NCBI RefSeq assembly: GCF_026241855.1
Contig: NZ_JAPJDC010000001.1
Coordinates: 2,852,001-2,916,000 of the forward strand
Reading direction: 5' to 3'
From: Curtobacterium flaccumfaciens pv. betae
Lineage (GTDB): Bacteria; Actinomycetota; Actinomycetes; Actinomycetales; Microbacteriaceae
Length of the DNA: 64,000 nucleotides
Shown: positions 1 to 64,000 of the stretch, in pieces
How positions within the stretch are numbered: position 1 is the stretch's first letter
Layout of the letters: every line of letters starts with the position of its first letter
Position numbers and translations under genes: made by a program
Notes under the pieces: generated by a model
What the model was told of the DNA's origin: nothing
Seen by the model: only the letters and a program-made list of their open reading frames with translations
The model's database searches: none

Positions 1-1
1 G

Positions 2-481
2 GCCACGACCCTGCGCGCGCACGCGGGTGAGGTCGCGTTCCCCGGCGGACGCATCGACCCCGGTGACGCGGACGCCGTCGCCGCCGCACTCCGCGAGGCA
101 CAGGAGGAAACGGGGCTCGACCCCGCCGGCGTCGAGGTGCTCGGCACACTGCCGGCCGTGCCCCTGGCGTTCTCGAACCACCTGGTCCGGCCCGTCATCG
201 GCTGGTGGCGCGACCCCTCACCGATCCGCGTCGTCGACGAGCACGAGTCGGCGGCGGTGTTCCGGGTCCCCGTGGCCGACCTGCTCGACCCGGCGAACCG
301 CGGCGTGACCGTGATCCGCCGCAGTGGTCAGGAGTGGCGCGGACCGGCGTTCACGATCGAGGCCGACGGGGACGAGCACCTGGTGTGGGGCTTCACCGCG
401 ATGCTGCTGGATGCGCTGTTCGACCGACTCGGCTGGACGGAACCGTGGGACCGGAGCCTCGAGGTGCCGCTGCCCGACTGA
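2..481 (+). CDS. NUDIX hydrolase, probable CoA pyrophosphatase (5' end missing)
   Basis: The gene enters from the left edge, so the start and N-terminus are missing; 159 residues remain. The NUDIX box is clear: AFPGGRIDPGDADA, then ALREAQEETGL, with the metal-binding Arg-Glu and Glu-Glu pairs at about residues 30-31 and 34-35 of the visible part. The FPGG..D..D spacing before the box is typical of the NudL/NUDT7 CoA pyrophosphatase branch, which cleaves CoA or its derivatives to 3',5'-ADP and phosphopantetheine. The substrate is an inference from that signature. The last 89 bp overlap the 3' end of the convergent ROK-type gene. Confidence 0.85.
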   Translation, partial: ATTLRAHAGEVAFPGGRIDPGDADAVAAALREAQEETGLDPAGVEVLGTLPAVPLAFSNHLVRPVIGWWRDPSPIRVVDEHESAAVFRVPVADLLDPANRGVTVIRRSGQEWRGPAFTIEADGDEHLVWGFTAMLLDALFDRLGWTEPWDRSLEVPLPD

Positions 482-1622
482 GCACCGGGAACGACAGCGG
501 GTCGGCCCGCACCGCGTCGACCGCGTGGGCCACGGCCCCGATGACGACGACGTCGGCCCCGAGCGACGACGCGACGAGTTCCGGCACCGGGTCGAAGTGC
601 CCCTTCGCGAGCAGGTCGCGCGCACGGTCGATGACCGCGACCGCCGGCTGGGCAATCGCGCCGGCGACCACGACGCGGTCGATGTCGAGCAGACTCGCGA
701 GCAGGATGCAGACCCGGGCCAAGCGGTCACCCAGGCGGTCGACGATGGTGCGCGCGACCGGATCACCGCTCCGCGCGGCCGCGAACACCAGGGCGGCGTC
801 GGCGGCGAGCGCGGCGTCCGCGGGGATCTGCCCGTCGGCGACGGCGTCCGCCACGAAGGTGCGGGCGACGGCGCCGATGCCGTCGGACGAGCCGACACCC
901 TCGACGAGTTCGAGCACCCGCATCTCCCCGGCTCCGCCGTGGGCACCGCGCAGCAGGACCCCGTCGACGACGAGGCCTGCGCCGAAGCGTTCGCCGGACA
1001 GCAGCGCCGCGAACGAGGCGTCACCCGAGGACGGCCGCTCGGCGAGCGCGGCGAGGTTCGCGTCGTTCTCGACGAGCACCCGCCCGCCCGGCACGGCGTC
1101 GGCGAACCCCGGGTTCATCCGGACCCAGAAGCCGCCGTCGTCGGGCGAGGCCCCGGCGGCGTCGACCGGCGCCGGGATGCCCACGACGGTGACCAGGACC
1201 CGGGTGCGGTCGACGTCGGCCGAGGCGAGGGCGGCGGCCACGGTGTCGGCGAGGACCCCGAGTCGCACGGGCACGTCGAGGCCCGATGCACCCAGCGACC
1301 CCTCGGCACGACCGAGCACCGTGCCGCGCAGGTCGGCGACGAAGGCCGTGACCCGGTGCTGGCCGGCGTCGACACCGACGACGACCCCGGCGACCGTGTC
1401 GAGCTCGTAGCGGCGGGCGGGGCGCCCCATCCGGTACTCCCCCGCGGCGCGGGCGTCGTCGAGCTCGCGGAGCCAGCCGAGCCGCACGAGTTCCTCGGCC
1501 GCCCCGAGCACGGTCGACCGGGTCAGGCCGGTGGCGTCGATCGCCTCGGTCGCGGTGAACGCCGACGAGTCGAAGGCGTACGCGAGCAGCGTCTCTGCGC
1601 TCGTTCCACGGGGTGGCGGCAT
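393..1622 (-). CDS. ROK-family transcriptional regulator
   Basis: A 409-residue protein with an N-terminal winged-helix DNA-binding segment (about residues 8-60) and a sugar-kinase-like ROK domain (about 75-385, including VGVDAGQHRVTAFVADLRG and LVENDANLAALAE). ROK regulators bind sugars or sugar phosphates and repress neighbouring sugar genes. The usual ROK zinc site (GH...CxCGxxGC) is absent: HGGAGEMRVLELVEGVGSS occupies that position, so ligand sensing may differ. The gene is divergent from the alpha-glucoside importer at 1755-6687, its likely target. The last 27 or so residues are low in complexity and lie partly antisense to the NUDIX gene. A TAGGGT box six bases before the ATG suggests a leaderless transcript. 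Confidence 0.88.
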   Translation of the reverse strand: MPPPRGTSAETLLAYAFDSSAFTATEAIDATGLTRSTVLGAAEELVRLGWLRELDDARAAGEYRMGRPARRYELDTVAGVVVGVDAGQHRVTAFVADLRGTVLGRAEGSLGASGLDVPVRLGVLADTVAAALASADVDRTRVLVTVVGIPAPVDAAGASPDDGGFWVRMNPGFADAVPGGRVLVENDANLAALAERPSSGDASFAALLSGERFGAGLVVDGVLLRGAHGGAGEMRVLELVEGVGSSDGIGAVARTFVADAVADGQIPADAALAADAALVFAAARSGDPVARTIVDRLGDRLARVCILLASLLDIDRVVVAGAIAQPAVAVIDRARDLLAKGHFDPVPELVASSLGADVVVIGAVAHAVDAVRADPLSFPVLSRAAAPRGSGPTVPSSRVGRTAHPAASR

Positions 1623-1628
1623 GTCGTG

Positions 1629-1634
1629 ACCCTA
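1629..1634 (-). promoter_or_regulatory. -10 box of the ROK regulator, probably leaderless
   Basis: On the minus strand TAGGGT is followed by six bases and then the ATG at 1622. This TANNNT-N6-start layout places transcription initiation at the start codon, and there is no Shine-Dalgarno sequence. The same layout occurs at several other genes in this window. Confidence 0.5.
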
Positions 1635-1652
1635 TCGCGCGACGAGTTCCTT

Positions 1653-1687
1653 GCGGAATTAGATTTTCTCGCTACATTTAGTTCCGC
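1653..1687. promoter_or_regulatory. Imperfect palindrome, probable ROK operator
   Basis: GCGGAATTAGA (1653-1663) and TTTAGTTCCGC (1677-1687) form an inverted repeat with two mismatches and a 13-bp centre. It lies between the divergent ROK regulator and the sugar-binding protein gene, in a locally A/T-rich segment. ROK repressors bind palindromes of this kind, so it is the likely operator for both directions. No binding data can be seen from sequence. Confidence 0.55.
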
Positions 1688-1754
1688 GGGCAGCATCGGA
1701 GCCGCTCGCGGGACGGAACGGCAGGGACGCCGGGTCCGGACGGACGGAGACGAC

Positions 1755-3053
1755 GTGCAAGCACACGCCACCGCCAGGAGCGCAGCATCGGTCAGCCGAC
1801 GCGGGTTCCTGCTGGGAGCGGGCGGCATCGGAGCGGGCCTCGCGCTCGCCGGATGCGCCCCGATCGGGTCCTCGAGCGCCAAGCCGGAGACCATCACGTT
1901 CTACGTGTCGAAGCCCGAGGTCATCGGCTACTTCGACGCCGTCATCGCGCAGTTCCACCAGAGCCAGTCGAAGGTCCGGGTCGTGCGCGACTCGACCTCG
2001 AGCATGTCCGCGAACTTCGTGCGGAACCGGCCGCCGGACCTCGGCTGCTGGAACTACAACTTCTCGGTCGTGCCGTTCGTCGAGCACGGCGCGCTGACCG
2101 ACCTGTCCGACCTGCCGCAGGCCGACACCATCAACCCCGACCTGTGGCCGCTCATGGAGCAGACCGCCGACTACCCCGGCCGGAAGAGCGCTCTGCCGTA
2201 CTCGGTGACGGCGGCGTCGGTGATCTACAACAAGGCCCTCTTCGCGCAGCAGGGGCTCGAGGTCCCGACGACGTGGAGCGAGTTCGCCGACGTGTGCGAA
2301 CGCCTGACCAAGGCCGGCATCGCGCCGATCTACGGCACGTTCAAGGACAACTGGACGATCGCCCAGGGCATGTTCGACTACTCGATCGGCGGCATGATCG
2401 ACACCCCGGCGACCTTCGAGGCACTCCGCCGCGAGGGCACGAACGTCGGCAAGGGATCCGCCGTCTCGTTCGAGCGCGACCTGCGGAAGCCGATGGAGCG
2501 CATGGTGCAGCTCCGCGCCTGGCACCAGGACGGCGCTGCGAGCCGCGGGTACGGCGACGGCAACCTCGCCTTCGCCCAGGGCAAGGCGGGCATGTACCTG
2601 CAGGGACCGTGGGCCCTCGGCGAGATCGCCAAGACCACGAAGGACATGGACCTCGGCACGTTCCCGCTGCCCGTCACCGACGACCCGGCCGACCGCAAGG
2701 TCCGCGTGAACGTCGACCTGGCGCTCTGGATCCCGGAGGCGTCCCGCAAGCAGGAGGCCGCCCGCGAGTTCCTGTCGTTCCTGATGTCCAAGCGGGTCAA
2801 CGACGAGTACAACGCGGACAACAACGGCTTCGGGGTCCGCAAGGACGCTCCACCGGCGTCGAACCCCGCCCTCCGCGGCATGCAGTCGTACTACGACGAC
2901 GCAGCCTTCTACCTCGGCGCCTCGCAGCTCATCCCCGCCGAGATCCCGGTCGCGAACTACGCGCAGTCGATCGCCTTCGGCGGCGACCCGCAGCGCCAGC
3001 TCCGCACCCTCGACGCCGACTGGGCGCGTCTCGCGCTCCGCACGGCCGCGTAA
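1755..3053 (+). CDS. Sugar ABC transporter substrate-binding lipoprotein (CUT1)
   Basis: The chosen GTG start has GGAG five bases upstream and gives 432 residues. The N-terminus has a twin-arginine-like SRRGFLLG, a hydrophobic stretch and a lipobox LALAGC, so the protein should be exported and lipid-anchored. The rest fits the extracellular solute-binding family 1 (maltose/alpha-glucoside type), with ITFYVSKPEVIGYFDAVIA near the start and the characteristic FAQGKAGMYLQGPWALGEI ligand-cleft segment. It opens an operon of SBP, two permeases and a GH13 alpha-glucosidase, so the ligand is probably an alpha-glucoside such as maltose, sucrose or trehalose. Confidence 0.88.
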   Translation: MQAHATARSAASVSRRGFLLGAGGIGAGLALAGCAPIGSSSAKPETITFYVSKPEVIGYFDAVIAQFHQSQSKVRVVRDSTSSMSANFVRNRPPDLGCWNYNFSVVPFVEHGALTDLSDLPQADTINPDLWPLMEQTADYPGRKSALPYSVTAASVIYNKALFAQQGLEVPTTWSEFADVCERLTKAGIAPIYGTFKDNWTIAQGMFDYSIGGMIDTPATFEALRREGTNVGKGSAVSFERDLRKPMERMVQLRAWHQDGAASRGYGDGNLAFAQGKAGMYLQGPWALGEIAKTTKDMDLGTFPLPVTDDPADRKVRVNVDLALWIPEASRKQEAAREFLSFLMSKRVNDEYNADNNGFGVRKDAPPASNPALRGMQSYYDDAAFYLGASQLIPAEIPVANYAQSIAFGGDPQRQLRTLDADWARLALRTAA

Positions 3054-3065
3054 GGAGACGTCCGA

Positions 3066-4022
3066 ATGGCAACCACGACCACCGAATCCATCACGACGGC
3101 GGACCGCCGCCGCCGTGGCGGAGCCGCCACGGGCCTCCAGGCCGGACGACGGGACGGACGACGCAAGCCCCGCGTCGACCCGCTCTTCCTGGCGTTCCTG
3201 CTGCCCACCCTGGTGCTCTTCACGCTCGCCATCACGCTGCCGGCCGTGATGGGCATCGTGCTGAGCTTCACGAACTCCGTCGGCTTCGGCGAGTTCCGCT
3301 TCACCGGGCTCACCAACTACATCGCGGTGTTCTCCGACCCCGCGATCCTGCAGGCGTACCTGTTCACGCTCGGGTTCTCGCTCGTCACCGTGATCGTCGT
3401 GAACGCGATCGCGTTCCTGCTCGCCATCGCGCTGACGTCGAAGATCCGCGGCAAGATCGCGCTGCGTGCGGTGTTCGTGCTGCCGATGGTGATCTCGGGG
3501 ATCGTCATCGCCTACGTGTTCTCGTTCCTGTTCGCGAACAGCCTGCCGGCCTTCGCCACCGCGATCGGGTTCGGGCCGCTCGAGCAGAGCATCCTGGCGA
3601 ACCCCGACCTGGCCTGGCTGGCGATCGTGGTCGTCACCGCCTGGCAGGCGATCCCGTCGACGCTCCTCATCTACATCGCCGGCGTCCTCTCGATCCCCGG
3701 CGAGGTGTACGAGGCAGCCGCCCTCGACGGTGCCAGCGCCTGGCGGCAGCTCGTCTCGATCACCGCACCGCTGACCGCGGGCTACATCCTGATCAACCTG
3801 GTCATCGGGTTCAAGAACTTCCTGAACTCGTACGACATCATCGTCGGCCTGACCGACGGCGGCCCCGGCACCTCGACCACCAGTGTCGCGATGTCGATCT
3901 TCAAGGGCTTCAACGGCGGCGACTACGCCTACCAGATGGCGAACGCCACGATATTCTTCGTCATCGCGGTCGTCATCGCCGTGATCCAGCTGCGGGCGAC
4001 CCGCGGGAAGGCAGCGCTCTGA
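3066..4022 (+). CDS. Sugar ABC transporter permease (MalF type)
   Basis: A 318-residue inner-membrane permease with about six membrane helices. The EAA loop is visible as YEAAALDGASAWRQLVSITAPL, the site that contacts the ATPase. AAGGAG lies upstream of the ATG. It pairs with the next permease to form the membrane channel for the sugar bound by the upstream lipoprotein. The first 40 residues are an Arg/Gly-rich cytoplasmic tail that carries the 13-base string CGGGCCTCCAGGC also seen in other genes here (see findings). Confidence 0.9.
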   Translation: MATTTTESITTADRRRRGGAATGLQAGRRDGRRKPRVDPLFLAFLLPTLVLFTLAITLPAVMGIVLSFTNSVGFGEFRFTGLTNYIAVFSDPAILQAYLFTLGFSLVTVIVVNAIAFLLAIALTSKIRGKIALRAVFVLPMVISGIVIAYVFSFLFANSLPAFATAIGFGPLEQSILANPDLAWLAIVVVTAWQAIPSTLLIYIAGVLSIPGEVYEAAALDGASAWRQLVSITAPLTAGYILINLVIGFKNFLNSYDIIVGLTDGGPGTSTTSVAMSIFKGFNGGDYAYQMANATIFFVIAVVIAVIQLRATRGKAAL

Positions 4023-4936
4023 TGTCCCTGCAAGCACCCCTGCGACCGGGGACCACCGCGACCGGCAGCATCCGTTCCGTCGACGCCGATCGCTCCTCCG
4101 GCTCGGGCAAGGCCGGCCGCGGTCGTTCGAACTGGCCCGTCACCGTCGTCCTCGTGCTCTGCGCGCTGTCGGTGCTCGTGCCGCTGTACGTCACCCTGAC
4201 GATGGCGTTCAAGACCACCGGGCAGGCCGTCGACGGCAACGCGTTCTCGCTGCCGGCACCGTTCAGCGTCGACGGCTTCGTGCAGGCGTGGCAGCTGACC
4301 GACTTCCCGCGGGCCTTCGCGGTCTCGGTGTTCGTCGCCGCGATCACCGTCGTCGGCACGATCCTGCTCGCCTCGTTCACGGCCTACGCGATCGCCCGGA
4401 ACTGGGACCGGCGACTGTTCCGCTGGTCGTTCTTCTACCTGCTCGCGGCGATGTTCCTGCCGTTCCCGGTGCTCGCACTGTCGCAGGTGAAGCTCACCGG
4501 GCTCGCGCACCTGGACAACCCGCTCGGCGTCGCGATCCTGCACGTCATGTTCCAGCTCTCCTTCAGCGTGCTGCTCTTCACGGCCTTCCTGCGGTCGATC
4601 CCGGCGGAGCTGGAGGAGAGTGCACGCATCGACGGTGCGAGCACGGGGCAGGTGTTCTGGCGACTCGTGTTCCCGCTGCTGGCACCGATGAGCGCCACCG
4701 TCGGCATCTTCGCGTTCCTCGCGTCCTGGAACGACTTCGTGATGCCGTCGCTGATCACCTCCGACCCGGCGCTGCAGACCCTGCCGGTGCTGCAGCAGAT
4801 GTTCCAGACCCAGTTCAGCAACAACTACAACGTGTCGTTCGCCTCGTACCTGATGGCGATGGCCCCCGCGATCATCGTCTACCTCGTCACCCAGCGGTGG
4901 GTGATGGCCGGCGTGACCCAGGGCGCCATCAAGTGA
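4022..4936 (+). CDS. Sugar ABC transporter permease (MalG type)
   Basis: A 304-residue permease whose ATG overlaps the stop of the previous gene (TGATG), indicating translational coupling. Six membrane helices follow a 40-residue charged N-terminal tail. The EAA loop reads ELEESARIDGASTGQVFWRL. The C-terminal VMAGVTQGAIK is typical of MalG-like CUT1 permeases. No ATPase gene follows, so the pair presumably uses a shared MsiK-like ATPase encoded elsewhere. Confidence 0.9.
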   Translation: MSLQAPLRPGTTATGSIRSVDADRSSGSGKAGRGRSNWPVTVVLVLCALSVLVPLYVTLTMAFKTTGQAVDGNAFSLPAPFSVDGFVQAWQLTDFPRAFAVSVFVAAITVVGTILLASFTAYAIARNWDRRLFRWSFFYLLAAMFLPFPVLALSQVKLTGLAHLDNPLGVAILHVMFQLSFSVLLFTAFLRSIPAELEESARIDGASTGQVFWRLVFPLLAPMSATVGIFAFLASWNDFVMPSLITSDPALQTLPVLQQMFQTQFSNNYNVSFASYLMAMAPAIIVYLVTQRWVMAGVTQGAIK

Positions 4937-5028
4937 CCGACACCGCCGGTGCGGGGCCGACCGCGATCGCCGGTGCGGACCCGACCGACACACACCCCTC
5001 GAACCCCTCGACCCACGAAAGGCCCGAC

Positions 5029-6687
5029 GTGACCGACACCCTCGCCCAGCCCGCCACGACCTCGCACGACGAGACCTGGTGGCGCCAGGCCAGCGTCTAC
5101 CAGATCTACCCCCGCTCGTTCGCCGACGCGAACGGCGACGGCATCGGCGACCTGCCCGGCATCACCGAGCGGGTGCCGTACCTGGCCTCGCTCGGCATCG
5201 AGGCCGTCTGGCTCAGCCCCTTCTACCCGTCCGCCCTGGCCGACGGCGGCTACGACGTCGACGACTACCGCGACGTCGACCCGCGCCTCGGCACCCTCGA
5301 CGACTTCGACCGGATGGTCGAGGCACTGCACGCCGCCGGCATCCGGGTGATCGTCGACGTCGTCCCGAACCACACGAGCGACCGACACGACTGGTTCCGC
5401 GAGGCCCTCGCAGCACCCAAGGGCTCCCCCGCCCGCGACCGCTACGTGTTCCGCGACGGCAGCGGACCGTCCGGCGAGGACGCCCCCGCCGACTGGATCT
5501 CGATCTTCGGCGGGCCGGCCTGGACCGCCGTCGGCGACGGCCAGTGGTACCTGCACAGCTTCGCGAAGGAGCAGCCCGACCTGAACTGGGCGAACCGCGA
5601 GGTCCGCGACGACTTCCTGCACACCCTGCGCTTCTGGTCCGACCGCGGCGTCGACGGGTTCCGCATCGACGTGGCCCACGGCCTGGCGAAGGACCTGGGC
5701 GAGACCCTGCCCACCTGGGCCGAGCTCGCCGAGATGCCGAAGGACGGCACGCACCCGCTCTGGGACCGCGACGACGTGCACGAGATCTACGCCGAGTGGC
5801 GGACGGTCTTCAACGAGTACACGCCGGCGCGCACCGCGGTCGCCGAGGCCTGGGTCCCCGCCCACCGCCGTGCCCGCTACGCCAGCGCCGAGGGACTCGG
5901 TCAGGCGTTCAACTTCGACCTGCTCGAGGCCGACTTCGACGCCGGACAGTTCCGCACGATCATCGAGTTCAACCTCGGGCTCGCCGAGCAGTCCGGCTCG
6001 TCGACCACGTGGGTGTTCTCGAACCACGACGTCGTCCGGCACGCCACCCGCTACGCCCTGCCGCCCCGCGCCGGTGGCACCGACAAGCAGGGCAGCGCGT
6101 GGCTGCTCGCCGGCGGCTCGCAGGACGCGCTCGACCGGTCGCTCGGCCTGCGCCGCGCACAGGCCGCCACGCTGCTCGAGCTCGCCCTGCCCGGCTCGGC
6201 CTACCTGTACCAGGGCGAGGAGCTCGGCCTGCACGAGGTCGGTGACATCCCGGACGCCGACCGCCAGGACCCGGCGTTCTTCCGCAACCCGGGCGTCGAC
6301 GTCGGTCGTGACGGCTGCCGCGTGCCGATCCCGTGGACGCGCACCGGCTCGTCGTTCGGCTTCGGTCCGGACGGTTCGCACCTGCCGCAGCCGGCGTGGT
6401 TCGCGGACTCCAGCGTCGAGGCCGAGGACGCCGACCCCGACTCCACCCTGAACCTGTACCGGAAGGCGCTCGGCCTGCGAGGCCAGCTGCAGTCCGAGGA
6501 ACAGCTCGAGTGGATCGAGACCGGCCGCGACGACGTGCTCGCGTTCCGTCGGCCGAACGGGTGGACCAGCGTAACGGTCTTCGGCGACGAGCCCTTCGCG
6601 CTGCCGGCCGGCGAGCTGCTGCTCGCCTCGGCCCCCGTGGTCGACGGCGCCCTGTCGGGCGTGGGGACGGCCTGGTTGCGTTCCTGA
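5029..6687 (+). CDS. GH13 alpha-glucosidase
   Basis: A 552-residue enzyme of the oligo-1,6-/alpha-glucosidase branch of GH13, acting in the cytoplasm on imported alpha-glucosides. It has the (beta/alpha)8 start WWRQASVYQIYPRSFADANG and the catalytic set: nucleophile Asp214 in GFRIDVAH, acid/base Glu273 in AVAEAW and Asp334 in FSNHDVVRH. The GTG at 5029 is chosen because GAAAGG precedes it by a good distance. An in-frame GTG at 4933 overlaps the permease stop and would add 32 Pro/Thr-rich residues; both candidate starts begin with the same codons GTGACCGACACC. The gene ends the alpha-glucoside operon. Confidence 0.9.
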   Translation: MTDTLAQPATTSHDETWWRQASVYQIYPRSFADANGDGIGDLPGITERVPYLASLGIEAVWLSPFYPSALADGGYDVDDYRDVDPRLGTLDDFDRMVEALHAAGIRVIVDVVPNHTSDRHDWFREALAAPKGSPARDRYVFRDGSGPSGEDAPADWISIFGGPAWTAVGDGQWYLHSFAKEQPDLNWANREVRDDFLHTLRFWSDRGVDGFRIDVAHGLAKDLGETLPTWAELAEMPKDGTHPLWDRDDVHEIYAEWRTVFNEYTPARTAVAEAWVPAHRRARYASAEGLGQAFNFDLLEADFDAGQFRTIIEFNLGLAEQSGSSTTWVFSNHDVVRHATRYALPPRAGGTDKQGSAWLLAGGSQDALDRSLGLRRAQAATLLELALPGSAYLYQGEELGLHEVGDIPDADRQDPAFFRNPGVDVGRDGCRVPIPWTRTGSSFGFGPDGSHLPQPAWFADSSVEAEDADPDSTLNLYRKALGLRGQLQSEEQLEWIETGRDDVLAFRRPNGWTSVTVFGDEPFALPAGELLLASAPVVDGALSGVGTAWLRS

Positions 6688-6718
6688 CGCGACGCTCGCG
6701 CCCTGGGCGCGACCGGAT

Positions 6719-6766
6719 GACGGACTGGAGGCGCGGTGCCAGCTGGCACCGCGCCTCCAGTCCGTC
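6719..6766. terminator. 48-bp perfect palindrome, operon terminator and repeat element
   Basis: The left arm GACGGACTGGAGGCGCGGTG plus CCAG is followed at once by its exact reverse complement, giving 24-bp arms without a loop. It lies 32 bp after the alpha-glucosidase stop and has no clear T-run. Close relatives stand after other operons at 38839-38884 and 59765-59810, and a weaker one lies at 54393-54437, so it is a repeat family as well as a likely terminator. Confidence 0.75.
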
Positions 6767-6770
6767 GCCC

Positions 6771-6800
6771 CCCGCGTCTGCCCGCGTCTGCCCGCGTCTG
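6771..6800. repeat. Three tandem copies of a decamer
   Basis: CCCGCGTCTG occurs three times head to tail, followed by a partial CCCG, in the non-coding gap before the ABC exporter genes. No function is apparent. Confidence 0.8.
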
Positions 6801-6820
6801 CCCGGCCTACCCGGCGGAAA

Positions 6821-6878
6821 CCGGCGTACCTGCCGGAACCGGGCGTACCGGGTCGGAAGTTCTGACCAGGTACGCCCG
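6821..6878. repeat. GGGCGTACC-family inverted repeat
   Basis: Two units containing GGCGTACC (6821-6860) are followed by GGAAGTTCTG and an inverted unit CCAGGTACGCCCG ending at 6878. The same GTACC/GAAGTT/GTACGCCCG design forms a hairpin at 47711-47755 and the large array at 59848-60397. It lies between the alpha-glucosidase and the exporter genes and may also act in termination. Confidence 0.7.
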
Positions 6879-6920
6879 TTCCCGCATCCCATCGCGGCCG
6901 TTCTGGGAAGGAAGTCCCGG

Positions 6921-6926
6921 TAAGGT
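6921..6926 (+). promoter_or_regulatory. -10 box of the ABC exporter operon, probably leaderless
   Basis: TAAGGT is followed by CACCGC and then directly by the ATG at 6933. The six-base spacing places the transcription start at the ATG, and no Shine-Dalgarno sequence is present. Confidence 0.5.
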
Positions 6927-6932
6927 CACCGC

Positions 6933-7868
6933 ATGAGCGGGGCGAGCATCAGCGTGCAGGACTTCGTGATGCGGTTCGGCGACCGCAACGTGGTCGACGG
7001 GCTGTCGTTCGACGTCGCCCCCGGTGAGACGTTCGGGCTGCTCGGCAGCAACGGCTCCGGCAAGACCACGACGATCCGGGCCCTGCTCGGCATCACCACC
7101 CCGACGGCGGGCACGCTGACGATCGACGGCCGCCCCTACCGACCGGCCACCGGCGGCATCGGCTACCTGCCCGAGGAGCGCGGGCTGTACCGCAAGGAGT
7201 CCGTCATCGACGTGATGACCTACTTCGGGCGCCTGCGCGGGCTCCGCGGAGCCGAGGCGACCGCGTGGAGCATGGACTACCTGGCCCGGGTGGGGCTCGC
7301 CGACCGCGCGAAGCTGCGCGTCGACAAGCTGTCCGGCGGGCAGCAGCAGAAGGTGCAGCTCGGCATCACGATCATGGACCGGCCGCGGCTGCTCATCCTC
7401 GACGAGCCGACCAAGGGACTCGACCCGGTGAACCGGCGGCTCCTGCTCGACCTGGTCGACGAACGGAAGGCCGACGGCGCGACCGTGGTCCTCGTGACGC
7501 ACCACATGGACGAGGTCGAGCGGCTCTGCGACCGCATCCTGCTCCTCAAGGACGGGCGGGCCGCCGCGTACGGGTCCGTGCCCGACGTGCAGGACGCCTT
7601 CGGTGGCGCCGTCGCCCGCGTGGGGCTCGACGGCCCCGTACCGAAGTCGTCGCTGTACCGGCTCGCCCGCCACGAGGGGCACGTCGCCTACCTGGTCCCG
7701 ACCCAGGCCGCCGCTCCGGACGGTGCGGACGTCCTGGCAGAACTGGTCGCGGCCGGGGTGCACGTCACCGCGTTCGAGATGCGCCGGATCCCGCTCGACG
7801 AGATCTTCGTGCAGGTCTACGGGCACGACGCCCTCGCCGCTGCGTCGTCGGACGGGGCAGCGGCATGA
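6933..7868 (+). CDS. ABC exporter ATP-binding protein (NatA-like)
   Basis: A 311-residue ABC ATPase with Walker A GSNGSGKTTT, signature LSGGQQQK, Walker [14 protein letters not shown] and the switch His in VTHHMDEV. A C-terminal extension of about 85 residues after the nucleotide-binding domain is typical of the drug or sodium exporter (NatA/CcmA) branch. It overlaps the next gene by 4 bp (ATGA), which encodes the matching membrane subunit. The exported substrate cannot be told from sequence. Confidence 0.9.
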   Translation: MSGASISVQDFVMRFGDRNVVDGLSFDVAPGETFGLLGSNGSGKTTTIRALLGITTPTAGTLTIDGRPYRPATGGIGYLPEERGLYRKESVIDVMTYFGRLRGLRGAEATAWSMDYLARVGLADRAKLRVDKLSGGQQQKVQLGITIMDRPRLLILDEPTKGLDPVNRRLLLDLVDERKADGATVVLVTHHMDEVERLCDRILLLKDGRAAAYGSVPDVQDAFGGAVARVGLDGPVPKSSLYRLARHEGHVAYLVPTQAAAPDGADVLAELVAAGVHVTAFEMRRIPLDEIFVQVYGHDALAAASSDGAAA

Positions 7869-9085
7869 GCAACCTCGGCACGGTCGTCCGGTTCGAGTTC
7901 GTCCGCGCGGTGAAGAAGCCCGCGTTCTGGATCGGCACGCTCGCGCTGCCGGTCGTCATCGTGGTCGTGTCGCTGCTCGTCGGCATCGGGCAGGCCGCCG
8001 GCACGAACTCCGTGGTGTCCGGGTCGTCCGCCACGAAGACCCCGTTCCACTACGTCGACGAGTCCGGCCTGGTGTCGGAGTCCGTGGCGGCGAAGTGGGG
8101 TGGGACGCCGTCCACCGATGCCACAGCCGACCGCGCCGCCGTCCGCTCCGGTGACCTCGACGCCTTCATCGCGTTCCCGTCGTCGCCGTCCACGACGGCC
8201 ATCCGGGTCGACGCCGCCGACCGGGGGCTCTTCGCCAACGGCGTGTACTCGTCGCTGGCCGAGCGGGTGCTCGAGCAGAGCGTCGCCGCCTCGGTCGACG
8301 ACCCCGAGACCGTGGAGCTGCTCCGCAGTCCACCCGCCACCGACGTCACCACCTACGCCGACGGCCGGGTCGCGCCGGGCTGGTTGTCCGTCGTGCCGCC
8401 GTTCCTGTTCGTCGCCGCGTTCTTCGGGCTCGTCATCCTGCTCGCCGCCCGGATGGTCACCGTCGTGGTCGAGGAGAAGGAGAACCGGATCTCCGAGATG
8501 ATCCTGACCACGGTGACCGCGGGCGACCTGATCCGCGGCAAGGTCATCGCGATGCTGCTCGTCGGCTTCGTGCAGGTCAGCGTGTTCGTCGTGCCCGGCC
8601 TGGTCGGGCTGCTCGTCGCCCTGCCGTTGGTGTCGTCGCAGCTCGGCGGGCTGACGGTCGACCCGTGGCGGATGGTGACCGGGGCGCTGCTGCTCGTCGG
8701 CGGGGTGCTGCTGGCGTCCGGGCTGTTCGTCGCCGTCGGGGCCGCCGTGCCGTCGATCAAGGACGCCTCGGCCCTGCAGTCGGCGGCGATCTTCGCGCTG
8801 ATCATCCCCCTGTACGCGGCGTTCTTCGTGATGACGACGCCGACGTCGCCAGTCGCGCAGTTCTTCACGTACTTCCCGACCTTCACGCCGATCACCGCGA
8901 TGGTGCGGAACGCCGTCGGGGCCCTGACCGTGACGGAGTCGGTGGTCTGCATCGTCGAGGTGTTCGTCGTCGCCGGGCTGCTGCTGTGGTTCGCGGAGTA
9001 CCTGTTCCGGCACTCGGTCGCGCAGTACGGGTCGAAGGTGACGGTGCGGCAGATGCTGTCGTGGCGGCGGGGGCGTCGGGGCTGA
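7865..9085 (+). CDS. ABC exporter permease (NatB-like, ABC2 family)
   Basis: A 406-residue membrane protein. One helix near residue 20-45 is followed by a soluble extracellular loop of about 130 residues, then five or more helices in the C-terminal half, which is the ABC2_membrane_3/NatB layout. The sequence VVEEKENRISEMILTTV before the second membrane block is the hallmark coupling segment of this family. Its start overlaps the ATPase stop, so the two form one exporter. The end lies inside a short tandem duplication. Confidence 0.87.
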   Translation: MSNLGTVVRFEFVRAVKKPAFWIGTLALPVVIVVVSLLVGIGQAAGTNSVVSGSSATKTPFHYVDESGLVSESVAAKWGGTPSTDATADRAAVRSGDLDAFIAFPSSPSTTAIRVDAADRGLFANGVYSSLAERVLEQSVAASVDDPETVELLRSPPATDVTTYADGRVAPGWLSVVPPFLFVAAFFGLVILLAARMVTVVVEEKENRISEMILTTVTAGDLIRGKVIAMLLVGFVQVSVFVVPGLVGLLVALPLVSSQLGGLTVDPWRMVTGALLLVGGVLLASGLFVAVGAAVPSIKDASALQSAAIFALIIPLYAAFFVMTTPTSPVAQFFTYFPTFTPITAMVRNAVGALTVTESVVCIVEVFVVAGLLLWFAEYLFRHSVAQYGSKVTVRQMLSWRRGRRG

Positions 9086-9131
9086 TCCCGCTGATCAGCC
9101 GGCGGGGCTGATCCCGCTGATCAGCCGGCGG
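9081..9131. repeat. 26-bp tandem duplication at convergent gene ends
   Basis: A 25-bp string beginning GCTGATCCCGCTGATCAGCC occurs at 9081-9105 and again, identical, at 9107-9131. The first copy contains the stop of the exporter permease and the second the stop of the minus-strand regulator; each copy carries stop codons for both strands. The embedded GCTGATCAGC palindromes could form overlapping hairpins and act as a two-way terminator. Confidence 0.8.
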
Positions 9132-9429
9132 CGATGCGGCGGAGCGCGTCCAGGTGGGCGGCCCAGACGGCCCGACCCGTCGCGGTCAGGGTGATCGACG
9201 TCCGGGGCGTCTTGCCCACGAAGCCCTTCCCCACCGACACGTAGCCGGCCGCCTCGAGCGCGGAGACCTGTTTGCTCAGCACCGAGTCGCTGACCTCGAC
9301 CGCGTCGCGCACCTCGCGGAACCCCAGGGTGCCGGCGCGGGTCAGGGCAGCGATCACCGAGAAGCGCACCGGGTGCTGCAGCAGGTCGTCGAGCTCGTGC
9401 CGGGGATGCACCCGGTCGGTGGTGCTCAC
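9121..9429 (-). CDS. Small winged-helix transcriptional regulator
   Basis: A 102-residue protein that is almost all winged helix: HPVRFSVIAALTRAGTLGFREVRDAVEVSDSVLSKQVSALEAAGYVSV resembles the DUF-type/MarR-like 'transcriptional regulator' seen beside small membrane proteins in actinobacteria, followed by GKTPRTSITLTATGRAVW as the wing. The GTG start overlaps the stop of the upstream gene by 4 bp, so both are co-transcribed and probably autoregulated through the repeats at 9889-9927. The signal is unknown. Confidence 0.85.
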   Translation of the reverse strand: MSTTDRVHPRHELDDLLQHPVRFSVIAALTRAGTLGFREVRDAVEVSDSVLSKQVSALEAAGYVSVGKGFVGKTPRTSITLTATGRAVWAAHLDALRRIAAG

Positions 9430-9860
9430 GAGCGGGCCTCGCGTGCCGCGCACACCAGGGCGACCAGCAGCACGAGCCCCGAGGTGATGCCCGACCAGAG
9501 CACCGAGCCGTGCACCCACCCGACCACGGCGATCGCCGCCAGGTAGGTGACCGCCCAGCTGACGATGTAGACGGTCCAGCGGCGGCTCCGGGCGAAGGCC
9601 GAGCGGCCGCGGATGCTCACCATGAAGAACACCACCAGGGCGAACAGGGCGACGAGGGTACCGACGTAGACGGCGGCGAACGCGTCCCCGGTCGTGAGCC
9701 CCATGCCGAGCGTGCCGAGCGACGTCGCGACGCCGAGCGCGGTGATGAACGTGACGTACGGCCAGCGGACGGCGTCGTGCGCTCGTCGGCCGATCCGGTC
9801 CGCCTGGTCGAGCAGTCGGGCCGCCTCCGCGGGTCCGGGTCGTGCGGTGGTGTTGTCCAT
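9426..9860 (-). CDS. Four-helix membrane protein of unknown function
   Basis: A 144-residue protein with a charged N-terminal segment of about 40 residues and then four predicted membrane helices: WPYVTFITALGVATSLGTLGM, AAVYVGTLVALFALVVFFM, VYIVSWAVTYLAAIAVVGW and LWSGITSGLVLLVALVCA. AGGGGA stands six bases before the ATG. It is co-transcribed with the winged-helix regulator, a common actinobacterial pairing in which the membrane protein function is not established. Confidence 0.82.
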   Translation of the reverse strand: MDNTTARPGPAEAARLLDQADRIGRRAHDAVRWPYVTFITALGVATSLGTLGMGLTTGDAFAAVYVGTLVALFALVVFFMVSIRGRSAFARSRRWTVYIVSWAVTYLAAIAVVGWVHGSVLWSGITSGLVLLVALVCAAREARS

Positions 9861-9888
9861 GGTGTCCCCTCTCGTTGACACCAGTGTT

Positions 9889-9927
9889 GCAAGGACTTTC
9901 CGGTTTGGCAAGTACTTTCCAAACCGG
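9889..9927. promoter_or_regulatory. Direct and inverted repeats, probable operator
   Basis: GCAAGGACTTTCC (9889-9901) and GCAAGTACTTTCC (9909-9921) match at 12 of 13 bases and repeat every 20 bp, about two helical turns. Around the second lies an inverted repeat CCGGTTTGG (9900-9908) and CCAAACCGG (9919-9927). They sit just upstream of the membrane-protein/regulator pair and are the likely binding sites of the small regulator. Confidence 0.55.
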
Positions 9928-9944
9928 ATGAATCGCCACTGCAC

Positions 9945-10577
9945 TCAGACGCGGACGGGCGCCTCGTCGAGGTCCCACGAGGGGACGGCATGCCGCTTCC
10001 ATCCCTGGCGCAGGGTGTTCGCCGCGCGGTCGAACTCGACCAGGACGTCGATGTGCGGGCGGACCAGCATCTGGATCTGCAGCCCCTCGTAGACCGAGAG
10101 CAGCTGTGTCGCAGCCTGGTACGCGGGGATGCCGGCCTCTTCCGAGCCCTTGTCGAAGTCGCGCTGCAGCCCGACGGTCAGCTGCTCGGCGTACTCTTCG
10201 AACCGCTTGCGGAACAGTTCGGCGAACCCGGACTCCGAGCTGGCCACGGTGATCAGCCCCGCGAGCACCCGGACGAGCCCGGGGTCAGCGACGTCCTCGG
10301 CCAGGGTCAGACGGACGTGCTCGATCGTGCACGTGGGCGGGTTCTTCCGCCGGGTCCCCCGCAGCTGCGCCCACCGGTCGTAGGTGACCAGGAGCAGGGC
10401 GTGCCAGGTCGGGAACAGCCGCTCGACGGTCTCGAGCGGGATGCCGGCCACCTCGGCGACGACCGCCGCGTCCACGGTGTCGAACGGGTGCAGCCGGTAG
10501 GCGCGGATGGCCGCGCGCACCGTGCGCTCTGCGAGGGACTCGTCGTCCTCGACGCGTTCGCCGTGCAGGGGTTCCAT
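9945..10577 (-). CDS. TetR-family transcriptional regulator
   Basis: A 210-residue protein. The N-terminal helix-turn-helix is visible in TVRAAIRAYRLHPFDTVDAAVVAEVAGIPLETVERLFPTWHALL (about residues 17-60), followed by a helical ligand-binding domain. The ATG at 10577 is chosen to give a normal N-terminus; an ATG at 10595 would add six residues, and neither has a strong ribosome site. The target and ligand are not evident. Its neighbours are a convergent-facing non-coding gap and the pnuC gene on the same strand. Confidence 0.82.
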   Translation of the reverse strand: MEPLHGERVEDDESLAERTVRAAIRAYRLHPFDTVDAAVVAEVAGIPLETVERLFPTWHALLLVTYDRWAQLRGTRRKNPPTCTIEHVRLTLAEDVADPGLVRVLAGLITVASSESGFAELFRKRFEEYAEQLTVGLQRDFDKGSEEAGIPAYQAATQLLSVYEGLQIQMLVRPHIDVLVEFDRAANTLRQGWKRHAVPSWDLDEAPVRV

Positions 10578-10667
10578 CCGACCATTGCAGCGCATTCCGG
10601 GCCGTTTGTCTCGTCCCAGAGCGGGGGCCGTGCTCCCGGCCGCGTCAGCGCGCCGGGACCACGGCGG

Positions 10668-11333
10668 TCAGCCGACGGTGACGGGCGCCGCCGGAGGCCG
10701 CACCCGCTGGCGCATCCACACGAAGAACCCGGTCAGGGTGAAGACGCCGTAGAAGACGTACATCAACCCGGAGGCGTAGTACCTGGCGGAGAACAGCAGC
10801 GGAACGCCGACCAGGTCGACCGCCACCCAGATGAGCCAGAACTCGACCCACCCCTTCGCCATGCCGTAGGTGGCCAGCAGCGATCCGACGAAGATCCACG
10901 CGTCGCTCCACACCGGCTCGTAGGACCCGAGCGCGCGGAAGACGGGGGTCAGCAGGGCGGTGCCGCCGACCAGGCCGACGACGAGCAGCAGACGGGTCCG
11001 CCAGGAGGCCCAGCGCGGGTCGATCACGGTCGTCGCGTCCTCGGGGCGGTGCGTCCACCGGTACCAGCCGTAGATGCTCACGATGATGAACATGACCTGA
11101 CGGCCGGCCTGCCCGAGCAGGTTGACGGGGTTCGGGGTGTCGAAGAGCGCGCCCATGAAGACGGTGAAGAGCAGGGCGTTGCCGACCAGTCCGACCGGCC
11201 AGGCCCAGACCTTCCGGCGCATGCCCCCGAGGGCGCTGAGCAGCCCGAAGACGTTGCCGATCACCTCGCGCCAGAGCACCGTCTGGTCGCCGATGACGAT
11301 CTGCGCGTCGAACAACCAGCGCACGATGTCCAT
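10668..11333 (-). CDS. pnuC: Nicotinamide mononucleotide/riboside transporter PnuC
   Basis: A 221-residue membrane protein with about seven helices. The family signatures are present: the N-terminal WREVIGNVFGLLSALGGMRRKVWAWPVGLVGNALLF, then QVMFIIVSIYGWYRW, and the C-terminal WVAVDLVGVPLLFSARYYASGLMYVFYG. PnuC carriers move nicotinamide riboside or NMN by facilitated diffusion for NAD synthesis. The start at 11333 is supported by GAGGAGG. No NadR/NrtR gene is adjacent and no convincing NAD or thiamine riboswitch is seen upstream. Confidence 0.88.
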   Translation of the reverse strand: MDIVRWLFDAQIVIGDQTVLWREVIGNVFGLLSALGGMRRKVWAWPVGLVGNALLFTVFMGALFDTPNPVNLLGQAGRQVMFIIVSIYGWYRWTHRPEDATTVIDPRWASWRTRLLLVVGLVGGTALLTPVFRALGSYEPVWSDAWIFVGSLLATYGMAKGWVEFWLIWVAVDLVGVPLLFSARYYASGLMYVFYGVFTLTGFFVWMRQRVRPPAAPVTVG

Positions 11334-11726
11334 GGGCCCTCCTCGTTTCCGGACGGTGCAACGACGCCGTGCGTACCGGCATTCCTTCTGTGATCGCTCC
11401 GCCCACGCGAAGCGCACACCCAGAAATCGGGGTACAAATCATGTCCTCCCTAGCGGGGACAAAAATGACCCCCGTTCTGGGGTCCGGGTGAACGCTCGTT
11501 CTCGCTTATCGGCACTTTGGGGGACAGGTAACGTCGACACCAGAGCGAGTCCAGCCCGCCCGAGCAGCAGCACATGCGCTCCGAGGCCCGGCGACCGCTC
11601 TCGGCACCGGTCAGCCGCGACCCCCTCCAACCACTGGGTCGATGACAACCTCCCCACCGGACACGACGCCCGAATGTCCCCGGTGGGCTTCAGCGTGCCC
11701 CGAGCACGCAGGAACGGATCCACCCC
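11334..11726. other. Intergenic region between pnuC and the exported-protein operon
   Basis: This 393-bp gap holds both divergent promoters. Its middle (about 11400-11530) is unusually A/T-rich. Seen here are CGGGG/CCCCG arms at 11454-11474 around ACAAAAATGAC, a possible -10 box TAACGT at 11529-11534 for the rightward operon, and a weak hairpin CCCACCGG/CCGGTGGG at 11653-11687. The resulting long leader (about 190 bp) of the exported-protein operon has no riboswitch that I recognise. Confidence 0.4.
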
Positions 11727-12281
11727 ATGCACAAGATCGTCACCGGTGCCATCGCCGGCGCAGCAGGCGTCGCACTCCTCCTCGGCGGCGCGGGCACGTT
11801 CGCGCTCTGGAACGCCAGCGCCTCGAGCGCCGCGTCCGCCGTGAGCGCCGGCACCCTGACGCTGAGCGCCAACAACGACGGTGCCTGGAGCGACATCACG
11901 AACGGTCGTTCCACCGCGATCGACCCGACGAAGGCCCTGATGGTCCCGGGCAACACGTTCCAGTTCACCCAGACGCTGAACATCGGCGCGACCGGCCAGG
12001 ACCTCAAGGCGAACCTGACCTACGCCAACCAGAGCATCACCGGTGACGCCGCGCTGCTCGCCGCCACGACGAAGACGCTGGCCGTCACCTCGACGAGCGC
12101 CTCGGTGGTGCAGTCCTCGTCGAACACGAACACCTTCGTCGTCTCGCCGTCCTCGTCCACGTCGACCGTCAAGGTCGTCTTCACGGTGACGCTCCCCTCG
12201 TCGGCGACCACCGGTCAGGGCGGCTCGATCAACCTCAGCGCGCTGGCCTTCACGCTCACCCAGACCGCGATCGGTTCCTGA
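11727..12281 (+). CDS. Exported protein with SipW-type signal peptide (TasA/camelysin-like)
   Basis: A 184-residue Ala/Ser/Thr-rich protein. The N-terminus MHKIVTGAIAGAAGVALLLG followed by GAGTFALWNASASSAAS has the hydrophobic core and ALWN motif of the alternate, SipW-dependent signal peptides. The mature part is predicted beta-sandwich, with repeated TLTLSANN, ANLTYAN and VKVVFTVTLP strands, as in TasA/camelysin proteins that form extracellular fibres in Bacillus. It is first of three such genes before a matching signal peptidase. Fibre formation is inferred from the family and context. Confidence 0.8.
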   Translation: MHKIVTGAIAGAAGVALLLGGAGTFALWNASASSAASAVSAGTLTLSANNDGAWSDITNGRSTAIDPTKALMVPGNTFQFTQTLNIGATGQDLKANLTYANQSITGDAALLAATTKTLAVTSTSASVVQSSSNTNTFVVSPSSSTSTVKVVFTVTLPSSATTGQGGSINLSALAFTLTQTAIGS

Positions 12282-12326
12282 TCCACCGATCGCACCCCAC
12301 CGACCACGACGACCAGGAGCAGGCAC

Positions 12327-12905
12327 ATGACCGCCACACCGCGGACGACGGGACGCCACCGCGCGGCCCGACGGCACCGCTGGGTGTGGCCGGTCGCGCT
12401 CGCCCTGGTCGTCGCGGTCGGAACAGCACTCCTCGGCACCGGCGGCACGTACGCGCTCTGGAACGGGACCGCCAGCACGGCGGCCACCACGGTGCGCTCC
12501 GCCACGGCGACCGTCAGCGTCAGCAGCACCACGGCGATGAACACCGCGGTCCTCGGGCCGGGCACGAGCGCCACCGGCACCTTCACGGTGCGGAACACCG
12601 GGTCGGTCCCGCTGTCGATGCGCGTCACGACGACGGCCTCGAAGTCGTCCGTCGCGGCGGCGACCGGTGAGCTGACGCTCCACCTCGTGATGGTGTCCTC
12701 GACCGCGAAGTGCGTGCCCGGGCTCACCGGCACGAGCGGGCGGCTCGCCACCTTCGACACCGGTACCGGGTCGTTCACCCTGCCGGCCGGGGTCAGCGGC
12801 ACCGCGTGCCTCGAGATGGCCCTCGACGCCGACGCCCCGCAGACCGTCGCCGGCGCCACCACCGACTTCACCCTCACCGTCACCGGAACGCAGGTCTCCG
12901 CATGA
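12327..12905 (+). CDS. Exported protein with SipW-type signal peptide
   Basis: A 192-residue secreted protein with an Arg/His-rich cytoplasmic start, a hydrophobic core VWPVALALVVAVGTALLG and the motif TYALWNGTASTAAT shared with its neighbours. The mature domain looks beta-rich and carries two Cys (KCVPG and TACLE) that could form a disulfide. CAGGAGCAGGCAC precedes the ATG. It overlaps the next gene by 4 bp, so its product probably works with the other two exported proteins at the cell surface. Confidence 0.8.
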   Translation: MTATPRTTGRHRAARRHRWVWPVALALVVAVGTALLGTGGTYALWNGTASTAATTVRSATATVSVSSTTAMNTAVLGPGTSATGTFTVRNTGSVPLSMRVTTTASKSSVAAATGELTLHLVMVSSTAKCVPGLTGTSGRLATFDTGTGSFTLPAGVSGTACLEMALDADAPQTVAGATTDFTLTVTGTQVSA

Positions 12906-13798
12906 ACCGCCGCCTCCGGCTCCTCGTCGCCGTGCTCCTCACCGTCCTGTTCGTCGGCGGTACCTCGAGCGCCGCGTGGGCACTGTGGAGCGCGGCGGGC
13001 ACCACCGCGGCGAGCACCACGGTCGGCACGGTCGCGGCGTCGATCAGCGGCACGAGCGCCCTCACCACGGCGTTCTCGTCGAGCGTCACCTCGACGACGA
13101 AGCCGATCACCCTGACCGACTCGGGCACCCTCGCCGGCACCGCCACCACCACGGTCTCCGTCGTGTCCGGCAGCTCGACCGCGCTCGCCAAGGCCGTCAC
13201 CGTCATCGCCTGGCCGGTCGCCTCGACCGCAGGCTGCACCACGAGCACGGCCGTGGGCACCGGGTCCGTCACCGGCACCTGGGCCTCGCTGCCGAGCATG
13301 AGCGCGAAGCTCGCCGCCGGCACCTCCGCCGTCTGGTGCACCCGCAGCACCCTGCAGTCGTCGGCCCCGGCCGGCTCGACCGCCAAGGTGAACGTCAACC
13401 TCACCGTCACGAGCGGCACCTGGACCTCGGGCGTCGTGGCGGGCGGCTTCACCCTGACCACCCCGGCAGCGGTCGTCGACACCACCCCCTCGCTGGTCTG
13501 CACCGACCACGGCGGTTGGTACGTCGAGATCCGGTGGGACGCCGCGAACCGCCCGGTGGACACCTGGTACGGGGCCTTCGTCGGCTCGACGCCGGTCGGG
13601 CAGAAGGCGCAGGACTACTCCGCGTTCATCACGATCGCGCCGCCGGACGTCCCCGCGAGCGCCGGCACCGCGGGCACGCTGACCGTCACCGTCAAGGTGC
13701 TCGACAGCGCCGGCAACCCCACGTCGACCGTCGCGGGTACCGGCAAGGTCACGCTCTTCACGCAGGACAACGGGGCGGCGATCCGATGCGGCGCATGA
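12902..13798 (+). CDS. Exported protein with SipW-type signal peptide, two-domain
   Basis: A 298-residue secreted protein; the start overlaps the previous stop (ATGA). The signal region MNRRLRLLVAVLLTVLFVGG leads to AAWALWSAAGTTAAS, again with the ALW motif. Residues about 40-190 resemble the mature parts of the two preceding proteins. The C-terminal 110 residues (from about DTTPSLVCTDHGGWYVEIRW) form an extra domain with Cys and Trp residues, perhaps a fibronectin-like fold. It could be a tip or anchor subunit of a surface fibre; that role is a guess from position and size. Confidence 0.78.
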   Translation: MNRRLRLLVAVLLTVLFVGGTSSAAWALWSAAGTTAASTTVGTVAASISGTSALTTAFSSSVTSTTKPITLTDSGTLAGTATTTVSVVSGSSTALAKAVTVIAWPVASTAGCTTSTAVGTGSVTGTWASLPSMSAKLAAGTSAVWCTRSTLQSSAPAGSTAKVNVNLTVTSGTWTSGVVAGGFTLTTPAAVVDTTPSLVCTDHGGWYVEIRWDAANRPVDTWYGAFVGSTPVGQKAQDYSAFITIAPPDVPASAGTAGTLTVTVKVLDSAGNPTSTVAGTGKVTLFTQDNGAAIRCGA

Positions 13799-14610
13799 GC
13801 ACCCCCACCCCGCGTACCGGCTGGCGCGCCGTCGTCCACGCCGTCGTGCTCGGTCTCAGCACCGGGCTCCTGCTGCTCGTCGCCGCCCTGGCGGTCGTGC
13901 TGATCGTCGTGCCGAAGGCCACTGGCTCGATGCCGCTCACCGTCCTGACGCAGTCGATGGAGCCGACCCTGCCGCCGGGGACGCTGCTCGTGGTCCGTCC
14001 GACCCCGATCGACGACATCCGGGTCGGCGACGTCGTCACCTACCAGATCGTGTCCGGCCAGCCCGCGGTCGTCAGCCACCGCGTGGTCTCGGTGTCGTCG
14101 TCGTCGGACGGCGAGCGGACCTTCGTGCTCAAGGGCGACAACAACGCCGAGGCCGACCCGGCACCGGTCACCGCCGTGCAGATCCGTGGCGTGGTCTGGT
14201 ACTCCGTGCCGGAGATCGGCATCGTCAACCAGGTCGTCAACGGGTCGCGGAGCTGGCTCATCCCCACGGTCGCCGGCGTGCTCCTGACGTACGGAGCGGT
14301 CATGATGAGCGCGGGCTTCGTGAGCGCCGCACGTCGTCGCCGCGCCCGCACCAGCCGCGCCCGCACGAGCCGCGTCGGCACCAGCCGCGGACGACGCAGC
14401 GCAGCGCACCACGTCGAGCGGACCACCAGCGAGAACAGGACCGAGACGACGACCACCACCCGGTCTAGGCTCGGTGGACGTGACGGACGGAGTGCAGCGG
14501 GCGCGGGAGCTCCTCGACGCGGCGGCCCGACGGCTCCGCGCCGCGGGCGTCCCGGACGAAGCACTCGGCGAGTACGTGCAGCCGAAGGCCGTCCTCGGGA
14601 TCCGTCGTGA
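13795..14610 (+). CDS. Signal peptidase I, SipW/ER type
   Basis: A membrane serine protease that would cleave the signal peptides of the three preceding proteins. The N-terminal helix (about 15-40) is followed by the catalytic Ser54 in TQSMEPTLPPG and, instead of the bacterial Lys, His95 in VVSHRVV, the ER/archaeal-type dyad; Asp115 in LKGDNN completes the active site. A second membrane helix (LIPTVAGVLLTYGAVMMSAG) and a basic tail with RTSRARTSRVGTSR repeats follow. The start overlaps the previous stop; an ATG at 13786 is an alternative. The reading frame runs 131 bp into the next gene, an unusually long same-strand overlap. Confidence 0.85.
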   Translation: MSTPTPRTGWRAVVHAVVLGLSTGLLLLVAALAVVLIVVPKATGSMPLTVLTQSMEPTLPPGTLLVVRPTPIDDIRVGDVVTYQIVSGQPAVVSHRVVSVSSSSDGERTFVLKGDNNAEADPAPVTAVQIRGVVWYSVPEIGIVNQVVNGSRSWLIPTVAGVLLTYGAVMMSAGFVSAARRRRARTSRARTSRVGTSRGRRSAAHHVERTTSENRTETTTTTRSRLGGRDGRSAAGAGAPRRGGPTAPRRGRPGRSTRRVRAAEGRPRDPS

Positions 14611-15007
14611 CCCGACGATGCGGCCCCTCGGCCGGGTGTGGCGGGTCGGAGCACTCCTGATCGGGTCGTCCCCCGAGACCGCAGGCCGTGTCTGGGCCAC
14701 CGGGTCGATCACCCGCGTCACCGAACCCGGTCGGTCGCAGTACCAGTCGGTCTCCGCCGAGGTCCGTCGCGCCTACCGAGCCGCCGCCGCGAAGGGGCAC
14801 TTCGGCGCCGGTGACACGGTGAACCACGGCGCCGTCCCGATCCCCGTCGACGACTCCCTGGTCGGCGCCGAGGGCGTGCTCGTCGTCATCGACGACGTGC
14901 CGTCGGTCCGGTGGTCTCCGACCGCCGGCGCCGCAGTCCCCCTCGCCGACTACCTGGACGACCGCGTCGGGCTGCTCGTCGATCCCCCGCGGGGCGCGAC
15001 CGACTGA
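14480..15007 (+). CDS. Conserved-looking protein of unknown function
   Basis: A soluble protein of about 175 residues with no signal peptide or membrane helix. The N-terminal half is helical (VQRARELLDAAARRLRAAG), the centre reads RVWRVGALLIGSSPETAGRVWATGSITRV and a conserved-looking GDTVNHGAVPIPVDDS follows. I do not recognise the family. Two in-frame GTG starts are possible (14474 and 14480); a TAGGCT -10 box at 14466-14471 suggests its own promoter inside the end of the signal peptidase gene, so it may be independent of the export operon. Confidence 0.65.
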   Translation: MTDGVQRARELLDAAARRLRAAGVPDEALGEYVQPKAVLGIRRDPTMRPLGRVWRVGALLIGSSPETAGRVWATGSITRVTEPGRSQYQSVSAEVRRAYRAAAAKGHFGAGDTVNHGAVPIPVDDSLVGAEGVLVVIDDVPSVRWSPTAGAAVPLADYLDDRVGLLVDPPRGATD

Positions 15008-15131
15008 CGCGGCACCGGGCACGGGCCCTGAACCGGCCGACCCCACACCGCAGCCCGTCCGCCGGACGCGATCCGGGCCTCCAGGCTGACCGGACCGACC
15101 ACGCGCCTGTCGCGACGTCACCCGGTCCCGA

Positions 15132-15137
15132 TAGTGT
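15132..15137 (+). promoter_or_regulatory. -10 box of the acetyltransferase gene, probably leaderless
   Basis: TAGTGT is followed by CGGAAC and then the GTG start at 15144. The six-base gap and lack of a ribosome site suggest a leaderless transcript. Confidence 0.5.
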
Positions 15138-15143
15138 CGGAAC

Positions 15144-16463
15144 GTGAGCAACGAGGCATTCGACGACCGCTACGAGCTGCGCGAGTTCGCGCCCGGGACG
15201 GACGACAAGGGGGCACCGAACGCCGAGACGGCAGCGTGGATGCAGGCCGTCGGGATGGGCTTCCACGAAGCCGACCCCGACGCCGAGGGCGCGGCCCGCA
15301 TGGCGTCGCACTTCATCGCCGACGAAGAGACGTTCCTCGGGGTCTACGTGCGCGAGCCGTTCCCGGGGTCCGTCGACGAGACGTGGCCGGCCGGCACCTT
15401 CACGTGGTTCCGCAAGGCGCTGAGCTGGGGCGACGGGTCCTCCGTCGACACCCAGGCGATCTCCGCGGTCACCGTCCGCCCGACCGAGCGTCGCCGCGGC
15501 ATCCTGCGCCGGATGATGACGCACGCGCTCGAGCGCGGGGTCGCCGAGGGCTACGCCGTCGCGTCGCTGACCGCGTCCGAGGGCACCATCTACCGCCGCT
15601 TCGGCTTCGGCTGCGCCATCCGCGAGCGTGCCGTGCACGTCCGCCGCGAGCGGGCGCTCCCCCTGCTCGCCCCGACCTCCGGCACGGTGTCGGTCGTGAC
15701 GCCGCAGTGGCTCGCCGACGGCCCGGGCAAGGCGGTCTTCGACCGGTTCCACGTCCGCACCCCCGGCTCGATGGTCCGCAACACCGGCACCTGGCCGATC
15801 GTGTTCGGCCTGCTCGGCCACGACGGGCAGAAGGCGAAGGACGTCCGTGCGGCGGTGCACCGTCTCGACGGCTCCGACGAGATCGACGGGTACGTCACCT
15901 GGCGCGTCAAGGAGGACCGCGGTTCCGACACCGCACTCGAGATCGTCGACCTGGTGTACGCGGACGACCAGGCCTACACCGCCCTGTGGGAGTTCCTGCT
16001 CTCGGTCGACCTCAACGACGTCGTGAAGTACACCCGCTCCCGCCTCGACGACCCCATCGTCGCGGCGCTCGGCGACAACCGTGCGTACGACGTCGACCAC
16101 GAAGAGGACCACGTCTGGCTGCGCGTGCTCGACGTGCCCGCGGTGCTGGCCTCGCGGCCGTTCGCCGTCGACGGGTCGCTGACACTCGGGGTCACCGACG
16201 CGCTCGGCTTCACCACCGGCACGTACCGCCTCGACGTCCAGGAGGCCCGTGGCACCGTCACGCGCATCGCCGACGACGTCGACGTGGCCGGGTCTGACGT
16301 CCAGCTCGACGTCGCGGAGCTCGGTGCGCTGCTGATCGGCTCGGTCTCCCCCGTCACGTTGGCCGCCGCGGGGCTCGTCCGCGCTGCGGACCCGGCGTCG
16401 GTGGAGCTGCTCCGCGCGATGCTGCTGCCGCCGCGGACGCCGCACGGCATCACGTACTTCTGA
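15144..16463 (+). CDS. Eis-like GNAT N-acetyltransferase
   Basis: A 439-residue protein with the three-part Eis architecture: an N-terminal GNAT domain with the acetyl-CoA loop AISAVTVRPTERRRGILRRMM (about residues 108-130), a second degenerate GNAT domain, and a C-terminal SCP-like domain. It ends in Phe, whose carboxylate is catalytic in mycobacterial Eis, and Tyr in GTIYRRFGFG matches the general-acid position. Eis proteins acetylate amines, including aminoglycosides and protein lysines; the native substrate here is not known. The next gene overlaps its stop by one base. Confidence 0.87.
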   Translation: MSNEAFDDRYELREFAPGTDDKGAPNAETAAWMQAVGMGFHEADPDAEGAARMASHFIADEETFLGVYVREPFPGSVDETWPAGTFTWFRKALSWGDGSSVDTQAISAVTVRPTERRRGILRRMMTHALERGVAEGYAVASLTASEGTIYRRFGFGCAIRERAVHVRRERALPLLAPTSGTVSVVTPQWLADGPGKAVFDRFHVRTPGSMVRNTGTWPIVFGLLGHDGQKAKDVRAAVHRLDGSDEIDGYVTWRVKEDRGSDTALEIVDLVYADDQAYTALWEFLLSVDLNDVVKYTRSRLDDPIVAALGDNRAYDVDHEEDHVWLRVLDVPAVLASRPFAVDGSLTLGVTDALGFTTGTYRLDVQEARGTVTRIADDVDVAGSDVQLDVAELGALLIGSVSPVTLAAAGLVRAADPASVELLRAMLLPPRTPHGITYF

Positions 16464-16930
16464 TGGACGTCGGCCGCGTGGTGGGGCGCGCGCGTCAGGT
16501 CGTCTCCGTCCTGGCGTCACCTGCCCTGCGTGCGGCCGCGCTCGGTGGGAGTCCCGTCGATGACCGCACCCGGGCTGCGATCGACTCGTTCGACTGGCTC
16601 ACCGACGAGGGTCCCGACGCGTCGGTGCTCGGCCGGACGTCACGCGAACTCCAGCGACTGCAGTCGCCGGCCGCGGTGCTCGAGTTCGACCGGATCGAGC
16701 GGATGCCGGTGAAGGACGTCGAACGGCATGCGCTGTCCGTCCGGATCGTCGAGCTCGTGTTCGAGCGACTCGGACCGGACCGAGCCGTGCCGGAGGCCGT
16801 CCTGAACGCGGCCGTCGGCATGTTCGCGACCGATGTCTCTCTCGTGCGCCGGGATGCCGTGGACCTCGGCGTCCTGACGCGCACCGACGACGGTTCGGTC
16901 TACCGGTTGAGGGTCGACCGCCCGGCCTGA
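16463..16930 (+). CDS. DUF2087-domain protein
   Basis: A 155-residue protein. The C-terminal half (about 80-150) has the DUF2087 pattern: VPEAVLNAAVGMFATDVSLVRRD followed by AVDLGVLTRTDDGSVYRLR, which resembles a small winged helix. The N-terminal half (FDWLTDEGPDASVLGRTSRELQRL) is helical. DUF2087 proteins are often called regulators, without established function. Its ATG overlaps the stop of the Eis-like gene (TGATG), so the two are probably co-expressed. Confidence 0.78.
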   Translation: MDVGRVVGRARQVVSVLASPALRAAALGGSPVDDRTRAAIDSFDWLTDEGPDASVLGRTSRELQRLQSPAAVLEFDRIERMPVKDVERHALSVRIVELVFERLGPDRAVPEAVLNAAVGMFATDVSLVRRDAVDLGVLTRTDDGSVYRLRVDRPA

Positions 16931-16961
16931 AGCTGCTGGCCCGTTCCGCCTCGTGCGAGGT

Positions 16962-17317
16962 GCGAGCGCTCTGGTGCGAGGTTCCCGATTCCGTGGCAGG
17001 CGGACGCGCTCGCACGGAGTACGGAACCTCGCACCACAACAGCGGCGGGGGCGCCGGACCTCGCACGGTGCGAGGCTCGGCACCTCGCACCGTGCAGCGC
17101 CCCTACGCCCGGCGCCGCACCCGCGAGGTGAACAACCTCGCACGGTGCAAGGGGCGAGCGCTCTGGTGCGAGGTTCCCGATTCCGTGGCAGGCGGACGCG
17201 CTCGCACGGAGTACGGAACCTCGCACCACAACAGCGGCGGGGCACCGGACCTCGCACGGTGCGAGGCTCGGCACCTCGCACGAGTGGCCGCGCCCTACGC
17301 CCGGCGCCGCACCCGCG
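16962..17317. repeat. Tandem duplication of a 164-bp hairpin-rich unit including a gene tail
   Basis: The stretch 16962-17125 recurs at 17154-17317 (offset 192 bp) with only a few differences. Each copy holds a hairpin GGTGCGAGGTT/AACCTCGCACC, a palindrome CCTCGCACGGTGCGAGG and, at its right end, the last codons and stop of the dppB-like permease (minus strand VRRRA then TAG). Only the right copy is joined to the gene. The GGTGCGAGG family recurs at 36319-36469. The hairpins probably stop transcription from both sides. Confidence 0.85.
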
Positions 17318-18299
17318 GGTCGACGAACGCGTATACCACGTCGACGATCACGTTCGCCGTGACGATCAGCAGCGCCGAGAACAGCGTGAAGCCGACGACC
17401 ACCTGCAGGTCGAGCGTGTGCACCGCGTCGATGAGCAGCGCGCCGAGGCCCTGCATCGAGAACACCTTCTCGGTGATGACCGCGCCACCGAGCAGCGACC
17501 CGAGGTCGAGCCCGAACAGCGTCACCACGGGCAGGATCGCCGTCCGGAGCCCGTGCCGCACGACGACCTGGCGCTCCCGCAGCCCCTTGGCACGGGCGGT
17601 CCGGACGAAGTCCTGCGACATCGACTCGAGCATCTCACCACGGGTCAACCGGGCGTAGATCGCAGCGCTGATGAAGGCCAGCACGCACCACGGCAGGATC
17701 AGGTGGGTGAACCAGCCGACCGGGTCGTCGCCGAAGGCCACGTACCCGCTCGTCGGCAGGATCCCGAGCACGAACCCGAACAGCAGGATGCCGAGCAGCC
17801 CGACCAGGTACGCCGGGGACGAGACACCGGCGACCGCGACCGTCATCACGGCCCGGTCGACGAAGGTGCCGCGGCGCAGTGCCGAGACGGTGCCGCCGAA
17901 CACCCCGGCGACGAGCCACAGCACGGCGGCGCCCACGGCGATCGAGGCCGTGACGGGCAGGCGCGCCAGGATCAGCTCGGTGACGCTCTCGTGCAGCTGG
18001 AACGAGTACCCGAAGCACGGCGCCGCGCACTCGATGACGCTGTTGCCGCTGCCGAAGGTCCGGCCGGTGAAGATGCCGGCCAGGTAGGCGCCGAACTGTG
18101 CGAGCCAGGGCTTGTCGGTACCGAGGAACGCCTGGACCTCTCGCAGCCGGTCGGGCGTGCAGGGCTTGTCGCAGATCGCCCGGGCCGGATTGGTCGGCAG
18201 GAGCATGAAGAGCGCGTACGTGATGGCCGCGACGACGAGCAGCACGACGGCGGCCCCGAGCACGCGGATCGCGAGGAACCGCAGGGTGGCGGCGTTCAC
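17295..18299 (-). CDS. Peptide/nickel-type ABC transporter permease (DppB-like)
   Basis: A 334-residue permease of the oligopeptide/dipeptide/nickel family with an N-terminal helix, a large extracytoplasmic loop (about 30-105, with CDKPCTPDRL and the CAAPCFGYS Cys pair) and five more helices. The coupling loop SMSQDFVRTARAKGLRERQVVVRHGLRTAILPVV is the family hallmark. It overlaps the DppC-like gene by 4 bp. The loop with four Cys is longer than in classic DppB and is the form often seen in actinobacterial peptide importers. Confidence 0.88.
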   Translation of the reverse strand: MNAATLRFLAIRVLGAAVVLLVVAAITYALFMLLPTNPARAICDKPCTPDRLREVQAFLGTDKPWLAQFGAYLAGIFTGRTFGSGNSVIECAAPCFGYSFQLHESVTELILARLPVTASIAVGAAVLWLVAGVFGGTVSALRRGTFVDRAVMTVAVAGVSSPAYLVGLLGILLFGFVLGILPTSGYVAFGDDPVGWFTHLILPWCVLAFISAAIYARLTRGEMLESMSQDFVRTARAKGLRERQVVVRHGLRTAILPVVTLFGLDLGSLLGGAVITEKVFSMQGLGALLIDAVHTLDLQVVVGFTLFSALLIVTANVIVDVVYAFVDPRVRRRA

Positions 18300-19227
18300 G
18301 CGGTGCCCCCTCGTGGGTCGAGGGCGTCGCGCAGGGCGTCACCGAGCACGTTGAAGGCGAGGGTGATGAGGAACAGTGCGGCTCCGGGGAACACGAGGTA
18401 CATGGGATCGGTCTGCACCCAGCCGATGGCGTCGCCGATGCTGCGACCCCACGACGGCGTCGGTGGGTTGACGCCGACGGCCAGGAACGAGAGCGCGGCC
18501 TCGGCACCGATCATCGACGGGATCGAGATGGTGGCGTAGACGGTGATCGTCGCGGCGAGGTTCGGCAGCAGCTGCGTGCGGATGACGTGCCAGCGCCCGG
18601 CGCCCATCGCCGTGGAGGCGACGACGTAGTTGCGGCTGACGAGCGACAGCGTCTGCCCCCGCACGACACGGGCCACGGCCGGCCAGCCGAAGAACCCGAT
18701 GACGAGCACGACGAGCACGGGCTTCGGGAACGTCGACGGCACGATCGCGGTCAGGGCGATCATGAACACGAGCGACGGGAACCCGAATATCACGTCGACG
18801 ACCCGCGAGAGCACCCGGTCGTACCAGCCACCGAAGAACCCGGTCGTGACGCCGACGAGGACGCCGATGACGATCGACACCAGGGTCGCGGCGAGTCCGA
18901 TGCCGAGCGAGGTCCGCGCACCGTACGTGACGATCGAGAACAGGTCACGCCCGGTCAGGGGCTCGACACCGAACCAGTGGTCGCCGCTGATGCCGCCGCC
19001 GGCACCCCGGGGCGCACCGAACGAGTTGAGGGCATCGATGTCGTACGAGTACGGGTCCTGCCCGGACAGCTTCGCGATGAGCGGGGCCGCCACCGCGACC
19101 ACCAGGAACACCGCGATGACGACGGCAGAGGCCACCGCCCAGCGGTCCTGCCGGACACGTCGCACCACGGCCCGGAAGCCGGTCGTGCGGCTGGACGGTG
19201 CGACCGGTCGGTCGACGACGTTGGCCG

Positions 19228-19231
<4 letters not shown>
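18296..19231 (-). CDS. Peptide/nickel-type ABC transporter permease (DppC-like)
   Basis: A 311-residue permease starting at a GTG that overlaps the ATPase stop (GTGA). It has the OppC N-terminal segment (RRVRQDRWAVASAVVIAVFLVVAV), the motif GVEPLTGRDLFSIVTYGARTS and the coupling loop SRNYVVASTAMGAGRWHVIRTQLLPN. It pairs with the DppB-like subunit to form the inner-membrane channel. Confidence 0.88.
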
Positions 19232-20978
<1,747 letters not shown>

Positions 20979-20982
<4 letters not shown>

Positions 20983-22646
20983 TGCTTGAGCGAGACCTTG
21001 AGGTAGTTCGGGTACGCCGGGAAGTCCGCGATCTGGAAGTTCTGCACGTTCGAACCGGCGAGGAAGGACTGCTTCGCGTAGATCAGCGGCACGACCGGAG
21101 CGTCGGCCATGATCTTCTTGTCCGCCTGGGCCCAGAGCTTCTGCGCGTCGTCCTGGTCGACCGTGGAGCTCGCCTTCGCGATGAGGGCGTCCGCCTCGGG
21201 GTTGCTGTACTTCGAGACGTTGTAGCCACCGCCACCGATCTGCGACGAGTCGTAGAGGGGCTGCAGGTTGGCGTTCGCGCTCGGGAAGTCCGGCTGCCAG
21301 CTCGACAGCGACAGGTCGAAGTCGGTGCCGTTGGTGGTCGCCTGCGTGAAGGAGTCGTAGTCGAGCGGCTTGAGCGTCACGGCGATGCCGGCACGCTTCA
21401 GGCCGGACTGCAGCGCCTGGGCCTGGGCGAGGTAGGTCGGGTCGTTCTGCGTCACGAGGGTCAGCTTCAGGTTGCTGACGCCGGCCTCCTTGAGCAGCTG
21501 CTTCGCCTTGTCGACGTCGCCGGTGGCCTTCGTCTCGTACAGGTCGTAGTCCTGGCGCCCGGCGATGCCCGGGGTGATGAGCGTCGAGGCGTACGAACCG
21601 GCGATCGCGCCGCCGGCGGCGATCCGGAAGGACTTGCGGTCGACCGCGTACTGCAGCGCCTGGCGGACCTTGAGGTCCTTGAGCTCGCCGCGCTGGGTGT
21701 TGATCGCCATGTAGCTGATCGGGCCGGCCTTCGACGTGGCCAGGCGGTCCTGGGCGGCCGGGTTGCTGCGCACCTGGTTGAGCTCGGCGGCACCCAGGTA
21801 GATGGCGCCGAACGAGTTCTTGGCGTCGCCGTTGTCCGCGATCAGCGTCTGCGTCGCCGTGGACTGGTCCTGGCTCTCCTTGAAGACGATCTTCGACGGG
21901 CCGGCGGTGCGGACCTCGTCGGTCTTCGCGCTCCAGTTCTTGTTGCGGACGAGCGTGACCTGCGAGCCCTGCGTGTTCGACTGCACCTGGTACGGGCCGG
22001 ACGCGACCGGCTTCAGGTCGTAGGCGCCGGTGTCCTTGCCGTCACCCTCGGGCACCGGCGTGAAGGCCGGCATCGACGCGAGCCACGGCCAGTCGCCGTA
22101 CGCGTCGTTCAGCTTGAAGACGATGGTCTTGTCGTTCGGGGTCTCGATGCTGTCGAGCGACTTGCCGTCGAAGGGGCCCTTGTAGTCGGCACCGCCCACC
22201 AGGAGCGACTTGTGGTAGCTCAGGCCACCGCTCAGCGTCGGCGCGAACGAGCGCTCGATGCCCCACTTGATGTCCTTCGTGGTGATCGGCGTGCCGTCCT
22301 GGAACTCGACGCCGTCCTTCAGCGTGTAGGTCCAGGTCTTGCCGTCGTCGCTCGAGACCCCGGTGTTGGTCGCCAGGTCGGGGACGACCTTCGCCGTCTT
22401 GCCCGGCTCGACGTCCCACGTGGTGAGCCGTCGGGCGACGAGGCCCATCGACGTGATGCCGAGGCTCTGGCTTGTCGCGGGGTCGAGGTGGAACGAGGTC
22501 TGCGGCGTCAGGATGTTGAGCGTGCCGCCCTTCGCCGTGCCCTCGGCGCCGTCGTCGGACGAACCCCCACCCGAGCAGCCGGTCAGGACCAGGGCTGCTG
22601 CTGCGGCGACGGCCGCGGTGATCGTCAGGCGGTTGGGGCGTCTCAT
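20979..22646 (-). CDS. Peptide/nickel-type ABC substrate-binding lipoprotein (family 5)
   Basis: A 555-residue SBP_bac_5 protein, first gene of the four-gene importer. The signal peptide ends in LVLTGCSGG, with Cys24 as the lipid anchor. Family features include KTWTYTLKDGVEFQDGTPITTKDIKWGIERSF and the late VRQALQYAVDRKSF. The ligand may be a peptide, opine or other organic compound; sequence alone does not decide. GAGGAG precedes the ATG at a slightly long distance. Confidence 0.88.
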
Positions 22647-22768
22647 GACGGTGCTGCTCCTCGGGGAAGGGGGTCGCGATCGCGGTGGCGGTCGCTGCGA
22701 CGGCGGAACGGTTCACCCGCCGGGCGGCGTCCATCCTGACACCGCGACGGTGGCCCGTCCGAATCTCG

Positions 22769-22788
22769 CGTGCGTCGGACGACGCACG
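22769..22788 (-). terminator. Short hairpin downstream of the low-complexity protein gene
   Basis: CGTGCGTC and GACGCACG form an 8-bp stem with loop GGAC. It lies 63 bp past the stop of the minus-strand gene at 22851-23765 and before the peptide importer promoter. There is no T-run, so the call is tentative. Confidence 0.35.
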
Positions 22789-22850
22789 ACGAAACATTGC
22801 AAGCGCCGGACGCCGTCCCGCTATTCCCGATGCGTTCGCACAGCGGTGCG

Positions 22851-23765
<915 letters not shown>

Positions 23766-23859
23766 GCCCCGACCTTTGCGTCCTCACATGTGAAGGCCCG
23801 GCGCTGCTCCGGTGCGACACCCGCGCAACGCATCCCGATCCCCTGGGAACCGGCGCGGC

Positions 23860-25134
23860 TCAGGACAGGATGCGCGCGAGGAACGCGTTCCGGAACCGCC
23901 CCGTGGGGTCGAGGTCCCGGGCGAGTGCGGCGAAGTCGGACAGCCGCGGGTACGCCTCGTGCAGCCGCTCGGCACTCGCGGCGGAGACCTTGCCCCAGTG
24001 CGGCCGCGGGTCGAAGGGCTCGAGCACGTCCTCGATCCGGGCAACCGTCGCGGCCACGGCGGCGGCGTCACGACGGAACGTGAAGTGCAGGCCCACCGAC
24101 TGCCGACCGGACGACGGCGCGAGCCAGGCGGTGTCGGCCGCGATGGTGCGGACCTCGGCGGCGATGAGGATCGGGGCGAACAGCGACGCCAGCGGTCGGA
24201 GCGCCTCGAGCGCCGACACCGCCGAGGCTGCGGGGATCAGGTACTCCGCCTGGATCTCGGCCCCGGTCGACGGGGTGAACGAGGACCGGAAGTGCGGCAG
24301 CCGCTCGGACCAGGGCCCCGGCACGCCGCCCTGCTCGGTGACCCCGGCGGGGTCGTTCTCGCCCGGGTGCACCGGACCCGAAGCCGCTCGGGCTCCCAGG
24401 GCGACGAGGTCAACGGTCGGTGCGACCTCGTCGACGCGGTGCTTGACCCAGACCTGCCGGGCACCGCGGTCGTCGAACGACGTGAACATCGACACCGAGT
24501 ACGCGTCGGACATCACCTGGTCGAACTGCGCGGCGACGGCGTCCCACGGCAGGTCGAGGTGCACCGTCGTGGCGACCTGGAACGTCGGCTCGATCGCGAG
24601 CTCCACCGCGGTGACGACGCCGAGCGCGCCGATCCCCACCCGGTGGGCGTCGAGCAGCCCGTCGGGCGACGAGGCGTCGACGTGCGCGAGAGCACCGGAG
24701 GCGCGGACGACGTCGAGGCCGACCACCGCCTGCGCGAGCGACGGGTTCCGCACACCGGAGCCGTGCGTGCCCGTGGCGACGGCCCCGGCCGTGGAGATGT
24801 GCGGCAGGGACGCGAGGTTCCCGAGTGCCCAGCCACAGGCCTCCAGACCGGCCGCGACCTGGCTGTGCGTCATGCCGGCGGCGACCCGCACGACGCGACG
24901 CGACGTGTCGATGTCGAGCACGGGCGGCAGGTCCGACAACGCGACCTGGACGGCATCGGTGTCGGCGATGGTGTTGAACGAGTGTCGCGAGCCGAGCGCC
25001 GTCAGGCGCGGCGTCGAGGCGACGAGCTGCTGGAGCTCGGCCACCGACGTCGGCCGGGCCAGCGCCGAGGCGCGGTAGGTGACGTTGCCCGCCCAGTTGG
25101 TGCGGGTGCGCTCGGCCGCGATCACGTCGTCCAT
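23860..25134 (-). CDS. FAD-linked sugar-1,4-lactone oxidase (D-arabinono-/L-gulono-lactone oxidase family)
   Basis: A 424-residue oxidoreductase of the ALO/GLO (VAO) family. The N-terminal FAD-binding part has TNWAGNVTYRA, TALGSRHSFNTIADT and ISTAGAVATGTHGSG, where the His in GSRHSF and the HG in THGSG surround the flavin; the C-terminal half ends with RPHWGKVSAASAERLHEAYPRLSDF and DPTGRFRNAFLARI, typical of the family. It would oxidise an aldono-lactone or alditol. The start at 25134 is supported by AGGA. It lies just downstream of araA, 17 bp past the arabinose isomerase stop, and could be co-transcribed with araBDA. Confidence 0.88.
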   Translation of the reverse strand: MDDVIAAERTRTNWAGNVTYRASALARPTSVAELQQLVASTPRLTALGSRHSFNTIADTDAVQVALSDLPPVLDIDTSRRVVRVAAGMTHSQVAAGLEACGWALGNLASLPHISTAGAVATGTHGSGVRNPSLAQAVVGLDVVRASGALAHVDASSPDGLLDAHRVGIGALGVVTAVELAIEPTFQVATTVHLDLPWDAVAAQFDQVMSDAYSVSMFTSFDDRGARQVWVKHRVDEVAPTVDLVALGARAASGPVHPGENDPAGVTEQGGVPGPWSERLPHFRSSFTPSTGAEIQAEYLIPAASAVSALEALRPLASLFAPILIAAEVRTIAADTAWLAPSSGRQSVGLHFTFRRDAAAVAATVARIEDVLEPFDPRPHWGKVSAASAERLHEAYPRLSDFAALARDLDPTGRFRNAFLARILS

Positions 25135-25151
25135 CGTGGGTCCTGACTCCT

Positions 25152-26687
25152 CTAGAAGCCGCGGTCGAGACGGTGCCACGTCTGCTGGAGACGCAGCTCG
25201 TCGCGGAACCCGCGTGCGGTGGTGTGCTCGTCGATGACCAGGAACTCGGTGCCGACCATGGTCGCGAAGTCCTCGACGACCTGCAGGCCGACGGCCGTCG
25301 TCATCACGGTGTGGTGGGCGGCGCCGGCGGTGAGCCAGGCCTCGGCGGCGACGGGGAACGACGGCCGGGGCTCCCAGACCGCGCGGCCCACGGGCAGCTT
25401 CGGCAGGGCCTCGGTCGGGGGCACGACGTCGACGACGTTGGCGGTGAGGCGGAAGCCGTCGCGGGTGTCGGACAGCGCGACGACGACGGCCTCGCCGGAG
25501 TCGGCGGTGAAGACCAGGCGGACCGGGTCGTCCTTGCCGCCGATGCCGAGGGGGTGGATCTCGAGCGTCGGCTTCGTGGTGGTGAGCGTCGGCGAGACCT
25601 CGAGCATGTGCGCCCCGAGGATCTTCTCGGCGCCCGGGGTGAGGTCGTAGGTGTAGTCCTCCATCAGGGAGGCACCACCGGGCAGGCCGGCACCGGCGAC
25701 GTTCATCGCGCGGACCAGGACCGCCGTCTTCCAGTCGCCCTCGGCACCGAAGCCGTAGCCGTCGGCCATCAGGCGCTGCACGGCCAGGCCCGGCAGCTGC
25801 TTGAGCGAGCCGAGGTCCTCGAAGTTCGTGGTGAACGCGGCGCTGCCGTTCTGCGCGAGCAGGGTGCGGAGGCCGATCTCGATGGCGGCGCCGTCGCGGA
25901 GCGCGGCGTGCCGTTCACCGCCGGCGCTGCGGAGTGACGGGTCCACGTCGTAGTCGCGCTCGTACGTCGCCACGAGTGCGTCGACCGCTGCCGTGTCCGC
26001 TGCTGCGGCCTCCACCGCTGCCGCGAGCTCGTTGACGGCCCACGCGTTGACCTGCACGCCGAGCTCGATCTCGGCCTCGGTCTTGTCGCCCTCGGTCACG
26101 GCGACGTAGCGCATGTTGTCGCCGAAGCGGGTCAGCTTCAGCTCACGGACGGCCGCGGCGCCGGCGGCGGCACGGGTCCAGTTCGCGACGCGCTGCTGGA
26201 CGCGGGGGTCCGAGACGTGGCCGACGGCCGTGGCGTGCCGGACGCCGAGGCGGGCCAGTGCGTAGCCGAACTCACGGTCGCCGTGCGCAGCCTGGTTGAG
26301 GTTCATGAAGTCGAAGTCGATGTCCGCCCAGGGCAGCGTGACGTTCGCCTGCGTGTGCAGGTGCAGCAGCGGCTTGGTCAGCGCCTGCAGGCCGCCGATC
26401 CACATCTTGGCCGGGCTGAACGTGTGCATCCACGTGGTGACCCCGATGACCTTGTCGTCGGCGCTCGCCTCGATGAGCGCCCGGCGGATGCCGTCGGCGT
26501 CCTTGAGCACGGGCTTCCAGACCAGCTTCACCGGCAGGTGCCCGGCGAGTTCCGCGTGGACGGCCCTGCTCTGCTCCTCGACCTGGCGCAGGGTCTCCTC
26601 GCCGTAGAGCCCCTGGGAGCCGGTCAGGAACCAGACCTCGTAGCTGTCCAGCGTGGCCTGGGGGTCGACGGTGGTGTCCTGCGTCAT
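25152..26687 (-). CDS. araA: L-arabinose isomerase
   Basis: A 511-residue enzyme that converts L-arabinose to L-ribulose. Family residues are seen: the Glu in [18 protein letters not shown], the Glu in [10 protein letters not shown], and His in [11 protein letters not shown] and [10 protein letters not shown], which hold Mn2+ and the substrate. The start [19 protein letters not shown] is typical. The ATG at 26687 has AAGGAG seven bases upstream and overlaps the araD stop. It is the third gene of araBDA. Confidence 0.95.
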
Positions 26688-27394
26688 CGCATGGCTCCTT
26701 CGGGGTTCTGTCCGTAGACGTTCTGGTAGCGATCGAAGAGTCGATCGATGTCGGCATCGGGGATCGGCACGGCGTCGCCGAGCTGCCGCGAGATGTGGAC
26801 GGTCCGTGCCACGTCCTCGCACATCACGGCCGCCTTGACGGCGTCCTTCGCGTCCTTGCCGATCGTGAAGACGCCGTGGTTCTGCATCAGGACCGCGCGG
26901 CTGCGGTGGCCGCTCAGGGTGTCGACGATCCCGTGACCGATCGAGTCGTCGCCGATGATCGCGAACGGGCCGACCGGGATGGGTCCGCCGAACTCGTCCG
27001 CCATCGCCGTGATCACGCACGGGATCGCCTCGGCGCGGGCGGCCCAGGCGGTCGCGTACGTCGAGTGGGTGTGCACGACACCGCCGACCTCGGGCATGTT
27101 CCGGTACACGTAGGCGTGCGCGGCGGTGTCGCTGGACGGGCCGTGCTCGTTGCCCCAGCCCTCGGCCGGCACGCCGTCGAGGGTGCAGACGACCTGGTTC
27201 CCGGGCGTCAGGTCGTCGCTCGACACCCCGCTCGGCTTGATGACGAACAGGTCCGTGCCGGGCACGCGCTCGGAGACGTTGCCGCCGGTCCAGATCACGA
27301 GGCCGTAGCGGACGAGTTCGCCGTGCAGGCGCGCGACGCGCTCCCGCGTCGTCGCCACCGCCTGGCGTGTGGTCTCGTCGATCGCGTCCGTCAT
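26684..27394 (-). CDS. araD: L-ribulose-5-phosphate 4-epimerase
   Basis: A 236-residue class II aldolase-fold enzyme that turns L-ribulose 5-phosphate into D-xylulose 5-phosphate. Zinc ligands appear as the two His of [13 protein letters not shown] and the His of [11 protein letters not shown]. The start [25 protein letters not shown] is characteristic. It overlaps araB and araA by 4 bp on each side, so the three genes are translationally coupled. Confidence 0.95.
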
Positions 27395-29094
27395 CGGGTC
27401 ACTTCCTCTGTCTGGAGGCGCGGGTCGGCGCCGTCGGTCTGCTCGGTCGGTCCTGTGGTCGCGCTGGGGCGGGTCGCCGCCGCGGCGACGTCCTGCACGG
27501 GCAGTGCGGCCCGGTAGCGCTCCAGGTACGTCTGGAACCCGGCGACGTCCGCCGGCTCGGGTTCGGCCACGTGCACGGCGTCCCCGCCGAACACGGTGTC
27601 GGACAGGTAGTCGGCGAGCTGCTGGTCGGTGTGCTCGAGGTAGGCGGCCAGGACGGCGATCCCCCACGCACCGCCTTCGCCCGCGGTCTCCTCGAGCGCG
27701 ATCGGCACGCGCAACGCCGCCGCGAGGAGCCGCTGCGGGCTGCCGGGCGTGCGGAAGAGCCCGCCGTGCGCGGTCATCCGGTCGACCTGCACCTGTTCGC
27801 CGTGCAGGACGTCCATGCCGATGGCCAGGGTCGCGAACGCGCCGTGCACCTCGGAGCGCACCAGGTTGCCGAGCGTGAAGCGTGCGCCGGGGGTGCGGAG
27901 CAGCAGGGGCCGGCCGTCCTCGACGCGGGTGACGGGTTCGCCGGCCAGGTAGTTGAAGGAGAGCAGGCCGCCGGCGTCGGGATCGGTGGCGTCCGCGACG
28001 GCCTCGGCGAGCAGCGTGGCGTAGACGTCGTCGATGCCGATCGGCGTCGCGCCGGTACGCTCGCTCGAGGCCTCGGCGAAGCGTCCGAACACCCGGGCCC
28101 AGCTCGCGATCTCGCTCGCGCCGTTGTTGCAGTGCACCATCGCCACGGCATCGCCGGCCGGGGTGGTGACGACGTCGAGTTCCTCGTGCGCGGTGGTCAG
28201 CGGCTGCTCGAGCACGACCATCGCGAAGATGCTCGTGCCGACGCTGACGTTGCCGGTGCGCGGGGCGACGGCGTTCGTCGCGACCATGCCGGTTCCGGCG
28301 TCGCCCTCGGGCGGGCAGAGCGGTGCGCCGGGTTCGAGCGTGCCGCTCGGGTCGAGCCAGGTCGCGCCCTCGGGGGTCAGCTCACCGGCTTCCGCGCCGG
28401 CGACGAGGACCTCGGGCAGCAGGGACCGCAGGTCCGGCACGCCGATCAGGTCCTGCGCGGTGGCGAGCATGGCGTGGTCGAAGTCCTTCGCGCCCGGGTC
28501 GCCGGGGCCGCTGTCGACAGGGCCGCCCTCGATCGGGAACATGCCGCTCGCGTCGCCGACGCCCAGGACGTTCCGCCCGGTCAGGCGTCGGTGCACGTAG
28601 CCCGCCAGGGTCGTGACACCGGCGATCTCGGCCACGTGCGGCTCGTCGTCGAGGACCGCCTGGTACAGGTGGGCGATCGACCACCGCAGCGGGATGTTGA
28701 ACCCGAGGGCCTCGCTGAGCCGTTCGGCCGCGGGGCCGGTCGAGGTGTTGCGCCAGGTGCGGAACGGCACGAGCAGCTCGCCCGCGGCGTCGAACGCCAG
28801 GTAGCCGTGCATCATCGCGCTCACGCCCACGGCGCGGTACGTGGCGGGGGTGACGTCGTACTGCGTCTCGACGTCGGCCACCAGGGCGGCGTACGCGGCC
28901 CGGAGTCCGGTCTCGACGGCCTCCAGCGAGTAGGTCCAGCGGCCGTCGACGTACTCGTTCTCCCACTCGTGGGAACCGGCGGCGATGGGCACGAGGTCCT
29001 CGTCCACCAGGCAGGCCTTGATGCGGGTGGAGCCGAGCTCGATCCCCAGTGTGGTGCGGCCGTCCACGATCCGCTGTCGGCGGTCGTCACCCAT
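27391..29094 (-). CDS. araB: L-ribulokinase
   Basis: A 567-residue FGGY-family kinase that phosphorylates L-ribulose. The ATP/sugar-binding fold begins [19 protein letters not shown], the ribulokinase signature [17 protein letters not shown] follows, and [19 protein letters not shown] is in the C-terminal domain. The last 30 residues are a low-complexity tail that carries the half-palindrome CTGGAGGCGCGG (27412 on). GGAGGAACGC precedes the ATG. It is the first gene of araBDA, under two GTGAGCGCTCAC operators. Confidence 0.95.
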
Positions 29095-29122
29095 GCGTTC
29101 CTCCAGAACCTCGTCGTCCCCA

Positions 29123-29134
29123 GTGAGCGCTCAC
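29123..29134. promoter_or_regulatory. LacI-type operator GTGAGCGCTCAC (araBDA, proximal)
   Basis: A perfect 12-bp palindrome, 28 bp upstream of the araB start, lying just past a probable -10 (minus-strand CAGGAT, with TTGCAT 18 bp before it). Binding here would block initiation. Four more identical copies lie in this window. Confidence 0.8.
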
Positions 29135-29144
29135 ATCCTGGCAC

Positions 29145-29156
29145 GTGAGCGCTCAC
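29145..29156. promoter_or_regulatory. LacI-type operator GTGAGCGCTCAC (araBDA, distal)
   Basis: The second perfect copy before araB, 22 bp from the first (about two helical turns), placed within the spacer between the probable -35 and -10 boxes. Two sites on the same face of the helix suggest cooperative binding. Confidence 0.8.
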
Positions 29157-29826
29157 TCATGCAACGCCGCGGCGCGCCGCCCGCACTGCTCGTCCCGCTC
29201 ATCGGGTCGTCCCGCTCGTCCCGTCCCGCTCGTCCCGTCCCGCTCGTCCCGTCCCGCTCGTCCCGCTCGTCCCGCTCGCCCGCCCTCCCGCCCGCCCGCC
29301 TGCCCCACCGGTCGCAACACCCCGCTCAGTTCCCCCCACCGGTCACGAACCGTCGTCCAGCGCATCGGCAGACGACCGTTCCTGACCACTCGACGTCCCA
29401 CGCACGACGGGTCGTGACCGCGCGACGAACGAGGGGCGCCGACGACGTGCGACCACGGCAGCCCCACACCCGCGCAAGTCCCGACCACCGGCCACCCCGC
29501 ACCCGCGCAAGTCGTCGACCACCGGCCACCCTCCACCCGCGCGAGTCCCCGACCACCGGCCCGCCGACCCCACGACACCCCGAACCGCGGCGCCCGGGAC
29601 GGTCACGACACCCCGCCGCCTCCCCACCGCGCGGTCACGAACTGTCGGCTGGAGGTGCACCGAGCGACGAGTCGTGACCGTTCGGCCACGGCGGACGGGG
29701 TGTCGTGACCGCCCGACCACGGCGGACGAGGTTTCCCCACCGCGCGGTCACGAATTGTCGGTTGGAGGTGCGCCGAGCGACGAGTCGTGACCGCTCGACC
29801 ACGGCCGCCGGGGTGTCGCGACCGCC
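29157..29826. repeat. Repeat-rich intergenic region between araB and a LacI gene
   Basis: No gene is seen in this 670-bp gap. It contains (i) a 14-bp CGCTCGTCCCGTCC tract repeated about three times within 29188-29280; (ii) three 32-34 bp tandem units starting ACCCGCGCAAGTC at 29468, 29501 and 29535; and (iii) two 91-bp direct repeats at 29621-29711 and 29734-29824, each bounded by GGTCACGA and TCGTGACC or close variants. The composition is strongly C-rich on the plus strand. The 91-bp copies lie immediately after the LacI stop and may terminate that transcript. Confidence 0.8.
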
Positions 29827-30825
29827 CTAGGCGCCGACGGTGCTCTCGCGGATGACGAGCGACGGGGTCACGGCCGCGGACGACGCCGTCCCGCCGTCGA
29901 TCAGGGCGAGGAGCGCCTGCCCCGCGACGCGTCCGAGCTCCTCGAGCCGCAGGTCCACGGTGGTCAGCGGCGGCCTCGAGGCGAGCGCCATCACGTCCCA
30001 GTCGTCGAACCCGGTGACCGCGACGTCTCCGGGCACCGAGCGCCCGAGCTCCCGCAGCCGGTCGCACACGCCCCGGGCGATCTGGTCGCTGCCGCAGACG
30101 ATCGCGTCGACGTCGGGCGACTCCCGCGCGAGCACGTCCACCGCCTGCCGCCCCCAGCGCTCCGACCACTCGCCGTACAGCGGGTCGGTGACCAGGTGCG
30201 ACCCGAGGACCGACGAGGCACCGGCAACCCGTCGTGCCGCGGACCGGTGTCGTGCCGGCCCTGTCACGATCGCGACCCGCTGCCGCCCGAGCGAGCGCAC
30301 GTGCGAGGCGACGAGCGCCGACCCGGCGGCGTCGTCGAGGGTGATCGACACGTCGGAGTCATCGGTCGAGGGCGTGAAGGCGTAGACGACGGGGATGGAC
30401 ACGTCGATCGGGGGACGGGCGTCGGCGGAACGGCCGGTCACGATGATGCCGTCGACGCCGCGAGCCGCCAGGGAGCGCAGGTAGTGGGCCTCGCGCACGT
30501 GGTCGTCGCGGGTGTCGCACAGCAGGACGGCCATCCGCCCGGCGGACAGGGCGTCCTCGGCGCCGAGCAGCACCGGGATCGAGAACCGGCCGAACGAGTC
30601 GGTGGTGATCATGCCGACGGTGTAGGTCCGTCCCGACGACAGCGCACGGGCCCGGGCATCGCCGACGAACCCGAGCTTCTCGGCGGCTTCCTTCACCCGC
30701 AACCGGGTGGCGTCCCGCAGCTGCCCGGTGCCGTTCAGCGCCTTCGACGCGGTGCCGATCGACACCCCGGCGAGCGCCGCCACGTCGGTGATCCGGATCG
30801 GCTGACCGGTGCGTTCGAGCGCCAC
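29827..30825 (-). CDS. LacI-family repressor of the GH127 operon (probable)
   Basis: A 332-residue regulator with an N-terminal LacI helix-turn-helix (RITDVAALAGVSIGTASKALNG, about residues 10-32), the hinge helix AARALSSGRTY-like segment and a periplasmic-binding-type sensor domain ending in PPLTTVDLRLEELGRVAGQALL. The GTG at 30825 is preferred because GGAAAGG lies at a good distance; GTG at 30834 sits right on that site. A -10 TAAGGT lies at 30862-30867. It is divergent from the beta-arabinofuranosidase operon, its likely target. Confidence 0.86.
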   Translation of the reverse strand: MALERTGQPIRITDVAALAGVSIGTASKALNGTGQLRDATRLRVKEAAEKLGFVGDARARALSSGRTYTVGMITTDSFGRFSIPVLLGAEDALSAGRMAVLLCDTRDDHVREAHYLRSLAARGVDGIIVTGRSADARPPIDVSIPVVYAFTPSTDDSDVSITLDDAAGSALVASHVRSLGRQRVAIVTGPARHRSAARRVAGASSVLGSHLVTDPLYGEWSERWGRQAVDVLARESPDVDAIVCGSDQIARGVCDRLRELGRSVPGDVAVTGFDDWDVMALASRPPLTTVDLRLEELGRVAGQALLALIDGGTASSAAVTPSLVIRESTVGA

Positions 30826-30888
30826 GGCAACCACCTTTCCGACGTTCAGGACGTGCCGATGACCTTACACAAAACCGTCGGGATGCCC

Positions 30889-30918
30889 TTGCGCGGCGTG
30901 CACCCCGTGTCGTAACGT
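30889..30918 (+). promoter_or_regulatory. Promoter of the GH127 operon
   Basis: TTGCGC (30889-30894) and TAACGT (30913-30918) are separated by 18 bp, matching an actinobacterial housekeeping promoter. The operator-like palindrome at 30927-30938 starts where transcription should begin. Confidence 0.5.
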
Positions 30919-30926
30919 CCACCGCA

Positions 30927-30938
30927 GAAACCGTTTTC
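30927..30938. promoter_or_regulatory. Probable LacI operator of the GH127 operon
   Basis: GAAACCGTTTTC is a near-palindrome (10 of 12 bases symmetric) with the CG centre typical of LacI operators. It differs from the GTGAGCGCTCAC sites, so it is probably read by the adjacent regulator. A partial copy, AAAACCGT, lies at 30871-30878 near that gene's own promoter. Confidence 0.5.
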
Positions 30939-30990
30939 CGGATGGCCAGCCCCATCCGAACGGCACCGAGTCACATCGCAAGGAGGCGAC

Positions 30991-33006
30991 ATGACCACCA
31001 CGCTCGCGACCGATCGCGGCGCGCACACCGCGACCCCGGTCCTCCCGACCGCCGACGCGCACCTCACGCTCCGGCCGCTGCCGACCGGCGACGCCCGGAT
31101 CACCGGCGGCTTCTGGGCGCTCCGCCAGGAGCGCAACGGCCGCGACGCCGTCCGCAGCGGATACCAGCAGCTGGAGACGGCCGGCAACTTCCGCAACCTC
31201 CGCATCGCCGCCGGGCTCGAGGAGGGCGAGGCCGTCGGCCCGATCTTCATGGACTCCGACGTGACGAAGTGGCTCGAGGCCGTGGCCTGGGAGTACGGCC
31301 GCGCCCCCGCCGAGGACCTGCTCGACCTGCAGCGCGAGGTCACCGCCCTGTACGCCCGGGCACAGGCCGACGACGGGTACCTGGACTCCGTGCAGCAGGT
31401 GCGCGGGAAGGGTGAGCGGTACACGGACCTCAAGTGGAGCCACGAGATGTACTGCGCCGGGCACCTGTACCAGGCGGCCGTGGCGCAGCACCGTGCGACG
31501 GGCGACACCGGTCTGCTCGACGTCGCGATCAAGAACGCCGACCACCTGGTCCGCACGTTCGGCGACGGCACCGCACCCGACGGCACACCGAAGACCCGCG
31601 ACGTCGACGGCCACCCCGTCGTCGAGATGGGCCTGGTCGAGCTGTACCGCGAGACCGGCAACCGTGACTACCTCGACCTGGCGCACTGGTTCGTCGACGC
31701 CCGCGGGCACGGCATCATCGAGCGCGCCGGCGGCGAGCCGACGTACTTCTCCGACCGGGTGCCGAGCCGGCGGGCCACGACCGTCGAGGGGCACGCCGTC
31801 CGCGCCGTGTACCTGGCGGCGGGTGCCGTGGACGTCGCGATCGAGACCGGGGACACCGAGCTCCTCGCCGCGAGCGAGACCCAGTTCGCCGACATGATGG
31901 CGACGAAGGCCTTCATCACCGGCGGCCTCGGGGCACGCTGGGACTGGGAGGCGTTCGGTGACCCGTACGAGCTGCCGACCGACCGCGGCTACGCCGAGAC
32001 GTGCGCGGCCATCGGCGGCGTGCAGTGGGCCTGGCGGCTGCTGCTCGCGACCGGCAAGCCGGTCTACGCCGACGCGATCGAGCGTCTGCTCTACAACGCG
32101 TTCCTCGCCGGGGTGAGCCTGGCCGGCACGGAGTACTTCTACGTGAACCCGCTGCAGCAGCGCGACCACGCCCACCAGGACGAGAACCGCTCCCCCGCCC
32201 ACGGGCGACGCGGATGGTTCGACTGCGCCTGCTGCCCGCCGAACATCATGCGCACCTTCGCGAGCCTCGACGGCTACCTGGCCACGGCGACCGACGGCGG
32301 GCTGCAGGTCCACCAGTACGCCACCGCCGACGTCGGTCCGGTGCGGGTCGAGACCGACTACCCGCACGACGGCCGCGTCCGTGTCACGGTCACCGAGGAC
32401 GGCCCGCTCGCCCTGGGCCTGCGGATCCCGGCATGGTCGGACACCACGACCGTCACGGGTCCGGGCGGGTCCGCGAGTCCGACAGCGGGCACGCTGCACG
32501 TCGTCGACCGCGAGTGGTCGGCGGGCGACACGGTCGAGCTCGTCTTCGACACGACGCCGCACCGCTACGTCGCCGACACCCGCATCGACGCCGCCCGCGG
32601 GCAGGTCGCGATCGAGCGCGGCCCGCTCGTGTACGCGGTCGAGCAGGCGGACCAGCAGGGCTTCACGGTCGACGACCTGACGGTCGACGCGGACGCGCCG
32701 ATCACCGAGGAGCGCCGCGACGACCTGCTCGACGGCGTCGTCACGCTGCGGATCCCGGGGCACGCCCCGGCCGAGCACGTGCAGCCGGCCTGGCCGTACC
32801 AGCGTCTGGACGCGACCCGGTCTGGAGGATCGGATCACGCCGGAGACGTGACCGACGTCGACGACGTGGCCGGTCCGCAGGGCGCCACCACGGGCCTCCA
32901 GGCTGGTCACAACGGCCGCGACGTCACCGCGACCGCCGTCCCGTACTACGCGTGGGCCAACCGGGGAGCCGCGCCGATGCGCGTCTGGCTCCCGCTGGCG
33001 CGGTGA
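30991..33006 (+). CDS. GH127 beta-L-arabinofuranosidase
   Basis: A 671-residue glycosidase that releases L-arabinose from beta-L-arabinofuranosides such as those on hydroxyproline-rich plant glycoproteins. The GH127 metal-thiolate centre is intact: Glu336 and Cys338 in GYAETCAAIGG, and Cys414-Cys415 in DCACCPPNIM, where one Cys is the nucleophile; Glu320 in WDWEAFGDPYELP fits the acid/base. AAGGAGG lies before the ATG. No signal peptide, so it acts inside the cell on imported sugars. About 40 residues near the C-terminus (GGSDHAGDVTDVDDVAG to TGLQAGHNG) look like an inserted segment carrying CGGGCCTCCAGGC. Confidence 0.92.
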   Translation: MTTTLATDRGAHTATPVLPTADAHLTLRPLPTGDARITGGFWALRQERNGRDAVRSGYQQLETAGNFRNLRIAAGLEEGEAVGPIFMDSDVTKWLEAVAWEYGRAPAEDLLDLQREVTALYARAQADDGYLDSVQQVRGKGERYTDLKWSHEMYCAGHLYQAAVAQHRATGDTGLLDVAIKNADHLVRTFGDGTAPDGTPKTRDVDGHPVVEMGLVELYRETGNRDYLDLAHWFVDARGHGIIERAGGEPTYFSDRVPSRRATTVEGHAVRAVYLAAGAVDVAIETGDTELLAASETQFADMMATKAFITGGLGARWDWEAFGDPYELPTDRGYAETCAAIGGVQWAWRLLLATGKPVYADAIERLLYNAFLAGVSLAGTEYFYVNPLQQRDHAHQDENRSPAHGRRGWFDCACCPPNIMRTFASLDGYLATATDGGLQVHQYATADVGPVRVETDYPHDGRVRVTVTEDGPLALGLRIPAWSDTTTVTGPGGSASPTAGTLHVVDREWSAGDTVELVFDTTPHRYVADTRIDAARGQVAIERGPLVYAVEQADQQGFTVDDLTVDADAPITEERRDDLLDGVVTLRIPGHAPAEHVQPAWPYQRLDATRSGGSDHAGDVTDVDDVAGPQGATTGLQAGHNGRDVTATAVPYYAWANRGAAPMRVWLPLAR

Positions 33007-34319
33007 CCGGCGTGGACCGCCGAGCGTTCCTCGTCGGCGGCGTCGCCGGCGGGGCCGCCCTCGCCCTGGCCGGGTGCTCCGGCACCCTGCCGAAGGTCGT
33101 CGCGAAGCCCGCGAGCTTCGGGAAGAACGCGACCGGCACCGTGCAGGTGTGGTGCCGGTCGGCGACCCAGGCCGGCCTGACGTCGGCCGTCGCCGGGTTC
33201 AACAAGGCGAACCCGGCGCTGCAGGTCCAGCTGACGCCCGTGCCGGACGCGCAGTACGTGACCAAGCTCGCGACCGCGATCCGCGGGGGTGAGCCGCCGG
33301 ACGTCGTGGACATCGACGACATCAACTCGCAGCTGTTCATCTTCCGCGAGGCGTTCGCCGACCTGACCGACGTGGTCAAGAGCCTGGACTACTTCGACGC
33401 GATCTCCCCGGGGCACCTGCGCCTGCTCGAGTACCGCGACCGGTACTACGGCCTGCCCTACCTGGCCGACAACTCGCAGCTGTTCGTGAACACCGAGCTG
33501 TTCGAGCGTGCGGGCCTCGACGTCGAGGAGTCGACGAAGGACCTGTCCACGCTGCTCGACGCGGCGAAGGCCATCCGGAAACTCGACGACGACGTGTACG
33601 GCTGGTCGATCTCCGGCAACGCCGCCGGCATCATCGGCTTCGTCACGCAGCCGCACGTCTGGGCGACCGGGGTCGACATGATGACCGGCGAGGTGGGATC
33701 CCAGCGGGCGAACATCACCGGCAACGAGGCCCTCGAACGCATGCTCGAGTTCTACCGGCAGCTGTGGAAGGACGGCGTGCTGTCGAAGGCGACGTACTCC
33801 GACGCCGGCACCACGTGGGGTGCCGACTTCCGGGCCGGCAAGGTGGGGATCTTCCCGACCTCGTACGGGGCGACCGTGCCCGCGGCCACCAAGGCGATGC
33901 GGGCGAAGATGCAGACGGTGCTCATCCCGTCGTGGGACGGCCAGCGGTCGTTCTTCGACGGCGGCGACAACATGTGCATCCCGAACGGGGCGGCGAACCC
34001 GTCCGGCGGGTGGGCGTTCATGCAGTACGCGAACGGCCTCCAGCAGCAGCAGGCACTGCCGGACGGCGGGTACTTCCCGACGCGGTCGGACGCCGCCACC
34101 CCGGAGTACCGCAAGCGGTTCTCGCTGGCGTACGGGCCACTCGACGCCATCGACAAGGGCTACGCACCGCAGACGCTGGCGTACAACCTGCTCAACAACC
34201 AGCCGTCGTCGCCGTACTTCGCGATGTTCCGCGAGGCCGTGTTCGGGTCGGGGAGCGCTGCCGCCATGCGGACGGCGCAGTCCGACTACCAGCGGATCCT
34301 CGACCAGGTGCAGGCCTGA
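33003..34319 (+). CDS. Sugar ABC transporter substrate-binding lipoprotein (CUT1)
   Basis: A 438-residue lipoprotein whose GTG overlaps the GH127 stop (GTGA). DRRAFLVGG is twin-arginine-like and LALAGCSG is the lipobox. The family 1 solute-binding fold is seen in VQVWCRSATQAGLTSAVAGFNKANP and RAGKVGIFPTSYGATV. Since it is coupled to the beta-arabinofuranosidase, it probably binds an arabinofuranosyl disaccharide or glycan fragment. Confidence 0.88.
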   Translation: MTGVDRRAFLVGGVAGGAALALAGCSGTLPKVVAKPASFGKNATGTVQVWCRSATQAGLTSAVAGFNKANPALQVQLTPVPDAQYVTKLATAIRGGEPPDVVDIDDINSQLFIFREAFADLTDVVKSLDYFDAISPGHLRLLEYRDRYYGLPYLADNSQLFVNTELFERAGLDVEESTKDLSTLLDAAKAIRKLDDDVYGWSISGNAAGIIGFVTQPHVWATGVDMMTGEVGSQRANITGNEALERMLEFYRQLWKDGVLSKATYSDAGTTWGADFRAGKVGIFPTSYGATVPAATKAMRAKMQTVLIPSWDGQRSFFDGGDNMCIPNGAANPSGGWAFMQYANGLQQQQALPDGGYFPTRSDAATPEYRKRFSLAYGPLDAIDKGYAPQTLAYNLLNNQPSSPYFAMFREAVFGSGSAAAMRTAQSDYQRILDQVQA

Positions 34320-34375
34320 GCCTGCCTGTCTTCTCCGCTCGTCTCGCTCTTGTTGATGCACAGAGAGGTGCACGC

Positions 34376-35344
34376 ATGTCGACCATCTCCACCCGGCGCC
34401 CCGCCGGCCGGACCGGCCCGGGCCGTCCCACCGTGGGCCGCGGCCCGGGGCGCGGCGGCTCCGTCCGGACCCGCAACTCGCTCACCCACCCGCCGCGCAC
34501 CGGCGCCGTCCTCGTCGCCCCGGCGATCCTGTTCGTCGCCGTCTTCGTGCTCGTCCCGCTCGTGTTCGCGCTCTACATCTCGTTCACGAACTGGCCCCTG
34601 ATCGGCCCGTACCGGTTCATCGGGCTGCAGAACTACCTGACACTGTTCCAGGACCCGACGTTCGTGCACGCCATCGGCTACACGCTGCTGTACACGGCGA
34701 TCGTGACCCTGCCGATCCTGGCGCTCGGGTACTTCCTCGCCGTGCTCGTCCGCGCACGCCGCCGTGGCAGCACGATCCTGCGGACGGTGTTCTTCCTGCC
34801 GTACGTGGTCGGGCTGACGACGCTCTCGTTCATGCTCGTGCTCGAGGCGCAGCCGAACTCCGGGGCCGTCAACATGGTGCTCCGCTGGCTCGGGATCACC
34901 GACGGCAGCACCGCGTGGCTCGTGAACGGTCCGCTGGCGACACTGCTCATCTGCGTGCTCGTGGTCTGGGCGGTGTCCGGGCTGACCATGGTGCTGCTCA
35001 TGTCGGCGATGCAGGGCGTCCCCGACGAGGTCTACGAGTCGGCGCAGCTCGAGGGGGCCTCCTGGTGGCAGACCGAACGCCTCATCACGTTCCCGATGAT
35101 CCGCTCGACCGTCGCGCTGAGCGTCATCATCTCGGTGATCGGCTCGCTGCTCGCCTTCAACCAGTTCTACATCCTGACCCAGGGCGGGCCGGGCACCGAG
35201 ACCACCACGATCGTGAACGCGATCTACAACCGCGGGTTCGTGAACCTGCAGCTCGGGGCCGCGACCGCCCAGTCGATCGCCCTCGTCGTGGTGATCGCCG
35301 CCGTGACGGTGTTCCAGTTCTGGGCACTGCGAGAGAAGGACTGA
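34376..35344 (+). CDS. Sugar ABC transporter permease (MalF type)
   Basis: A 322-residue permease with a 40-residue Arg/Gly-rich cytoplasmic start and six helices. The EAA loop is YESAQLEGASWWQTERLITFPM, and FNQFYILTQGGPGTETTTIVNAIY is typical of MalF-like subunits. GAGAGG precedes the ATG at 34376. It belongs to the GH127 operon. Confidence 0.9.
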   Translation: MSTISTRRPAGRTGPGRPTVGRGPGRGGSVRTRNSLTHPPRTGAVLVAPAILFVAVFVLVPLVFALYISFTNWPLIGPYRFIGLQNYLTLFQDPTFVHAIGYTLLYTAIVTLPILALGYFLAVLVRARRRGSTILRTVFFLPYVVGLTTLSFMLVLEAQPNSGAVNMVLRWLGITDGSTAWLVNGPLATLLICVLVVWAVSGLTMVLLMSAMQGVPDEVYESAQLEGASWWQTERLITFPMIRSTVALSVIISVIGSLLAFNQFYILTQGGPGTETTTIVNAIYNRGFVNLQLGAATAQSIALVVVIAAVTVFQFWALREKD

Positions 35345-35348
35345 CGCC

Positions 35349-36302
35349 ATGAGCACCACGACCTCCCGTGCGGCCCTCGCGGCACCGGACCTGTCCACCA
35401 GGGCCCTGACCACCACGGGTGACGGCCCACGTCGGCGCCACCAGCAGGGCAGCGTCCAGCACCCCCGCGACACCACCGTGAAGCGCACCCTGTACGCGAT
35501 CGCCGGCATCGGTTCCGCCCTCGTGTTCGGCGTCCCGCTCATCTGGTCGATCCTGCGGGCGTTCCAGTCCGAGGCCGTCATCACGCAGGCCCCGGACCCG
35601 GCGACGTTCTTCCAACTCGGGTGGCAGAACTTCGCCGCCGTCTTCGCCTCGTCCTCGCACCTGCTCACCGGCGTCGTGAACTCGCTCATCGTGTCGATCG
35701 CCACGGCGGTGCTGACCGCGGTGATCGCGACGATGGCCGGCTACGGGTTCGCCCGCTTCCGGTTCCGGGGCGCCGGGCTCGTGTTCGGCCTGGTGCTGCT
35801 GACGATGATGGTGCCGTTCCAGGCCATCCTCACGCCGCTGTACCTCGAGATGAACGCCATGGGGCTGACGAACTCGCTGCTCGGGCTCGTGCTGTTCTAC
35901 ACGACGGTGAACCTGCCGTTCGGGGTGTTCGTGATGCGGAACGCGTTCGAGTCGATTCCCACCGAGCTCGAGGACTCGGCCTTCGTCGACGGAGCCTCGC
36001 GCTTCCGGGTCGTCGTGTCGGTGCTCCGCCCGCTGCTCCTGCCGGGGGCGGCGACCGCGGCGCTCTACGCGTTCCTGGCGTCGTGGACGGAGTTCCTCGG
36101 AGCCCTGACGTTCCTGACGAAGGACTCGCTGTACACGCTGCCGGTCGCGCTGCTCAACCTGCAGACCGGTGCGTACGGGCAGGTGTCGTACGGCAACCTC
36201 GTCGCCGGGTCGGTGGTGGCGATGATCCCGTGCATCGCGCTGTACGTCGGGTTGCAACGGTTCTACGTCGCCGGGCTGTCGTCCGGGGCGTTGAAGGGCT
36301 GA
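35349..36302 (+). CDS. Sugar ABC transporter permease (MalG type)
   Basis: A 317-residue permease with six helices after a variable 45-residue N-terminus. The coupling loop reads ELEDSAFVDGASRFRVVVSVL, and the end YVAGLSSGALKG is standard for the family. It closes the GH127 importer operon; no ATPase is encoded with it. Confidence 0.9.
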   Translation: MSTTTSRAALAAPDLSTRALTTTGDGPRRRHQQGSVQHPRDTTVKRTLYAIAGIGSALVFGVPLIWSILRAFQSEAVITQAPDPATFFQLGWQNFAAVFASSSHLLTGVVNSLIVSIATAVLTAVIATMAGYGFARFRFRGAGLVFGLVLLTMMVPFQAILTPLYLEMNAMGLTNSLLGLVLFYTTVNLPFGVFVMRNAFESIPTELEDSAFVDGASRFRVVVSVLRPLLLPGAATAALYAFLASWTEFLGALTFLTKDSLYTLPVALLNLQTGAYGQVSYGNLVAGSVVAMIPCIALYVGLQRFYVAGLSSGALKG

Positions 36303-36318
36303 CGGTCGGGTCAGCTCG

Positions 36319-36357
36319 CCGGCGGCGCCCCTCGCACCGTGCGAGGGGCGCCGCCGG
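36319..36357. terminator. Terminator hairpin after the GH127 operon
   Basis: CCGGCGGCGCCCCTCGCAC and its exact complement form 19-bp arms around a single central C. It starts 17 bp past the last permease stop. The CTCGCAC/GTGCGAG core links it to the GGTGCGAGG repeat family. Confidence 0.75.
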
Positions 36358-36360
36358 TGT

Positions 36361-36469
36361 GGTGCGAGGTTGCGTACTCCGTGCGGGGCGCAGGGGCTCG
36401 CACCGAGTACGGAACCTCGCACCACGCCGACCGCGCGGCACCGGACCTCGCACGGTGCGAGGGGGCGCT
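36361..36469. repeat. GGTGCGAGG-family repeat, second locus
   Basis: GGTGCGAGGTT at 36361 pairs with GGAACCTCGCACC ending near 36423, and a palindrome CCTCGCACGGTGCGAGG follows at 36447-36463. The order and sequences match the unit duplicated at 16962-17317, 19 kb away. Here it lies between two convergent operons and reaches the stop of the LacI gene. Confidence 0.8.
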
Positions 36470-37517
36470 ACGTGCTGCGCCGCACCACCAGCTCGGGCGC
36501 GAGCAGTGTCTCGTCGCGGGGCTCCCCCTCGACCAGGGCCCGCACGGTGTCGAGCACCCGCTCCCCCATCGCCCGGAAGTCCTGCCGCACGGTGGTCAGC
36601 GGCGGCGTGAAGTGCGCGGCCTCGGGGACGTCGTCGAACCCCACCACCGCGATGTCGTCCGGCACCCGCAGCCCCTCGTCGGCGAAGGCGTGCAGCACCC
36701 CGAGGGCCATCTGGTCGTTGCCCGCGAAGACGGCGTCGACGGTCCCCACGTCGATGTGCCGGGCGGCCGCGAAGCCGCTCGCCGGGGTCCAGTCGCCCTC
36801 GAGCACGACCGGTTCGAGCCCGGCGTCCTGCATGATCCGCACGTAGGTGGCACGGCGCACCTCGGACTCCTGCGACACGTGCGGTCCGGCGATGTGCACG
36901 ATCCGCCGGTGTCCGCGGTCGAACAGGTGCTGCATGACGAGCGAGGTGCCGGCCGCCTGGTCGATGGCGACGGCGGCGACGCTCGGTGCGACCGGGGTCC
37001 GGACGGCGTCGCGCTGCACGGCGTTCGACACCACGACGGGCACGGTGACCGGCACGGTGAGCGACGCGAGGGCGTCGAGCACCCGGTTGTCGGCGGCGAC
37101 CAGCACGATCGCGGCGACGTCCTGCGCGAGCAGCGTGGTGAGCGCCCCGGACAGGTCGGACGGCCGCGGCTCCTCGGGCAGGGTCGACAGCAGCACGTGG
37201 TACCCCGCGGACCGCGCGGCCCGTTCGAAGCCGATCGAGGTGCTCGACGGACCGTACAGCGCGTCGCCGGCGGTGATGATGCCGAGCGCCTTGCTCCGCC
37301 CACCGGCGAGCGCCCGGGCGGCGGCGCGGGGCCGGTACCCGAGCTCGGTGACGGCGTCGGTGACCTGCGTCCGGTACTGCTCTCGGACGGTCGGGTCGCC
37401 GTTGATCACGCGGGAGACGGTCTGGTGGGACACGCCGGCGCGTTCGGCGACGTCGAAGATCGTCGGGGCCTTCCGGCGCTTGCCGCCCCTGCCCTCGGGG
37501 GCGGTCGTGGTGCTCAC
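36468..37517 (-). CDS. LacI-family repressor, probable L-arabinose regulator
   Basis: A 349-residue LacI protein with helix-turn-helix TIFDVAERAGVSHQTVSRVINGD (about 20-42) and a sugar-sensing domain (from KALGIITAGDALYG). The recognition helix VSHQTVSR is compatible with a GTGAGCGCTCAC-type site. It is divergent from chvE-gguAB, whose promoter carries that operator, and the same operator marks araBDA and the GH51 locus, so it is the best candidate for the master regulator. TACGGT seven bases before the GTG suggests a leaderless transcript. Confidence 0.85.
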   Translation of the reverse strand: MSTTTAPEGRGGKRRKAPTIFDVAERAGVSHQTVSRVINGDPTVREQYRTQVTDAVTELGYRPRAAARALAGGRSKALGIITAGDALYGPSSTSIGFERAARSAGYHVLLSTLPEEPRPSDLSGALTTLLAQDVAAIVLVAADNRVLDALASLTVPVTVPVVVSNAVQRDAVRTPVAPSVAAVAIDQAAGTSLVMQHLFDRGHRRIVHIAGPHVSQESEVRRATYVRIMQDAGLEPVVLEGDWTPASGFAAARHIDVGTVDAVFAGNDQMALGVLHAFADEGLRVPDDIAVVGFDDVPEAAHFTPPLTTVRQDFRAMGERVLDTVRALVEGEPRDETLLAPELVVRRST

Positions 37518-37578
37518 GTGGCCAACCGTACCGCTCGGTCCGGCCGCCGCGGCAAGATCACGAAACGGCGGAGTTGAG

Positions 37579-37607
37579 TTGACACCCCGTCACGGAACCC
37601 ACATGAT
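37579..37607 (+). promoter_or_regulatory. Promoter of chvE-gguAB
   Basis: TTGACA (37579-37584) and CATGAT (37602-37607) are 17 bp apart, a near-consensus housekeeping promoter. The GTGAGCGCTCAC operator follows directly. Confidence 0.7.
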
Positions 37608-37619
37608 GTGAGCGCTCAC
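37608..37619. promoter_or_regulatory. LacI-type operator GTGAGCGCTCAC (chvE-gguAB)
   Basis: A perfect copy of the arabinose-regulon palindrome abutting the -10 box, where a bound repressor would cover the transcription start. Confidence 0.8.
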
Positions 37620-37697
37620 ACGAGCGCATCCCACGGGGCACAGCAGCCCCGGCACCCGACCGCGTCGAGGACGACGCGAAGGAACAGAGGTACTTCG

Positions 37698-38825
37698 ATG
37701 ATGAAGCGCAGGATCATCGCGGGCGTCGCAGCCGTCGGCATCGCGATCTCGCTGGCCGCTTGCTCGGCCGGCGGCCGTGCGTCCACCGATGGTGGCGGCA
37801 GCGGCGACAACAAGGGCGCCCTCGTCGGCGTCGCCATGCCCACCAAGGTCTCCGAGCGGTGGATCAAGGACGGCAACGCCGTCAAGAGCGACCTCGAGAA
37901 GGCCGGCTACAAGGTCGACCTCGAGTACGGCGACAACAAGGTCCAGCAGCAGGCCCAGCAGGTCAGCAACATGATCACCAAGGGCGCGAAGGTCCTGATC
38001 ATCGCGTCGATCGACGGTGGCGCGCTCTCCGACCAGCTCGACGCCGCCGCCAAGGCCGGCATCAAGGTGATCTCGTACGACCGCCTGCTGACGGGCAACA
38101 AGAACGTCGACTACTACGTGTCCTTCGACAACGAGAAGGTCGGCGTCGACCAGGCGAACAGCCTGCTCACCGGCCTGGGTGTGCTCGACGCTGACGGCAA
38201 GAAGACCGGCGAGAAGGGCCCCTTCAACATCGAGGTCTTCGCCGGTTCGCTCGACGACAACAACGCCGGGTTCTTCTTCAACGGCGCCATGAAGACGCTC
38301 AAGCCGTACCTCGAGGACGGCACGCTGAAGATCCAGTCCGGCCAGGACCAGCTGTCCCAGGCCGCGACGCAGCAGTGGGACCCGGCCACGGCCAAGGCCC
38401 GCATGCAGAACCTGATCGCCAAGTCCTACTCGGGCGGCACCACGCTCGACGGCGTGCTCTCGCCGTACGACGGCATCTCGATCGGCATCATCTCGGCGCT
38501 CCAGGGCGCCGGGTACGGCACGAGCGACCGTCCGCTCCCGACCGTCACGGGCCAGGACGCCGAGGCCGCCTCGGTCAAGTCGATCATCGCCGGCCAGCAG
38601 TACTCGACGATCTACAAGGACACGCGCAAGCTCGCCAAGCAGTCGGTCACCATGGCCGAGGACCTGCTCACCGGCAAGAAGCCCGAGGTCAACGACACGA
38701 AGAGCTACGACAACAAGGTCAAGGTCGTCCCGACCTTCCTGTTCCAGCCGACGGTCGTCACGAAGGACAACTACAAGGAAGTCCTCGTGGACTCGGGGTA
38801 CTACACCGAAGCCGACCTGAAGTAG
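37698..38825 (+). CDS. chvE: Multiple-monosaccharide ABC transporter binding lipoprotein (ChvE-like)
   Basis: A 375-residue family 4-type solute-binding protein. The signal peptide MMKRRIIAGVAAVGIAISLAAC has a lipobox LAAC. The fold matches ChvE/XylF: VGVAMPTKVSERWIKDGNAVKSDLEKAGY, VKVISYDRLLTGN-like IKVISYDRLLTG and LDGVLSPYDGISIGIISAL. ChvE-type proteins bind L-arabinose, D-galactose, D-xylose and D-glucose. Two adjacent ATG codons (37698, 37701) are possible starts after GGAACAGAGG. It heads the chvE-gguAB operon. Confidence 0.88.
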   Translation: MMKRRIIAGVAAVGIAISLAACSAGGRASTDGGGSGDNKGALVGVAMPTKVSERWIKDGNAVKSDLEKAGYKVDLEYGDNKVQQQAQQVSNMITKGAKVLIIASIDGGALSDQLDAAAKAGIKVISYDRLLTGNKNVDYYVSFDNEKVGVDQANSLLTGLGVLDADGKKTGEKGPFNIEVFAGSLDDNNAGFFFNGAMKTLKPYLEDGTLKIQSGQDQLSQAATQQWDPATAKARMQNLIAKSYSGGTTLDGVLSPYDGISIGIISALQGAGYGTSDRPLPTVTGQDAEAASVKSIIAGQQYSTIYKDTRKLAKQSVTMAEDLLTGKKPEVNDTKSYDNKVKVVPTFLFQPTVVTKDNYKEVLVDSGYYTEADLK

Positions 38826-38838
38826 TCAGGCCCATCTC

Positions 38839-38884
38839 ACGGACCGGAGGCGCGGTGCCAGACCGCACCGCGCCTCCAGTCCGT
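38839..38884. terminator. Palindromic repeat of the 6719 family, intra-operon
   Basis: ACGGACCGGAGGCGCGGTGC and GCACCGCGCCTCCAGTCCGT are 20-bp arms with one mismatch and a CAGACC loop. It lies 14 bp after the chvE stop and before gguA. In this position it may act as a partial terminator or an mRNA stabiliser, so that more binding protein than ATPase is made. Confidence 0.7.
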
Positions 38885-38927
38885 CTCCACCAGCGCGCCC
38901 ACGCGCGCACGACGGAAAGGCGTCCAC

Positions 38928-40467
<1,540 letters not shown>

Positions 40468-40481
<14 letters not shown>

Positions 40482-41649
40482 GTCCGCCGTCGGCTACCTC
40501 ACCGGGCAGCTCCGACAGATCGGCCTGTTCATCGCGCTGATCGTCATCGTCATCTTCTTCCAGGTGACCACGAACGGCATCACGCTGGCCCCGATCAACG
40601 TCTCGAACCTGATCGTCCAGAACAGCTACATCCTCATCCTGGCCATCGGCATGGTCATGGTCATCATCGCCGGACACATCGACCTGTCGGTCGGGTCGGT
40701 GGTCGCCTTCACCGGTGCCATGGCCGGCGTGATGATCACGCAGTGGAACATCCCGTGGCCGATCGCGGTCGTGCTCTGCCTGGTGGTCGGTGCACTCGTC
40801 GGCGCCTGGCAGGGCTTCTGGATCGCGTACTTCGGGATCCCGGCGTTCATCGTGACGCTGGCGGGCATGCTCGCGTTCCGCGGCGCGGCGCAGATCGTCC
40901 TGCAGAACCAGCAGATCTCGCCGTTCCCCGCCGGCTTCCGCTCGCTCGGCTCCGGCTTCCTGCCGTCCTTCGGCACCACCGGGTACGAGCCGCTCACGAT
41001 GATCCTCGGCTTCGCCGCCGCGGCCGTCATGGTGATCGCCGCGTTCCGCGGTCGCATCACGCGTCGCAAGTACCAGCTCGAGAGCGAGCCGTTCGCCTGG
41101 TTCATCGTGAAGACGGCGTTCGGCGCCGTGCTCGTGATCTACGTGGCGCTCCTGCTCGCCAGCTACAACGGCACCCCGATCGTCCTCGTCGTGCTCGGTG
41201 CCCTCGTGGTGATCTACTCGGTCGTCATGCGGAGCGCGGTGTTCGGCCGCCACATCTACGCGATCGGTGGCAACGCCCTGGCCGCGCAGCTTTCGGGTGT
41301 GAAGACGAAGCGCGTCACGTTCCTGCTCTTCGTCAACATGGGTGTCATCTCGGCCCTGGCGGGCGTGGTCTTCACCGGCCAGCTCAACCTGGCGGCACCG
41401 GGCGCCGGCAACGGCTTCGAGCTCGACGCCATCGCCGCCGTCTTCATCGGTGGCGCGGCCGTCACCGGCGGCATCGGCACCGTGCCGGGTGCCATCGTCG
41501 GTGGTCTGATCATCGGCCTGCTGAACAACGGCATGTCGATCCTCGGTGTCGGCACCGAGTTCCAGTCCCTGATCAAGGGTCTGGTGCTGCTCGCCGCCGT
41601 CGCGTTCGACGTGTTCAACAAGCGCCGGGCGGCGTCCGCGCGCAAGTAG
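40468..41649 (+). CDS. gguB: Multiple-monosaccharide ABC transporter permease (GguB-like)
   Basis: A 393-residue CUT2 permease with about ten membrane helices. The N-terminal block has [21 protein letters not shown], the conserved BPD_transp_2 signature, and the C-terminal block has [26 protein letters not shown] and [33 protein letters not shown]. It overlaps gguA by 14 bp and ends the operon at a strong hairpin. Confidence 0.92.
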
Positions 41650-41691
41650 CGGTTTCGCGCGTGCGCGCGTGCACGTTCGCGCGTTCGCTTG

Positions 41692-41742
41692 GTGAGCAGA
41701 AACGGTCGGGTCCTCGATGGGGACCCGACCGTTTCTGCTCAC
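41692..41742. terminator. Strong bidirectional terminator hairpin
   Basis: GTGAGCAGAAACGGTCGGGT plus CC pairs perfectly with GG plus ACCCGACCGTTTCTGCTCAC: 22-bp arms and a 7-base loop. It lies 42 bp past gguB and its right arm contains the stop of the convergent GH13 gene, so it serves both. The AAAC/GTTT segments differ from the GC-rich repeat families. Confidence 0.85.
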
Positions 41743-43079
41743 GATCGCAACAGGACGGCCCAACCCCCGGCCGGGAGGCGCAGGGTCCCGTCCCCGAGAT
41801 CGGCCCCGCCCGCCTCGACCTGCGTCGCGTCGGCCACGGGCACCTCGACGGGATCGTCCGACAGGTTCAGGGCGGTCACCACGGCGGCGTCCGCCGTCGC
41901 GGTCCGCAGCACCACGGCGGTGTTGGTCAGGTGCACGACGTCGGTGTGCGCGCGGTGCAGCCACGGGTTCCGGCGACGCAGGGCGATGAGCGCCTCGTAC
42001 GCGTGGGTCAGGTCCGTCGGCTCCGGCACCTCGGCCGGGAACTCCGGGCGGACCGCGTCGTCACCGCCCTCGCGTTCCTCCTTCACCCCGGTCCAGCCGT
42101 ACTCGTCGCCCGCGTAGACCACCGGGGTCCCCGCCACCGTGAACAGCACCGCGGCGGCGTGCCCGGCGAACCGCTCCCCCACCGCGCTCACGATCCGGGT
42201 GACGTCGTGGTTGCCGACGAACGTCGTCGGGGCGAATGTGGCCAGCAGCGCGTCGTGCCGCTCGATCGCGTGCGCGAGCTCGTGGCCGTTGCGGTCCGCG
42301 ATGCCGTGCCAGATCCCCTGCCACAGCTCGTACTGGGTCAGCGAGTCCATCGTCGAGTCGCGCGCGATCGCCGCCGCGTCGCCGTGGATCACCTCGCCGC
42401 TGAACCAGGCGTCCGGGAACCGCTCCCGCACCCGTGGCAGCACCCGTGCCCAGAACGCCGGTGGCACCGCGTACGCCGCGTCGAGCCGCCAGCCGTCCAC
42501 CCCGCGGTCCAGCCAATGCGTCATGACCTGCACCACGAGGTCCTCGGTGGCGCGGCTGTCGTGGTCGAGCGCGACGAGGATGTCGTGGCCCTCGAACAGC
42601 CCGACGGGCACGGACTCCCCCGGCTGCCACCCGGACCAGTCGATGGCGAACAGGTCGGCGGTCGGCGCCTCCGGGCCGTGGTCGGACAACGCGCGGAAGG
42701 CCGGGTGCTCACGGCCGACGTGGTTGAACACCCCGTCCAGCAGCACCCGCACGCCCCGCTCGTGCGCCGCGGCGACCAGGGCGTCGAAGTCGGCGTCGTC
42801 GCCCAGGCGCGGGTCGATGCGGAAGTGGTCGACCGTGTCGTACCCGTGGGTCGAGCTCGCGAACACCGGGCCGAGCAACAGCCCGTTCAGGCCGAGGTCG
42901 ACGACGTGGTCGAGCCACGCGGTCAGGCGGTCGAGGCGGTGTTCGAGCGGACGCTCCCCCACCGGTGCCGTCGGACGGACCTCGGCGCCGACGAAGCCGA
43001 GCGGGTAGACGTGCCACCACATCACGTGCTGGACCCAGGCCGGCTCGGACGGACGGGCGGGGACGGTGTCGGGGTTCAC
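41739..43079 (-). CDS. GH13 alpha-amylase-family glycosidase
   Basis: A 446-residue GH13 enzyme starting at a GTG. The barrel opens VMWWHVYPLGFVGAE; catalytic residues are Asp200 in GWRLDAAYAVP, Glu229 in WFSGEVIHG and Asp292 in FVGNHDVTRI. RVLLDGVFNHVGREHP is the conserved region I. It is short and lacks a signal peptide, so it is cytoplasmic. The subfamily (alpha-amylase-like or neopullulanase/cyclomaltodextrinase-like) and substrate are not clear, and no transporter is next to it. Confidence 0.87.
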   Translation of the reverse strand: MNPDTVPARPSEPAWVQHVMWWHVYPLGFVGAEVRPTAPVGERPLEHRLDRLTAWLDHVVDLGLNGLLLGPVFASSTHGYDTVDHFRIDPRLGDDADFDALVAAAHERGVRVLLDGVFNHVGREHPAFRALSDHGPEAPTADLFAIDWSGWQPGESVPVGLFEGHDILVALDHDSRATEDLVVQVMTHWLDRGVDGWRLDAAYAVPPAFWARVLPRVRERFPDAWFSGEVIHGDAAAIARDSTMDSLTQYELWQGIWHGIADRNGHELAHAIERHDALLATFAPTTFVGNHDVTRIVSAVGERFAGHAAAVLFTVAGTPVVYAGDEYGWTGVKEEREGGDDAVRPEFPAEVPEPTDLTHAYEALIALRRRNPWLHRAHTDVVHLTNTAVVLRTATADAAVVTALNLSDDPVEVPVADATQVEAGGADLGDGTLRLPAGGWAVLLRS

Positions 43080-43160
43080 CGCTCCGATGCTGCCAGGCGC
43101 ACCTGGACCGTGTGCGTGGTCGCTGTGCACCGCCCTGCCGGGCAGGACGAGGATGGGGCC

Positions 43161-43559
43161 ATGGGACGGGCGATCAGGACGGAAGCCGATGCGTCGGCGT
43201 CGGAGTCGGCACACGTCGAGCGCACCTGCGCCTCGTGCGGACGACGGATGCCGTCGTCGGCGGCGCCGGAGGCGAAGTGGTGTTCCGGAGCCTGCCGTCG
43301 ACACGGTCTCGACGACACCGACCGGGCTCTGGAGCAGCGCATCGACGAACTGCTCGCGGCACGGGCGCGGACCTCGAGCATCTGCCCGTCCGAGGTGGCA
43401 CGTTCGCTGGACCCGGATGACTGGCGACCGCTGATGGAGCCCGCGCGTCGAGCCGCCCGCCGCATGGTCGCGCGCGGCGAGGTCGAGATCACCCAGGGCG
43501 GGTCCGTCGTCGACCCGTCGACCGCCAAGGGTCCGATCCGCATCCGCCGTCCGCGGTGA
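43161..43559 (+). CDS. DUF2256/DUF3253 zinc-ribbon and winged-helix protein
   Basis: A 132-residue protein. The N-terminal part has a zinc-ribbon-like CASCGRRM...KWCSGACRR, with four Cys (about residues 23, 26, 42 and 46) as in DUF2256. The C-terminal part (LEQRIDELLAARARTSSICPSEVARSLDPDDWRPLMEPARRAARRMVARGEVEITQGG) is the DUF3253 winged helix. Function is unknown; nucleic-acid binding is plausible. Confidence 0.8.
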   Translation: MGRAIRTEADASASESAHVERTCASCGRRMPSSAAPEAKWCSGACRRHGLDDTDRALEQRIDELLAARARTSSICPSEVARSLDPDDWRPLMEPARRAARRMVARGEVEITQGGSVVDPSTAKGPIRIRRPR

Positions 43560-43581
43560 TCCCGGGCGCCGTGCGCCCACC

Positions 43582-43980
43582 TCAGGTGCGCTCGTGGACC
43601 GTACGGATGAGCCGTTCGAGCGCGGTCACCAGCGCCCGTGTCTTCTCCTGGGTCACACGCGACGTCGAGTACTGGAAGTTCGTCTTCTCATCGGTCAGGC
43701 GCTTGAAGTGCAGGCCGGGTCGGGTGTCCGGTGCGCAGGCCGTGTCGAGCAGCCGTCGAGCGGCGGCGTGGTCGTCGCCGAGATGGTGGTGGCCGAGGAT
43801 CGCACCGCAGATCGCGTCCGACGCCGCGATCCCGCCGAGCACAGCGTTCGCACCGGCGGCCTTCCAGTCCGCGTGGCTCGTCGACTCGACGTAGAGGAGC
43901 GCGACCTCGAGGTAGGACTCCGCTTCGTCTCGGCGCATCGCGACTGCGGCCCTGTCGACGGCGCGCACGCGGGAACCCAT
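43582..43980 (-). CDS. HEPN-like protein paired with an MNT nucleotidyltransferase
   Basis: A 132-residue all-helical protein with the HEPN outline: ESYLEVALLYVES, KAAGANAVLGGIAASDAICGAILGHHHLGDDHAAARRLL, then KTNFQYSTSRVTQEKTRALVTALERLIRTV. The catalytic RX4-6H of RNase-type HEPN toxins is not found. Its ATG overlaps the stop of the nucleotidyltransferase gene by one base, the usual arrangement of HEPN/MNT pairs. It may be a toxin partner or a binding partner for the transferase; the missing motif leaves this open. Confidence 0.7.
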   Translation of the reverse strand: MGSRVRAVDRAAVAMRRDEAESYLEVALLYVESTSHADWKAAGANAVLGGIAASDAICGAILGHHHLGDDHAAARRLLDTACAPDTRPGLHFKRLTDEKTNFQYSTSRVTQEKTRALVTALERLIRTVHERT

Positions 43981-44573
43981 CAGATGTACGTCCTGATCTC
44001 CTCGCCGAAGACTGTTCGGGCTTCTTCTCGCCACGATCCGACGAGCGGGTCTCCCTCGGCCACGAACCGACGGAGATCAACGCGGGTCACGTCGAAGACC
44101 TGGCACTCGTTGCCGGTCCACCGCCGGACGAGGTCACCGAGGCGGACGACGACGTCCGTGTCGACGGCCTCCTCGAAGACGACGAGGAGGTCCAGGTCGG
44201 ACGTCGGCGTCGCGGTGCCTCGGGCAACTGAACCGAAGATCGAGACCGAGAGGACCCCGGCCTGCGCCGACGCGACGTACGCGCCGATCCGACGTTCGAG
44301 TTCGTCGCCGGCTTCGAGTCCGAGTTCCACCGCCGGCCAGAGCAGGTGTTCCCGGTTGACCCGGTAAGCAGAGTGCTGCAGACCGCGCTCGACCTGCACG
44401 AGCCCTGCCGCCTCGAGCTTGTCGAGCGCTCGTTTGATGCCGGTGTGCTGCGGAGCGCCCGCGACCCGCGCAACCTGTCGTCCGGTCATGCCCGAATCGG
44501 TCCGGGCGAGGACGCGGAGCGCGTCGGCCTGTGTGGCTCCCAGCAGCGTGGCGAGTGGTTGTGCGAGTTGCAT
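43980..44573 (-). CDS. Winged-helix/MNT nucleotidyltransferase fusion
   Basis: A 197-residue protein. Residues 1-75 form a winged helix (ADALRVLARTDSGMTGRQVARVAGAPQHTGIKRALDKLEAAGLV). Residues 105-165 are an MNT (minimal nucleotidyltransferase) domain with GSVARGT and Asp126/Asp128 in TSDLDLLVVF, plus a probable third Asp at 161. MNT proteins of type VII systems AMPylate their HEPN partner. The fused DNA-binding domain suggests autoregulation through the palindromes just upstream. GGAGGAATCGAC precedes the ATG. Confidence 0.8.
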   Translation of the reverse strand: MQLAQPLATLLGATQADALRVLARTDSGMTGRQVARVAGAPQHTGIKRALDKLEAAGLVQVERGLQHSAYRVNREHLLWPAVELGLEAGDELERRIGAYVASAQAGVLSVSIFGSVARGTATPTSDLDLLVVFEEAVDTDVVVRLGDLVRRWTGNECQVFDVTRVDLRRFVAEGDPLVGSWREEARTVFGEEIRTYI

Positions 44574-44594
44574 GTCGATTCCTCCGCGGGGAGT

Positions 44595-44611
44595 GTACCG
44601 CTCAACGGTAC
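44595..44611. promoter_or_regulatory. Inverted repeat before the HTH-MNT gene
   Basis: GTACCG and CGGTAC flank CTCAA, 22 bp upstream of the ATG. The repeat could be an operator for the fused winged-helix domain. Confidence 0.45.
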
Positions 44612-44622
44612 AAGTGGTGCGT

Positions 44623-44638
44623 TCCTGTGTACACAGGA
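44623..44638. promoter_or_regulatory. 16-bp perfect palindrome before the HTH-MNT gene
   Basis: TCCTGTGTACACAGGA is a perfect palindrome midway between the HTH-MNT gene and the divergent reductase gene. It is a good candidate operator for one or both. Confidence 0.55.
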
Positions 44639-44695
44639 CAGGCGCCGGGACGCGGTGAGGGAACACGTGTCGCCCAACGTGGGTTGCATCGAGGG

Positions 44696-45796
44696 ATGAC
44701 TGCAACCGGATCGACCGAACCGACCCCTGCCCGCCGCGAAGCCCTGGTCGTCGGAGCCAGTGGCATCACCGGTTCCGCCCTGGTGCGCCACCTGCTCGAC
44801 CTCGGCTGGGACGTGACGGCACTCTCCCGCCGACCGCTCGCCGAACAGGGCGTCCGGACCGTCGCGGCCGACCTGCGCGACCCGGAGAGCCTGACGGCCG
44901 CACTCGCCGACGAGCACCCGACCCACGTCTTCTTCACCGCCTGGCAGCGGCAGGACACCGAGGCGGAGAACATCCGCGTGAACGGCGGCATGGTCCGCGA
45001 CCTGCTCGCGGCACTGTCGCACGCTCCGCTCGAGCACGTCGCCCTCGTCACCGGCCTGAAGCACTACCTCGGCCCGTTCGAGGCGTACGCCGCCGGCGAG
45101 ATGCCCGACACCCCCTTCCACGAGGAGGAGCCGCGCCTCGACACCCCGAACTTCTACTACGCGCAAGAGGACGAACTCTTCGCGGCCGCCGAGCGCCAGG
45201 GGTTCACCTGGTCGGTGCACCGCTCCCACACGGTGATCGGGCACGCCGTGGGCAACGCCATGAACATGGGCCTCACACTCGCCGTGCAGGCCACGCTGGC
45301 GAAGGAACTCGACCTGGACTTCGTGTTCCCCGGCAGTGAGGCGCAGTGGAACGGCCTCACCGACATGACCGACGCCGGCATCCTCGCCGAGCACATGGTG
45401 TGGGCCTCGACGTCACCCGAGGGTGCGGACGAGCCGTTCAACATCGTGAACGGTGACGTCTTCCGGTGGCGCTGGATGTGGCCGCGCCTGGCCGCGCACC
45501 TCGGTGTCGACCCCGCGCGCGTGGTGGGCTACGAGGACGCTCCGCGACCGCTCGAGGAGCAGATGGCGCCGTACGAGTCCGAGTGGGCCGGCATCGCCGA
45601 GCGCCACGGTCTCGCCGAGGCGGACATCACCCGGCTCGCCTCGTGGTGGCACACCGACGCCGACCTCGGTCGAGCGATGGAGGTCGTCACCGACATGGGG
45701 AAGAGCCGCGACGCCGGGTTCACGGCGTTCCGCCGGACCGAGCAGGCCTTCGCGGACCTGTTCGCCCGGTACCGGGCGGACCGGCTCATCCCCTGA
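44696..45796 (+). CDS. NAD(P)-dependent reductase of the PRISE type (extended SDR)
   Basis: A 366-residue Rossmann-fold oxidoreductase. The cofactor loop is LVVGASGITGSALVRHL (about 18-34). The PRISE active-site string TGLKHYLGP with Lys122 is present, and the catalytic Tyr lies in NFYYAQEDEL (154-155). PRISE enzymes (progesterone 5-beta-reductase/iridoid synthase-like) reduce activated C=C bonds of enones. The physiological substrate is unknown. A GAGGG lies close to the ATG. Confidence 0.88.
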   Translation: MTATGSTEPTPARREALVVGASGITGSALVRHLLDLGWDVTALSRRPLAEQGVRTVAADLRDPESLTAALADEHPTHVFFTAWQRQDTEAENIRVNGGMVRDLLAALSHAPLEHVALVTGLKHYLGPFEAYAAGEMPDTPFHEEEPRLDTPNFYYAQEDELFAAAERQGFTWSVHRSHTVIGHAVGNAMNMGLTLAVQATLAKELDLDFVFPGSEAQWNGLTDMTDAGILAEHMVWASTSPEGADEPFNIVNGDVFRWRWMWPRLAAHLGVDPARVVGYEDAPRPLEEQMAPYESEWAGIAERHGLAEADITRLASWWHTDADLGRAMEVVTDMGKSRDAGFTAFRRTEQAFADLFARYRADRLIP

Positions 45797-45816
45797 TCGG
45801 GGAGGGCGCCGATCAG
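45793..45816. terminator. Hairpin between convergent genes
   Basis: CTGATCGG and CCGATCAG form an 8-bp stem with an eight-base loop. The left arm holds the reductase stop and the right arm the stop of the radical SAM gene, so it could end both transcripts. Confidence 0.5.
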
Positions 45817-46886
45817 AAGGCGTACCGGATCCGGCACGACGGCAGGTGCTCGGCCACGAGCTCGCGGAAGCGCTCGACGAGCTGCCCCTTCATGCCGGAC
45901 CGGTAGCGCACGTTCACGGCACCGTTCTGGGACACCTTCTGCTCCTGCAGGTCCGGACGCCACAGCAGGTCTTCGGCCTTGGGATGCCACCCGAGGTTGA
46001 CCTCGTGCAGGGGCTGGTTGTGGGTCAGGAAGATCACCTCGGCAGCGAGCTGCGCCTTGGCGGCCGGGGACAGCACGTCGTCGACCTGCCGGAGCAGCTC
46101 GGCCCAGTCCGACTCCCACGTCGGCGTGAGGATGACCGGCGAGAAGTTCAGGTGGACCTCGTACCCGGCGTCGACGAAGTCGTTCACCGCGGCGATGCGC
46201 TCGGCGATCGGGCTCGTGCGGATGTCGGTGACCTTCGCGGTCTCGTGCGGCATCAGTGAGAAGCGGATCCGGGTCCGGCCCATCGGGTCCCAGTCGAGCA
46301 GGTCGCGGTTGACGTACTTCGTGGCGAACGAGGCCTTGGCCGTCGGGGTCATCCGGAACAGGTCGCAGAGGTCGCGGACGTTGTCGCTGATCATCGCGTC
46401 GACCGAGCAGTCGCTGTTCTCGCCGATGTCGTAGACCCAGGCTTCCGGGTCGCACTGGTTCGGTTCGGTCTTCGGCCCCTGCTTGGCGATGTTCCGAGCC
46501 ACGTGCTTGGTGATCTGGTCGATGTTCGCGAACACCGTCACGGGGTTGCTGTAGCCCTTACGACGCGGCACGTAGCAGTAGGCGCACGCCATCGCGCAGC
46601 CGTTCGCGGTGGACGGTGCGATGAAGTCGGCGGAGCGACCGTTCGGCCGGGTCACCAGCGACTTCTTCACGCCGAGCAGGAGCGCCTCGGTCTTGATCCG
46701 CACCCAGCGCTGGACGTTCCGTTCGTCGCCGTGCACCTCGGGGATGTTCCAGTGCGACTCGACCGGGACGATCTCGGCGTCCGGCCAGCGCCCGACGATC
46801 TCCTGCCCACGCTGCAGTTCGAGCGCGGCCGGCTCGGCGTAGATGCGTCGGACGTCGAGCATCGGGCGGACGCGTTCGTGGCTCAT
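45813..46886 (-). CDS. Spore-photoproduct-lyase family radical SAM protein
   Basis: A 357-residue radical SAM protein. The iron-sulfur cluster motif is CAMACAYC (Cys97, Cys101, Cys104), and the SPL-like segment GCAMACAYCYVPRRKGYSNPVTVFANID is well conserved. In spore formers SPL repairs a thymine dimer; relatives in non-sporulating actinobacteria have no proven role but may handle DNA photoproducts. The start at 46886 has GGAG seven bases upstream. Confidence 0.85.
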   Translation of the reverse strand: MSHERVRPMLDVRRIYAEPAALELQRGQEIVGRWPDAEIVPVESHWNIPEVHGDERNVQRWVRIKTEALLLGVKKSLVTRPNGRSADFIAPSTANGCAMACAYCYVPRRKGYSNPVTVFANIDQITKHVARNIAKQGPKTEPNQCDPEAWVYDIGENSDCSVDAMISDNVRDLCDLFRMTPTAKASFATKYVNRDLLDWDPMGRTRIRFSLMPHETAKVTDIRTSPIAERIAAVNDFVDAGYEVHLNFSPVILTPTWESDWAELLRQVDDVLSPAAKAQLAAEVIFLTHNQPLHEVNLGWHPKAEDLLWRPDLQEQKVSQNGAVNVRYRSGMKGQLVERFRELVAEHLPSCRIRYAF

Positions 46887-46930
46887 CGGCTCCTGTCTAC
46901 CCGGCACCACCGACGGTGCAGACTCGGACC

Positions 46931-47230
46931 ATGACCGCCGAACCCGACGACCACTTCTTCGTCGTGGACGGCCGACGCTGGCGCCGCACCGACCCCGCCC
47001 TGCCCGAGGAGCTCGCCGCCGCACTCCGCTCCCACCTGGGGCGCGGGCGCAACGCCGTGAAGACCGCGAAGCGCGCGGGCGACGACGAGGCCCTGGCGGC
47101 GGCGCGGCACCGGAACGGCGTGGCCAAGCACGGCCTGGGCGAACGCGGCCCCGAGTGGTGGAGCCGCCCAGAGGCCGACCGGATCGCCGACGCCGAGCGC
47201 GCCCTCGCCGACCTGGACGCCCTGCCGTGA
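46931..47230 (+). CDS. Small conserved protein of unknown function
   Basis: A 99-residue charged protein: HFFVVDGRRWRRTDPALPEELAAALRSHLGRGRNAVKTAKR, then ARHRNGVAKHGLGERGPEWW. Actinobacterial relatives with VVDGRRWRxTDP and ALGERGxPWW are sometimes labelled as biopolymer (Tol) transporters, which this soluble sequence does not support. It is coupled to the next gene by a GTGA overlap and divergent from the radical SAM gene. Confidence 0.75.
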   Translation: MTAEPDDHFFVVDGRRWRRTDPALPEELAAALRSHLGRGRNAVKTAKRAGDDEALAAARHRNGVAKHGLGERGPEWWSRPEADRIADAERALADLDALP

Positions 47231-47691
47231 CCACGATCCGTCCACCTCGACTGGACCGCACCCTGACCGCCGTCGTCTTCGGCCCGGTGATCATCGGGAC
47301 CGGAGTCACACTCGCGAGCGTGGCCTTCCTGCCCGGAGCATCGGTAAGGGTGTTCGTCTTCATCCTCGGTGCCGCCTTCATCGCCGGCGGGACCTGGGCC
47401 ACGGCCAGGCTCCGACGCGTCGCCGTGCACCTGTGCGACGACACCCTCCGGTACTCCGGCTTCCTCTCGTCGTGGACCGCACCGCGTGCGGGGATCACCG
47501 CGGTGCTCGACGACGCGTTCGTCGAGTGGCGCGACGATCACGGGGCCGAACACCGACGGCAGATCTGGATGCTGACCCGAGCATGGGAGGACGACGGCAC
47601 GAAGTTCGCTCCGCTCTGGCGGTGGCGACGCGAGGCACTCCTCGAAGTTCGAGCGTGGGCGGCGGCTCGCGAGGTCCGAAACGTCCCATAA
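47227..47691 (+). CDS. Small membrane protein, PH-like
   Basis: A 154-residue protein with two N-terminal membrane helices (LTAVVFGPVIIGTGVTLASVAF and VRVFVFILGAAFIAGGTWAT) and a beta-rich C-terminal part (VHLCDDTLRYSGFLSSWTAPRAGITAV) that resembles bacterial PH domains. It overlaps the upstream gene by 4 bp. The function is unknown. Confidence 0.72.
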   Translation: MTTIRPPRLDRTLTAVVFGPVIIGTGVTLASVAFLPGASVRVFVFILGAAFIAGGTWATARLRRVAVHLCDDTLRYSGFLSSWTAPRAGITAVLDDAFVEWRDDHGAEHRRQIWMLTRAWEDDGTKFAPLWRWRREALLEVRAWAAAREVRNVP

Positions 47692-47710
47692 CGCCCGCGA
47701 TGGGGAGCAG

Positions 47711-47755
47711 AATCGGGCGTACCTGGTCGAAACTTCCGACCAGGTACGCCCGATT
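47711..47755. terminator. GGGCGTACC-family hairpin between convergent genes
   Basis: AATCGGGCGTACCTGGTCG and CGACCAGGTACGCCCGATT are perfect 19-bp arms around AAACTTC. A further copy of the right arm (CGACCAGGTACGCCCGATTC) partly overlaps and continues to about 47783. It separates the small membrane protein from the GH35 gene and belongs to the repeat family at 6821 and 59848. Confidence 0.8.
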
Positions 47756-47790
47756 CGACCAGGTACGCCCGATTCGACCAGGCGGCGCGG

Positions 47791-49620
47791 CTAGGCCTCG
47801 GTGTGCCCCAGGTCGGGCTCGACGAGCAGGCACGCGGTACGGGAAGCGGCGGCGTGCAGTTCGAGCACGACGAGCTCGTTGCGACCGTGGCGGAGCACCG
47901 GCCCCGGGATCGCCAGGGTCTGCTGCGGGCCCCGCGACCAGTACCGACCGAGGCAGAAACCGTTGACCCAGGCGACACCCTTCCGGAACCCGTCGAGCGA
48001 CAGGTACCGGTCGTCCACGGTGTCGAGGTCGAACGAGCCAGCTGCGAACGTCGGTCCGGCGAGCACCTCGCCACCGGTCGGAGCGACCTCGGACAGCGCG
48101 GTCACGGCGGCCGGCGCGATGGGGTCGAGGGCGAGCGGCGATGCCGTCCACCGGGCGACCGGGACGCCGTCGATCGAGACGCCGCCGATCAGGCCCTTCG
48201 GCTCACCGATGCGGATGCCGTAGTCGACGCGGCCCTGGTCCTCGACGAGGAGCTCGAGCGTGCCGGTCACCGACGGCAGGGCGATGGCGCGGTCGTGGTG
48301 CTCACGCTCCAGGACCCCGACGACGACACCGTCGGCCGACACGATCGCTCGGTCGCGCACCTCGGTGCCGACGGTCAGCACCCCTCCGGTGGGCAGGTCG
48401 ACCTCGGCGCGGTAGGCGACGAAGCCGCTCGCGGCCCCGAGGGCGTCGAAGGTCGGCGGCTCGTCGTGCGCGGACCACGTCGTGAGCGTGGGCAGCAGGG
48501 AACGGAGCGACGCGACGCGGTCCAGACGGACGGCGAGGTCCGTGGCGGGGGTGATCCGGGCCTCCAGGCCGTCGCCGGACGCGGCCACGGGAACGAGGCG
48601 ACCCGATCCACCCGGCTCCATCGTCGCGGGCAGCGGCGGGACGGGCGCGTAGCGCGCGATCACCGAGCGGAACGCGTGGAACTTCGACGTCGGCCGCCCG
48701 GCCTCGTCGAGCGGCGCGTCGTAGTCGTAGGACGTCGCGATCGGGCGGTAGACGCCCTTGTCGTTCGCGCCGTTCGTGAAGCCGAAGTTCGTGCCGCCGT
48801 GGAACATGTAGATGTTCACCGAGCCGCCGGCTGCGAGCAGGACGTCCAGGTCCTCGGCACTGGCGGACGCCGGCGTGGTGTGGTGGTGCTCGCCCCAGCT
48901 GTCGAACCAGCCGTCCCAGAACTCCGAGCACATCAGGGGTCCGGTGGGCTGCGCCTGCCGCAGGCGCTCGAGCCGGGCGGCGGAGCGTGAGCCGAACGAA
49001 CCGGTCTTGTGCAGTGAAGGCAGGGAACCGTCCTCGAGCATCGTGCCCATCGGCTGGTCGACGCTCGTGAAGGGGACGGTCAACCCGATGTCGCGGTGCA
49101 TCTGCTCGAGTGCGCGCAGGTACTCGGGGTCGGAGCCGTAGGCGCCGTACTCGTTCTCGACCTGCACCAGGACGATGGGCCCGCCCTGGTCGATCTGCCG
49201 CGGGACCAGCACCGGGGCCAGGTGCTGCAGGTACGTCCGGACCGCCGCGAGGAACCCGGGCTCGTTGCGCCGCACGCCCACGGAACCGTCCGCGAACAAC
49301 CAGTACGGCAGCCCGCCGTTCGTCCACTCGGCGCAGATGTAGGGGCCGGGGCGGACGATGGCGTGCATGCCCTCGGCGGCGACGAGGTCGAGGAAGCGGC
49401 CGAGGTCCAGGCCACCCGACAGGTCGAACACCCCGGGCGACGGCGCGTGCGCGTTCCAGGCGACGTAGGTCTCGATGGTGTTGAGGCCCATCAGCTTCGC
49501 CTTGCGGATCCGGTCGGCCCACAGGTCGGGGTGCACACGGAAGTAGTGGATCGCGCCGGAGAGGACCCGGTGCGGCTCGCCGTCGAGCAGGAAGTCGGTG
49601 TCGCCGATGGCGAAGCGCAT
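47791..49620 (-). CDS. GH35 beta-galactosidase
   Basis: A 609-residue enzyme that removes beta-linked galactose from non-reducing ends. The barrel begins FLLDGEPHRVLSGAIHYFR; the acid/base Glu157 is in VQVENEYG and the nucleophile Glu233 is in SEFWDGWFDSWGE. The C-terminal half holds beta-sandwich domains. There is no signal peptide, so it acts on galactosides brought in by the adjoining importer. It is the last gene of a minus-strand operon of two permeases, a binding protein and GH35. Confidence 0.92.
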   Translation of the reverse strand: MRFAIGDTDFLLDGEPHRVLSGAIHYFRVHPDLWADRIRKAKLMGLNTIETYVAWNAHAPSPGVFDLSGGLDLGRFLDLVAAEGMHAIVRPGPYICAEWTNGGLPYWLFADGSVGVRRNEPGFLAAVRTYLQHLAPVLVPRQIDQGGPIVLVQVENEYGAYGSDPEYLRALEQMHRDIGLTVPFTSVDQPMGTMLEDGSLPSLHKTGSFGSRSAARLERLRQAQPTGPLMCSEFWDGWFDSWGEHHHTTPASASAEDLDVLLAAGGSVNIYMFHGGTNFGFTNGANDKGVYRPIATSYDYDAPLDEAGRPTSKFHAFRSVIARYAPVPPLPATMEPGGSGRLVPVAASGDGLEARITPATDLAVRLDRVASLRSLLPTLTTWSAHDEPPTFDALGAASGFVAYRAEVDLPTGGVLTVGTEVRDRAIVSADGVVVGVLEREHHDRAIALPSVTGTLELLVEDQGRVDYGIRIGEPKGLIGGVSIDGVPVARWTASPLALDPIAPAAVTALSEVAPTGGEVLAGPTFAAGSFDLDTVDDRYLSLDGFRKGVAWVNGFCLGRYWSRGPQQTLAIPGPVLRHGRNELVVLELHAAASRTACLLVEPDLGHTEA

Positions 49621-49741
49621 GGTGTGGTTCTTTCGTTGCCGGCCGGGCCGGGCGTCGAGCCGGGCCGGCCGTGGAGCCGAGCCGGGCGTGGAGCGGGGCC
49701 GTGCGGACGTGTCCGCACGGCCCCGCGGGGATGCTGTCGAA

Positions 49742-51076
49742 CTACTTCGACGAGACCGTGAAGCCCTGGTCCTTGCCGTACTTGGCGAGGGCCTTCTGCC
49801 AGGCCTCGAGGCCGGCGTCGAGCGAGGTGCCGTTCTCGTACGCCTGACCGACGGTGTCGGCGTAGACGCTGTTCGCGTACACCTGGTAGGGCAGGTAGGT
49901 GAAGTCGTTGTCCGAGGACTTCGACGCGTCGACGAGCACCTTGTTGATCTGCTGGCCGCCGAAGTACTCCGGCTTCTCGTCGAGGAACGCCGACGAGTCG
50001 AGGTCAGCGGTGGTCGACGGGAAGCCGCCGGACTCCATGAAGACCTTCGTGGACTCCTTCGAGGAGTTCAGCCACTTGAGGAAGCCCGCGGCGAGGGCCG
50101 GGTTCTTCGACTGCTTCATGACGACCTGGGCGCTGCCGCCGTTGTTCGCGGTCTGGGCGGTGCCACCGTCGTAGGTCGGCATCGGGGCGACGCGCCAGTC
50201 ACCCGAGGCCTGGGCGACGCCGGACTCCAGGTTGCCGGGCATCCAGGCGCCGGTGATCATCGTGGCGATCTCACCGTTGCCGAGCTGCTTGTACCAGTCG
50301 TCGGTCCAGCCGACCGTCTTCGACAGCAGGCCCTGCTCGACGAGCTCGTTCCAGGTGCTCGTCCACTTCTTGGTGCCCTCGTCCTGCAGGTTGATGGTCA
50401 CCTTGTCACCGTCGGTGGTGAAGGGGGTGCCACCGGCCTGGGCGATCATGCTCGTGGTGAAGCCGGCGTCGCCGGAGTCCGCCGCGATGTAGGCCTTCGG
50501 GTCTGCCTCGTGCAGCTTCTTGGCCGCGGTGACGTACTCGTCCCACGTCTTCGGCACGGCGATGCCGTGCTTGTCGAAGACCTTCTTGTTGTAGAACAGC
50601 GCCATGGGGCCGGAGTCCTGCGGCAGGCCGTAGACCTTGCCGTCGATCGACACCGAGCTCCAGGTGCTCTTCGCGAAGTCCTTCTCGAGCGAGTCGAAGC
50701 CGTAGCTCGACAGGTCGAGCAGCGACTCGGACAGCGCGAACTGCGGCAGGGCGTAGTACTCGACCTGGGCGACGTCGGGGGCGCCTGAGCCGGCCTTGAT
50801 CGTGTTCTGCAGCTTCGTGTACTGGTCGGCACCGGTGCCGGCGTTGACGAGCTTGACCTTCACCTTGGGGTACTGCTTCTCGAACGCGGCGACCTGGGCC
50901 TTCGCCGACGGGGTCCACGACCAGTAGGTCAGGGTGCCACCGTCCTGCAGGGCCTTGTCGATGTCGTCGGCCGATCCGCCGGAGCCGGAGCCGCCGGAGG
51001 CGCACGCGGCGAGGGCGATCGCGGCGGTGACGCCGATGGCGAGGGCGCTGAGCCCGCGCCGGAGACGCTTGTTCAT
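49742..51076 (-). CDS. Sugar ABC transporter substrate-binding lipoprotein (CUT1)
   Basis: A 444-residue lipoprotein; the signal MNKRLRRGLSALAIGVTAAI ends at LAACASG. TLTYWSWTPSAKAQVAAFEKQYPKVKVKLVN and ATMITGAWMPGNLESG are typical of solute-binding family 1. AAAGG lies eight bases before the ATG at 51076. In this operon the binding protein follows the permeases and precedes GH35, so its ligand is likely a galactoside such as a galactan fragment. Confidence 0.88.
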   Translation of the reverse strand: MNKRLRRGLSALAIGVTAAIALAACASGGSGSGGSADDIDKALQDGGTLTYWSWTPSAKAQVAAFEKQYPKVKVKLVNAGTGADQYTKLQNTIKAGSGAPDVAQVEYYALPQFALSESLLDLSSYGFDSLEKDFAKSTWSSVSIDGKVYGLPQDSGPMALFYNKKVFDKHGIAVPKTWDEYVTAAKKLHEADPKAYIAADSGDAGFTTSMIAQAGGTPFTTDGDKVTINLQDEGTKKWTSTWNELVEQGLLSKTVGWTDDWYKQLGNGEIATMITGAWMPGNLESGVAQASGDWRVAPMPTYDGGTAQTANNGGSAQVVMKQSKNPALAAGFLKWLNSSKESTKVFMESGGFPSTTADLDSSAFLDEKPEYFGGQQINKVLVDASKSSDNDFTYLPYQVYANSVYADTVGQAYENGTSLDAGLEAWQKALAKYGKDQGFTVSSK

Positions 51077-51173
51077 GGGAGTGCCTTTCACTTCTTCGTG
51101 GAGGGGGTGGTGCTGCTGTGTGCCGGACCGGGCGGCGCATGGCGGGGTCGCCGTGCGCCTGGTGTCCGAGGGG

Positions 51174-52145
51174 TCAGGCCTTGACCGACCCGGCCGCGAG
51201 GCCGGACTGCCAGAAGCGCTGGAGGAAGAGGAACGCGACCACGATCGGGATGATCGTGAGGAGCGATCCCGTGACGACGAGGTTGTAGATCGGCTGCGCG
51301 CCGGACCCGGTGGCCTGCGCGTTCCACTGGTTGAGGCCGACCGTCAGCGGGTACCACTTCGGGTCGCTCAGCATGATGAGCGGCAGGAAGTAGTTGTTCC
51401 AGGTGGCGACGACCGCGAACAGCAGGACGGTGACGACACCGGGCGCGAGCAGGCGGAGCGCGATCGTGAAGAAGATCCGGAACTCACCGGCACCGTCCAT
51501 GCGGGCGGCCTCGAGCAGTTCGGCCGGGATCGCGTCGACCGCGTAGGTCCAGATCAGGTACATGCCGAACGGGCTGATCAGCGAGGGCAGGATGATCGCC
51601 CACGGGGTGTTGGTCAGGCCGACCTGCGAGAACAGCAGGAAGGTCGGGACCGCCAGGGCCGTGCCGGGGACCGCGATGGCACCGAGGACGACGGCGAAGA
51701 CCGCGCGGCGACCGGGGAACTGGAACTTCGCCATGCCGTAGCCCGCGACGGTGGCGAGCAGGGTGGCCCCGCCGGCACCGACGACGACGTAGAGCAGCGT
51801 GTTGCCGAACCACTGCAGGAAGATGCCGTCGTTGTACGTCAGCGTGTCGACGATGTTCTGCCAGAGGTTGAAGTCCCCGCCGAACCACAGACCGAACGTG
51901 GAGAGCAGCGACGCCTGCGTCTTCGTGCTGTTCACGAGCAGGTAGAACAGCGGCGCGAACGAGTACACGACGAAGACGACCATGACCGCGGTGAGCAGGC
52001 CGGAACGCTTCGGCTTGCGTCCGCCTTCCGCGGTGCGGAGCTGCCTGGAGGCGCGGATCGAGCGGGTGCGCGGCGCACGTTGCGTCGTGGTCGCCTCGGT
52101 CACCGTGGCCGCTGCGGGCCCGGCGGGGTGCTGGATGGTGCTCAT
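51174..52145 (-). CDS. Sugar ABC transporter permease (MalG type)
   Basis: A 323-residue permease with a long cytoplasmic N-terminus and six helices; the EAA loop is AELLEAARMDGAGEFRIFFTIALRLL. The start overlaps the previous gene by 4 bp. CCTGGAGGCGCGG at 52044-52056, in the non-conserved N-terminal tail, matches the half-palindrome of the 6719 repeat family. Confidence 0.9.
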   Translation of the reverse strand: MSTIQHPAGPAAATVTEATTTQRAPRTRSIRASRQLRTAEGGRKPKRSGLLTAVMVVFVVYSFAPLFYLLVNSTKTQASLLSTFGLWFGGDFNLWQNIVDTLTYNDGIFLQWFGNTLLYVVVGAGGATLLATVAGYGMAKFQFPGRRAVFAVVLGAIAVPGTALAVPTFLLFSQVGLTNTPWAIILPSLISPFGMYLIWTYAVDAIPAELLEAARMDGAGEFRIFFTIALRLLAPGVVTVLLFAVVATWNNYFLPLIMLSDPKWYPLTVGLNQWNAQATGSGAQPIYNLVVTGSLLTIIPIVVAFLFLQRFWQSGLAAGSVKA

Positions 52146-53086
52146 CGGTTCTCCTCGCGGGTGCCGCGGACCTGGACGACGTAGGCGATCACCGCGGTGA
52201 TCACGCCCATCACGATCGCGACCGTGGCGGAGTAGTTGAACTGCTGACCGCTGAAGGACAGCGAGTAGGCGTACATGTTCGGGGTGAAGGCGCTGCCGAT
52301 GACGTTCGGCGCGAGTGTCTTGAGCAGGTTCGGCTCGTTGAAGAGCTGGAAGCTGCCGATGATCGAGAAGATCGTGGCGATGACCATCGGGCCGCGGAGC
52401 GCCGGGAGCTTGATCGAGAAGACCGTGCGCATCGGGCCGGCACCGTCGAGCTCGGCCGCCTCGTACAGCTCACCGGGGACGGTGCGGAGTGCCGCGTAGA
52501 AGATCAGCATGTTGTAGCCGAGGAACTCCCACGTGACCACGTTGCCGATCGACGTCAGGACCCAGCTCGGGCTGAACGGCTGCAGCAGGTCGATGCCGAG
52601 CGCGTCGTTCGCGGCGCCCGTCAGACCGAACTGGTTGCCGTAGATGAAGCCCCAGATCAGGGCCGCGACGACCCCGGGGACGGCGTAGGGCAGGAACACC
52701 GCGATGCGGAAGAAGCTCGTCCCCCACAGTCGGGCGCTGTCCAGTGCCAGGGCAGCGACGAGCGCGAGGCCGAGCATGATCGGCACCTGGACGACCAGGA
52801 AGATCGCGACCCGACCGAACCCGGACCAGAACTTGGCGTCCTGGAAGAGCTGCACGTAGTTGGCGAACCAGACGAACTGGTTGCCGCCGATGAGCTGGTC
52901 GCGGAACAGGCTGAGCCAGAGCGCGTAGCCGATCGGCACGATGAGCATCAGGACCAGGACGACGACGAACGGGCCGACGAACAGCCATCCGGTGAACCGT
53001 CCCCGCTGCTTGGGGCGGCGGCCGGCGGGGCGCTCGGCGGTGGGGCGCGGTGCTGCCTCACCGGGGCGCGCTGCGAGCGTGCTCAT
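52142..53086 (-). CDS. Sugar ABC transporter permease (MalF type)
   Basis: A 314-residue permease, first gene of the galactoside operon. Six helices follow a Pro/Arg-rich tail. The EAA loop is GELYEAAELDGAGPMRTVFSIKLPAL. It is divergent from the LacI gene at 53277, with two palindromic operators in the gap. Confidence 0.9.
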   Translation of the reverse strand: MSTLAARPGEAAPRPTAERPAGRRPKQRGRFTGWLFVGPFVVVLVLMLIVPIGYALWLSLFRDQLIGGNQFVWFANYVQLFQDAKFWSGFGRVAIFLVVQVPIMLGLALVAALALDSARLWGTSFFRIAVFLPYAVPGVVAALIWGFIYGNQFGLTGAANDALGIDLLQPFSPSWVLTSIGNVVTWEFLGYNMLIFYAALRTVPGELYEAAELDGAGPMRTVFSIKLPALRGPMVIATIFSIIGSFQLFNEPNLLKTLAPNVIGSAFTPNMYAYSLSFSGQQFNYSATVAIVMGVITAVIAYVVQVRGTREENR

Positions 53087-53167
53087 GTGACTCCTTCGTC
53101 TGCTGCGTTCGGGTGGTCGATGTCGGCGGCTCGGCCCGGGCCGGATCAGGGTGTCCGGGCGGTCACC

Positions 53168-53185
53168 GATGTTGACGTCAACATC
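53168..53185. promoter_or_regulatory. Perfect 18-bp palindrome, LacI operator (galactoside operon)
   Basis: GATGTTGACGTCAACATC is a perfect palindrome between the divergent importer operon and its LacI gene. It differs from the GTGAGCGCTCAC and GAAACCGTTTTC sites, so each LacI protein in the window seems to have its own operator type. Confidence 0.75.
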
Positions 53186-53203
53186 GAACGACGCGACGAT
53201 AGC

Positions 53204-53219
53204 ATGGCAACGTCAACAT
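53204..53219. promoter_or_regulatory. Second, imperfect LacI operator (galactoside operon)
   Basis: ATGGCAACGTCAACAT matches the core of the first operator at 13 of 16 bases, with centres 35 bp apart. It overlaps a TAGCAT (53200-53205) that could be the -10 of the LacI gene, suggesting autoregulation. Confidence 0.6.
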
Positions 53220-53276
53220 GCGCTAGCGTCCGGGGAGGCCGACCGTTCGGCCCCTCGATCCGGAAGGAGCGCCAGC

Positions 53277-54308
53277 GTGACGATGGAGTCCCCCGCCGGC
53301 ACCCGCCGCGCCCCCTCGATGGCCGCCGTGGCCGACGCCGCCGGGGTGTCGATGCAGACGGTCTCACGCGTCGCCCGTGGCTTCGACAACGTCAGCCCGG
53401 AGACCCGCGACCGCGTCCAGCGCGCGATGGAGTCCCTCGGATACCGGCCCAACCGTGCCGCCCGCGCCCTGCGCTCCGGCCGCTTCCGCACCATCGGCGT
53501 GATCATGTTCACGCTCGCTTCCTTCGGCAACATGCGCACGCTCGAGGCGATCGCCGACGCCGCCGGGGTCGCCGACTTCACGATCACCCTGCTGCCCATG
53601 GCCTCGCGCACCGAGGCCGGCGTCCGCTCCGCGTTCTCGCGCCTGCACGAACAGGCCGTCGACGGCGTCGTGATCATCATCGAGTCGCACATCATCGACA
53701 CCGCCGAGGTCGTGCTGCCCGACGGCGTGCCCATGGTCATCATCGACTCCACGGGCAGCACCGACCACCCCGCGATCGACACCGACCAGGCCGACGGCGC
53801 CCGGCAGGCCACGCAGCACCTGCTCGACCTGGGGCACGAGACCGTCTGGCACGTCGCCGGGCCGGAGTCGTCGTACTCGGCCGCCCGTCGCCTCGCCGCG
53901 TGGCAGGACACCCTGACGCGCGCCGGTCGCCCGGTCCCCCCGGTGTTCCGCGGCGGCTGGACGACCGAGCACGGCTACGAGGCCGGGCTCGAGATCGCTG
54001 CACGCCCGGAGATCACCGCGGTGTTCGCCGCGAACGACCAGACCGCCCTCGGGGTCCTGCGCGCAGCACACGAGTCCGGTCGCCCGGTGCCGTCGTCGCT
54101 GAGCGTGGTGGGGTTCGACGACTCCCCCGAGTCCGACTCGTTCTGGCCGCCGCTGACCACCGTGCACCAGTCCTTCGACGAGGTCGGCCGCCGAGCGGTC
54201 GCGAACCTGCTCGCCCAGATCGACGGCGAGCGGGTCAGCGTCGCGGCCGACCTGGTGCCGGTGCGGCTCGTCGAGCGGGCGAGCACGGCCGCGCCGCCGG
54301 CGCGCTGA
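53277..54308 (+). CDS. LacI-family repressor of the galactoside operon
   Basis: A 343-residue regulator with helix-turn-helix SMAAVADAAGVSMQTVSRVARG (about 14-35) and the hinge/sensor domain from TIGVIMFTLASFG. AAGGAG seven bases before the GTG at 53277 fixes the start. It is divergent from the GH35 importer operon and should repress it from the TTGACGTCAA-type sites in between. The sensor ends PLTTVHQSFDEVGRRAVANLL as usual for the family. Confidence 0.88.
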   Translation: MTMESPAGTRRAPSMAAVADAAGVSMQTVSRVARGFDNVSPETRDRVQRAMESLGYRPNRAARALRSGRFRTIGVIMFTLASFGNMRTLEAIADAAGVADFTITLLPMASRTEAGVRSAFSRLHEQAVDGVVIIIESHIIDTAEVVLPDGVPMVIIDSTGSTDHPAIDTDQADGARQATQHLLDLGHETVWHVAGPESSYSAARRLAAWQDTLTRAGRPVPPVFRGGWTTEHGYEAGLEIAARPEITAVFAANDQTALGVLRAAHESGRPVPSSLSVVGFDDSPESDSFWPPLTTVHQSFDEVGRRAVANLLAQIDGERVSVAADLVPVRLVERASTAAPPAR

Positions 54309-54331
54309 CGGGGCGCGCGTTTCGCGCTCCG

Positions 54332-54515
54332 CGACACTCCACGCGGGCCCGTTCCCGTGAGGTGTCGCCCAGGCCGTGGAGTCACCACGCGCCGGTCGGG
54401 AGGCCCGGTGCCAGGCCGCCACGGGCCTCCCGGCCGCCGCGCGGGCCACGTCACGGGCCCAGCGACAGTCCACGCGGCCGTCACCCCGTGAGGTGTCGCC
54501 CACCCCGTGAACTCG
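54332..54515. repeat. Two CGACAxTCCACGCGG-type hairpin repeats flanking a palindromic repeat
   Basis: A unit of about 50 bp beginning GCGACACTCCACGCGG with an internal CGTGAGGTGTCGCCC lies at 54331-54385 and again, with changes, at 54462-54515. Between them (54393-54437) is a CGGGAGGCCCGGTG...CACGGGCCTCCCG element of the 6719 palindrome family. No gene is seen in the whole gap 54309-54626. Confidence 0.75.
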
Positions 54516-54548
54516 CCCCCGGCGCGCCCGCCGCGCACGCGCAACGCG

Positions 54549-54584
54549 CAGAGGACGTCGGGCGCGAGCGCCCGACGTCCTCTG
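54549..54584. terminator. Terminator hairpin before the GH51 stop
   Basis: CAGAGGACGTCGGGCG and CGCCCGACGTCCTCTG form perfect 16-bp arms with a CGAG tetraloop, 43 bp beyond the GH51 stop. It can act for the GH51 transcript and for read-through from the LacI gene. Confidence 0.75.
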
Positions 54585-54626
54585 TGCTCACTCGACGCCC
54601 GCCGTGGCGTGCGCCGAGGCGTCTTG

Positions 54627-56132
54627 TCAGCCGATCGAGACGGCGGTCCAGGAGACCGGCGGGAGCTCGATCGTGACGGTGTCGCCCTCGCGGCGGACCG
54701 ACTCGTTCGTGCGGAGCCCCACGCGCGAGGTGTTCTCCAGGTCGTTCACGGCGTGCAGGTCGTCGTCCCAGACACCCTCGGCGTGGACGTCGCCCGTCGC
54801 ACCGATGCCGGCCAGGTCGATCGTCACCGTCGTCGGCTCAGAGGGGTGGCGGTTGATCAGGAAGACCGCGGCCTTGCCGTCCTCGGACACGGTGGCGGCG
54901 GAGTCCACGACCGGGACCTCACCGTGCTTGCCGCCGTCGACCGTGTCGCCCGACGCCTTGACCTGCAGCGAGGTGCCCTGCGCCAGGCGCGAGGTGACCG
55001 AGAACGGGAAGAACGTCGTCTGGCGCCAGGCCGGGCCACCGGGCTCGGTCATGATCGGGCCGATCACGTTGACGAGCTGGGCGAGTGAGGCCGAGGCGAC
55101 GCGGTCGGCGTGGCGGAGCAGCGAGATGAGCAGGCCACCCACGACGACGGCGTCGGCGACGGTGTAGACGTCCTCGAGCAGACGCGGGGCGACGGGCCAC
55201 TCGTCGAGCGTGAAGGTCTTGGCCTTCGCCTCCCACTTCTTGATCGACCAGACGTTCCACTCGTCGAACGAGATGTCGATGCGCTTGTCGGACTTCTTCT
55301 GCGCCTGGACGTGGTCGGCGGCCGTGGTGACCGTCTTGATGAAGTGGTCCATGTTGGCGCCCGAGGCGAGGAACGACGGCAGGTCGTCGTCCTCCTCGTA
55401 GTAGGCGTGCGCGGAGATGTAGTCGACGTCGTCGTAGGTGTGCTCGAGGACGGTGCGCTCCCACTCGCCGAACGTCGGCATCGACGCTCCCGAGGAACCG
55501 CAGGCGACGAGTTCGAGGTCGGGCTGGATCTGCCGCATGGCCTTGGCGGTCATGGCTGCGAGCTTGCCGTAGTCGTCGGCGTTCTTGTGGCCGAGCTGCC
55601 ACGGGCCGTCCATCTCGTTGCCGAGGCACCACATCTTGATGGCGAAGGGTTCCTGGCGACCGTTCGAACGACGGTATTCGGACAGTGCGGTGCCGGCGTC
55701 GATGTTCGCGTACTCGAGGAGCTCGATCGCCTCCTGCGTGCCGCGGGTGCCGAGGTTCACGGCGAGCATGAGCTCCGAGCCGACCTGGTCGAGCCAGTGC
55801 TGGAACTCGTGCAGGCCGACCTCGTTCGTCTCCGTCGAGTGCCAGGCCAGGTCGAGGCGGCGGGGGCGCTGCTCGACGGGGCCGACGCCGTCCTCCCACT
55901 TGTAACCGGAGACGAAGTTGCCACCGGGGTAGCGGATGGCGGAGACGCCGAGTTCCTTGACGAGATCGACGACGTCCTTGCGGAAGCCGTGCTCGTCGGC
56001 AGTCTCGTGGGTGGGCTCGTGGATGCCGTCGTAGACGTGGCGGCCGAGGTGCTCGACGAACCCGCCGAACAGGCGACGTCGCACCGGCCCCACGGTGAAC
56101 GCGGCGTCGAGGACGAGGTGTGTGCGGGGCAT
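54627..56132 (-). CDS. GH51 alpha-L-arabinofuranosidase
   Basis: A 501-residue enzyme that removes terminal alpha-L-arabinofuranose from arabinan or arabinoxylan fragments. The acid/base Glu173 is in MWCLGNEMDGPWQ and the nucleophile Glu291 in ISFDEWNVW. RLFGGFVEHLGRHVYDGI and AIRYPGGNFVSGYKWEDGVGP are standard GH51 landmarks. No signal peptide, so it works on imported oligosaccharides. The minus-strand -10 TAGCGT (56248-56253) and the operator at 56216 place it under arabinose control. Confidence 0.94.
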   Translation of the reverse strand: MPRTHLVLDAAFTVGPVRRRLFGGFVEHLGRHVYDGIHEPTHETADEHGFRKDVVDLVKELGVSAIRYPGGNFVSGYKWEDGVGPVEQRPRRLDLAWHSTETNEVGLHEFQHWLDQVGSELMLAVNLGTRGTQEAIELLEYANIDAGTALSEYRRSNGRQEPFAIKMWCLGNEMDGPWQLGHKNADDYGKLAAMTAKAMRQIQPDLELVACGSSGASMPTFGEWERTVLEHTYDDVDYISAHAYYEEDDDLPSFLASGANMDHFIKTVTTAADHVQAQKKSDKRIDISFDEWNVWSIKKWEAKAKTFTLDEWPVAPRLLEDVYTVADAVVVGGLLISLLRHADRVASASLAQLVNVIGPIMTEPGGPAWRQTTFFPFSVTSRLAQGTSLQVKASGDTVDGGKHGEVPVVDSAATVSEDGKAAVFLINRHPSEPTTVTIDLAGIGATGDVHAEGVWDDDLHAVNDLENTSRVGLRTNESVRREGDTVTIELPPVSWTAVSIG

Positions 56133-56215
56133 GGATCTCCTTCGATCGTGGCAGTGCGGTTCGTGCGGGGAGCGGGTGGGGCCACGGACGGGAACCGAAG
56201 CGGGCCGTCACGAAA

Positions 56216-56227
56216 GTGAGCGCTCAC
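56216..56227. promoter_or_regulatory. LacI-type operator GTGAGCGCTCAC (GH51 side)
   Basis: A perfect copy of the arabinose-regulon palindrome, downstream of the probable GH51 -10 TAGCGT on the minus strand and 83 bp before its start codon. Confidence 0.8.
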
Positions 56228-56296
56228 CTGACAGAAACGCTACCGGGTTCCGCGCCGTCGCGAAAGGGGTGGCGGATGCCGGGAGCGAGCGCTAAT

Positions 56297-56308
56297 GTGA
56301 GCGCTCAC
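56297..56308. promoter_or_regulatory. LacI-type operator GTGAGCGCTCAC (importer side)
   Basis: A perfect copy overlapping the end of TAATGT (56293-56298), the probable -10 of the divergent importer operon, the same geometry as at chvE. The two operators here are 81 bp apart and could loop. Confidence 0.8.
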
Positions 56309-56333
56309 GGAGCACCGGAAGGTCGTTCCGTGT

Positions 56334-56375
56334 CCGGAGCAGCAGTGCTCCGGGTCCGGAGCAGCGATGCTCCGG
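56334..56375 (+). repeat. Two tandem hairpins in the importer leader
   Basis: CCGGAGCAGCAGTGCTCCGG (56334-56353) and CCGGAGCAGCGATGCTCCGG (56356-56375) are near-identical 20-bp inverted repeats spaced 22 bp apart in the transcribed leader, with further GGAGCACCG fragments on both sides. They could tune mRNA stability or translation of the binding protein. Confidence 0.7.
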
Positions 56376-56427
56376 CGGGAGCACCGACCCTGTTCCCGAG
56401 CCCGGCCCATCCCGATGGAGTGATGCC

Positions 56428-57783
56428 ATGCCGATCCCACCCGCAACACCCGCGTCGCGCCTCTCGCGCCGGGGCTTCCTCGCCGCCGGTGCAGCGGCCG
56501 CGACGGTCCTGCCGCTCGCCGCCTGCTCGAGCCCCCTCGCCGCTGGCCTCGCCGGCAGCGCACTCAACCCCGAGACCCTCGTCTTCTGGAACCTGTTCGG
56601 CGGCGGCGACGGCGTCCGCATGCAGGCCATGGAGGACGGCTACGCGAAGCAGCACGGCGGCTCGAGCGCGCTGCAGGGCACCACGTTCGCGTGGGGCAAC
56701 CCGTACTACTCGAAGCTGACACTGGCGACCGTCGGGAACAAGCCGCCGGACGTCGCGGTCGCGCACCTCACCCGCGCGAAGCCGCTCTGGGACGGTGACC
56801 TGCTCGACCCGATCACGTCCGACGACCTGGCGAGCGTCGGCCTGAGCGCCGCCGACTTCAACCAGAAGGCCTGGGCGGCGCAGAAGACCGACGGCAACAA
56901 CATCGCGGTCCCGCTCGACACCCACCCCTTCGTCCTCTTCTACAACGTCGACGTCTGCAAGAAGGCCGGCCTGATCGACGGCGACGGCAACCTCGTCGAC
57001 CTCAACGGCATGGACAACTTCGAGAAGGCCCTCGCCGCGGTCGCCAAGGTCACCGGCGGCACGGCGCTCAACGTCGCGAACGTGGTGCCGGAGACGGCCA
57101 CCCCGTGGCGCTTCTTCTGGACGATGTACAACCAGCTGAAGGACGCCACCCCGTTCATCAGCGACGGCGGATCGAAGCTCACCGTCAACGAGGACGCCTA
57201 CAACGAGGTCACGAGCCGGACCCAGAAGTGGGTGAAGGAGGGCTGGCTGAACAAGGCCCTCGACTACGCCACCGCGCAGTCGCTCATGTTCGACGGCAAG
57301 GCCGGCTTCTTCATGCAGGGCGAGTGGGAGATCAGCACCGCGCAGTCGATCAAGGGCCTGAACTTCGGCATGGCGCCGATCCCCCAGCTCTACGACAAGC
57401 CGGCGACCCAGGCGGACTCGCACACGTTCGTCCTGCCGAAGAAGGCCCGCACGCCGGAGCAGCGCAAGCAGCACATGCTCTTCATCAAGCAGATGCTCGA
57501 GCAGAGCCTGACGTGGGCCGAGGGCGGGCACGTGCCGGCCTACATCCCGACGTTCGACAGCGCCGCGTACAAGAAGCTCACTCCGCAGTCGAACTACGCG
57601 GCCGCAGCCGAGACCGCCGTGTTCGACGACGCCGCCTGGTACGGCGGTTCGGGTTCGACGTTCGAGGGCACGGTGGGCGCCCAGCTCGCCCTCGTGCAGC
57701 AGGGCAGCTCGTCCCCCGCGCAGGCCCTCAGCGCCATCAAGTCGCAGCTCGCGACGTACCTCAACACCCCGAGCCCCCTGTGA
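56428..57783 (+). CDS. Sugar ABC transporter substrate-binding lipoprotein (CUT1, arabinoside)
   Basis: A 451-residue lipoprotein with twin-arginine-like RLSRRGFLAAG and lipobox LAACSS. It fits solute-binding family 1 (TLVFWNLFGGGDGVRMQAMEDGYA, and MFDGKAGFFMQGEWEISTAQ near the ligand cleft). Together with two permeases and the divergent GH51 gene it probably imports alpha-arabino-oligosaccharides. It is transcribed from a promoter covered by GTGAGCGCTCAC. Confidence 0.88.
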   Translation: MPIPPATPASRLSRRGFLAAGAAAATVLPLAACSSPLAAGLAGSALNPETLVFWNLFGGGDGVRMQAMEDGYAKQHGGSSALQGTTFAWGNPYYSKLTLATVGNKPPDVAVAHLTRAKPLWDGDLLDPITSDDLASVGLSAADFNQKAWAAQKTDGNNIAVPLDTHPFVLFYNVDVCKKAGLIDGDGNLVDLNGMDNFEKALAAVAKVTGGTALNVANVVPETATPWRFFWTMYNQLKDATPFISDGGSKLTVNEDAYNEVTSRTQKWVKEGWLNKALDYATAQSLMFDGKAGFFMQGEWEISTAQSIKGLNFGMAPIPQLYDKPATQADSHTFVLPKKARTPEQRKQHMLFIKQMLEQSLTWAEGGHVPAYIPTFDSAAYKKLTPQSNYAAAAETAVFDDAAWYGGSGSTFEGTVGAQLALVQQGSSSPAQALSAIKSQLATYLNTPSPL

Positions 57784-57867
57784 CCCGGCACGCAACCACC
57801 CGGCGGGACCACCCCGGGCAGACGACCCCCGCGATCGCCGTGAACACCGCGCGAAAGGCACGATGAC

Positions 57868-58839
57868 GTGACCACAGCACCTGTCCTCGACCGGCCGACC
57901 GACGCGGCCACCGCGCCGCGTCTCCGCCGGAACCGCTCCTACGGCTCCAGCGTGAACCGCGGCCAGGGCCGCAGCGGCTGGCTGTTCCTCGCCCCGTTCG
58001 GCCTGTTCTACGTGGCCTTCCTGCTCGGCCCGACGGTCTGGATGATCGTCACGAGCTTCTTCAACACCTCGACCGTCCGCACCGGGCTCGGCAGCTTCGC
58101 CGGGTTCGCGAACTACGCCGAGATGCTCGGGCGCAGCGACTTCTGGTCGTCGCTCTGGCACACGCTGCAGTTCACGCTGTACACGACCCCGCCGCTCGTC
58201 ATCCTGGCGTTCGTGTTCGCCGTGCTGACGAACCGGATGAACCGGGGGCAGTGGTTCTTCCGTCTGGCGTTCTTCCTGCCGTTCATCCTGCCGTCGGCGA
58301 CGATCTCGCTGATCTGGGTGTTCATCTTCACGCCGAGCACCGGTCTGTGGGCGAGCCTGCAGTCGGCGATCGGCATGACGCCCGGCTCCGGCATGTTGTC
58401 GAGCCCGAACACGGCCATGATCGGTGTCGCGATCGCCACCGTGTGGTGGACCCTCGGCTTCAACTTCGTGCTCTACCTGGCCGGTCTGCAGGAGATCCCG
58501 CGCGAACTGTACGAAGCAGCCGCCGTCGACGGCGCGTCGAACTGGCAGCAGATCAAGTCGATCACGCTCCCCCTGCTCGGCCGCACGACGACGCTGGTCG
58601 TCCTGCTGCAGATCATCGCGAGCCTGAAGATCTTCGACCAGGTCTACCTGATGACGAACGGCGGGCCGGGCATCTCGACCCAGGTCTCGCTGCAGCTCAT
58701 CACCGGCGTCGGCTTCACCGACAACCGGCTCGGTGCCGCATCGGCCGCGTCGGTCCTCCTGTTCATCGTGATCGTGGCGATCGCGGTCATCCGGCAGCTC
58801 GTCGAGCGCGCTGCCGCCAAGCGAGAGATCGGGGCCTGA
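57868..58839 (+). CDS. Sugar ABC transporter permease (MalF type)
   Basis: A 323-residue permease with a 45-residue Arg-rich start and six helices. The EAA loop is RELYEAAAVDGASNWQQIKSITLPLL, and YLMTNGGPGISTQVSLQLI follows as expected. GAAAGG lies upstream of the GTG. The 84-bp gap after the binding protein shows nothing notable. Confidence 0.9.
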   Translation: MTTAPVLDRPTDAATAPRLRRNRSYGSSVNRGQGRSGWLFLAPFGLFYVAFLLGPTVWMIVTSFFNTSTVRTGLGSFAGFANYAEMLGRSDFWSSLWHTLQFTLYTTPPLVILAFVFAVLTNRMNRGQWFFRLAFFLPFILPSATISLIWVFIFTPSTGLWASLQSAIGMTPGSGMLSSPNTAMIGVAIATVWWTLGFNFVLYLAGLQEIPRELYEAAAVDGASNWQQIKSITLPLLGRTTTLVVLLQIIASLKIFDQVYLMTNGGPGISTQVSLQLITGVGFTDNRLGAASAASVLLFIVIVAIAVIRQLVERAAAKREIGA

Positions 58840-58840
58840 C

Positions 58841-59752
58841 ATGACCGCCACCGAGAGCATCACCACCGGCCGCAAGCTCCGCACCGGCGTCTCGTCCGCC
58901 GCTCCCACGAGCGCCGCGAAGATCGGCGTCAGCGGTCGTGGCTTCACGATCGCGTCGGGGATCGTCCTGACGATCTTCGCGATCATCTGGCTCATCCCGA
59001 GCGTCTTCGCCCTGAAGACGTCGCTGTCCGACAACGGCGTCGCCGCCCTCGGCGCGAACGCGATCCTGTCGAACTGGAACCCGACGCTGCACTCGTACTC
59101 GTCGCTGTTCCAGGCCGGCGACATCTGGAACTGGTACCTCGCCAGCGCCATCACGAGCGTCGTCACGGCGGCACTCACCGTGCTGTTCGCGTCGATGGCG
59201 GCGTTCGCCCTGTCGCGACTGGTGTTCCGCGGCCGCAACATCGCGTTCCTGCTCATCATCCTCGGGATCATGATCCCGACGCAGGTGCTGATCATCCCGA
59301 TCTTCCAGGAGCTCAACGCGGTCGGCCTGCTCAACACCTACTGGTCGGTGATCTTCCCGCAGGTGCCCGCCGTGATCGCGGTGTTCATCTTCAAGCAGTT
59401 CTTCGACGGCATCCCGAAGGAGCTGGAAGAGGCGGCGCGCATCGACGGCGCCGGCATCTGGAAGGTCTACTGGTCGGTCATCCTGCCGCTGTCGCGTCCG
59501 GTGATCGCGGCCGTGACGATCCTGACCTTCGTCGGTGTGTGGAACAACCTGCTGCTGCCGCTGTTCGTGCTGTCCAACCCGGACCTCATGACGATCCCGG
59601 TCGGGCTCGCCACGGTCCAGGGCAGCTTCGGGCAGCGCTACGCCGACATCCAGGCCGGTGCGATCCTGGCGGCGCTGCCGCTCATCATCCTCTACCTGAT
59701 CTTCCAGCGGCAGATCGTGGAGGGCGTGACGGGCTCGGGCCTCAAGGGCTGA
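58841..59752 (+). CDS. Sugar ABC transporter permease (MalG type)
   Basis: A 303-residue permease with six helices; the EAA loop is KELEEAARIDGAGIWKVYWSVILPL and the end is VEGVTGSGLKG. It starts one base after the previous stop region, so the permeases are co-translated. It ends the arabinoside importer operon at a palindromic terminator. Confidence 0.9.
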   Translation: MTATESITTGRKLRTGVSSAAPTSAAKIGVSGRGFTIASGIVLTIFAIIWLIPSVFALKTSLSDNGVAALGANAILSNWNPTLHSYSSLFQAGDIWNWYLASAITSVVTAALTVLFASMAAFALSRLVFRGRNIAFLLIILGIMIPTQVLIIPIFQELNAVGLLNTYWSVIFPQVPAVIAVFIFKQFFDGIPKELEEAARIDGAGIWKVYWSVILPLSRPVIAAVTILTFVGVWNNLLLPLFVLSNPDLMTIPVGLATVQGSFGQRYADIQAGAILAALPLIILYLIFQRQIVEGVTGSGLKG

Positions 59753-59764
59753 CGCCACCCCACC

Positions 59765-59810
59765 ACGGACGGGAGGCCCGGTGCCCGCTGGCACCGGGCC
59801 TCCCGTCCGT
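59765..59810. terminator. Palindromic terminator of the 6719 family
   Basis: ACGGACGGGAGGCCCGGTGC and GCACCGGGCCTCCCGTCCGT are perfect 20-bp arms with loop CCGCTG, 12 bp past the last permease stop. Relative to the copy at 6719, bases have changed on both arms together (GGCGCGG to GGCCCGG, CTGG to CGGG), so pairing is kept. Confidence 0.8.
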
Positions 59811-59847
59811 CCGTTGGTCGCGTCGCGAGCGCGGCGCGGCTGGCGAG

Positions 59848-60397
59848 AGCGGGCGTACCTTGCGGAATCGGGCGTACCTGGGCAGAAGTTCTGTGGCAGT
59901 ACGCCCGAAAGCACCGGGCAACGCGCCCGCCAGGGGAAGGACCGGGCGTAGCGGGCGGAACCGGGCGTGCCTGGTCAGAACGGGGCGTACCGGGCCGAAC
60001 CGGGTGTACCTAGCGCGACCGGGCGTACCTGGTCAGAACGGGCGTACCCGGGCAGAAGTTCTGTGGCGGTATGCCCGAAAGCACCAGGCAAGGCGCGCGC
60101 AAGGGGAAGGACCGGGCGTACCTGATCAGAACGGGCGTACCTGGCGTGACCGGGCATACGTGGGCAGAACGGGCATACTCGGGCGGAAGTTTTGTAGCAG
60201 TACGCCCGAAAGCACCAGGTGCCGCGCGCGCCAGGGGAAGGACCGGGCGTACCTGGCGGAACCGGGCATACCTGGCGGGACCGGGCGTACCCGGCGGGAC
60301 CGGGCATGACTGGCGGAACCGGGCATACCTGGGCAGAACGGGCGTACCTGGGCAGAAGTTCTGTGGCAGTCCGCCCGGAAGCACCAGGTGCCGCGCG
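59848..60397. repeat. Composite array of 19-20 bp GGGCGTACC units and four 58-bp blocks
   Basis: About 18 units of the type ACCGGGCGTACCTGGCGGA run head to tail, in groups of 2, 6, 4 and 6, each group ended by a block beginning GAAGTTCTGTGGCAGTACGC (starts near 59883, 60053, 60184 and 60353). Blocks 1-3 are about 58 bp and end AAGGGGAAGG-like; the fourth is cut short at the stop of the siderophore-interacting gene. Each block pairs with the preceding unit as a GGGCGTAC/GTACGCCC hairpin. Frames open across it encode only repeated peptides and have no ribosome sites, so I regard it as non-coding. Confidence 0.85.
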
Positions 60398-60399
60398 GG

Positions 60400-61230
60400 T
60401 CAGGCGGGGACGGAGACCTTCGTCTCGTGCTTCCAGAACCCGGAGAACGTGATGCGCGACTTCGGCAGACCCGCACGGTGCAGGTGGCGGCGGCCCTCCG
60501 TTGCGAGCCGCGACTCCCCCACGACGAACGCGTAGCCCTGGTCGTCGGACGGCACGTGCCGCTGCAGTTCGGCGAGGGCGCCACTGCCGGGGATGGTGCC
60601 CGGCTGCCGGACGATCCACGTCACCTGCACGCCCATGGGGGCGTCGAGGTCGCGGATGTCGGCGGCGGTCGGGACCTCTTGGATGATGCGGCCGACGGTG
60701 TCGCGCGGCAACGAGGCAGCGATGCCGACGACGCCGGGCAGGCCGGTCTCCTCGGCGGCGACGACGACCTCGCTGGTACCGGCGGGGACATCGAAGATGC
60801 AGCCCTGGTCGAGCATCGCGAGCTCCTCGCCCGGACGTGCGGCGCAGGCCCAGATCGCGGCGCGGCCCTCGAGCTCGCCGCGGTGGTCCAGGTGTACGAC
60901 GAAGTCGATGTCGAGCTCGGCGGTGCCGTCGGCGAGGAGGCGGTACGCGGCGACGGTGTAGTTCGCGCAGTGGGGGCGGATGTCCTCGGGGATGCCGAGG
61001 AACGTCGGCCACCACTTCTTGCCGTCAAGGTCGGGCATCCGGAAGGCGTCCTGGTCGGGGCGTCGGACGAACAGGCGGAACCAGTGGTCGAAGCCGAGGT
61101 AGCCGAACTCGTGCAGGTCGTCCCCGGTGACGGTGACGCGGTGCATCGAGGGGGTCACCCGCTGGGTCCGGAGGACACGGGCGCGGAAGAGCCGGGGGTT
61201 CGTCGGCAGGAGCCGCGGGGTCTTCGCCAT
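60400..61230 (-). CDS. Siderophore-interacting protein (FAD-dependent ferric reductase)
   Basis: A 276-residue member of the SIP/ViuB family, which releases iron from imported ferric siderophores by reduction. The N-terminal FAD-binding beta-barrel (VTPSMHRVTVTGDDLHEFGYLGFDHWFRLFV) and the C-terminal NAD(P)H-binding part (GYAFVVGESRLATEGRRHLHR and ITFSGFWKHE) are both present. The -10 TAGCCT stands six bases before the ATG and overlaps the iron box, so the transcript is probably leaderless and iron-repressed. It is divergent from the FecCD permeases. Confidence 0.9.
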   Translation of the reverse strand: MAKTPRLLPTNPRLFRARVLRTQRVTPSMHRVTVTGDDLHEFGYLGFDHWFRLFVRRPDQDAFRMPDLDGKKWWPTFLGIPEDIRPHCANYTVAAYRLLADGTAELDIDFVVHLDHRGELEGRAAIWACAARPGEELAMLDQGCIFDVPAGTSEVVVAAEETGLPGVVGIAASLPRDTVGRIIQEVPTAADIRDLDAPMGVQVTWIVRQPGTIPGSGALAELQRHVPSDDQGYAFVVGESRLATEGRRHLHRAGLPKSRITFSGFWKHETKVSVPA

Positions 61231-61248
61231 GAGGCAAGGCTAACCTAA
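61230..61248. promoter_or_regulatory. DtxR/IdeR-type iron box
   Basis: TGAGGCAAGGCTAACCTAA matches the DtxR/IdeR consensus TTAGGTTAGGCTAACCTAA at 16 of 19 positions. It covers the -10 boxes of both divergent genes, so iron-loaded regulator should shut off the reductase and the uptake permeases together. Confidence 0.85.
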
Positions 61249-61249
61249 G

Positions 61250-62362
61250 ATGACTTCCGTGCCAGCCCCCAATCCCGTTCTGGCTTCCGGTCCGGAGGCC
61301 CCCGAACCCGACGCGTCCCGAGCCCGAGCCGGCGATGCGTCCCGCGCCCTCGGCGTCCACCGGACCGCGATGCGGCGGCGGACCGCGGTGATCATCGGAC
61401 TCGTCGTCGCCCTGGTGCTCGTCGCCGTGGCGAGCATGCTGCTCGGCAGCAACCGCATCGGTGTCGCCGAGGTGTGGGCAGGGCTCACACGCTCCGGGTC
61501 GAGCACCGACGAGGCGATCGTGTGGGGCTCCCGCATCCCGCGCACGCTGATCGGTGCTGCGGTCGGTGCGGCTCTCGGCATCGCCGGACTCCTCATGCAG
61601 GGACACACCCGCAACCCGCTCGCCGACCCCGGCCTGTTCGGCGTCTCGTCGGGAGCGGGGCTCGCGGTGGTGCTCGGCGTCTACGTGTTCGGGGTGACGA
61701 GCACGAGCGCGACCGTCTGGTTCGCCCTGGTCGGGGCCCTGGTCGCCAGCGTCGTCGTCTTCTCGGTGACCATCGCCGGCAGCGGCACGGCCAGTCCGGT
61801 TCCGCTCGCCCTCGCCGGGGCCGCGGTGTCGGCACTGCTCGCCGCCCTGACCTCCTTCGTCGTGCTGACCGACCAGGCCTCGCTCGACGCGTACCGGCTC
61901 TGGGTCGTCGGGTCGCTTGCCGCACGCCAGCTCGACATCCTCGGGGCGGTGTGGCCGTTCCTGGCCGCCGGGCTCGTGCTCGCGGTGCTGAACGTCCGCG
62001 CCCTCGACGCCCTCGGGCTCGGGTCCGAGCTGGCGAAGGGGCTCGGCGAGAACGTGCTCGTCGCCCGGCTCGTCGGCCTGGGCGGGATCACGCTGCTCGC
62101 CGCCGGCGCCACCGCTGCTGCCGGCCCGATCGGCTTCGTCGGCCTGACCGTGCCGCACGTCGCCCGCGCGCTCGTCGGCACCGGACACCGCTGGACCCTG
62201 CCGGTCTCCGGTCTCGTCGGCGCCGCCCTCGTGCTGCTCGCCGACGTCATCGGTCGCCTGATCGGCGGGTTCTCCGAGGTCGAGGTCGGCATCGTGCTCG
62301 CCGTCATCGGCGGCCCCGTGTTCGTCGCCGTGGCCCGTCGCCGGTCGCTGGTGTCACTGTGA
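61250..62362 (+). CDS. Iron-siderophore ABC transporter permease (FecCD family, first)
   Basis: A permease of up to 370 residues with about nine or ten helices. FecCD landmarks include RIPRTLIGAAVGAALGIAGLLMQGHTRNPLADPGLFGVSSGAG and AGPIGFVGLTVPHVARALVGT. The first 45 residues are a charged tail. The ATG at 61250 gives the full frame, but a GTG at 61259 lies seven bases after TAAGAT and would fit a leaderless start. The gene overlaps the next by 4 bp. Confidence 0.9.
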   Translation: MTSVPAPNPVLASGPEAPEPDASRARAGDASRALGVHRTAMRRRTAVIIGLVVALVLVAVASMLLGSNRIGVAEVWAGLTRSGSSTDEAIVWGSRIPRTLIGAAVGAALGIAGLLMQGHTRNPLADPGLFGVSSGAGLAVVLGVYVFGVTSTSATVWFALVGALVASVVVFSVTIAGSGTASPVPLALAGAAVSALLAALTSFVVLTDQASLDAYRLWVVGSLAARQLDILGAVWPFLAAGLVLAVLNVRALDALGLGSELAKGLGENVLVARLVGLGGITLLAAGATAAAGPIGFVGLTVPHVARALVGTGHRWTLPVSGLVGAALVLLADVIGRLIGGFSEVEVGIVLAVIGGPVFVAVARRRSLVSL

Positions 62363-63513
62363 GCGGGGCAGCGGTGCGCAGCACCGGCAGCACGCCCGGC
62401 AGCACCGGCAGCACGCCCGAGACCACCACGCCGGGCACGCCCACCCCCGCTGCCCACACCCCCGGCCGCGCCGGCATCCGCATCGGCCCCGTCGGCCTCG
62501 CCTGGCGCCCCCGGGTGTTCTGGTACACCGTCGGATCGCTCGCCACCGTCCTGGTGCTCATCGTGATCGGGACGGCGGTCGGCTCGACGTGGATCGCTCC
62601 CGGGGTCGTCATCAGATCCCTGCTCGGCCTGGAGTCCGGTCCGGACGCCTTCATCATCACCACCCTGCGCCTGCCCCGTGTGCTCACCGGCGCACTCGTC
62701 GGCCTGACGTTCGGGGTCGCCGGGGCGCTCACCCAGACCTTCACGCGAAACCCCCTCGGGACCCCGGACATCATCGGTGTCACCGCGGGCGCGAGCGTCG
62801 GTGCGGTCGCGGCCATCGTGCTCGGCGGCGGGACGTACTCGGTCTCGTCCCTGCTGCTCGGTGGCGGGATCCCGGTGGCTGCCACGATCGGCGCCCTGGT
62901 CGCTGCGGTCCTGGTGTACGGCCTGGGCTGGCGCGGCGGTGTGCAGAGCTACCGGCTCGTGCTGGTCGGCATCGGCGTGAGCGCGACGCTCGACGCCGTG
63001 ACGAGCTACCTGCTCGTCCGCGCGAAGATCACCGTCGCCACCGCGGCGTCGCAGTGGCTCGTCGGCAGCCTGTCGAGCACCTCGTGGGAGAGCGTCTGGC
63101 CGCTGCTCGTGGTGGCCGTCGTCGCGATGCCGATCGCACTGGCGACGAGTGCGGCGCTCGGCATCGGGCAGCTCGGCGACGAGGTCGCGACGGGCGTCGG
63201 TCTCGGCGTCCAGCGGCACCGGCTGCTCGTCATCGCGCTCGCGGTCGTGCTGACCGCCGCCGCCGTGGCCGCCGCGGGGCCGGTCGGCTTCGTCGCGTTC
63301 GTCGTGCCGCAGGTCGGGCTCCGGCTCGCCGGCACGAACCGGCCGCCGCTGCTGCTCGCCGGTGCCCTCGGCGCCGTGCTCGTGCTCGCCGCCGACCTGC
63401 TGTCCCGTTCCGCGTTCCCGTGGCAGGTGCCGGTCGGCATCATCACCACCGTGATCGGGGCGCCGTACCTGATCTGGCTCCTCGTCCGTCACCGCAAGGA
63501 GATGTCCCGATGA
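62359..63513 (+). CDS. Iron-siderophore ABC transporter permease (FecCD family, second)
   Basis: A 384-residue permease; its GTG overlaps the previous stop. Repeats coding STGSTPGSTGSTP and Thr/Pro-rich sequence make up the first 40 residues. The membrane part has TLRLPRVLTGALVGLTFGVAGALTQTFTRNPLGTPDIIGVTAGAS and AAGPVGFVAFVVPQVGLRLAGT. The two FecCD proteins form the heterodimeric channel. Confidence 0.9.
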   Translation: MSGAAVRSTGSTPGSTGSTPETTTPGTPTPAAHTPGRAGIRIGPVGLAWRPRVFWYTVGSLATVLVLIVIGTAVGSTWIAPGVVIRSLLGLESGPDAFIITTLRLPRVLTGALVGLTFGVAGALTQTFTRNPLGTPDIIGVTAGASVGAVAAIVLGGGTYSVSSLLLGGGIPVAATIGALVAAVLVYGLGWRGGVQSYRLVLVGIGVSATLDAVTSYLLVRAKITVATAASQWLVGSLSSTSWESVWPLLVVAVVAMPIALATSAALGIGQLGDEVATGVGLGVQRHRLLVIALAVVLTAAAVAAAGPVGFVAFVVPQVGLRLAGTNRPPLLLAGALGAVLVLAADLLSRSAFPWQVPVGIITTVIGAPYLIWLLVRHRKEMSR

Positions 63514-64000
63514 CAACACCGCACCAGCACGAGCACCACACCCCCGTCCTCGAAGCCACGGCCCTGTCCGTCGGCTACGACCGCCAGCCCGTGCTGCGCG
63601 ACCTGGACCTGCGCATCGAACGCGGCACCGTCACGACGTTCCTCGGCGCGAACGGCTGCGGCAAGTCGACGCTGCTCAAGGCGTTCGGCCGCGTGCTCAA
63701 GCCGCAGGCCGGCGAGGTCCTGCTCGACGGCACCCCGATCCGCCGGGAACCGAACCGCCAGGTCGCCCGCAAGCTCGCGATCCTGCCGCAGTCCCCCGTC
63801 GCCCCCGCGGGAACCAGCGTCCTCGACCTGGTGATGCGCGGCCGGAACCCGCACCAGTCGTGGGCGAAGCCGTGGACCGCCGAGGACGCGGCCGTCGCCG
63901 AAGAGGCCATCGCCGCCACCGGTCTGACCGAGGTCGCACACCGCGACGTCACGAGCCTGTCCGGCGGGCAGCGCCAGCGCGCCTGGATCGCCATGGTCGT
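63510..64000 (+). CDS. Iron-siderophore ABC transporter ATPase (3' end missing)
   Basis: The first 163 residues of a FepC/FecE-type ATPase. It starts VLEATALSVGYDRQPVLRDL and has Walker A GANGCGKSTLLKAF, Q-loop LPQSPVAPAG, the segment DLVMRGRNPHQSW and signature LSGGQRQRAWIAM; the window ends before Walker B. Its ATG overlaps the permease stop by 4 bp. The siderophore-binding protein is not in the window and may lie beyond the right edge. Confidence 0.92.
   Translation, partial: MTTPHQHEHHTPVLEATALSVGYDRQPVLRDLDLRIERGTVTTFLGANGCGKSTLLKAFGRVLKPQAGEVLLDGTPIRREPNRQVARKLAILPQSPVAPAGTSVLDLVMRGRNPHQSWAKPWTAEDAAVAEEAIAATGLTEVAHRDVTSLSGGQRQRAWIAMV

Follow-up and report, generated by a model that had tools for sequence, protein, structure and literature searches.

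A predicted AraQ-type arabinose regulon in Curtobacterium with a LacI-family candidate repressor

AraR of Corynebacterium glutamicum is a LacI-type regulator. In strain ATCC 31831 it is reported to repress araA, araB, araD and a transporter gene, all of which become constitutive once it is deleted (PMC5956887); as a repressor of ara genes and a transporter it resembles the system proposed here. Regulons of the AraQ type have been predicted earlier, for Bifidobacterium and for further Actinobacteria (PMC4746261, PMC5928203), and the AraQ consensus operator is TGTGAGCGCTCACA (PMC4746261 section 12). The unrelated LacI proteins AraQ and MalR1 of bifidobacteria bind the same operators (PMC6882875), so that a shared operator does not imply a single reader. 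A search of an open-access library, from which most subscription journals are absent, turned up no account of this regulon from Microbacteriaceae.

The DNA analysed here is a 64,000-nucleotide stretch of the Curtobacterium flaccumfaciens pv. betae genome (the window, to which coordinates refer unless a contig or locus is named). The candidate operator, GTGAGCGCTCAC, is a 12-bp perfect palindrome with a central CG, the form characteristic of LacI/GalR-family operators. A pattern scan of the window recovered the five exact copies named by the first-pass annotation, starting at 29123, 29145, 37608, 56216 and 56297, against an expectation of 0.018 under a first-order and 0.010 under a second-order Markov model. 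Allowing up to two mismatches returned only those five again (shuffle mean 8.6), and the signal is therefore confined to exact copies; by eye, the flanks of the window sites hold no strong consensus that would extend the motif past 12 bp. When the scan was widened to the whole genome (3.78 Mb), with the reversed pattern as control, seven exact copies were found against one control match. All seven are intergenic and next to sugar-related operons, which speaks against a palindrome common in unrelated promoters. One-mismatch copies were no more frequent than control matches (five each) and two of the five lay inside called genes, and for these reasons they were dropped as added members and left uncounted. 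Across 60 Curtobacterium genomes, exact copies numbered 338 and control matches 9.

Two of the copies lie in front of araBDA, all on the minus strand. The operon comprises araA, for L-arabinose isomerase (25152-26687; NF002795, 731 bits against a cut-off of 622), araD, for L-ribulose-5-phosphate 4-epimerase (26684-27394; NF005123, 361 bits against 251), and araB, for an FGGY-type sugar kinase (27391-29094) that has only sub-threshold XylB/ribulokinase matches and is taken as ribulokinase because of its operon position. With promoter boxes assigned by eye, copy 1 (29123-29134) directly follows the -10 box CAGGAT (29135-29140), a position kept in relatives, and copy 2 (29145-29156) falls between the -35 box TTGCAT (29159-29164) and the -10. 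At least one exact copy is present at 38/38 araB promoters of close relatives; the pair is spaced 22 bp in 37 of these 38 loci, with both copies exact in 33.

The third copy (37608-37619, plus strand) occupies the region between a divergent lacI gene and chvE. The LacI-family protein, P0001 (36468-37517, minus strand), carries the recognition-helix residues HQ and the hinge PRAAARALA. On the other side lie chvE, encoding a multiple-monosaccharide substrate-binding protein (37698-38825; NF040907, 516 bits against a cut-off of 460), gguA, for the ATPase (38928-40481; NF040905 over cut-off), and gguB, for the permease of the ChvE-GguAB importer (40468-41649; NF040906 over cut-off), all on the plus strand. 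The chvE promoter consists of TTGACA (37579-37584), a 17-bp spacer and CATGAT (37602-37607), after which the operator begins at once. This arrangement is conserved: the site lies upstream of lacI at 41 of 42 close-relative loci, 94-168 bp ahead of where the LacI protein match begins, and in these 41 a TTGACA occurs within 40 bp before the site in every case, the spacer is 17 bp in 37 and AT directly precedes the site in 40, while the remainder of the promoter is variable.

The last two copies lie before divergent genes. One (56216-56227, minus strand) precedes a gene on the same strand for a GH51-type alpha-L-arabinofuranosidase (54627-56132), whose C-terminal domain PF06964 scored over and whose catalytic domain scored below the cut-off. 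The other (56297-56308, plus strand) directly follows TAAT, touching the -10 in the way seen at chvE, as had been claimed; it precedes a divergent plus-strand operon for a substrate-binding protein (56428-57783; PF01547 over cut-off), permease 1 (57952-58839; PF00528 over cut-off) and permease 2 (58841-59752; assigned from position). From its neighbour genes this is a predicted arabinoside importer. Both operators were present in 30/30 relative regions examined. The proposal that the operator always sits at or just after a -10 box holds for the 29123, chvE and importer copies; it fails for the 29145 copy, which lies upstream of its -10.

Rarity, intergenic placement and conservation in relatives support the proposed grouping of isomerase, kinase, epimerase, two importers and arabinofuranosidase into one regulon. 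It is larger than first described, since two more exact sites lie outside the window, about 0.25 and 0.59 Mb off, beside importer operons. One precedes an operon that includes a GH42 beta-galactosidase gene and is kept in 14/14 relatives owning that importer, out of 60 genomes, a count that says less than the others because the surrounding DNA is well conserved (three loci aligned). The other lies in an importer/glycosyltransferase promoter region and is less constant among relatives. The site adjoining SBP39, whose link to arabinose is tentative, is exact in 22/30 relatives, which was counted against our best explanation.

By operator and gene content the regulon would be of the AraQ type. 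Like the published AraQ regulons (PMC4746261, PMC5928203, PMC6882875), it has a LacI-family regulator and the consensus TGTGAGCGCTCACA, the predicted targets of the regulator include araBDA and its own gene, arabinofuranosidases and arabinoside importers join as accessory members, and an ABC importer lies beside ara, as it does in Arthrobacter arilaitensis, Geodermatophilus obscurus and Stackebrandtia nassauensis. The 12-bp core of the consensus is exact at araB and the full 14-mer occurs at lacI/chvE, and lacI is linked to araBDA. The Curtobacterium system differs in that its importer is ChvE-GguAB, that two operators, spaced 22 bp, precede araB, that no glycolytic gene was recognised beside any of the seven exact genome sites, and that two sites are distant, whereas earlier work detected no distant AraQ sites in its non-bifidobacterial genomes (PMC4746261).

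The 36468-37517 protein contains the LacI/GalR N-terminal domain PF00356 (over cut-off). It matches the lac repressor over residues 16-349, covering the N-terminal helix-turn-helix and the periplasmic-binding-like sensor domain. Its similarity to E. coli LacI extends over most of the protein (E 4.3e-49 against 3edc_A); its best PDB match is 9nt3_D, an ancestral LacI construct. The alignment to LacI stops at residue 328 of 360, and the tetramer-forming tail of LacI is presumably missing. The recognition helix reads HQ instead of YQ, and the targets are arabinose rather than lactose genes. The 12-bp core is identical to that of the symmetric lac operator AATTGTGAGCGCTCACAATT (Oid; PMC2682762 Table 2).

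Gene order in relatives points to the same protein as the reader of the operator. The lacI gene lies about 8 kb from araBDA here, and in four relatives it is the immediate neighbour of the ara operon. G093 and G167 show the arrangement site-chvE-gguA-gguB-lacI-site-ara genes, and G145, G075 and G155 show lacI-site-ara genes; the LacI proteins of all five form one supported clade with the 36468-37517 protein, so that same-clade proteins adjoin both GTGAGCGCTCAC and ara genes in three other genera. Together with the site next to its own gene at 41/42 loci, this bears out the earlier choice of this protein, which we regard as the likely reader. The sister LacI group gives no clear support and counts against this choice: among its 11 tree rows, all examined, only three have an exact G-centred site of the local importer, one has a one-mismatch G-centred site, two have a TGTGACCGTTCACA type directly behind lacI and five have no own site. 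The best explanation was graded somewhat lower because of these counts. Among 38 more distant LacI loci, an exact GTGAGCGCTCAC anywhere in the fetched stretch was found in only three.

A chance excess or a spreading repeat of no regulatory role can be set aside with near certainty, since counts and conservation rule out a chance origin: the window should hold 0.01-0.02 copies, and the sites keep fixed promoter positions in diverged DNA. Which protein reads them has more candidates. P0002, P0003, P0004 and P0005 are disfavoured as main readers because a different palindrome adjoins each of them; those of P0002 and P0005 are perfect, those of P0003 and P0004 imperfect. In line with the first-pass annotation, the other two LacI genes of the window stand beside different palindromes: the imperfect GAAACCGTTTTC (30927-30938) beside the LacI gene at 29827-30834 and a GH127 gene, and TTGACGTCAA at 53172, which forms the core of the perfect 18-bp palindrome GATGTTGACGTCAACATC (53168-53185), the probable operator of the LacI at 53277-54308; both fall outside this regulon. 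The recognition-helix pair HQ is found in only 2 of 26 LacI-type matches of the genome, P0001 and P0006 (C1:410221-411237). P0006 would be expected to recognise nearly the same half-site and might cross-bind GTGAGCGCTCAC. It is closer kin of the LacI found next to ara genes across many other genera of this family (62% identical to those of G067, G129 and G112, and 43% to the 36468-37517 protein), and in G041, which branched early within the genus, a P0006 relative and chvE flank GTGAGCGCTCAC. That P0006 is the reader here is nevertheless quite improbable: in 5/5 other Curtobacterium genomes examined it has adjacent sites of its own, ATGTGACCGTTCACAT and ATGTGAACGTGCACAT, whose bases flanking the central CG are not those of GTGAGCGCTCAC, and within about 1.5 kb of it these five genomes have no exact GTGAGCGCTCAC.

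Several LacI proteins might also share the operator, with the LacI at L040:7329-8390 co-reading the site before the neighbouring importer/GH42 operon. The constancy of that site in all relatives owning the importer and the AraQ/MalR1 precedent (PMC6882875) speak for such sharing; the different helix residues of this LacI (QK) and the different near-palindrome in its own promoter (TTGTCTACGTAGTCAA, exact at 9/14 loci) make it improbable, if a little less so than reading by P0006. A further alternative concerns the signal and is compatible with the best explanation: the protein could be a broader pentose or carbon regulator answering a downstream metabolite and not arabinose, a role that has been put forward for bifidobacterial AraQ. 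For AraQ of B. breve, the compounds tested had no consistent effect on binding (PMC6882875), D-xylulose-5-phosphate has been suggested as AraQ effector (PMC4746261 section 12), and ChvE-GguAB is a multiple-monosaccharide importer. The membership of araBDA and the GH51 gene and the lack of a recognised glycolytic neighbour count the other way, and we hold this broader role to be unlikely, though the most serious of the alternatives.

From sites whose rarity, placement and conservation are directly observed, we infer binding, repression and effector, and consider with good confidence that the 36468-37517 LacI is the repressor of the arabinose regulon through GTGAGCGCTCAC. A dimer would bind the operator overlapping or directly after the -10 and block RNA polymerase; at the araBDA promoter two dimers would sit 22 bp, or about two helix turns, apart. 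Further targets would be chvE-gguAB, its own divergent lacI, the GH51 arabinofuranosidase gene and the neighbouring importer and, elsewhere in the genome, the importer and GH42 beta-galactosidase operon and, less constantly, the importer/glycosyltransferase promoter region. Release would follow binding of L-arabinose or an early intermediate, for example L-ribulose phosphate.

A link of operator NT-2 with LacI AA-55 has been reported (PMC2978694). We compared hinge residue and operator centre in 42 LacI/operator pairs, comprising 40 of 54 fetched family loci together with P0001 and P0006, 14 loci having been dropped beforehand (no LacI in the right place, or no site). Alanine follows the intercalating leucine in 7/7 G-centre pairs and in 4/35 others (naive Fisher 1.2e-5), in a tree on which these traits change only two to four times, leaving too few independent pairs for a test. 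L246, L248, L253 and L254 are exceptions to a looser rule that concerns the second residue past the hinge proline. That the hinge residue predicts the operator centre is kept as a suggestion.

The tree contains at least two ara-linked LacI lineages within Microbacteriaceae. What is new is the continued presence of the family's usual arabinose regulator beside another importer, where it has a distinct type of operator; this suggests a change of regulator for the regulon. Tentatively, and at somewhat less than even chances, the regulon of the Curtobacterium lineage may have passed from the usual LacI lineage (today P0006, of the ATGTGA-CCGT-TCACAT type) to a same-helix paralogue; nothing but the base pairs flanking the central CG, which the hinge helix reads, would then separate the two, and the old regulator would persist at another importer. 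If true, two naturally orthogonal LacI repressors, distinguished by the operator centre alone, would coexist in the genus. The second HQ-type LacI with its different centre offers a natural test of operator separation through the hinge helix. Because the sites equal the symmetric lac operator core, E. coli LacI may act on such promoters as well, a point that matters for users of lac tools in Curtobacterium. For this plant-associated actinobacterial genus, the analysis offers a testable arabinose regulon in which arabinose release from plant material, uptake and catabolism would stand under one switch.

The 12-bp palindrome GTGAGCGCTCAC, the predicted operator of the arabinose regulon, occurs exactly at 29123, 29145, 37608, 56216 and 56297, as the first-pass annotation had claimed, and a search of the whole window allowing up to two mismatches found no further copies. 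The number of exact copies expected in the window was 0.018 under a first-order and 0.010 under a second-order Markov model. A genome-wide scan showed the palindrome to be rare, with seven exact copies in 3.78 Mb versus one of the reversed pattern used as a control; copies with exactly one mismatch were at the control level (5 versus 5). Two of the exact copies fall outside the window: one, at C1:3144277, precedes an importer/GH42 operon, and the other, at C1:2293120, separates an importer operon from a gene for a family-2 glycosyltransferase. According to simple gene calls, all seven are intergenic and beside sugar-related genes.

The named genes nearest to lacI are from Curtobacterium, with identity to that of C. 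flaccumfaciens reaching 100%, and the window is accordingly assigned to this genus. The palindrome was present in every one of 60 Curtobacterium genomes (two to seven copies each), giving 338 exact copies versus 9 of the control. Conservation at individual loci was counted via protein searches rather than site searches, to avoid choosing genomes for having the site. Compared beside orthologues, the operator was kept upstream of lacI, the gene at 36468-37517, in 41 of 42 close-relative loci (the best 42 of 80 returned for lacI; 40 bear Curtobacterium titles and the other 2 the title Microbacteriaceae bacterium), at both GH51/importer sites in 30/30 loci (the best-scoring of 60 genomes with a match), and in all 14 genomes having the GH42 importer, in one of which, a low-quality assembly, the copy is fragmented. 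Of the 42 lacI loci, 40 also yielded chvE; one relative retains the lacI-side operator (L047, about 9899) and chvE was not found in its fetched stretch. Beside SBP39 the site was exact in 22 of the 30 loci, and five of the other eight have a one-mismatch copy; each such search took the 30 top-scoring loci, a choice that leans towards close relatives. Among more distant LacI loci (41-48% identity), an exact site was found anywhere in the fetched stretch in 3 of 38.

Curated cut-offs were passed by araA, araD, chvE, gguA and gguB, the kinase was named araB on its operon position, and the arabinofuranosidase has a GH51-type C-terminal domain over the cut-off. Between araBDA and lacI lies an island encoding GH127 (beta-L-arabinofuranosidase-type) and an importer with its own LacI (29827-36302). 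In four relatives (L059, L072, L074, L079) lacI and the ara operon are immediate neighbours and no match to GH127 was found, so either the island is an insertion here or the adjacency in the relatives arose by loss. Elsewhere in the window, a GH35 beta-galactosidase and importer (47791-53086) are divergent from the LacI at 53277 and a perfect 18-bp palindrome, GATGTTGACGTCAACATC, and probably constitute a separate galactoside regulon. Tandem hairpins (CGGAGCA..TGCTCCG) at 56320-56383 separate the importer operator from its first gene; this pattern is present in 17/30 GH51 loci of relatives.

Promoter boxes were assigned by eye. The chvE promoter reads TTGACA, 17 bp, CATGAT and then GTGAGCGCTCAC with no gap. 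All 41 close relatives having the lacI/chvE site carry TTGACA within 40 bp upstream of it, with a spacer to the -10 position of exactly 17 bp in 37 and AT immediately before the site in 40; the spacer sequence itself is variable. In the araB promoter, TTGCAT and CAGGAT flank one copy, and the second immediately follows CAGGAT, so that the earlier generalization that the operator always stands at or just after a -10 box holds for chvE and one araB copy but fails for the other. Of 38 relatives holding araB, 37 keep the 22-bp distance between the two araB copies: both copies are exact in 33, and in 4 one copy has a single mismatch. The remaining relative has a single copy. This layout is that expected of a roadblock repressor, and two dimers would sit side by side on roughly the same helix face. 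Since the match of the 36468-37517 protein to the lac repressor stops at residue 328 of 360, the protein appears to be missing the lac repressor tail and is probably a dimer.

As to which LacI reads GTGAGCGCTCAC, the recognition-helix pair HQ was found in only 2 of the genome's 26 LacI-type matches, the 36468-37517 protein and P0006 (C1:410221-411237); helix residues were parsed automatically except for four matches read by eye. The annotation had argued that the window's other LacI genes stand beside different palindromes, and this is the case for the LacI at 53277, which adjoins GATGTTGACGTCAACATC. Outside the window, the LacI of the GH42-importer locus (L040) adjoins TTGTCTACGTAGTCAA and that of the SBP39/glycosyltransferase locus (L039) adjoins GCAACCGGTTGC. 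The intergenic region between SBP39 and the family-2 glycosyltransferase gene contains two different palindromes (L039:9059-9070 and 9121-9132), one of which probably belongs to the local KS-type LacI. Besides GTGAGCGCTCAC, the palindrome GC[A/G]ACCGGTTGC is kept next to SBP39 in 29/30 loci and probably belongs to the local LacI.

Beyond the genus, 54 araA loci were fetched, a subset of the 76 genomes that gave a match. A site within one mismatch of any of eight related palindromes was found upstream of the ara genes in 42/54, compared with 0/54 when the templates were reversed and, on average, 0.04 of 54 across 46 shuffled-arm sets. Arabinose operators across the genera of the family (L183-L202, L228-L261) mostly keep TGTGA..TCACA half-sites and vary in the pairs beside the central CG (GCGC, TCGA, CCGG, ACGG/CCGT); TGTTA half-sites go with the TQ-helix proteins of L192 and L196. 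Exact GTGAGCGCTCAC was found in five of the 54 loci, from three genera, and in a quick tree without bootstrap their five LacI proteins group with the 36468-37517 protein and a sister group of 11 in a 24-row clade (SH-aLRT 99). The sister group gives mixed evidence for the pairing of site and reader: L104, L199 and L235 have TGTGAGCGCTCACA or TGTGAGCGCTAACA by their importer operons (for L104 the nearest importer match is YtfQRT-YjfF, with only YjfF passing the cut-off), L094 has a one-mismatch copy, and in L246 and L098 TGTGACCGTTCACA lies immediately behind lacI and TGTGAGCGATCACA far upstream, the latter being the site of the ara operon in L246. L184 and L194 yielded only the site of the ara operon; L190, L230 and L259 yielded none.

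Regulation of this kind has been described. Bifidobacterium AraQ, a LacI-family arabinose regulator with the consensus TGTGAGCGCTCACA, is encoded immediately upstream of araBDA in 6/10 genomes, its predicted targets being araBDA and AraQ itself (PMC4746261). Another study extended AraQ, together with araBDA and an ABC importer, to the families Micrococcaceae, Geodermatophilaceae and Glycomycetaceae and counts arabinofuranosidases and arabinoside importers among the bifidobacterial members (PMC5928203). In gel shifts, AraQ and the unrelated LacI protein MalR1 both bind such sites (PMC6882875). The ideal lac operator has the 12-mer GTGAGCGCTCAC as its core (PMC2682762), and natural sites of this kind were already noted by Camas et al. 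(PMC2978694). Thus, with binding predicted from sequence, the Curtobacterium arabinose regulon would be a further case of AraQ-type regulation; no description of such a regulon for Microbacteriaceae was found in the literature searched.

The second HQ-type protein, P0006, shares 62% identity with the ara-adjacent LacIs of three other genera (G067, G129, G112) and falls into one group with these in the tree. Its gene lies at L223:4219-5238, next to ATGTGACCGTTCACAT-type sites at L223 positions 3738 and 5275 (the region is G000:C1 about 409.7-411.3 kb) and to a second sugar ABC importer. P0006 adjoins ATGTGACCGTTCACAT and ATGTGAACGTGCACAT in G000, G001, G046, G052 and G051, and no exact GTGAGCGCTCAC was found in the stretch fetched around it in these five genomes. 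A less regular picture comes from G155 and G075, where no P0006-type site was found within about 1.5 kb of the P0006-like protein. The two operator types differ next to the central CG, and hinge residue AA-55 is Ala in the 36468-37517 protein and Val in P0006. Camas et al. link this residue to NT-2, the base beside the central CG (PMC2978694); our count of hinge residue against operator centre agrees with that link and is not independent of descent. Because P0006 nests with ara-adjacent LacIs and the ATGTGACCGTTCACAT beside it also serves as ara operator in G112 and G129, this genome appears to keep the ara regulator and operator usual in the family at another importer, with its ara genes carrying a different operator. 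In the early-branching G041, a P0006 relative precedes chvE, with both GTGAGCGCTCAC and a P0006-type site between them, an arrangement that may represent an intermediate state. The arabinose regulon may thus have changed hands.
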